DNA from: a virus | Virus record (IMG/VR): IMGVR_UViG_3300025894_000058 | Location: 1-25,994 of that record | Strand: one strand, 5' to 3' | DNA length: 25,994 nt | Shown here: positions 1-25,994 of the stretch, in pieces | Numbering within the stretch: the first letter of the stretch is position 1 | How the letters are laid out: the number at the start of each line of letters is the position of its first letter | Program-made: the position numbers and the translations under genes | Notes under the pieces: generated by a model | Database searches by the model: none | Told to the model about the DNA's origin: nothing | What the model saw: the letters and a program-made list of their open reading frames with translations, nothing else

Positions 1-14
1 AATCTGCACGACAC

Positions 15-44
15 AAGCTCTCAGCACACGCTGAGAGCTTTTTT
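15..44 (+). terminator. Rho-independent terminator at window start
   Basis: A perfect 10-bp stem (AAGCTCTCAG at 15-24, CTGAGAGCTT at 31-40) with a 6-nt loop is followed by a run of six T. It would end transcription arriving from a gene left of the window. The sequence after the T run (GTGTCT) matches what follows the other four terminators here. Confidence 0.85.
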
Positions 45-110
45 GTGTCTGGAGCGACTGAGTAGACTCGAGCAGATCTGCAGGCTCTCCTGGGGCATTC
101 TGGACGCTGC

Positions 111-187
111 TATTGACAGCTTTTGACACGTTTTGACACGTGTCAAAAGCGAAAAGGGGAGATCCATGCTTTGACAGGCTCTGTCAA
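111..187. promoter_or_regulatory. Phased TTGACA half-site cluster with palindromes (operator or iteron candidate)
   Basis: TTGACA occurs at 113, 123 and 133, exactly 10 bp apart, so the copies sit on the same face of the helix. The third joins an inverted copy to make the perfect 18-bp palindrome TTTTGACACGTGTCAAAA at 131-148. An outer inverted repeat pairs 119-130 with 139-150. A second palindrome, TTGACAG-GCT-CTGTCAA, lies at 171-187. This layout fits a dimeric repressor or activator operator, or replication iterons. TTGACA is also a -35 consensus, but no convincing -10 lies about 17 bp downstream of any copy. No binding protein was identified. Confidence 0.55.
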
Positions 188-224
188 TTTTTAATTACTA
201 GATGATCAGAGACTTAGGAGATTA

Positions 225-287
225 TTGACACGACTTTTGACATGGCTGTCATTTTTGCCGACACCTATATAGTAATGTCACTATATA
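225..287. promoter_or_regulatory. Further TGACA/TGTCA sites and an A/T-rich inverted repeat, probable early promoter area
   Basis: TTGACA recurs at 225-230 and 237-242. The second forms TGACA-TGGC-TGTCA at 238-251. An 8-bp inverted repeat, TATATAGT at 266-273 and ACTATATA at 280-287, encloses another TGTCA. The A/T-rich block just before the structured RNA at 293-345 is the likeliest -10 region for the genes at 408-1077, but I could not fix -35/-10 spacing. The stretch 188-224 shows nothing recognisable. Confidence 0.35.
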
Positions 288-292
288 TTAAT

Positions 293-345
293 AGAACGCA
301 TACGAGACATCGCCCCGCAAGGGGGCGGCTGTCTCTCCGCGTTCT
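293..345 (+). ncRNA. Three-helix extended hairpin, 5' leader or small structured RNA
   Basis: Three stacked helices can be read directly: AGAACGC (293-299) with GCGTTCT (339-345), GAGACA (304-309) with TGTCTC (330-335), and CGCCCC (311-316) with GGGGCG (322-327), closed by a 5-nt loop. Small internal loops separate the helices. There is no T run after it, so it is not a standard terminator. It begins a few bases after an A/T-rich promoter-like block and ends 62 nt before the first gene, so it may be the 5' end of that mRNA or a separate small RNA. Its function is unknown. Confidence 0.5.
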
Positions 346-407
346 GCTGTCGATGTCGTAGCTCTCTATGATTTGACTTTGAACACAAGATAATCGATCC
401 TGCGAGG

Positions 408-677
408 ATGAATGAAACCTACGAACTAACAGCACTCCGATCTATTCGGGAGATCAGCATCGCTATCCGCGATCTAGATAATCAATCGTCCGCGACTTCT
501 AAGCGATATAAGAAAGGGATTAAGATTCTGCAGGCAGAGATAGATGCTATCGAGGCGTCTCTCGATGACGGAGGAACTCTACCAGGCACAGAACCCTGGA
601 ACATCCAGAGCCAGCAGATAAAGCTACTTATCGCGGATCCTAGCCTATCGAACATCGAGGAGGATAACTCGATCTGA
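408..677 (+). CDS. Hypothetical protein, 89 aa
   Basis: Not recognised. The product is small, mostly helical in appearance and acidic at the C-terminus, with a basic patch around residues 32-40 (SKRYKKGIK). No membrane segment or Cys motif is seen. The ATG is directly preceded by GAGG, too close for a normal Shine-Dalgarno site. The stop lies one base before the next gene's ATG (679), so the two are probably co-translated. It is the first gene after the structured, operator-rich region at 1-407, so it may be regulated there. It lies upstream of the terminase genes, where lambda-type phages often carry small packaging-linked or regulatory genes, but nothing in the protein decides its role. Confidence 0.6.
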   Translation: MNETYELTALRSIREISIAIRDLDNQSSATSKRYKKGIKILQAEIDAIEASLDDGGTLPGTEPWNIQSQQIKLLIADPSLSNIEEDNSI

Positions 678-678
678 T

Positions 679-1077
679 ATGAGGACAGTAAGGATAATCG
701 AGGGGGTAGACTATCCAGGGGATAAGCCAGAGGCGTCTGCGCTTCATCACTCCCTAGCCTGCGAGATAGCCGCCAGGATACAGCAGCTCGACTCGATTAT
801 CCCTGGCGAAGGTTGTTCTCCTGCTGGGATGCGGCTGGTCCACAGACTCTCGAGCATAGCCAGGAGATCTCCCAGAGCTTATCGACTGCTGCTGGATATG
901 CTAACATCCCAGGAGAGCTTCTCGCTTTCGTTCGACGAGCTAGCATCGAGGCATAACCACTCGAGGCAGTCATGGCTTCAGAACGCACAGGCAGACGTAG
1001 AGATCGTCTCAGAGGTCTGGGCGGAGGTCGGAGCAGTCATGTCTGAGCTGATAAAGCGCAGATCGATCGATGATTAG
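679..1077 (+). CDS. Hypothetical protein with possible C-terminal helix-turn-helix, 132 aa
   Basis: Not assigned to a family. Residues about 84-105 (FDELASRHNHSRQSWLQNAQ) read like a helix-turn-helix: a helix, a short turn after the second Ala, then a Ser/Arg/Gln-rich recognition-like helix. This resembles the sigma region 4-like or resolvase-like HTH seen in small phage DNA-binding proteins. The central part (residues 44-78) is Arg-rich. It starts one base after the previous stop, so the pair looks like a two-gene unit. Its place just before terS suggests a regulator or packaging accessory, but this is inference. No Shine-Dalgarno site is seen, and initiation may rely on coupling to the upstream gene. 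Confidence 0.65.
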   Translation: MRTVRIIEGVDYPGDKPEASALHHSLACEIAARIQQLDSIIPGEGCSPAGMRLVHRLSSIARRSPRAYRLLLDMLTSQESFSLSFDELASRHNHSRQSWLQNAQADVEIVSEVWAEVGAVMSELIKRRSIDD

Positions 1078-1099
1078 CCCCCGTATTCTAGGTTCTCCC

Positions 1100-1168
1100 A
1101 TGAAAAAATCTCCTGCAAGTCGCGGGGCGTTACTCAGCGTTTTTATGAGATTCTGTCTCAAAGGCTAA
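1100..1168 (+). CDS. Possible 22-codon leader peptide upstream of terS
   Basis: An open frame starts ATGAAAAAATCTCC at 1100 and ends TAA at 1166-1168, just before the terS start at 1178. The product would be short and basic (KK, R and K at the ends). It spans most of the inverted repeats described at 1130-1176, so translating it would open or close the hairpin before terS. There is no Shine-Dalgarno site. A frame of this length can arise by chance, so confidence is low. Confidence 0.2.
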   Translation: MKKSPASRGALLSVFMRFCLKG

Positions 1169-1176
1169 CTGAGTAA
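1130..1176 (+). promoter_or_regulatory. Nested inverted repeats abutting the terS start codon
   Basis: An outer 8-bp inverted repeat, TTACTCAG (1130-1137) and CTGAGTAA (1169-1176), encloses an inner one, TGAGA (1146-1150) and TCTCA (1156-1160). The outer arm ends one base before the terS ATG. As RNA this would sequester the start region. As DNA it could be an operator or the packaging recognition site bound by the small terminase. Its position suggests control or recognition linked to terS. Confidence 0.4.
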
Positions 1177-1177
1177 A

Positions 1178-1684
1178 ATGAACAAACCAATCGCAAAAAC
1201 CTGGAAGCAGGTCGCAGAGGCTATCGGAGTCACTCAGCAGACGCTCTCGAAGTGGAGACGCGACTCGGATAACTGTCCGCAGACGAAGGACCTGGAAGCC
1301 TGGGAACTCTGGTCCGCAGAGCGAGCGATGTCGCAGGAGAGAGGAGCGGGAAGGATCGCGGTAGGCGGTCGAGAATATACTGCAGCAGATATCGCAGATC
1401 TAAAGGCGAAGCTTATCGCTGCGCAGGAGCGTCGGGAAAATGCGATGGCGCAGATTCGAGAACTAGAACTAGCGCAGAAGCGCGATAACTTAATCCCAGA
1501 GTCCGAGGCGACGGAGACTCTGATCAAACTCCTTACTCCATTACGACGGCTGCTCGATGCTCTTCCTCGCCAGGTCGCGTCACAGGCTAACCCTGCTAAC
1601 CCTAACATCGCGGAGCTTGCCATCCGCAACGGACTTGACGATCGCGTCTTTAGTGAGATAGAAAAACTTTTCCTCGGTAGGTAG
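1178..1684 (+). CDS. terS: Terminase small subunit (Nu1-like)
   Basis: Recognises phage DNA and presents it to the large terminase subunit to start packaging. Residues about 8-28 form a clear helix-turn-helix (WKQVAEAIGVTQQTLSKWRRD), as in lambda Nu1 and related small terminases. Residues 70-105 are a charged helical stretch typical of the oligomerisation core. The C-terminal third (LTPLRRLLDALPRQVA and the following LDDRVFSEIEKLF) matches the usual Nu1-family tail that contacts the large subunit. At 168 aa the length is normal (lambda Nu1 is 181 aa). The start codon has no Shine-Dalgarno site and lies directly after nested inverted repeats. The large terminase gene follows, separated by one unusual gene. 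The assignment rests on motif, length and position. Confidence 0.85.
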   Translation: MNKPIAKTWKQVAEAIGVTQQTLSKWRRDSDNCPQTKDLEAWELWSAERAMSQERGAGRIAVGGREYTAADIADLKAKLIAAQERRENAMAQIRELELAQKRDNLIPESEATETLIKLLTPLRRLLDALPRQVASQANPANPNIAELAIRNGLDDRVFSEIEKLFLGR

Positions 1685-1761
1685 TCTAGCTATTAAGATG
1701 CTAGTCGGTTTAGTCGTGTTTACCGTTTGTCCACCTACTGAGGATTTAATTTATAAAGATC

Positions 1762-2529
1762 ATGTCTGGTAATTTAAAAATCAATTCGAAGGGGTTTGAT
1801 CAAATGATTAGGACGCTTAAGCGCAAGACGGGAGCGAGCTTCTCGGATGTCGTAAAAGGTTCGGCTGGATCTATCCTGGAAGGAGCCGCTCGATTCACTT
1901 ATAAGTCTAAGGCGAAGATCATATCCGAAGCCGTAAAAGAATCTCTCTCGACTAAATTCGTATCGTCTAGAGGAGATAAGATTCGTAAGGCTAAAGACGG
2001 ATCTCTTATCTTTAAAAGGAACGGATCAGCCGCAGGACGCTGGATCCGAGTTCGAAGAGCCTACAAGCTAAACGCAGTAGGACCAAAGAATCCCGCAGGG
2101 CGTTTCCTAGGCGACGACACGCAGACCAGAATTAACAAGGCTCTCGGAGAGCTTCGTAAACTGCAGGCTAAGATAATCAAATTAAAGAAGAGCAGAATCG
2201 CCTCGTCTCAAAAGAGCTTCCTGGTAATAATGTCCAAGCTAAGGATCCCTGTTAAGAATACCAGGGGACTAGGGACAGCGATGAAATCTAAGATGACGAT
2301 TAAGCATGAGGCATCCGTATCTGGAAAGCTGTTAAAAGATAAGAAGCAGTCGGTGATCGTTATTAAGAGCAGATCACAGTCCGCGCTTAACCTTAAGTCT
2401 GGAGGGATTAACGCATTCGCTCGAGCTTTTAACGGACAGACTAAAGCCTTCGCTACGGCGGCATCTAAAGATCTAGAAGGATATGTAAAAAAATTCGCGG
2501 CACGTAATGGGTTCACTGTTAAAAAATGA
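1762..2529 (+). CDS. Lysine-rich phage protein of unknown function between terS and terL
   Basis: A 255-aa, strongly basic protein. Lys and Arg are spread along its length, with a Lys-rich segment around residues 136-145 (LQAKIIKLKKS) and many Ser residues. The N-terminal pattern (a Gly-Phe-Asp motif, then LKRKTGASFSDVVKGSAGSI) recalls small HK97 gp10-like or other head-tail completion proteins, but the match is too weak to name. There is no membrane segment or Cys cluster. It overlaps terL by 23 bp. A possible promoter, TTGTCC then 17 bp then TTTATA at 1727-1755, ends only 6 nt before the ATG and is weak. Placement between the terminase subunits is unusual. The basic character would suit contact with DNA or the acidic portal-capsid surface, but that is inference. 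Confidence 0.7.
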   Translation: MSGNLKINSKGFDQMIRTLKRKTGASFSDVVKGSAGSILEGAARFTYKSKAKIISEAVKESLSTKFVSSRGDKIRKAKDGSLIFKRNGSAAGRWIRVRRAYKLNAVGPKNPAGRFLGDDTQTRINKALGELRKLQAKIIKLKKSRIASSQKSFLVIMSKLRIPVKNTRGLGTAMKSKMTIKHEASVSGKLLKDKKQSVIVIKSRSQSALNLKSGGINAFARAFNGQTKAFATAASKDLEGYVKKFAARNGFTVKK

Positions 2530-4333
2530 AATAGGAAAGCTCTTTTCTCCCAGGAGACTGCAGCCTCCCGTAGACTGGGCGTTCGATAACTGCGTTTTAC
2601 GCGACAACGTCTCCGAGCTTCCAGGATCTCTAAAGGTTTTCCCTTATGCGCAGGAGCCGCTAAACGCTTTAATAGATCCGACGATCAGTAAGATAACTCT
2701 CTGCTGGGGATCGCAGTCGAGCAAGACGACGACGATGTATGCAGGGATCGGCTACCTGCTCTCTGAGTTCCCGAAGGACACGCTCTGGATTATGCCTAGC
2801 GCAGAGAACGCTCGCAACTTTTCGAAGGGACGATGGCTACCCTTTATCGACGACTGTAAGCCGCTAAAGGATCAATGTCCTTTGAGCGCAGCTACGGGTC
2901 GAGTCGATAGCGACAAGATAACAAACATGAGGCAGGAGTTTCTGTCATGCACTCTAACCTTCGCGGGAGCAGGGTCCGAGAATAATGTAAAGTCTGCACC
3001 TGTCGCTTACCTGGTTCTGGACGAGATCGACGAGATCGATCCAGACATTCGCCTGGCTGCTCTCGAGCGGATCAAAGGACGGCGAGAATATAAGATCATC
3101 CAGACATCGACTCCGAAGGAAGAGACAGGAGGGATCTGGGAGGAGTATCTCTACGGCGACCAGCGAACTTACTTTATGCCGTGTCCTCATTGCAAAGAGT
3201 CTATCGAGTTTACCTGGAGACAGAAAGACAAGCGAGGCGACAGTCGTTACTCGATTAAGTTCGCAGAGGAGGCTAAACTAGAGGACGGGACCTACGACTA
3301 CGATATGGTCGCATCGACTGCAGCTTATCTCTGTCCATGCTGCGACGGAGAGATTCTGGACGCCCATAAGCCGACGATGGTTAAGAGCGGAGAATGGCGA
3401 TCGAAAAATCCGAATGCTCCCGCTAATCATAGGAGCTACCATCTTAACTCTCTCTACGCTCCTGCGATGACATTCGCTACTCTAATGATTAACTGGCTGC
3501 AGGTCAGCTCCTCGATGCACGGATTAAAGAAGTTCGTCCAGGGTAACCTGGCTGAACCCTGGAAGGACGACTGGGCGAACCAGGAGCAGGCAGACGCGAA
3601 CGAACTCGAACTCGACTATCAGCGAGGAGATCTTCGCGGAGAGTATCGCGTAATGGGAGTCGATACGCAGACAGACTCTTTCTGGTATGTGGTCCGAGGA
3701 TTCGATCGCGACGGGATCAGTTATCTGATCGACTGCGGACAGGTCGCCTCATTCTCCGAGCTGGATATCACTTACGATATGCACAAATGCCACGCAGCTA
3801 TAATCGACTGCGCAGGCGACAGAACGTCTGAGATCTACGAGGAAGTATTTAAACGTCGATCTAAATGGTTCGGATCTCGAGGCTGGAAGAATCTCCAGGG
3901 AGATCAGCCTTATCGACTACAGATGAAAGATCCTTTCACGGGAGACACGAAAGGACGAGGAGGTCGATCGAAGATCCGCTACCTTCACGTTAATAAAAGC
4001 ATCTACGAGGAGGAGCTTTCTCGACTGCGCTCGAGACAGCTCTCTGGCTTCCATACTTTCACGGAGACTCCGAAGGTATACTACGACCAGCTCTTCTCTA
4101 CTTACTGGACCAGGGAGACAGACAGGAGCGGACATATCAAAGTCGTAAAGAAGCTTAAGCGCAAAAAGGGCGACCACTTATGGGACTGCGAGATCCTGGT
4201 CCGCGCTCTCTCTAAGTTTATCGGGATCGCTCGAATCGATCGAGGCAGTATGCCTACGATGCTAGACGAGCCAGCTCCGAAGAAGAAGCGAGACGCATCG
4301 ACTCGAAACAGGTCTGCGACTGGTTTCTGGTAG
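2507..4333 (+). CDS. terL: Terminase large subunit (GpA family ATPase-nuclease)
   Basis: The packaging motor: it cuts concatemeric DNA and pumps it into the prohead through the portal. Residues 68-75 (GSQSSKTT) are a variant Walker A. Residues 168-175 (YLVLDEID) are Walker B with its catalytic Glu, and QTST at 199-202 is the coupling motif. A zinc-binding insert uses CPHC (226-229) and CPCC (276-279), as in lambda gpA-type terminases. The nuclease domain starts at GVDTQTD (Asp386), has a second acidic site at IIDCAGD (Asp433), and ends with an acidic motif near the C-terminus (DHLWDCE). At 608 aa it is close to lambda gpA (641 aa). It overlaps the end of the preceding gene by 23 bp. The only nearby downstream ATG at the overlap (2526) is out of frame and stops at once, so 2507 is preferred. 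Confidence 0.95.
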   Translation: MGSLLKNEIGKLFSPRRLQPPVDWAFDNCVLRDNVSELPGSLKVFPYAQEPLNALIDPTISKITLCWGSQSSKTTTMYAGIGYLLSEFPKDTLWIMPSAENARNFSKGRWLPFIDDCKPLKDQCPLSAATGRVDSDKITNMRQEFLSCTLTFAGAGSENNVKSAPVAYLVLDEIDEIDPDIRLAALERIKGRREYKIIQTSTPKEETGGIWEEYLYGDQRTYFMPCPHCKESIEFTWRQKDKRGDSRYSIKFAEEAKLEDGTYDYDMVASTAAYLCPCCDGEILDAHKPTMVKSGEWRSKNPNAPANHRSYHLNSLYAPAMTFATLMINWLQVSSSMHGLKKFVQGNLAEPWKDDWANQEQADANELELDYQRGDLRGEYRVMGVDTQTDSFWYVVRGFDRDGISYLIDCGQVASFSELDITYDMHKCHAAIIDCAGDRTSEIYEEVFKRRSKWFGSRGWKNLQGDQPYRLQMKDPFTGDTKGRGGRSKIRYLHVNKSIYEEELSRLRSRQLSGFHTFTETPKVYYDQLFSTYWTRETDRSGHIKVVKKLKRKKGDHLWDCEILVRALSKFIGIARIDRGSMPTMLDEPAPKKKRDASTRNRSATGFW

Positions 4334-4344
4334 CGAAAATAGGC

Positions 4345-4463
4345 TCTAAAAAAAAGTTAATAAAAAGTGAAAAAAGGTATTGACGTCCTCTATTCCGTAG
4401 TTCTTTATCTGTCATATCGGAGCGATTAACGCTTCGAATCTAACCTAAAAAAAACTACACGAC
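4345..4463 (+). promoter_or_regulatory. Repeat-family promoter and leader, copy 1
   Basis: A-tracts with GTGA motifs (4345-4378) precede TTGACG at 4380-4385. The best -10 is TTTATC at 4404-4409 (18-bp spacing). Starting 8 nt later, CGGAGCG-ATTAA-CGCTTCG (4418-4436) can form a stem-loop at or near the RNA 5' end. An A-rich leader without a Shine-Dalgarno site then runs to CACGAC-ATG. The same arrangement recurs before 6242 and 11946. No terminator lies between terL and this promoter. Confidence 0.75.
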
Positions 4464-4733
4464 ATGACTACTACTACACAAAAAGCTCTTACTATAAACA
4501 ATCACGGAGCAGCAATGCCATCCGCAGACGTCATCGTCTCTGAGGAGTTCTACAATAAGGTCCAACAAATGGAGGCACTCTTGAAAATGTTTGAGTCAGT
4601 TTCTCCAGCCTTATCAGCCTCCCTTCGTAAGCATTACAGAGACGGAGTTTCTGACTTCAACGTAGACGAGAGACTCGCTTTCCTTTCGACATTCAAGATC
4701 GGTCTAGTCTCCGACATCCTGGAAGGAATGTAA
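4464..4733 (+). CDS. Hypothetical protein, 89 aa, first gene of the inserted cassette
   Basis: Not recognised. It starts MTTTTQK, the Thr run encoded by ACT repeats that four other genes here share. The rest is a mixed helical protein with a short acidic-hydrophobic middle (EEFYNKVQQMEALLKMFESV). There is no Cys motif, membrane segment or HTH. It is transcribed from the repeat-family promoter just upstream, which implies expression independent of the packaging operon. It heads a set of three genes (4464-6063) joined by identical spacer repeats. The start is fixed by the conserved leader CACGAC-ATG. A small host-takeover or regulatory protein is plausible from context only. Confidence 0.65.
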   Translation: MTTTTQKALTINNHGAAMPSADVIVSEEFYNKVQQMEALLKMFESVSPALSASLRKHYRDGVSDFNVDERLAFLSTFKIGLVSDILEGM

Positions 4734-4739
4734 GACTAA

Positions 4740-4806
4740 CTCTCTACGGGGCAGAGCATCCTACACTCTAACTTTAATCTTCAAAACTACACGACATGAC
4801 TACTAC
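4740..4806 (+). repeat. 67-bp exact direct repeat, copy 1 (leader of next gene)
   Basis: Positions 4740-4806 are identical to 5183-5249. The repeat covers the whole spacer before a gene plus the first codons (ATGACTACTAC). It contains CTCT-ACGGGGC-AGAG (4742-4756), able to form a small hairpin, then an unstructured A/T-rich leader ending AAACTACACGAC. It lacks TTGACA, so it looks like a translation-start or RNA-processing module rather than a promoter. Confidence 0.85.
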
Positions 4807-5176
4807 AAAATCTACAATCGACAGCGACTACAAGCTCCTCACTTATTCTAACGGCGTTGAATACATCGTATATAATTCTGCCTCCTGGCTCGTCGGTGCA
4901 GACGATGAGATAGGTAACTCGCTTAAGAAAAAATACTTCCTAAAGAAAGCTACGCTCGAGCAACGCATCAAACAATGGTTCGAAAAACAGCGTTACGTCT
5001 CGACTCTAGGTCGCTCCTGCGGGAACGTAAAAAGCATAGCCGTTAAGCTCGGAGTAACTACTAACAAAATTTATTCTGTTCTGCGTAACTCAGACTGGTG
5101 CGATGTTAAGGAAAGCTACACATCTACTCGATATAACGACTGCAAAAGCTACTTCGTCTATCGCTACAACGGATAA
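4796..5176 (+). CDS. Hypothetical protein with possible HTH, 126 aa
   Basis: Not recognised. It starts MTTTKS. Residues about 77-97 (VKSIAVKLGVTTNKIYSVLR) look like a helix-turn-helix, preceded by a basic aromatic segment (QRIKQWFEKQRY). The C-terminus is Tyr-rich. This would suit a small DNA-binding regulator, but the HTH is judged by eye only. Codon choice is less biased than in the structural genes. The start is set by the 67-bp repeat, which supplies the leader and first four codons. It is the middle gene of three under the promoter at 4380. Confidence 0.6.
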   Translation: MTTTKSTIDSDYKLLTYSNGVEYIVYNSASWLVGADDEIGNSLKKKYFLKKATLEQRIKQWFEKQRYVSTLGRSCGNVKSIAVKLGVTTNKIYSVLRNSDWCDVKESYTSTRYNDCKSYFVYRYNG

Positions 5177-5182
5177 TCAATT

Positions 5183-5249
5183 CTCTCTACGGGGCAGAGC
5201 ATCCTACACTCTAACTTTAATCTTCAAAACTACACGACATGACTACTAC
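5183..5249 (+). repeat. 67-bp exact direct repeat, copy 2 (leader of next gene)
   Basis: Identical to 4740-4806 over 67 bp with no mismatch, offset by 443 bp. Like copy 1 it begins about ten bases after a stop codon and extends through the ATG into the (ACT)n codons of the following gene. The exact identity suggests recent duplication, gene conversion or strong selection on the leader. Confidence 0.85.
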
Positions 5250-6063
5250 TACTAAAATTAAAAAGCATCGCCTCGCAGGAGGCTTCGAGCCTGCAGCCTA
5301 CACTTACGTCGATCAGTTCGATCATCGCCAGAACGAAGTTATGAATCCTCAGAGCGGCAGCTACGGCGAGGCTCACGATCCTATCGACGCAGACTATAAC
5401 GACGAACTCGAGGCGAACGGATACGACTGCGATCATTGCACTCATTGCGGCTCGCGTCTCTCGAGCGGATCTCTCTATCGCCACACTAGCGGCGAGCTAA
5501 TCGTAATCGGTAACATCTGCGTCAATCGCCTCGCCTTCTCGACTGCGGACGAGATCCAAAAGGCTCATCGCGAGAATCGCATCCAGCAGGGACTGCTTCG
5601 CGGAATCATGAAGGCGAGCTGGAGATGGCGTATCGTCGGAGAGTTCCTGCAGCAGAACGCAGAGAAGAGCGCGATCCTGGAGGATATGCTTAACAAGCTC
5701 GCGAAATACTTTTCCCTCTCTCGTCGTCAGATCGCTTTCGCTCGGAAGCTAGTCAGCCAGGCAGACGAGAAGAAGGCTCTCGCAGCAGAGCGCGAAGCGA
5801 AGCTCGTAGACGCTCCTGGCTGGGAGGACGGTCGCTTCGAGGTCGAAGGAAAAATCCTTTCTGTAAAATGGAAAGACAACGGCTTCGGAGGATCCTACAA
5901 GATGATCGTCGAACTCGCAGACGGACGACGCTGCTGGGGATCAGTTCCGAGCAAGCTAGGCGACTCGGAGATCGGCGACGTCGTTCGCTTTAAAGCAACC
6001 TTCAGCAAGTCGAACGACGACGACAAGTTCGCATTCTTTAAGAGACCTACAGTCTCTAAGTAG
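5239..6063 (+). CDS. Zinc-ribbon plus OB-like phage protein, 274 aa
   Basis: The N-terminal half has CDHCTHCG (residues 64-71) and a further Cys in NICVNRL (about residue 93), with His/Tyr between, consistent with a zinc-binding ribbon. A helical middle follows (about 100-190). The C-terminal 70 residues (GKILSVKWKDNGFGGSYKMI, then CWGSVPSKL and GDVVRFKATF, ending FFKRP) resemble an OB-like beta domain. I recall the same ending from unnamed proteins of other phages. A nucleic-acid-binding role is likely but unproven. It starts MTTTTK after the second 67-bp repeat and is followed by a terminator, so it closes the three-gene cassette. Its codon use resembles the structural genes more than its two small neighbours do. 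Confidence 0.8.
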   Translation: MTTTTKIKKHRLAGGFEPAAYTYVDQFDHRQNEVMNPQSGSYGEAHDPIDADYNDELEANGYDCDHCTHCGSRLSSGSLYRHTSGELIVIGNICVNRLAFSTADEIQKAHRENRIQQGLLRGIMKASWRWRIVGEFLQQNAEKSAILEDMLNKLAKYFSLSRRQIAFARKLVSQADEKKALAAEREAKLVDAPGWEDGRFEVEGKILSVKWKDNGFGGSYKMIVELADGRRCWGSVPSKLGDSEIGDVVRFKATFSKSNDDDKFAFFKRPTVSK

Positions 6064-6084
6064 TAAACGTGTTAGTGTTAGGTT

Positions 6085-6119
6085 AAGCCTGCTCGGAGTC
6101 GTGTCTGAGCAGGCTTTTT
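6085..6119 (+). terminator. Rho-independent terminator closing the three-gene cassette
   Basis: A 10-bp stem, AAGCCTGCTC (6085-6094) and GAGCAGGCTT (6107-6116), with a 12-nt loop, is followed by T5 and CGCGTCT. It ends transcripts from the promoter at 4380 and separates them from the promoter at 6158. Confidence 0.9.
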
Positions 6120-6124
6120 CGCGT

Positions 6125-6241
6125 CTAAAAAAAGTGAAGAAATAGTGAAATTAGCTATTGACGCTATCAGATCTGTCGTTCTTACTCTGTTGTATCGAAG
6201 CGATTCACGCTTCGAATCTAACCTACAAAAAACTACACGAC
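6125..6241 (+). promoter_or_regulatory. Repeat-family promoter and leader, copy 2
   Basis: An A-tract with GTGA repeats (6126-6150) leads to TTGACG at 6158-6163 and a weak -10 (TTACTC, 6182-6187, 18-bp spacing). The leader hairpin CGAAGCG-ATTCA-CGCTTCG (6196-6214) is perfect. Compared with copy 1, one base change turns a G-T pair into A-T, which supports selection on the stem. The A-rich leader ends in ACTACACGAC-ATG. Confidence 0.75.
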
Positions 6242-6535
6242 ATGAAAACTACTACTACAAAATCAGAAAACTGGACTTCAGAAACAATCACTTTTAAAAG
6301 CAGCAAGACATCGATCGAGATGCTCGGCTATAAGTTCTCGATCGAGAAAGACGTAGAGGAAAGCAGCGACGAGCTAGGCTTCGAATGCTGGAACATTATC
6401 GAAAGCGGCAGCGTCGCTTTTAGCGTCTCGGCATTTGAAGACGATAAAGAATACATGGCGATCTACGGAGACATCGTAAGAGAAGCTCCTACAGTCGCAG
6501 AAGCTGCTGCGAAAATGATTACGAACATCTACTAG
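6242..6535 (+). CDS. Hypothetical protein, 97 aa, single-gene cassette
   Basis: Not recognised. The chosen start is the ATG at 6242, where the conserved leader ends. The frame is open back to 6158, but that would place a start inside the -35 element. The protein begins MKTTTTKS, then shows alternating beta-like segments and many acidic residues (EKDVEESSDELGFECW), with no membrane segment or HTH. The middle reads like a small alpha-beta fold. It has its own promoter and its own terminator (6548), an independent unit inside the head operon. This moron-like layout suggests a function outside assembly, such as host modulation, but nothing in the protein shows which. Confidence 0.65.
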   Translation: MKTTTTKSENWTSETITFKSSKTSIEMLGYKFSIEKDVEESSDELGFECWNIIESGSVAFSVSAFEDDKEYMAIYGDIVREAPTVAEAAAKMITNIY

Positions 6536-6547
6536 AAAAAAAACTCG

Positions 6548-6579
6548 AAGCCTCCCTGCGAAAGCAGGGAGGCTTTTTT
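6548..6579 (+). terminator. Strong Rho-independent terminator
   Basis: A perfect 12-bp stem, AAGCCTCCCTGC (6548-6559) and GCAGGGAGGCTT (6564-6575), is capped by a stable GAAA tetraloop and followed by T6 and GTGTCT. It insulates the gene at 6242 from the head module. Confidence 0.95.
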
Positions 6580-6611
6580 GTGTCTGCATATTGACAGCGA
6601 GTCTCTCTTTA

Positions 6612-6854
6612 ATGGCAGCTACTACTACTACAGCGCAGCTTATCGCGATCCGCGACAAGATGCTTATCGCTATAAATAAACTAGCGGAGGACGGAATCAC
6701 ATCCTACAGCATAGGAGACCAGACTTTCTCCCTGGCTGACGTAGGCAGCTTAATCGACCAGGTCGAAAAGCTCGACAGACTGATCGCGCTTAAGGACCGA
6801 ACCCTGGGAGCTAGAGGACAGAACAGAATATCGATCCGTAACTTTAATGGCTAA
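6612..6854 (+). CDS. gpW-like head-tail joining protein, 80 aa
   Basis: Small helical protein that in lambda (gpW, 68 aa) completes the filled head by binding below the portal. It fits by size, position between terL and portal, and pattern: an N-terminal helix (AQLIAIRDKMLIAINKLAED), a short beta-like hairpin (SYSIGDQTFSLADV), then a helix (LIDQVEKLDRLIALKDR). The ATG at 6612 is preferred over the upstream TTG at 6591, because it starts MAATTTT like the other Thr-run genes and is preceded by CTTTA, as is the portal start. It overlaps the portal ORF by 8 bp. It lies 37 nt after the terminator, with TTGACA at 6591 but no good -10. Confidence 0.75.
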   Translation: MAATTTTAQLIAIRDKMLIAINKLAEDGITSYSIGDQTFSLADVGSLIDQVEKLDRLIALKDRTLGARGQNRISIRNFNG

Positions 6855-8505
6855 CAAAACTAAAAAACCGAGCAGAGTATCCTTCGCGATAAAGCAATTC
6901 GTCCGAGCCTTTCAAGGCTATGACGCTGTCAGTAATACTCGATACAGAGCATCCAGGGGGAATACTCCCATCCGATCTGAGGAGGTCGAGCTTAATCAAT
7001 ACGATCGAGATCGACTGATCTCGACCTGTCTGGAGTTCCGTAGGAATAACCCTGTGGTCGCTTCTTTATCCAGGCTGCGTAAGGCAGACATCGTAGGCAG
7101 GGGAGTAATCCCGCAGCCTGCGACTGGAGACGACGAGACAGACTCTAGCATCCTGGAAGCCTGGAGCAAGTTCGCAGAGTCCCCAGAGGCGACGGGAACT
7201 ATGGATATGCGCGAGATGCAACAGCAGATGATCGACTCGCTGCTGTTCTACGGAGACTGCGGTCTGATCGTAGGTAAGGACCAGGTTCAATTTATTGACG
7301 GCTCCAGGATCGGAAACCCTGGCGGCTCCGTTACATCTAACGAGGAGTCGAGCTTTCAGAACGGAGTAGAGATCGATAGGATCGGAAAGCCTGTCTCTTA
7401 CTCTGTAGGTAATCGCGTATCTGGAACCCTAAGAGACATCCAGCTAATCCCAGCTCGAGACTTTATTCCATTCCTGCGCAGAGTCAGACCGACTCAGTAT
7501 CGAGGCGTCCCAGAACTGGCTCCTGTTATTAACACTCTGCAGGACTGCGACGAATACGATCGAGTCGAAATGATGGCGGCTAAGGTAAGCGCGTCTCTAG
7601 CGGTCGCAGTAAAGCGAGAGAACTCTTACGAGTTCGAACTGCAGAATCGAATGGATGGCGGCGAGCAGGACGCTCTAGGCAATCTAGAGGAGTTCCAGCC
7701 AGGACGTTTTCACTACCTAGAACCAGGAGAGGACATTAGCGTTATCGGAGCGAACGGGCGTCCGAACGTAGACGGGATCCAATGGGTAAGCTATCTCCTG
7801 CGTAAAGTAGGAAGCGCAGTAGGAATCCCGCTCGAGTTCCTGTTAATGGAGATCGGAGGAAGCTCCTTCTCTGCGAGCCAGGGGGTCGTCCTTCAATACC
7901 AGCAGACAGTCGAGAGCTATCAGTCGGATCTGATCCGAGTGATGAGTAGGCTCTATCGTCGCTGGTTATCTCAGCAAATCGCAGCAGGTAATATAAATGT
8001 CTCGGCTGCAGCTAATCCCTTCGCGGTCCGATGGCAGCGTCCAGCCTTTCGCTGGATCAATAAGTCTGCGCAAGTTAAAGCGGACATGGAATACTTCAGA
8101 GCGGGAGCCATGTCTCTCGATGACATCACTGCTCCCTTCGGATATACTGCGGAGGAGGTAATGACTCGGAAGGCACAGAACATCGTCCAGGCTAAGAAGA
8201 TCGCTAAGGAGAATAACCTGGGATCCTGGTATGATCTAGTAAATTTCTACAATACAAGCGCGAGCGCGAACTTCTCAGAGCTTACCACGCAGGAGCAGTT
8301 TAAGTCACAGAGAGAAGGAGCAGAGGAGAGCGAGGTCGTCGTAGAGCCTCTCATAACTAAGATCGGAGTCGGAGGAGTCCAAGCCATAGGCGATCTCCTA
8401 AAGAGCCTAGGAGAAGGACTGATCGACGTAGAGCAGGTAGTTACTATGCTTACCTCGATCTTCGGATTATCAGAAGAGCAGGCGAGAAAAATAGCCAATG
8501 GATAA
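6847..8505 (+). CDS. Portal protein (lambda gpB-type)
   Basis: Forms the dodecameric ring at one capsid vertex through which DNA enters and leaves. At 552 aa it matches the lambda portal family (gpB 533 aa). Recognisable parts are the N-terminal region with YDRDRLISTCLEFRRNNPVV, the wing region with RDFIPFLRRVRPTQYRGVPE, and the C-terminal stem and crown segment GGSSFSASQGVVLQYQQTVE followed by the helix with YRRWLSQQI. The start overlaps the gpW-like gene and the end overlaps the protease gene by 8 bp, so the three are translationally linked. No Shine-Dalgarno site is present. The C-terminal 80 residues are helical and acidic, as usual. Confidence 0.93.
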   Translation: MANKTKKPSRVSFAIKQFVRAFQGYDAVSNTRYRASRGNTPIRSEEVELNQYDRDRLISTCLEFRRNNPVVASLSRLRKADIVGRGVIPQPATGDDETDSSILEAWSKFAESPEATGTMDMREMQQQMIDSLLFYGDCGLIVGKDQVQFIDGSRIGNPGGSVTSNEESSFQNGVEIDRIGKPVSYSVGNRVSGTLRDIQLIPARDFIPFLRRVRPTQYRGVPELAPVINTLQDCDEYDRVEMMAAKVSASLAVAVKRENSYEFELQNRMDGGEQDALGNLEEFQPGRFHYLEPGEDISVIGANGRPNVDGIQWVSYLLRKVGSAVGIPLEFLLMEIGGSSFSASQGVVLQYQQTVESYQSDLIRVMSRLYRRWLSQQIAAGNINVSAAANPFAVRWQRPAFRWINKSAQVKADMEYFRAGAMSLDDITAPFGYTAEEVMTRKAQNIVQAKKIAKENNLGSWYDLVNFYNTSASANFSELTTQEQFKSQREGAEESEVVVEPLITKIGVGGVQAIGDLLKSLGEGLIDVEQVVTMLTSIFGLSEEQARKIANG

Positions 8506-10042
8506 GAGCTATAACGACTATCCAGAGGCAGCGTCTAATAACGCGAAGCGAGCTTTAAAATATAAGGACGAGAATCCCGATAACAAATGCGGGACTCCCG
8601 TCGGATGGGCGAGAGCTAACCAATTAGCGAAGCGCGAGAAGATCAGCCGCGATACGATCGCTCGTATGGCGTCATTTAAGCGACATCAAAAGAGCAAGGA
8701 CGTTCCCTACTCGGAAGGCTGCGGCGGTCTAATGTGGGACGCCTGGGGAGGCTCTGCTGGAGTTAATTGGGCGTCCTCAAAACTCAAACAAATTGACAAG
8801 GAGCAGAACAGTATGTCGAAACAATTTGCATTCGGAGCAGCAGCTCTTAGCGAGACCCAGGTTAATAAGGAGCAAGGGACCATGTCCTCTGTCGCTCTAA
8901 TCTCTATCGGTCCAGCTCTAGGACACGGGCTATATATTGACAGTAAATCTCTCGAGATGATCGAGGACGAACTAGACGGAGTTCGCTTGCCTGCTTACAT
9001 TACGCACCAGGGAGCGATCTTCGAGGATCGACTCACTCGCGAGATCGGTCTATTCGATAACTTTCGCATCGAAGGAGATCGCCTCCTAGGAGACTTCCAG
9101 GCTTTCGAATCCTTCATGGAGGACGAGTCTAAAAAATACAATCGTCTATTCGAACTCGCGGAGAAGATGCCAGAGAGATTCGGTCTCTCGATCGTGTTCT
9201 CCGCTAACGCAGCCTGGGCGACCGAGAGCGGAGACGTAGAAACAGCAGAGAAACCAGACGACGCTCTATTCGATTATCCATCTATTCGCGTAGAGGAGGT
9301 CTCGAGCGCAGACTTTGTAGATACTCCAGCCGCAAATGATCGCGGTCTATTTTCTAAAATTGACACTAAACCCACTAATAAGATGACTAAAGCAGAACTC
9401 ATAGAACTAAACAAAGACCTAGAGGAGAAGAATAAATCTCTCGCTCTAAGCGTAACTGAAGCCGAAGCTCTAGTAGAAGAGTTGCAAATCAGCTTTGAAG
9501 ATAAAGCCTCTCTCGTAGAAGAAGAGATCGAAGACGCAGAGGAATCTGTAGAAGATGCAGAAGAATCTGTAGAAGATGCAGAAGAATCTGTAGAAGATGC
9601 AGAAGGTGCAGAAGATGTAGTCGCAGAAGAATCCGAAGAGGAAGAGATGCGCGAAAGCAAAACTCTTCCAGATGTTCGTCCCATGGAGGAGCAGATCGAA
9701 GAACTCGAAAAAGACATCGCCTCTAAGCTCGAAGAGATCGAGGAATTAAAGTCGAAGCTCGAAGAGAAAGACGAAGATCTATCCGAGAAAGGCGAAGAGC
9801 TAGAAACAAAAGAGGAGGAGATGCAGACTAAACTTTCTGAGATGTCCTCTGAAATCGCAACACTTAAGAAACTTATCGAAGGATCTGATCTGATCGACGC
9901 TCCTGCGGGAGACGAAGTCTACGAGCCTGGCAAATCTAGCCGAGCTAAAGTTATCTCCGAGTTCGCAAAAGAAAACAATATCTCAGAGTTCGCAGCGACC
10001 CTTCGCCTCGGCAAAGATCGTCCAGAAATCTTCAAGCTCTAA
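8498..10042 (+). CDS. Capsid maturation protease fused to N-terminal accessory domain and C-terminal scaffold
   Basis: Three parts in one 514-aa product. Residues 1-98 are a phage domain (YNDYPEAASNNAKRAL, then GTPVGWARANQLAKRE and RMASFKRHQ) known in other phages ahead of prohead proteases. Residues 130-285 look like a herpes/HK97-fold prohead protease: His170 in ITHQG, the likely catalytic Ser231 in FGLSI, and VDTPAAN at 274-280, the conserved family end. Residues 296-514 are acidic coiled coil, as expected of a scaffold, with three copies of a 7-residue acidic repeat. This parallels lambda gpC/Nu3. Internal ATGs at 8813, 8882 and 9383 are in frame. Codon use turns towards GAA/AAA in the scaffold part. 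It overlaps the portal gene by 8 bp. Protease residues are assigned by pattern only. Confidence 0.88.
   Translation: MDKSYNDYPEAASNNAKRALKYKDENPDNKCGTPVGWARANQLAKREKISRDTIARMASFKRHQKSKDVPYSEGCGGLMWDAWGGSAGVNWASSKLKQIDKEQNSMSKQFAFGAAALSETQVNKEQGTMSSVALISIGPALGHGLYIDSKSLEMIEDELDGVRLPAYITHQGAIFEDRLTREIGLFDNFRIEGDRLLGDFQAFESFMEDESKKYNRLFELAEKMPERFGLSIVFSANAAWATESGDVETAEKPDDALFDYPSIRVEEVSSADFVDTPAANDRGLFSKIDTKPTNKMTKAELIELNKDLEEKNKSLALSVTEAEALVEELQISFEDKASLVEEEIEDAEESVEDAEESVEDAEESVEDAEGAEDVVAEESEEEEMRESKTLPDVRPMEEQIEELEKDIASKLEEIEELKSKLEEKDEDLSEKGEELETKEEEMQTKLSEMSSEIATLKKLIEGSDLIDAPAGDEVYEPGKSSRAKVISEFAKENNISEFAATLRLGKDRPEIFKL
8798..8884 (+). promoter_or_regulatory. Two internal start sites with ideal Shine-Dalgarno spacing
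   Basis: AAGGAG at 8798-8803 lies 9 nt before an in-frame ATG at 8813 (M106), and AAGGAG at 8867-8872 lies 9 nt before an in-frame ATG at 8882 (M129). Both precede the protease domain and follow the N-terminal domain. They are stronger by sequence than almost any gene start in the window, so they may make separate protease chains. AAGGAG also encodes Lys-Glu in KEQ, so chance is possible. Confidence 0.4.
9383..10042 (+). CDS. Possible independent scaffold product (Nu3-like internal start)
   Basis: An in-frame ATG at 9383 (M296 of the fusion) falls exactly at the junction between the protease end (VDTPAAN, RGLFSKID) and the coiled-coil scaffold. It is preceded by the A-rich leader CACTAATAAG, similar to the leaders of other highly expressed genes here. 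Lambda Nu3 scaffold is made the same way, from a start inside gene C. The 219-aa product would be acidic, coiled coil and in excess over protease. Only the geometry and leader support it. Confidence 0.4.
   Translation: MTKAELIELNKDLEEKNKSLALSVTEAEALVEELQISFEDKASLVEEEIEDAEESVEDAEESVEDAEESVEDAEGAEDVVAEESEEEEMRESKTLPDVRPMEEQIEELEKDIASKLEEIEELKSKLEEKDEDLSEKGEELETKEEEMQTKLSEMSSEIATLKKLIEGSDLIDAPAGDEVYEPGKSSRAKVISEFAKENNISEFAATLRLGKDRPEIFKL
9530..9604 (+). repeat. 21-bp tandem repeat in the scaffold region
   Basis: Three full units of 21 bp (9530-9550, 9551-9571, 9572-9592) and a partial fourth (9593-9604). The second and third are identical and the first differs at two positions. Each encodes EDAEESV. 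Being in frame, copy number could change without breaking the protein. Confidence 0.9.
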
Positions 10043-10061
10043 TCACTAAATTATAATTATC

Positions 10062-10430
10062 ATGTCAGTAACAACTGTAAAAAACAATACCCGCACTTTC
10101 GTAGCAGGCGAGGCACTAGATGCCTATATGCTTGTCGATATTGAGTCTGACGGCTCAGTAACTAAAGCTTCGGAAACTAGCGTCGCCACTCAAATCGGCT
10201 ACACTATCGCTCCTGTCGCTTCTGGCGAAGCAGCTACAATCTCTCTCGTCGTTGGTGGTGGCACTAGCTACGCAATCGCAGACGGCGCAGTCGCTATCGG
10301 ACAAGTCATTTACTCTGCGGCTGGAGGTAAAGTCTCCGCTACTGGAGTCGGTGCGCAACGAATCGGACTCGCTGTTTCTGCAGCAACTGCAGATGGCGAC
10401 GTTATCGAAGTTATCGCATACCCTAACTAA
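10062..10430 (+). CDS. Capsid decoration protein 1 (DUF2190-like), 122 aa
   Basis: Small Gly/Ala/Ser-rich beta protein expected to stabilise the expanded capsid from outside, as lambda gpD does. Sequence style (alternating beta strands, repeated GD/G-V-I-Y turns, FVAGEALDAY near the start, ATADGDVIEV at the end) fits the DUF2190 or decoration group, and it sits just before the major capsid gene as in lambda (D before E). It is a paralogue of the next gene, same length and about 60% identical by hand count. Codon bias is strong, and an A/T-rich leader replaces the Shine-Dalgarno site, consistent with high expression. Confidence 0.75.
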   Translation: MSVTTVKNNTRTFVAGEALDAYMLVDIESDGSVTKASETSVATQIGYTIAPVASGEAATISLVVGGGTSYAIADGAVAIGQVIYSAAGGKVSATGVGAQRIGLAVSAATADGDVIEVIAYPN

Positions 10431-10447
10431 TCTAAACTAAAATCATT

Positions 10448-10816
10448 ATGTCAGCAACTACTGTTCAAAATAACTCCCGCACTTTCGTAGCAGGTGAAGC
10501 ACTCGCTGCCTATCTGCTCGTAAAAGTCGAATCAGACGGAACCGTCATAAAAGCTACTGCTGCAGCAGCAGAGCCTAAAGTCGGATTCACCATCGCTCCA
10601 GTCGCTTCTGGCGAGGCAGCTACTATCTCTCTAACGCATGGCGGCGGCACAAGCTACGGCACAGCAGCAGAAGCTCTATCTATCGGTGACATCGTCTACG
10701 GCGATGCTGCTGGCAAGTTGAGCGCATCTGGCTCTAGCGGTGATAAGATCGGCATTACTCTAACAGCAGCGACTGCGGACGGCGACGTCATCGAAGTCAC
10801 TCCAATCCATTCCTAA
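10448..10816 (+). CDS. Capsid decoration protein 2 (DUF2190-like paralogue), 122 aa
   Basis: Aligns without gaps to the preceding gene. The blocks RTFVAGEAL, TIAPVASGEAATISL, GGGTSY and AATADGDVIEV are identical. Differences cluster in loops (residues 37-45, 63-64, 70-78 and 91-104) and in the last five residues, which suggests divergence of exposed surface while the fold is kept. The two may form mixed or separate trimers on the capsid, inferred from lambda gpD. The 17-bp gap between the genes holds an A/T-rich leader ending TCATT-ATG. Tandem duplication is the simplest origin. Confidence 0.75.
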   Translation: MSATTVQNNSRTFVAGEALAAYLLVKVESDGTVIKATAAAAEPKVGFTIAPVASGEAATISLTHGGGTSYGTAAEALSIGDIVYGDAAGKLSASGSSGDKIGITLTAATADGDVIEVTPIHS

Positions 10817-10846
10817 TCAATCATAATCAATTAGAATTAAATAATC

Positions 10847-11767
10847 ATGAGCTTATATACTTCAGCTACATTTAATCCAGTCCTCTCAGAGGCACTTAAC
10901 AAGATCGGCGAGAACAAATTCGTCGGAACTCAGATCCTTCCTGTTCGCGATGTCGCGACTAAGACAGGTCAGTATCCTGTATTCGGCGACGACCAGTTCG
11001 ATCTTAACGCATCGGTAGCTCGCGCTGCTGGTTCTGCATTCGCTCGTCGCGACTTCGCTTACGGGCAGCAAGACTACTCCTGCCAGCAATACGCTCTCGA
11101 GGGTCTGCTTCCAGACGAAGATCTTACTAAAGCAAGCGACGACGGCGTATCCGATTCGGCAGCAGCTATCGCTCAGAAGCTTCAGCGCGATATCATGGTA
11201 GGTCATGAGCTTCGCGTCGCAGCAGCTATCAATGGCGCAGCGTTTAACGCGACTGCTCAAACAGGCGGCGCGATGTCTGACTCGTTAGTAGCAAAGCCAA
11301 TTAGCTCGATCCAGAACGCAGTAGAGCGTCTCAACGGAAACGGCTTCTATGATAGCCTCGCTCTTATTATCGAGACTTCTCTCTTTAACGAGATGATTAA
11401 CACTCTCGACGTTCGCGAGATCTTTAACGGAAATGGTCAATACACCAATCGCCAGGTCATCCTCGACGCTCTCGGTGTTAATCAAATCATCCTCTGCCCA
11501 ACTCGCTACAACAGCGCAGCAAAGGGTAAGGCAGCAGCTCGCACTAAGATCTGGTCCGACTCGACTTACTTCGTAGGTCAAGTAGGCGGCGGCGACTTCG
11601 CTAACGGCGGCTTCGGTCGGACTCTCGCTTACACTCCAGACGGAGGCGTATTCAGCGCAGAGTCTTATCGCGACGAGCCTATTAAGAGCGATGTCCTGCG
11701 CGTCTTCAATAGCGTAGACGAGGCGATCATTAACACCAACGCCTGCGAAAAGATTACAGCAGCGTAG
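10847..11767 (+). CDS. Major capsid protein (HK97 fold, gpE-like)
   Basis: The shell-forming protein. At 306 aa it is shorter than lambda gpE (341 aa) but in range for HK97-fold capsids. It follows protease/scaffold and decoration genes and is followed by a strong terminator. Typical parts are an N-terminal arm (FNPVLSEALNKIGENKFVGT), a middle helix with DSAAAIAQKLQRDIMVGHEL corresponding to the spine helix, a segment rich in N/G with TLDVREIFNGNGQYTN, and a final P-domain strand. It ends AESYRDEPIKSDVLRVFNSV, similar to other capsid proteins of this group. Strong codon bias and an A/T-rich leader with no Shine-Dalgarno site suggest very high expression. Confidence 0.88.
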   Translation: MSLYTSATFNPVLSEALNKIGENKFVGTQILPVRDVATKTGQYPVFGDDQFDLNASVARAAGSAFARRDFAYGQQDYSCQQYALEGLLPDEDLTKASDDGVSDSAAAIAQKLQRDIMVGHELRVAAAINGAAFNATAQTGGAMSDSLVAKPISSIQNAVERLNGNGFYDSLALIIETSLFNEMINTLDVREIFNGNGQYTNRQVILDALGVNQIILCPTRYNSAAKGKAAARTKIWSDSTYFVGQVGGGDFANGGFGRTLAYTPDGGVFSAESYRDEPIKSDVLRVFNSVDEAIINTNACEKITAA

Positions 11768-11791
11768 TTTTTCTCCTACCTCTAAACTTCG

Positions 11792-11822
11792 AAGCCTCTC
11801 CTTTAACCAGGAGAGGCTTTTT
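11792..11822 (+). terminator. Terminator after the major capsid gene
   Basis: An 11-bp stem, AAGCCTCTCCT (11792-11802) and AGGAGAGGCTT (11809-11819), with loop TTAACC, is followed by T5 and CGTGTTT. It ends the head operon at its most abundant product. Confidence 0.93.
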
Positions 11823-11829
11823 CGTGTTT

Positions 11830-11945
11830 AAAAAAAAGTGATAAAATAGTGAAAATAACTATTGACGTCCTATATTTCGTAGTTCTTTATCTGTCATATC
11901 GGAGCGATTCACGCCTCGAACTTAACACGACAAAAAAAACACGAC
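11830..11945 (+). promoter_or_regulatory. Repeat-family promoter and leader, copy 3
   Basis: An A-tract with GTGA repeats (11831-11853) is followed by TTGACG (11862-11867), an 18-bp spacer and TTTATC (11886-11891). The core TCGTAGTTCTTTATCTGTCA is nearly identical to copy 1. The leader stem-loop at 11900-11918 has one mismatched pair. The A-rich leader ends AAACACGAC-ATG. The unit starts 7 nt after the T run of the capsid terminator. Confidence 0.75.
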
Positions 11946-12221
11946 ATGATAAACACATATATAGATTCTTATAAAGACGGTCAGCACTTCGTAGCGGCTT
12001 ATTTTAACGAAGGTCATTTTACTACTACAGTAGCGAATCATCAAACATTCGACTCTTACGATGCAGCAGAATCTTTCGAGGCGAAAGTTCGTCGATTCGA
12101 TCCTACATTAGATCAGCTAGCAGGCAGCGATCTTTGGACAGTTACTTCGGTAGCAGAATCTTACGAGCTACAGTGTGATCGCCATGCAGTAGGATCTCTC
12201 GATATGGATCGCGAATTTTAA
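11946..12221 (+). CDS. Hypothetical protein, 91 aa, promoter-terminator cassette
   Basis: Not recognised. The start is set by the conserved leader. The protein has a beta-rich start (NTYIDSYKDGQHFVAAYFNE) and then a helix (SYDAAESFEAKVRRFDP), an alpha-beta pattern like small phage regulatory or inhibitor proteins. It is acidic overall, without a membrane segment or a Cys pair. It lacks the Thr-run start of the other cassette genes (MINTY instead). It stands alone between the capsid terminator and its own terminator, interrupting head and tail genes. Such a position means it can be gained or lost without harming assembly, and suggests timing different from the structural operon. Confidence 0.65.
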   Translation: MINTYIDSYKDGQHFVAAYFNEGHFTTTVANHQTFDSYDAAESFEAKVRRFDPTLDQLAGSDLWTVTSVAESYELQCDRHAVGSLDMDREF

Positions 12222-12234
12222 TCAGTAGTTAAGC

Positions 12235-12250
12235 GATGCTGGGGAGCATC
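12235..12250 (+). other. Small hairpin between stop codon and terminator
   Basis: GATGCT (12235-12240) and AGCATC (12245-12250) pair around a GGGG loop, 14 nt after the stop of the gene at 11946 and 12 nt before the terminator stem. It may protect the 3' end of the short mRNA. There is no T run, so it is not itself a terminator. Confidence 0.4.
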
Positions 12251-12262
12251 ACAAAAAGTTAA

Positions 12263-12291
12263 AAGCCTCCCGCGAAAGCAGGAGGCTTTTT
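12263..12291 (+). terminator. Terminator of the single-gene cassette
   Basis: AAGCCTCC (12263-12270) pairs with GGAGGCTT (12281-12288). A C/A mismatch follows, then a 2-bp GC stem closed by GAAA. T5 and CGTGTTT follow. The design resembles the terminator at 6548 with one altered pair. Confidence 0.9.
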
Positions 12292-12317
12292 CGTGTTTAC
12301 ATGGAGGCTATTAGTAA

Positions 12318-12638
12318 ATGAGCCTAACAGATTTGATATCAGATAATCTAAAGTTCGCGATTGCGCAGATAAACGTCTCGCTAACTTCTCTCCCTGGTAA
12401 CGGAGAAACTTACTCTGCGAACAAGCAGGACGCAGAGTCGAGCTTCGACATCTACGAGGACGGACGCGAGGAGATGATCGACACTAAGTTCTACCTGGCT
12501 CGAGCAGATTACTCTATCCTCCCGTCAAAGGGAATGATCTTAACGGACGGGACTACTAACTACAAAGTAGTATCGGTCCACGACGACTGCGTCGGAGTCA
12601 CTAGACGACTCGACTGCGCGTCTCAATTCCAGAGATAA
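12318..12638 (+). CDS. Head-tail stopper/joining protein (lambda FII-like), 106 aa
   Basis: Expected to sit below the connector and receive the tail. Length (lambda gpFII is 117 aa) and order (after the major capsid gene, before the tail terminator) fit. The C-terminal half is characteristic: a strand with FYLARADYSILPSKGMIL, then GTTNYKVVSVHDD, and the ending VTRRLDCASQF, a pattern I associate with FII-type attachment proteins. The N-terminal helix (LTDLISDNLKFAIAQIN) may contact the connector. It ends 3 nt before the next gene, so the two are co-translated. It must be transcribed by readthrough of the terminator at 12263 or from an unseen promoter. Confidence 0.7.
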   Translation: MSLTDLISDNLKFAIAQINVSLTSLPGNGETYSANKQDAESSFDIYEDGREEMIDTKFYLARADYSILPSKGMILTDGTTNYKVVSVHDDCVGVTRRLDCASQFQR

Positions 12639-12641
12639 CCC

Positions 12642-13385
12642 ATGAACGCTTTCGACTTCGAAACTAACATCGAGGAGACCTCGATAGACTTCCTCTCCCA
12701 GGCGACGGGTCTCTCTGTAAATTCTTTCTATGCTTCCCTGGGGCAGGATTCGTTTGTGTCTCCTCGGATCTCGGTCCGTTGCGACGTCCAGGGATCCCAG
12801 GATCCTCCTACTAAAATCGATAACGGCGACATAGAGTATACTCAATACAGCGCGAACTTTACTATAGCGATCGTATCAGACGCGAGCATCGACGCTACAC
12901 AGGTAGACCACAGAGCCTACAGGATAGCAGCCCGAAAGGCTATGCTGCTCGGCTCGGCTAACTGGAGCGGAGCGGACATCTCAGCTAATGGAGCTGGAAC
13001 CTCTGCAGTAAATGCAGGTTTTTACGTAACAGGCGTCCTTAACGGTAAGGACGAATATAGAAGCGTTAATGGAGTCGGCAGTAAGAAGGTCCAGATCCGA
13101 TGGTCTGGGACGGAATGGAATATAATCCTAGAGGATAACGGATCCTCTAAGTCTTTCTACAGCTCCACAGAGGACACTCTAACTCCAGATCTAGTCACGA
13201 CCTGGACGATCGACGAGGACGGAGCCTCTCCCGCTCCTGCGTTTACTACAGGCTGGGACGCTCTACCCTACTACCAGGTAAAATACATGAAGCCGTCTGG
13301 GACGGACTTCGAGGTAGACGGAGACCTGGCAGTATCGACTCTGACTTACGAGATCCAGTTTACGATTAATCCAGACCAGTTCTAA
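12642..13385 (+). CDS. Tail terminator-like protein with inserted beta domain, 247 aa
   Basis: Caps the tail tube and joins it to the head. Residues 1-116 (helix at the start, then YTQYSANFTIAIVSD and a helix with RAYRIAARKAMLL) and residues 204-247 (YYQVKYMKPSGTDF and STLTYEIQFTI) together look like a gpU/tail terminator fold. Between them, residues about 117-203 form an extra module with GFYVTGVLNGKDEYR, W158 in GTEWNIIL, FYSS, and W188 before GASPAPAF. I recall this module from other environmental phage and bacterial surface proteins. Without the insert the protein would be about 160 aa, close to lambda gpU (131 aa). The extra domain probably lies on the virion surface at the neck. The function is assigned by order and pattern. 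Confidence 0.65.
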   Translation: MNAFDFETNIEETSIDFLSQATGLSVNSFYASLGQDSFVSPRISVRCDVQGSQDPPTKIDNGDIEYTQYSANFTIAIVSDASIDATQVDHRAYRIAARKAMLLGSANWSGADISANGAGTSAVNAGFYVTGVLNGKDEYRSVNGVGSKKVQIRWSGTEWNIILEDNGSSKSFYSSTEDTLTPDLVTTWTIDEDGASPAPAFTTGWDALPYYQVKYMKPSGTDFEVDGDLAVSTLTYEIQFTINPDQF

Positions 13386-13387
13386 AA

Positions 13388-13440
13388 TTGACAGTCTATG
13401 CTTTTTTGAACCTCAACTTTAAAATTAACTACATATCATT
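13388..13440 (+). promoter_or_regulatory. Leader of tail tube gene, possible weak promoter
   Basis: TTGACA lies at 13388-13393, just after the preceding stop. The 53-bp leader is A/T-rich and ends ACATATCATT-ATG, resembling the leaders of the decoration and capsid genes. No -10 with standard spacing is visible. The long leader itself, in a region of otherwise overlapping genes, suggests special expression control. Confidence 0.35.
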
Positions 13441-13767
13441 ATGGCAATCACACAAGACGGATCCGAACTCTTCGGAATAAATACAGCACAATTTAGCAGC
13501 ATGATCGTCGAGAGTTTTACTCTCACGACTCCAGCAAATCGAGTCGATCTCGATAACGGAGACGGCGAACCTCTCGGCTCGACTATCGTTCCCCAGCGAC
13601 AGGAGGCATCTCTCACGGTTCAAATGGGAGACGCAGATTCTCCTCCTGCAATCGGAGATACCGTAACTTATGGAGCCTTCTCGATCAACGTAACAGGCGT
13701 AGATCTTAACGAGACACAAGCAGACTACCGTCGCTACTCTATTAGCGGATACGTAAAAATCAACTAA
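13441..13767 (+). CDS. Probable major tail tube protein, 108 aa
   Basis: Forms the stacked rings of the tail tube. The sequence is almost all beta: ESFTLTTPANRVDL, then GSTIVPQRQEASLTVQM, GDTVTYGAFSINVTGVDL and a final strand RYSISGYVKIN. This matches the minimal tube fold of strand, long loop, beta-hairpin and terminal strand. It is shorter than lambda gpV's tube domain plus extension and close to the tube domain alone. Its location between tail terminator and tail chaperone is the expected one, and it has its own leader and strong codon bias, consistent with the most abundant tail protein. No gene nearby competes for the role. Confidence 0.65.
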   Translation: MAITQDGSELFGINTAQFSSMIVESFTLTTPANRVDLDNGDGEPLGSTIVPQRQEASLTVQMGDADSPPAIGDTVTYGAFSINVTGVDLNETQADYRRYSISGYVKIN

Positions 13768-13774
13768 TTAGAGA

Positions 13775-14383
13775 ATGCAATTAAAGGCGGTCAGTTTTGA
13801 CGATGCCGCCAGGGATCGCATCGCAGACGCCGCAGCCTTTGAAAAGAGGCTGCGGCTCGAAGCTGTTATCGGAGTAGACCAGGAGGTCGCCTGCTTTAAG
13901 TTAAGGCAGATAACCGTAAGGGATCTGATCAATCTAGAGTTCTCAGAGAACAGGCTGGTCTCTGGAGAGATGCCAGGTCTAGACGATCTCCTGGCGTTCG
14001 TCTTCATGCTGTCCAGCGATCGATATTTCTTCAAGAAGAGATACGCCAGGAAGATAGGTAAGATCCTAAAGGATCATGAAACGGTAAGAGAGGAAATCAT
14101 CTGCTACTTCCATGCAGCCTTTAATGATACGCCGTCATTCGGATCGTCGAACGCAGTAGAAAATGAGTTCGACAGCTCGGTATCTACCATGTCGCTCGTA
14201 GATAGCCTAGCATCTAATTATAGCTGGAGCCTGGACTCGGTATTAGATCTACCTCTATCGACGGCTCTACAGCTATTACAGCGCATTACACAGCGCAATC
14301 TAGGCGAGAAGTATTCTCTCCGCAATGGCATAACCCAGAAGGCGAAAGCCGCCGAACTGAAAAGACTAAACGAAGATGGCTAA
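13775..14383 (+). CDS. Probable tail assembly chaperone, 202 aa
   Basis: Proteins of this place hold the tape measure protein while the tube polymerises around it. The product is mainly helical, has no membrane segment, and lies directly between tube and tape measure genes. Parts seen are a helix with FDDAARDRIADAAAFEKR, a strand-like segment VACFKLRQITVRDLINLEF typical of chaperones of this class, then helices ending TQRNLGEKYSLRNG. Its end overlaps the tape measure start by 8 bp. The usual programmed frameshift product (lambda G/GT) was looked for at the overlap. No clear slippery heptamer is visible, so a single product is assumed. Confidence 0.6.
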   Translation: MQLKAVSFDDAARDRIADAAAFEKRLRLEAVIGVDQEVACFKLRQITVRDLINLEFSENRLVSGEMPGLDDLLAFVFMLSSDRYFFKKRYARKIGKILKDHETVREEIICYFHAAFNDTPSFGSSNAVENEFDSSVSTMSLVDSLASNYSWSLDSVLDLPLSTALQLLQRITQRNLGEKYSLRNGITQKAKAAELKRLNEDG

Positions 14384-16241
14384 TTTCTCACTACTCGCTA
14401 AAATAGGAATCGACTCGAAAGCTCTACAGACTGGTCTCGCGAAGGCAGAAGGTAGGGTAGGAAAGTTTAAGGCTGCTGTCGCAGCGATCGGACCAGCTAT
14501 CGCAGCGATCGGCTTTACTGCGATGGCTAGAAAAGCGATCGACCTGGGATCTAAAATTAGCGATCTCAGCGAGCAGCTACGAATAAATGCAGAGTCGCTC
14601 CAGGTTCTTATGGCGGTCGCTGCTAAGGCAGGCGTCGCACAGGGAACTCTAGAGAAAGCGTTAATGGCTATAACCATTCGGACGCAGGAGGCGATGGATG
14701 GTAACAAGCTATACGCTGATTCATTCGATCGCCTGGGGATAAATCTAGCAGAGTTCGCACAGCTCCCTACAGAGAAGAAACTAGAAGCGATAGCTAAAGC
14801 CTATAATGCTGCAGGGAAATCCCAGGAGGCGTTCGCTGACATCGCAGCAATTCTAGGAACTAGAGCTGGTCCTAAGATGCTCGAGGTCTTACGACGCATG
14901 AACGACGAGGGACTGCCTAGCTTGACGGAACAGATGAAAAAGGCTGGGCAGGTAATGGATAACGACGTCATAAAGAAGATGGATGAAGCCGCAGACACGA
15001 TCGGAATCTTCACGAATGGAATGACAGTAGCGACGGCTTATGTCCTTAGCTATGTTATTCCAGCATTCGTTATCTTTAGAGAAACCTTCGGACATTTAGG
15101 AGACGCTATGGTCAGCCTATCTATAAAGCTAAGTTCGTTCCTTACATTCTTAGGATCGGGGTTAATGTCTACATTAGATCCTGCGATAAAGGCATTCGAG
15201 GCGTTCGGACTTTCTATAAAAGCAGCAGGACAAGCGGCTAGCGGAGACTTCTCTGGAGCTAAAAAATCTATCGAAGAAGCTAAGGAAGCAGCAAGTTCTG
15301 CAGGTAAAGAACTGCTGAATATACCAAAGGAAATCTCTGCGGCTTATAGCAAAGCAGACGCAGAGATGAAGTCGGTTAATCAGTTAATGGAGATAGACTC
15401 GAAGGAACGTAATAAGAAAATTAAGGACGGCTTCGCAGATCTATTCGGATATGCAGTAGACGAGAGTAAGAAGGCAGGAGAAGATATAGATGAAAACCTG
15501 GCGGGAGGAGACGGCGGCGATGATCCATCTGTATCTGGAAAGATTCTAAAAATGGAGGAAAAGATAAAAGCTCTAAAGCTAGAATCTATTCGCGCACAGG
15601 CAAGCGGAGACAAGGCAGCGCAGGAATCATTAGATCATAGAATTAAGATATCCGAGAAAGCGGTAAAATTAATGAAGGACTATAATCTTTCCCAGGAAGA
15701 AGCTATCGCTCTAGCGGAGAGACTAGCGGACGAGTCGGATCCAGACGAAGGAAAGGAAAAGAAGTTCGAGGAACTCGAGAAGAAGATTAACGAGATGAAG
15801 CTTAAAGCGATCCGCGCACAGGCGAACGGAGAAAAGGAAGCGCAGAAAGCGATGGAGCGTCGAGCTGAATTAGCCCAGAAGATCCTGGACCTAATGAAGC
15901 AGTATAACATCTCCCAGGAGGAAGCGACTCTCCTGGCTAATAAGACTGCAGAGGCAGAAGATAAAGCAGAAGATAGTGAAGCTAAGAGTTCTCTAACTGG
16001 AAAAGACCTAAAGAAGGCATCTAACATAGCAGGAAAAGGTAAAGGAGAAAACGGAGAAGACATACGATTCGATCGTCTAGCTGGAGGCGGCTTCCAGCAG
16101 TTCGTCGGAGGGAAGAAGGGACGCAAGTTCACAGAGGCAGAGATGCAAGCAGGTTTACAAAAGCAGATTGATAAGGATCCCTCCGAAGCTTTACTCGAAA
16201 AAATCAATCAAACCTTAGAGGGCAAATTTGTTTCTCAATAA
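14376..16241 (+). CDS. Tape measure protein, 621 aa
   Basis: Sets tail length and may be ejected with DNA. It begins with an Ala-rich helical segment (ALQTGLAKAEGRVGKFKAAV and a following IGPAIAAIGFTAMAR) typical of tape measures, has a hydrophobic stretch around residues 213-265 that could span a membrane, and a long charged helical second half. Two tandem modules of about 65 residues (388-452 and 465-527) share KIKALKLESIRAQA-like and YNLSQEEA-like blocks. From length, the tail would be short to medium for a siphophage, roughly 90 nm at 1.5 angstrom per residue. It is the longest gene of the tail assembly group, and its start overlaps the chaperone gene. Confidence 0.85.
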   Translation: MANFSLLAKIGIDSKALQTGLAKAEGRVGKFKAAVAAIGPAIAAIGFTAMARKAIDLGSKISDLSEQLRINAESLQVLMAVAAKAGVAQGTLEKALMAITIRTQEAMDGNKLYADSFDRLGINLAEFAQLPTEKKLEAIAKAYNAAGKSQEAFADIAAILGTRAGPKMLEVLRRMNDEGLPSLTEQMKKAGQVMDNDVIKKMDEAADTIGIFTNGMTVATAYVLSYVIPAFVIFRETFGHLGDAMVSLSIKLSSFLTFLGSGLMSTLDPAIKAFEAFGLSIKAAGQAASGDFSGAKKSIEEAKEAASSAGKELLNIPKEISAAYSKADAEMKSVNQLMEIDSKERNKKIKDGFADLFGYAVDESKKAGEDIDENLAGGDGGDDPSVSGKILKMEEKIKALKLESIRAQASGDKAAQESLDHRIKISEKAVKLMKDYNLSQEEAIALAERLADESDPDEGKEKKFEELEKKINEMKLKAIRAQANGEKEAQKAMERRAELAQKILDLMKQYNISQEEATLLANKTAEAEDKAEDSEAKSSLTGKDLKKASNIAGKGKGENGEDIRFDRLAGGGFQQFVGGKKGRKFTEAEMQAGLQKQIDKDPSEALLEKINQTLEGKFVSQ

Positions 16242-16244
16242 GCT

Positions 16245-16967
16245 ATGGCATTTGAACTTATAGACGATCTCCCTAACAGTAGAGAGCAGAGAATATCATT
16301 AGATGAGAATGCTAAATTCTTTTTTAAAGATCCGAACATTCCAGAGTCATACGTAATAGTAGAGACGTCTGCACAATCTAAAGAGTCCTACGAGCCTACT
16401 AAAATAGGAGTCCCACATCCTAAGAAAAGCGACTATTTTTTGTATGAGGAATCTACATCTGACATCGGCGGGGGACTATTTAATATCGAGTCTAAATATG
16501 CGGTCGTCCCTTCGACGTGGTATTCGTTTGAAGCGCAGAATGTTCCTTTTACTAAGTTCGTCGGAGTAACTGTTACTGGCTCTGGACCTATAATAATTAC
16601 TACTTCTGAGGTATTCGCTTGGCTCAATCTACAAGGGATAGAAGACGTCAGGAATTTCGACGAGAATGTATTCGCATCGACAGAGCAGAAGTCTGGATCT
16701 ATAAACTGCGTAGTCAGAGTAAAGCATGAATATGCGTCTGCCTCTATTGATCAAATCCAAAGCGGGACGCTCGCGCCGTTTACGATTGCGACTGCAGACT
16801 ATGAGCCGAATGATCAGAACGGGACAGAGGGAAATATCGATACAGATATGACTTTCGACTTTTCTGTCGGAACTCCGAGCAAACCTATAAAATACGAGGC
16901 TGGTAAATATGCTGGGAATATTTACTACAATAAAACTTTTGAGATCGTAAGTTCGTTTATCGTATGA
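16245..16967 (+). CDS. Distal tail protein candidate, 240 aa
   Basis: No family recognised. It follows the tape measure by 3 bp and overlaps the next gene by an ATGA, positions normally held by distal tail proteins. It is mostly beta-like (VTVTGSGPIIITTSEVF and others), with a Tyr/Phe-rich centre and no Cys motif or membrane segment. A loop rich in Asp, Asn and Gly at 184-204 may be exposed. A structural role at the tail tip is likely from context. Codon use is a little more A/T-rich than in the head genes. Alternatives are a baseplate-like wedge or a tail-tip adaptor for the large protein at 17552. Confidence 0.55.
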   Translation: MAFELIDDLPNSREQRISLDENAKFFFKDPNIPESYVIVETSAQSKESYEPTKIGVPHPKKSDYFLYEESTSDIGGGLFNIESKYAVVPSTWYSFEAQNVPFTKFVGVTVTGSGPIIITTSEVFAWLNLQGIEDVRNFDENVFASTEQKSGSINCVVRVKHEYASASIDQIQSGTLAPFTIATADYEPNDQNGTEGNIDTDMTFDFSVGTPSKPIKYEAGKYAGNIYYNKTFEIVSSFIV

Positions 16968-17542
16968 TTGAGAGACTCACTAGAAACGAAGCTCCTTCTC
17001 TTCTCGATACAGATAAAGCGAATGAGATTATCGACACGATTAACGGACTCCTAAACTCTACAGGAGCGGGAGGCATATCCGTAAAGCAAAACCAAGACGG
17101 ATCGCTGCTGATTGCTCCAGGCAAGGACGGGCAGCCCTATATCAGATATCGTCCGTTCGAAGTTATCTCTGTAAGCGAATCAGCGATAGTAATTAACCCA
17201 GGTCTAGTTAATGGCTTAATCCCTTCGAATTTAGAGGTCGAAGGATCGTCGGGGACTAACTATCTCTGCCTCGAGATCGCAGGAGACTCGGACGGCGTAA
17301 CGTCCGTAGATCTAGTCCTAGAGAATAGTCCTCCCGACGGAATCGAGTTCGTAGAGAACGGAGTAAATACTACTTTTAAATATCCGATAGCGATCGTAGG
17401 AGAGACCAGTCTAATTAGTCAGCTCGTAGATCATAACTTATTCTTCTCGATCCATGTCGCTTTCGAGCAGCCAAAGGAATCTGTAGCGATAGGAGAATAT
17501 CCGAACGACATTTATTATACTTGGAAGCAGACTGCAGGATAA
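16964..17542 (+). CDS. Tail-tip associated protein, 192 aa, unknown
   Basis: Not assigned. The start has a short helical part (LLDTDKANEIIDTINGLLNS), after which the chain is beta-rich, with DGQPYIRYRPFEVISVSES and further strands. I recall similar short N-terminal helices followed by beta domains in tail-tip accessory proteins of marine and freshwater phages, but cannot name a family. It overlaps the previous gene by 4 bp (ATGA) and ends 9 bp before the giant gene at 17552, so the three look like one translation unit. A connector or chaperone for the adhesin at 17552 is possible. Confidence 0.5.
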   Translation: MIERLTRNEAPSLLDTDKANEIIDTINGLLNSTGAGGISVKQNQDGSLLIAPGKDGQPYIRYRPFEVISVSESAIVINPGLVNGLIPSNLEVEGSSGTNYLCLEIAGDSDGVTSVDLVLENSPPDGIEFVENGVNTTFKYPIAIVGETSLISQLVDHNLFFSIHVAFEQPKESVAIGEYPNDIYYTWKQTAG

Positions 17543-17551
17543 AAAGACGCT

Positions 17552-20074
17552 ATGGCTTTTACGCACTATACTCCTACAGCGCAGAGGAACTACGGCGTCG
17601 CTTACAGCTATACTACTGGCATCCCAACTACGAGCAGAGTCTTTAGTCAAGAAAGCGTTAACACGATATCACAAGGGGCTCTTGGCGATACTACTGAAAG
17701 CATCACTCTTGATCGTATCCAAGTTAGTTCCTATGACACAAATGGATGGTATGATAGTGGTTATTTTTCAAAAAGCACAAATGCTACAAATGCTGACAAC
17801 GGAATAGAATACTCTTTTACAATAAATAATACTGCGACTAGGGATGAGTTAACTTATGCGTTTTATCTTTCGACTTATGAGACTCAAGCACAAGAAGGAG
17901 AGGACTATTCTAGCGCAGGATTCAATGCATCAGACGGCGATGCGGCTAATGGGCGAACTTACGGCGCGACTTTTAGTTCGGTTCAAAGCGCAACTACTAA
18001 ATTTAACTCGACTGAACTCGTTTCGACGACTGATTTCGAAGCTTCTTTTACTTCTTCGCGAAGCTACACAATTCAGACGGGGACTTTGCCAGATACAGGC
18101 GTGTCTGTCGTCAGCAACTTCGGAAGTAGCACTAGCTATTCCTACTTGGAATACGGAGAAACATATTTAATGGGAACAGATGGAGTGATTACGGAAAAAA
18201 CTTCTATATCTTCTAGCTCTGGATCTACTACAGTTGCAAACACAGGAACACCTATTCCTCCGCAATCGGATCAGGAGGAAGATGAAGGAGAAAACACGAT
18301 ACAAGGAGTTTACCCTACACATCTAATCGCAACAGCTCTATCTACATCTACATTTAACGCAGGATATCCTTCTACAGTTACCACATCTAAAAGCATTAGC
18401 TACTCTTCTTCTTCCTCTAATTTAATAGAGACAGAAAGCAGCTCCTACTCCGTTAAAACTACGACGAGGGACTTCTCTAACTCTAACTATACATTCGTCC
18501 GAAGTATTGAAGAATATTCAACCGAGGAAGAGCAACTAACAGAAAAAGTAGGGAGGTTTTACGGATTGTCTACGATACACGGGGGAGGAGCTTTTATCTC
18601 TGGAGGAGATACGCTCGATAACGGAGTTATAACGGGGGCGACGTTCGGATCTACTTTCTCAGATCCATCCGTATCGCAACATACAGACTTTAACACTTAT
18701 GAGGTGGAACTTTACCAAGGAAATTTTAATACAGCGAATCTCGATCTATGGAAGGCTTCCTATTTTTCGGAAGATGAAGTAGATACGATAATTTCTGCTT
18801 CGTCTGAATTAAGTATTATATCGACTACGTCTATCGAACTAACGGAGACTGTAGATTTCGGTCGCCTTACAAGTTCGGCTAAAGTTTTTACAGATATAAC
18901 CGAAAGTGATTACTACAGTGAAGAGGGAGTCTCTTCGGGATATAGTTATTACGAAACGACAAGCGCTTATCCTAACTCGATAGCTACTGTTTTCTCTGGA
19001 TATACTACCACAACATTTCAAAGATCTACTAGATACTCAGCAATAGATGGAACATCTATTTTCAATTGGATCTCAAGTATATTTACAAGCGATACATATA
19101 ACACTATTGTCCCAATAGGAAACCAGAATCCAGATCTATCGACACGCTTAACTATAAAGGAAACAAACGGGACAATTCAAAATAGAGCCTATACCGACAA
19201 GAACCAAGGCTTTAGTATTAATTATCATAGTGAAAAATTAATAACCTACGACAAGGGTCGGCAGGGAGGAGTTCAGTATGAAAAGTCGAGCGACGTATCG
19301 GGAGCAGTTCGTAGCACTAGATCAATGACGATAGCAGACGAAGTAATTACTTCGACTACTTATACTACTCCTGCTGCTACGATGAACATAACAGGGAACA
19401 CAGCAGAGTCTAATAGCTACACTTACAGCGCAGGACTAGCTCTAGGATTAGAGCTAAAACTTAATAGATATCTAACATATTTCCCGCATGAGAGATACGG
19501 CGACATCGTAAGCTCGATCGACTCGATGCAGTATAGCTACAGCGACGAAGGAATCGGATCGTCTATAATTCGATTCTCATCGACTGGTATATATTCGACC
19601 ACCAAAACTGGGACAGCAGGATCTAGTCTAAACACTCAGTCTTTTTCCTCGGAGCTTTTCGGAATAGTTAAACCTGGATTAGGAGCAGTATACGAGGAAG
19701 GACAGAGGACAGTTCTAAAAGTTTCTGACAACACTCCTTTTTTTGGATATTTGAATCCGACAATAATTCTAGGAGGTCAAAAGTTTACGGATGAAACTGG
19801 TATTTTTGAATACCGAGCAGTCGCACCTCCTTACTCTTTTTATGCTTTCGGCTCTACTGACTCTTCTCTTATTACGCAGAATACTACAGATGTAACTTCA
19901 GTAGAACATCCAGAAAGAAGCATATCTCTGCCAGCGAATAGCGTAATATTTAATCCGAGAAGCACTTACTTATACGTAGGGGAAGGTCAAAAAACCTACG
20001 ACAGGAATCAGATTCGAGATTTCTACTACTATTATTCCAGCAGCTATTACTACGGTCCGTATCCTTATTACTAG
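17552..20074 (+). CDS. Large Ser/Thr/Tyr-rich tail protein, probable tail tip or fibre, 840 aa
   Basis: The biggest gene in the window. The protein is dominated by Ser, Thr and Tyr in alternating, beta-strand-like patterns (SYSSSSSNLIETESSSYSVK is one example), with almost no Cys and few basic residues. This composition fits an elongated, possibly trimeric, beta-structured fibre or spike. The last residues are extremely aromatic (FYYYYSSSYYYGPYPYY), which could form a receptor-contact or trimer-locking tip. No enzymatic motif is seen. Codons are more A/T-rich than in flanking genes, notably 17640-18500, suggesting acquisition or relaxed selection. The many Ser/Thr offer sites for O-linked glycosylation by the enzymes just downstream, which is inference. 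Confidence 0.6.
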   Translation: MAFTHYTPTAQRNYGVAYSYTTGIPTTSRVFSQESVNTISQGALGDTTESITLDRIQVSSYDTNGWYDSGYFSKSTNATNADNGIEYSFTINNTATRDELTYAFYLSTYETQAQEGEDYSSAGFNASDGDAANGRTYGATFSSVQSATTKFNSTELVSTTDFEASFTSSRSYTIQTGTLPDTGVSVVSNFGSSTSYSYLEYGETYLMGTDGVITEKTSISSSSGSTTVANTGTPIPPQSDQEEDEGENTIQGVYPTHLIATALSTSTFNAGYPSTVTTSKSISYSSSSSNLIETESSSYSVKTTTRDFSNSNYTFVRSIEEYSTEEEQLTEKVGRFYGLSTIHGGGAFISGGDTLDNGVITGATFGSTFSDPSVSQHTDFNTYEVELYQGNFNTANLDLWKASYFSEDEVDTIISASSELSIISTTSIELTETVDFGRLTSSAKVFTDITESDYYSEEGVSSGYSYYETTSAYPNSIATVFSGYTTTTFQRSTRYSAIDGTSIFNWISSIFTSDTYNTIVPIGNQNPDLSTRLTIKETNGTIQNRAYTDKNQGFSINYHSEKLITYDKGRQGGVQYEKSSDVSGAVRSTRSMTIADEVITSTTYTTPAATMNITGNTAESNSYTYSAGLALGLELKLNRYLTYFPHERYGDIVSSIDSMQYSYSDEGIGSSIIRFSSTGIYSTTKTGTAGSSLNTQSFSSELFGIVKPGLGAVYEEGQRTVLKVSDNTPFFGYLNPTIILGGQKFTDETGIFEYRAVAPPYSFYAFGSTDSSLITQNTTDVTSVEHPERSISLPANSVIFNPRSTYLYVGEGQKTYDRNQIRDFYYYYSSSYYYGPYPYY

Positions 20075-20117
20075 CGCAGATTTGACAGAAGCGAACATCC
20101 TATCTTTATTTTCTCCC

Positions 20118-21134
20118 ATGAAGATCGCCACTGTCATAGTCGCTACAAAGTCCTATCTCGATCCGCTCGAAGTCTGCCTGCGCAGAACTAGGACGGCTAT
20201 CGATAACGAGATCTCAGAGTTCGAGCATAGGCTGATCGTTGTAACGGATAAGTCTAGTAAGAGTCTAGTCGATAAAATGGCTGCAGACTTCGAGGATCGC
20301 GAGATTATCGCGATCGAGATGGAGGAGAGCGGAGAACACTATAAGAAGGATAGACAGATACTTATCGCTTCTCTTCAGTCTACAGGATTCGACGCTGCTC
20401 GTCGCTGGGGCTGCGACTTTCTCTGGAGCGTCGAAGCGGATGTCCTCGTTCCTCATAACGCTCTATCTGTCTCTCTAGATATGCTACGCTTCGACAGAGG
20501 CTACTACGATGTCGCTTTCGTCACTTACCCTTCGCAGGGAGGAGGAAGCTTTCTAGGCGGCTACGGAAGCTATCGTCATCCGATCGCGGAGGACTATCTA
20601 CCAGAGGAGAGGACTCTTCCTAGTAAGCTAAAGCTACTACTAGATCGATGCGAGGAGAGGTTAAACGATAAGGATATCGAGCGAGAGTCTATCGAGAAGG
20701 AGCAGAAGAGGATGGGAAGGATCCTCGAGTTAATTAAGAAGTGTCCTCCTAGCGGCAACGTCTTCGAGCTTAACGCTAAGAAATGGCGGCGTCGAGGCTG
20801 GCTCGATAATAGTCACGTCGGAACGGGGAGAGGAGCCGTTATCGAGACGGACTGGACTGGTCTCGGCTGCACTCTAATGAGCAAGACAGCAGCGAATCTA
20901 GCGCACTTCGACGGATACGACGGAGGAGGAACGCAAGATCTATATCTTAACTGGCATAAGTGGCATCCAGAAGGACTCCGCTTCTGTTGTATTACGCATA
21001 CAGTCTGCGATCACGTAGTAAGAGACGACAAGGCAGAAGGAGGACTCACTACTCTAAAGAGTTACCACGAACCAGAGGGAGAGACTAAAGGGCATCTGCG
21101 CTATCGCAGGGTTCCATTCCATAAATTTATATGA
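20118..21134 (+). CDS. Glycosyltransferase-like protein, 338 aa
   Basis: Likely transfers a sugar from a nucleotide donor. The N-terminus KIATVIVATKSYLDPLEVCL, followed by HRLIVVTDKSS, is a GT-A type Rossmann-like beginning. FLWSVEADVLVPHNAL holds an acidic EAD where a DxD metal site is expected. A later GGGTQDLYLNWHKW, followed by His residues (CITHTVCDHVV), resembles the acceptor and catalytic end of family-2-like enzymes. No signal peptide or membrane anchor is seen. The ATG at 20118 is chosen over an upstream in-frame TTG (20082). Next to it, overlapping by 4 bp, is a nucleotide-sugar dehydratase/epimerase gene, so the two probably act in one pathway. Substrate and exact family are not known. 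Confidence 0.7.
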   Translation: MKIATVIVATKSYLDPLEVCLRRTRTAIDNEISEFEHRLIVVTDKSSKSLVDKMAADFEDREIIAIEMEESGEHYKKDRQILIASLQSTGFDAARRWGCDFLWSVEADVLVPHNALSVSLDMLRFDRGYYDVAFVTYPSQGGGSFLGGYGSYRHPIAEDYLPEERTLPSKLKLLLDRCEERLNDKDIERESIEKEQKRMGRILELIKKCPPSGNVFELNAKKWRRRGWLDNSHVGTGRGAVIETDWTGLGCTLMSKTAANLAHFDGYDGGGTQDLYLNWHKWHPEGLRFCCITHTVCDHVVRDDKAEGGLTTLKSYHEPEGETKGHLRYRRVPFHKFI

Positions 21135-22114
21135 AAAGAATACTAATAACAGGCAGCGCAGGCTTCGTCGGATCTCATACGGCTAAATGGATCCTGGAGA
21201 ATACAGAATGGGAAGTCGTCGGACTCGACTCCTTTAGACACATGGGAGACGCAGAGCGGATCTCTGCGGATCCTCGATACTCGATGATCTGTCACGATCT
21301 AAACGCTCCTATCTCGAAGCGAACTGCGACTCGTATCGGAGACATCGACTACATTATTAACTGCGCGTCTATCTCTCACGTAGACACATCGATCGAGGAT
21401 CCCGTCCATGTCTGGGAATCGAATACCAGGCTAATCGGGAACATCCTACAGTATGCTCGCGAGCTTCCTGGTCTAGATAAGTTTATTCACTGCTCTACGG
21501 ATGAAGTTTTCGGCTCCGCATACGGCGACCATTGTCATCACGAATGGGACGTTATCGCTCCTTCTAATCCCTACGCAGCATCGAAGGCAGCGCAGGACGC
21601 TCTCTGCTTCGCTTACTGGAGAACCTACGGAACGCCGATCGCCATAACGCACTGTATGAATATGATCGGAACGATGCAGGACGCAGAGAAGTATCTTCCT
21701 AAGATCGTCTCCAGGGTCCATAAGGGGGAGACAGTTACTGTCCACGGTCAGCCAGATAAAGTAGGATCGAGGATGTATATCGACTGTAGGAATCTAGCGG
21801 ACGCCTGGCTCTTCATGCTCCAGGAGATCGACTTCGCGACCTACGGGGAAGAAGATCGCATGACTAAATTTAACATCGCAGGAATCGAAGAGATAACGAA
21901 CCTGGAACTAGCGCAGAGGATAGCAGATCGAATGGGGGAGGAGCTTAGATACGAGTTCGTAGACTTCCACAAGACGAGAGCAGGACACGATCTACGCTAT
22001 GCTCTAGATAGCAGCAAGATCTACGCTGCAGGATGGAAGCCTCCTATCGACCTCGATCAGACCTTCGACCAGGTTATCGAACACGTCCGAAAGCATGAAG
22101 CCTGGCAGGAGTAA
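21131..22114 (+). CDS. NAD-dependent epimerase/dehydratase, dTDP-glucose 4,6-dehydratase-like
   Basis: Extended short-chain dehydrogenase fold acting on nucleotide sugars in the cytoplasm. The nucleotide-binding motif GSAGFVGS is at residues 8-15. SHVDTSI at 82-88, CSTDEVFG at 121-128 (Thr, Asp and Glu of the dehydratase active site), the YAASK motif at 148-152 (Tyr148, Lys152) and RAGHDLRYALDSSKI near the C-terminus all match the RmlB/dTDP-glucose dehydratase group better than plain epimerases. At 327 aa the length is normal (E. coli RmlB about 360). It overlaps the glycosyltransferase-like gene (ATGA), implying coupled expression. A 6-deoxy-sugar precursor is the likely product, but the sugar nucleotide used cannot be told. 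Confidence 0.88.
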   Translation: MKRILITGSAGFVGSHTAKWILENTEWEVVGLDSFRHMGDAERISADPRYSMICHDLNAPISKRTATRIGDIDYIINCASISHVDTSIEDPVHVWESNTRLIGNILQYARELPGLDKFIHCSTDEVFGSAYGDHCHHEWDVIAPSNPYAASKAAQDALCFAYWRTYGTPIAITHCMNMIGTMQDAEKYLPKIVSRVHKGETVTVHGQPDKVGSRMYIDCRNLADAWLFMLQEIDFATYGEEDRMTKFNIAGIEEITNLELAQRIADRMGEELRYEFVDFHKTRAGHDLRYALDSSKIYAAGWKPPIDLDQTFDQVIEHVRKHEAWQE

Positions 22115-22136
22115 CTTGACAATAGAGTTATTTTAA

Positions 22137-23960
22137 ATGGGACAAAATCTATTCATAAACTTCGACTCTGAAACGCTGACTAATTCGCGCTGCAGAGCAG
22201 CCGATGACTTACGCAGTAAGAAGTTCTCTCCGTTCGTCGCTGGAGATAGTCTAGTCTTCGACCTGTTTCTAACAGGCACAGAAGGGCTACTTAACATCCA
22301 GGACTATCCAGTAGTCCGAATGGGAGTAGGGGACTTAAACGCTCGTCCAGAATCTGGGACATACGAGGTTGGAGGTTTTTCTTTAGATTATAACCATAGC
22401 GCAGCAGAGCTAGAAGCGACTATCGAATCCGCGACTGGCAATGGTTGCACAGTCGTAGAGCTTGCTCCGTTTGTTTTCAAAGTATCATTCGACGCAGTAG
22501 GAGCGCAGACAGTTCCAGCGATCGACTCGTCCGACCTTACTCCTCGTAGCACAGTAGACAGACAGACTCTACAATTAGGAGACGCTACGACTAAGGAGAT
22601 CTGGCTATGGCGTCTATACGCTAATCCTGTCGCGTTTACAGACGCATTCACAAACATCGCGGGCGACGGAGTTCGAGGAACTATTCCTCTATCGACAGCA
22701 GGAATCTATGATCTACTCGGAGACGCTACATCTGTTAAAACATTCTTTGAGATCGAGCTGACGGATTCTCTCGGAGATATTATCACAGTCCTACAGACTC
22801 GAATCGATTTGACTGGTGAAGTTATCGGCGAAGGATTCGCAGGATATATCCCTGCTCCTACTCCCTTGTCTGGAGACATACAGGCTTTTCTAGCTTCCGC
22901 AGACTACGCAGCAGCTAGGAATAATCTCTTAGATACTGACTCAGTAATTTGGTGCAACGATGGCGACAACATCCAGGATAAGTATGACGAAGCGGCAGCA
23001 TTAACTCCCAACGGAAATCCCTTGTCCGCGACAAATCTTGCATCACTTATTGTAACGAGCGGGACTTATGGGAACATTTATACTCCATCCGATTTATTTG
23101 TAAATATCATCGGAATAGGAACTGTTACAGTGGGGAGCCTTTCACTTGATGGAGCGAGTGCTTTAAATTATGCAACTATCGATAACCTTACGATTACATC
23201 AGGCTACGAGGATGCTGGAAACTACGGAGTTATAAAAAATATAATTTGCGGGAATTTAAGTAGTTTCGTTGAAAATTTTGGATTGATTCAAAATGTAAAA
23301 TGCAGCAGTAACTTTTACATGGAAACAAATAGCGGAATAATCGATGGATGCGACGGAGGCACTAATTCTAGATCATTTGGCGGTGATCTTGGATCAATTA
23401 ATAACGGCACAATTAAAAACTGCACAGCAGCAGGAAATGGGTCTTTCGGGCAACAAGGTGCAGACGGAGTGACTGAAAATTGCACTGCTGGTCTTTATGC
23501 CTTCGCTAGTAATTCAAACAAAATTGTATGGGGTGCGACTAGCGGCGTTTATGGGACATATAAAAATTGCACTGCTGGTGATCAATCCTTTTTCGCTAGA
23601 AATACTGATCAAAATGTGACGCGAGATATGAACGCAACTTACATTGGTTGTAAAGCTGGGGACAAATCATTTGGCTTTTTAAATTCTAGTTTAAGTTCAA
23701 CTAGTTTTAAAGGAAAAGCCATCAATTGTGAAGCAGGTATTCAATCATTTGTGGCTGCATTAAATGGGACAGGGACAATTGAAGCTGGTGCAATAATTGA
23801 AAACTGCACTGCTGGAGATAACAGCTTTGGTAAATTAAATTCCTCAAATGACGGTGCTATTTTAAGATGCAGAGCTGGACAATTTTCGTTTGCCAATTCT
23901 GGAACTGGAGTGGTTCGACTTTGCTTAGATGAAAATTTCAATGAGGTGAACATAGGATAA
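22137..23960 (+). CDS. Receptor-binding/tail fibre protein with repeat-built C-terminus, 607 aa
   Basis: Probably the host-recognition fibre. Residues 1-240 form a conserved-looking virion-attachment part (NLFINFDSETLTN, DSLVFDLFLTGTEG and beta strands), ending near GEGFAGYIPAPTPLS. Residues about 280-600 form a repetitive region: seven copies of a motif like NCTAGDQSF or GCKAGDKSF with Asn/Gly turns, strongly suggesting a parallel beta-helix. The DNA changes with it: up to about 22970 the gene resembles its neighbours, after that it is clearly A/T-richer with different codons, so the receptor-binding part looks exchanged. It starts 22 bp after the dehydratase gene, with TTGACA at 22116. The next gene, similarly A/T-rich, may be its chaperone. 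Confidence 0.75.
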   Translation: MGQNLFINFDSETLTNSRCRAADDLRSKKFSPFVAGDSLVFDLFLTGTEGLLNIQDYPVVRMGVGDLNARPESGTYEVGGFSLDYNHSAAELEATIESATGNGCTVVELAPFVFKVSFDAVGAQTVPAIDSSDLTPRSTVDRQTLQLGDATTKEIWLWRLYANPVAFTDAFTNIAGDGVRGTIPLSTAGIYDLLGDATSVKTFFEIELTDSLGDIITVLQTRIDLTGEVIGEGFAGYIPAPTPLSGDIQAFLASADYAAARNNLLDTDSVIWCNDGDNIQDKYDEAAALTPNGNPLSATNLASLIVTSGTYGNIYTPSDLFVNIIGIGTVTVGSLSLDGASALNYATIDNLTITSGYEDAGNYGVIKNIICGNLSSFVENFGLIQNVKCSSNFYMETNSGIIDGCDGGTNSRSFGGDLGSINNGTIKNCTAAGNGSFGQQGADGVTENCTAGLYAFASNSNKIVWGATSGVYGTYKNCTAGDQSFFARNTDQNVTRDMNATYIGCKAGDKSFGFLNSSLSSTSFKGKAINCEAGIQSFVAALNGTGTIEAGAIIENCTAGDNSFGKLNSSNDGAILRCRAGQFSFANSGTGVVRLCLDENFNEVNIG

Positions 23961-23961
23961 T

Positions 23962-24279
23962 ATGGAAAACAAAATCTTACATCTAAAAGACTCAGTCTGG
24001 ATGCTATCGCAGCCAAGTCCAATGCCTCAAGAGCTAAAGGATTTGATACACGATGAGAATGCTGACGAGCAGGAAAAGCTCACGGCAATTACTGCTTGGA
24101 AAGCTAGTCAATATTCTACACCAGACGCAGCAGACGCAGAAGCGGCACAAGCAATTTACGACGAAAAGAAAATGGAGGGTAACAACCTTATTTCCGCAAC
24201 AGTCTTTCTTCCTAGTGGCAATGGCATTATCAATTGTCGCCAGCCAGAAACACTTGAACACTGCCAGATCCGCTTTTAA
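23962..24279 (+). CDS. Small gene linked to the receptor-binding protein, chaperone candidate, 105 aa
   Basis: Not recognised by family. The ATG comes one base after the fibre stop, and the stop (TAA) abuts the next ATG. It starts with beta-like KILHLKDSVWMLSQPSPMPQ, then a helical part (TAITAWKASQY) and an Ala/Glu/Asp-rich helix (DAADAEAAQAIYDEKK). Base composition is like the exchanged end of the fibre gene rather than the following gene. Fibre genes are commonly followed by a small fibre-folding chaperone that moves with the fibre tip, and this gene fits that position. The function is therefore inferred from place and shared composition, not from motifs. Confidence 0.5.
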   Translation: MENKILHLKDSVWMLSQPSPMPQELKDLIHDENADEQEKLTAITAWKASQYSTPDAADAEAAQAIYDEKKMEGNNLISATVFLPSGNGIINCRQPETLEHCQIRF

Positions 24280-24819
24280 ATGAAGCGCGGGAATAACTAC
24301 ATCATCTTCGGAGATAAGCAGATCGCTATGATCGGTAAAAGCGGATCGTCCGCTATCGCTAAGGCTATCTACATCGACGGCAGAGACGATGTCTCGGAGG
24401 TAATGCTTCTCTCTAATGCTCCAGGCTTCCAGAATCGAGTTCCGCAGACGCAGGAAGCTAACTGTCCGATCATACCCGTAAGAGATCCAGTCGAGCGATT
24501 TAGATCTGCCTGCGCACAGGAGGATAGAACAGCAGCGCAGGAGATCAGTAGGATAGAGAGGAATCGTTATAGCTTTCATACTAAACCCACGAGCGCATAC
24601 CTAGTCGAAGGAGCTACTCTATATAAGTTCCCAGAGCATATTAAAGAGATAGCGAGAGATCTAGGTCTCGATGAGATCGCTAGAGTAAACGACTCTAATA
24701 GTAACAACAGCCCAAAGCCTATCTTAACAGACGATGAGATAAAGAGAGTCGAGGAACTTTACGCAGACGATATAAGTCTATATAACTCTATAGAAAACGC
24801 AGGACAGATTTACTGCTAG
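24280..24819 (+). CDS. Sulfotransferase-like protein, 179 aa
   Basis: Resembles a short P-loop-type sulfotransferase, which moves sulfate from PAPS to a sugar or other hydroxyl. MIGKSGSSAIAKAIY at residues 17-31 is placed like the 5'-phosphosulfate loop (the usual T/K-x-x-G/S-T/S pattern, here with GSS). IIPVRDPVERFRSAC at 64-78 matches the 3'-phosphate-binding motif (RDP-xxRF-xS) well. The C-terminus LTDDEIKRVEELYADDISLYN is the common carbohydrate sulfotransferase ending with the Y-x-D-D/LYN pattern. At 179 aa it is shorter than most family members (about 220-300), so part of the acceptor domain may be missing. Codons match typical phage genes here. It lies beside the fibre gene. Confidence 0.65.
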   Translation: MKRGNNYIIFGDKQIAMIGKSGSSAIAKAIYIDGRDDVSEVMLLSNAPGFQNRVPQTQEANCPIIPVRDPVERFRSACAQEDRTAAQEISRIERNRYSFHTKPTSAYLVEGATLYKFPEHIKEIARDLGLDEIARVNDSNSNNSPKPILTDDEIKRVEELYADDISLYNSIENAGQIYC

Positions 24820-24827
24820 AACTTACC

Positions 24828-24992
24828 ATGAACGAGCAACTTATCGAACACTTTAAAATCTGGGGGACTCTAGGAGTCGCTCAGATGACAGCATCCATCT
24901 CTAGCGCGAATGATCTAGCAAGCATCTTCGCTCTTCTCTGCGGGGGATTAGCATCTCTCGCGATCGCATGGTGGCACATATTTAAAAAATAA
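24828..24992 (+). CDS. Small membrane protein, holin or antiholin candidate, 54 aa
   Basis: A short frame starting ATGAACGAGC and ending TAA at 24990-24992. It encodes an amphipathic start (MNEQLIEHFKIWGTLG), a possible weak membrane segment in the middle, and one clear membrane span, IFALLCGGLASLAIAWWHIF, ending in Lys-Lys. One membrane span plus a basic tail fits a small holin or antiholin. It lies 8 bp after the sulfotransferase-like gene and 3 bp before the next membrane protein. The pair suggests a two-component lysis function. No endolysin gene is visible in the window. Confidence 0.6.
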   Translation: MNEQLIEHFKIWGTLGVAQMTASISSANDLASIFALLCGGLASLAIAWWHIFKK

Positions 24993-24995
24993 ATT

Positions 24996-25391
24996 ATGAC
25001 TCCAGAACTACTAGCAATGCTCGGAGGCGGCGTAAGCGGCTTCGTAATGAAGATGATAGCAGCGCAGGCAGATAGCCAGGCTCGACTATTCGAGCGCATG
25101 ATCGCCAGGCAGACTGTAGCGGATGATTCTGCGGACCGAGCAGCAGCTCGAGGCGGGATTTATATGCGTCGCTTTATTACTGCTGCAGTTATATTCGCTA
25201 TCGTCCTCGCTCCGTTCGTGTTCGCTTTTACGGATATCGGAGTCAGCGTCCAGAGAGAGACTCATGGAGTCTTCGGATTCTTTAAGGCTGTAAAATGGGA
25301 CACGATCCAAGGGTTCGTCATCTTGCCAGAAATTCGCCAGACGGCTCTAGCGATCGTCGGCTTTTACTTCGGATCCTCGCAGGTCAAATAG
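24996..25391 (+). CDS. Membrane protein, holin-like (3-TM type), 131 aa
   Basis: Expected to make lesions in the inner membrane at lysis. Three hydrophobic segments are seen: residues about 4-22 (ELLAMLGGGVSGFVMKMIAA, weak), about 60-78 (FITAAVIFAIVLAPFVFAF) and about 113-128 (ALAIVGFYFGSS). A charged helix lies between the first two (RLFERMIARQTVADDSADRA). The ending VGFYFGSSQVK is typical of the phage 3TM holin family I know from T7-like and marine phages. It follows a 54-aa membrane protein. A role in membrane superinfection or lysis timing is possible, but holin is the best fit. Confidence 0.7.
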   Translation: MTPELLAMLGGGVSGFVMKMIAAQADSQARLFERMIARQTVADDSADRAAARGGIYMRRFITAAVIFAIVLAPFVFAFTDIGVSVQRETHGVFGFFKAVKWDTIQGFVILPEIRQTALAIVGFYFGSSQVK

Positions 25392-25449
25392 GAGGAGAGA
25401 GAGCTAAAGATCGGCTGCTCTAAACGTCGATCGAAACAGTAAAAAAAAT

Positions 25450-25994
25450 ATGACTCCTTCGCAACAGCTCGCCGTAGACGTATATCTAGAAGCAGGATCT
25501 TATCGCAAGGCTGCTAAAATCTTAGGACAGAACGAATCGACAGTCCGCAATAAGATAAAGCGGCTAGAGAAACTAGGGAAGGTTCCCTGGGGATCTCCTG
25601 CTCCTAGTCCGAATCATTTAGCAGTAAAGAGTTCGACCGTCCAGTATAACGGAAAAGGCGAGGTTATCCAGGAATGGCGGCGGCAGTTTCCGACTCTCGA
25701 GCTAATGCAGGACGTCGTAGACGGACTCTGCGAGCAGGTGAAGGGTAAAGGGAAGGTCTCGAAGTTTAAAGCCGCTAAGAACACAGGAGAGGACATTCTC
25801 TACGAGATCGATCTCTTCGATGCTCACGTAGGAATGTATGCGGACGAGACGGAGACGCTCGATAGCGACTATAACTGCGACATCGCAGCGCAGCGCATGG
25901 TCGAAGCTACAGAGGCTCTAGCTAGTCGAGCGAATAAGCCTGGTAAATGCGTCCTAGTCTTCGGAGGAGATATGCTGCACGTAGATAATAGGAG
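25450..25994 (+). CDS. HTH plus metallophosphoesterase-like protein, 3' truncated by window end
   Basis: The first 181 codons are visible. Residues 17-43 form a helix-turn-helix (SYRKAAKILGQNESTVRNKI). After a linker, the chain reads EIDLFDAHVGM (Asp121, Asp124, His126) and later VFGGDMLHVDN (Asp174, His177), the first two metal-binding motifs of calcineurin-like phosphoesterases (DxH and GDxxH). Similar HTH-phosphoesterase fusions occur in other tailed phages, where the role is not settled. The ATG at 25450 follows an eight-A run and a 58-bp gap after the holin-like gene, with no Shine-Dalgarno site next to the start. The remaining catalytic motifs (GNH and GHxH) would lie beyond the window. 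Confidence 0.8.
   Translation, partial: MTPSQQLAVDVYLEAGSYRKAAKILGQNESTVRNKIKRLEKLGKVPWGSPAPSPNHLAVKSSTVQYNGKGEVIQEWRRQFPTLELMQDVVDGLCEQVKGKGKVSKFKAAKNTGEDILYEIDLFDAHVGMYADETETLDSDYNCDIAAQRMVEATEALASRANKPGKCVLVFGGDMLHVDNR

Follow-up and report, generated by a model that had tools for sequence, protein, structure and literature searches.

Complete loss of GGCC, CCGG and GTAC from a tailed-phage contig and different sets of lost sites in its close relatives, consistent with host restriction

Three palindromic tetranucleotides, GGCC, CCGG and GTAC, are completely absent from a 25,994-base virus contig (the window, that is, the whole stretch of DNA analysed here), and Type II restriction by the host or hosts very probably drove their loss. 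An exact computer count gave zero for each, which bore out the absence reported in a first-pass annotation made from the sequence alone. That annotation had expected about a hundred copies of each site, a figure 1.5- to 3-fold too high because it ignored the trinucleotide make-up of the sequence. With a maximal-order Markov model based on trinucleotides, the expected numbers were 30.2 (GGCC), 30.0 (CCGG) and 60.0 (GTAC), so zero is not the expectation of such a model, and no other tetranucleotide of the window fell under an observed/expected ratio of about 0.4. We also performed 1000 synonymous-codon shuffles of the 22,836 coding bases, keeping proteins and codon use fixed. The shuffled sequences contained on average 35.6 +/- 5.1 GGCC, 35.5 +/- 4.8 CCGG and 65.6 +/- 6.5 GTAC, with minima over the 1000 shuffles of 22, 22 and 45, respectively. 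If elimination is defined as an observed/expected ratio under 0.1 for one or more Type II palindromes with adequate expectation, all three sites were eliminated (0/30, 0/30 and 0/60). Total loss of 4-bp words was confined to palindromes that are Type II sites, with GCGC, CGCG, GATC and TCGA retained. As the annotation had also stated, several other palindromes were frequent (GATC 257, TCGA 292, CTAG 120, AGCT 170, CGCG 84).

The losses extended beyond these three sites. Using second-order Markov expectations, longer Type II-like sites were missing (observed/expected: GAGCTC 0/16, GTCGAC 0/13, CAGCTG 0/12) or nearly so (AGCGCT 1/13), and the degenerate Type II-like sites GWGCWC (0/26), GDGCHC (1/35) and GTYRAC (2/21) followed the same trend. 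One non-palindromic sequence, CCTGA/TCAGG, was found only 3 times in the window versus 46 in the codon null; it was also nearly gone from two relatives (2 in G002, 1 in G004), and its scarcity would point to an enzyme of Type IIS, IIG or III. Other sequences were in excess: CCWGG was overrepresented (100 vs 43 expected, 2.3-fold), and GATC (231 vs 140), TCGA (256 vs 179) and TTAA (120 vs 68) strongly exceeded the codon null.

The window corresponds to the part of a tailed-phage genome that holds the packaging, head and tail genes. It carries both a terminase large subunit and a portal protein, which places it in the Caudoviricetes. The features used below are as follows.
408 to 677, plus strand: small conserved gene (89 aa) matching positions 4771-5040 of relative G001, at the downstream edge of an exchangeable DNA-modification slot
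679 to 1077, plus strand: gene for a 132-aa protein, upstream of the terminase small subunit gene, with 43% identity over 70 aa in a syntenic element of the Verrucomicrobiota genome G202
1178 to 1684, plus strand: terminase small subunit (TerS; PHROG 57, E 1.3e-14)
2507 to 4333, plus strand: terminase large subunit (TerL), annotated from matches to 430 phage records and used as the marker for relatives
6847 to 8505, plus strand: portal protein of the lambda family (PF05136, E 1e-54; PHROG 21)
10847 to 11767, plus strand: probable major capsid protein, assigned from its position, with no matching Pfam family
14376 to 16241, plus strand: probable tape-measure protein, assigned from its length and position, with no family match
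21131 to 22114, plus strand: NAD-dependent epimerase/dehydratase, a sugar-nucleotide epimerase (PF01370, E 3.3e-42)

A search of a viral-contig collection with TerL recovered 109 relatives. Megablast of the window found no phage record close at the DNA level, the probable capsid protein had no match in phage databases, and TerL, portal, primase and epimerase had only distant, taxonomically mixed matches there. The family is uncultured and probably marine, as its IMG sample numbers presumably point to marine sources. Complete genomes in this family would be about 37 kb long, because relative G006 (36,974 bases) begins and ends in one gene.

Relatives with 75-92% identical terminases have different sets of lost sites, an aspect that the first-pass annotation did not include. 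The near-identical contigs L001 to L005 all share the triple loss, save one CCGG in L003. The clade of G003, G004 and G012, with TerL about 91-92% identical, is devoid of GGCC, GTAC, CCWGG and GGWCC and contains CCGG as often as expected or more often (observed/expected 73/57, 65/43 and 36/29, respectively). In the clade of G006, G024 and G025, GGCC is retained (23/28, 9/10 and 9/11) and CCGG and GTAC are lost. Relative G010 lost GGCC, CCGG and GCGC (0/68) and kept most of its GTAC sites (75/107); G013 and G014 are without GGCC, GCGC, GCNGC and GGWCC; and G009 lost no site. On the TerL tree, parsimony required a minimum of 4 changes for GGCC, 6 for CCGG, 3 for GTAC, 3 for CCWGG, 5 for GGWCC and 3 for GCGC. 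At least two 4-bp palindromes were lost in 13 of 16 family contigs versus 6 of 45 unrelated viral contigs, the latter (each at least 10 kb) being a biased sample since they were fetched for a methyltransferase. One unrelated contig, L203, had six palindromes nearly gone (AGCT 0/60, CATG 0/45, CGCG 0/48, CTAG 0/21, GCGC 1/42, GGCC 0/45). The high-GC relatives G021 and G022 (L055, L059) lacked GTAC and many 6-bp palindromes, among them CCGCGG, TGCGCA, GTCGAC and CGGCCG. CCWGG was about 4-fold enriched in G013 and G014 (L053, 122/29, and L044, 123/29), while the G003 clade had none (0/36). Such enrichment might stem from Dcm/Vsr-like repair by the host.

DNA-modification genes, also missing from the earlier picture, were found in several relatives, as expected if restriction matters. 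They occupy a slot flanked by the primase-helicase gene and by the small genes that precede the terminase, and the gene content of this slot varies among relatives; some relatives have additional methyltransferases outside it. The window starts just downstream of the slot, its own slot lying outside the contig, and no methyltransferase was recognised among the proteins examined from this incomplete genome. In relative G001, which has 95.5% nucleotide identity to the window, the stretch that the window lacks encodes an N6/N4 methyltransferase, and enzymes of this type were also found in G003 and G027. A C5 methyltransferase is present in G006 and G031, with M.HaeIII second among its PDB matches (94 bits) after 8yf3. 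The C-terminal motif region of the G006 enzyme (L091:14374-15774) is doubled, at about residues 281-347 and 395-466, and may confer two specificities. A C5 methyltransferase together with a PAPS-reductase/SspD-like protein was found in G030, G032 and L132, the methyltransferase call in G030 being based only on overlapping-frame similarity to G032. In L126 (12063-13414), L129 (3581-4946) and L132 (1490-2855), the slot holds a PAPS-reductase/SspD-like gene, a small nuclease-like gene and a C5 methyltransferase gene, a set that could be a DNA phosphorothioation-like module. Finally, G010 encodes a Tet_JBP protein and a TET-associated glycosyltransferase (TAGT), and G026 a TAGT. The Tet_JBP and TAGT genes of G010 (L095:17856-19369) adjoin genes for two ParB-like proteins, and comparable ParB pairs were observed in G007, G008 and G011.

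Main-clade genomes with a C5 methyltransferase retained GGCC fully or partly (23/28, 8/11, 26/34, 6/18 and 5/14), whereas those without one (G001, G003, G027, G026, G010 and G008) had 0 to 2 GGCC, a comparison drawn from only about a dozen contigs that include the slot. Retention of GGCC thus goes with the C5 methyltransferase in the main clade, an association that is suggestive only, the contigs being few and related and the specificity of the enzymes for GGCC putative. Relative G009 retained GGCC without a C5 methyltransferase, as expected under no pressure. A rule in which each retained site corresponds to the specificity of a phage methyltransferase fits GGCC with the C5 enzymes of G006 and G031 and fails for CCGG, which is retained in G003 and G027 with unrelated N6/N4 methyltransferases. 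The modification genes of relatives may nevertheless substitute for site loss. Tentatively, and with more doubt than confidence, we propose that each lineage is in one of two states with respect to a site: it has purged the site from its whole genome, or it protects the site by a modification gene in the slot. Lineages would then swap between these states over short evolutionary distances, and the lost set and the slot together might reflect the restriction arsenal of uncultured hosts, a reading to which we give the same guarded weight.

The phage or a co-infecting element could instead encode site-specific nucleases directed against host DNA, the phage being immune for having no sites. Precisely such a total absence would be required of an element that carries a nuclease and no methyltransferase, and some relatives have in their cargo slot a small nuclease-like gene (L126, 12063-12524), recognised by eye and with no Pfam match, that might be taken as a candidate. 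We consider this very unlikely: searches with Pfam and PADLOC found no Type II nuclease family among 33 proteins of the window and its relatives, the PD-(D/E)XK match corresponded to a Cas4/RecB-like exonuclease rather than a Type II nuclease, and a phage nuclease alone would leave the frequent changes of the lost set beside stable core genes unexplained. A Type IV route, in which sites modified by solitary host methyltransferases are cut by a modification-dependent nuclease, would select against exactly these sites and is inseparable from ordinary Type II restriction by sequence alone. However, it takes two components per site, and the main-clade carriers of a C5 methyltransferase retain GGCC, the opposite of 5mC-dependent selection if that enzyme methylates GGCC; its probability is accordingly small.

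How the sites were destroyed was analysed with codon alignments of the window and its relatives, at orthologous places where the relative carries the site. None of the CCGG places of G003 (26), G004 (45) and G012 (20) was retained in the window, whereas 16-57% of the control palindromes of the same three relatives (CGCG, GCGC, GATC, TCGA, AGCT and CTAG) were. Single changes that destroyed CCGG affected position 2 (C>T, C>A, C>G), position 3 (G>A, G>T, G>C) and also positions 1 and 4, so that transitions and transversions together reached every position of the site, and GTAC losses affected all four positions. Of the losses, roughly half to two thirds were silent at the protein level. A similar pattern of loss was observed in the window for the places of G009 (16 CCGG, 6 GGCC, 8 GTAC) and for the 10 GGCC of G006. 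So many different substitutions at orthologous places are the signature of selection against the site itself rather than of one mutational process. Erasure without restriction, by deamination of methylated cytosines or very-short-patch repair, could draw on the excess of CCWGG in the window as a hint of Dcm/Vsr-like host repair and on the C>T changes at position 2 and G>A changes at position 3 of CCGG. The C>A, C>G, G>T and G>C changes at several positions and the hits at all four positions of GTAC led us to reject such processes as the main cause, and mutation bias should spare some sites instead of leaving 0 of 30-66; we regard this explanation as extremely improbable. An artefact of composition or codon usage can be dismissed as having next to no probability: the trinucleotides within GGCC, CCGG and GTAC are scarce here, which makes the naive hundred too high, but codon-preserving shuffles still yield 36, 36 and 66 sites and relatives of equal composition retain CCGG or GGCC at normal frequency.

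Restriction selection, as the first-pass annotation had proposed, is the best-supported explanation of a loss that is total, specific to palindromes, independent of codon use, produced by varied substitutions and different in its set of sites from one close relative to another. The lineage would have met, again and again, hosts whose Type II enzymes cut GGCC, CCGG, GTAC and several longer sites, GDGCHC and GTYRAC among them. Any such site in incoming unmodified phage DNA would have been a cleavage risk, and because each one risked cleavage, site-destroying mutations, mostly synonymous or conservative, would have been favoured until zero sites were left. In relatives, part of the same problem may have been solved by phage methyltransferases or TET/glycosyltransferase-type genes in one variable slot. 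Here we infer both the nuclease as the agent and Verrucomicrobiota as the hosts. Two observations run against this explanation. G003 and G027 have no methyltransferase in common and yet retain CCGG, so that retention in these two requires a lack of restriction pressure. The non-palindromic CCTGA/TCAGG is depleted too, though non-Type II sites are seldom avoided according to a published survey (PMC6286503).

Candidate hosts were searched with TerL. One scan of GTDB genomes with a TerL alignment gave its top matches in two Verrucomicrobia assemblies. With a TerL profile, scores peaked at 455 and 429 bits among 388 Verrucomicrobiota genomes and 461 bits in a sample of one order, versus 215 bits, for a partial match, among 389 genomes of the phylum of a Minwuia genome (Pseudomonadota). 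In two Verrucomicrobiota genomes, G202 and G881, the genes near the terminase follow the same order as in the window, at a TerL identity of 30-33%. In the first 20 kb of G881 contig 48, GATC (0/56) and CATG (0/38) were absent and GGCC was rare (4/93). The probable capsid protein had no match in the first two Verrucomicrobia genomes. These similarities make Verrucomicrobiota the somewhat favoured host phylum for this phage, 30-33% TerL identity being too distant for proof, and a phage contig may be misplaced because some of the Verrucomicrobiota genomes are metagenome bins. The first-pass annotation had predicted HaeIII-, HpaII- and RsaI-like activities in the hosts, and the search covered the first two. 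Nucleases of the HaeIII family were found in 4 of 279 and of the HpaII family in 10 of 279 genomes of Verrucomicrobiota, a candidate phylum rather than a proven host. A metaepigenome study covering Verrucomicrobia (PMC6329791) lists different motifs for these bacteria.

That phages eliminate sites has long been known, and the window is a striking new example rather than a new kind. The less usual aspect is the sharpness and frequency with which the lost set switches among close relatives that also carry exchangeable modification genes. Classic cases of avoidance are the scarcity of GATC in T7 and in staphylococcal phage K. The systematic survey of restriction-site avoidance by Rusinov et al. 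(2018; PMC6286503), which appears to deal with complete genomes of phages with known hosts, reports that phages facing orthodox Type II systems eliminate sites, completely or nearly so in about one-tenth of viral genomes. As in the cases of that survey, orthodox Type II palindromes were eliminated here, with lost and kept sites side by side. Compared with those cases (PMC6286503), the window differs in that three 4-bp sites and several 6-bp families were lost together in an uncultured lineage, and in that the set switches among phages with 75-92% identical terminases.

Our literature search found no report on such a marine pattern or on TET-associated phages. Bacillus phages SPR, phi3T and H2 encode multispecific C5 methyltransferases. 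Relatives G006 and G031 likewise encode a C5 methyltransferase and retain GGCC, although the specificity of their enzyme is putative and the known part of the window phage has no such gene. The TET/JBP oxygenase and TAGT genes associated with hypermodification occur in relatives only (G010 and G026), and G010 lost GGCC, CCGG and GCGC despite these genes.

Uncultured marine phages account for a large share of viral sequence databases, yet for the most part little is known of their hosts or of the defences that they encounter. Since the sets of relatives differ, each genome records the enzymes that its lineage had to survive, so that lost sites provide a lineage-resolved record of past restriction pressure, in which near relatives serve as natural controls. 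Should lost sites and phage-carried modification genes prove to be coupled, methyltransferase specificity and the restriction repertoire of the hosts would be predictable from phage composition alone.
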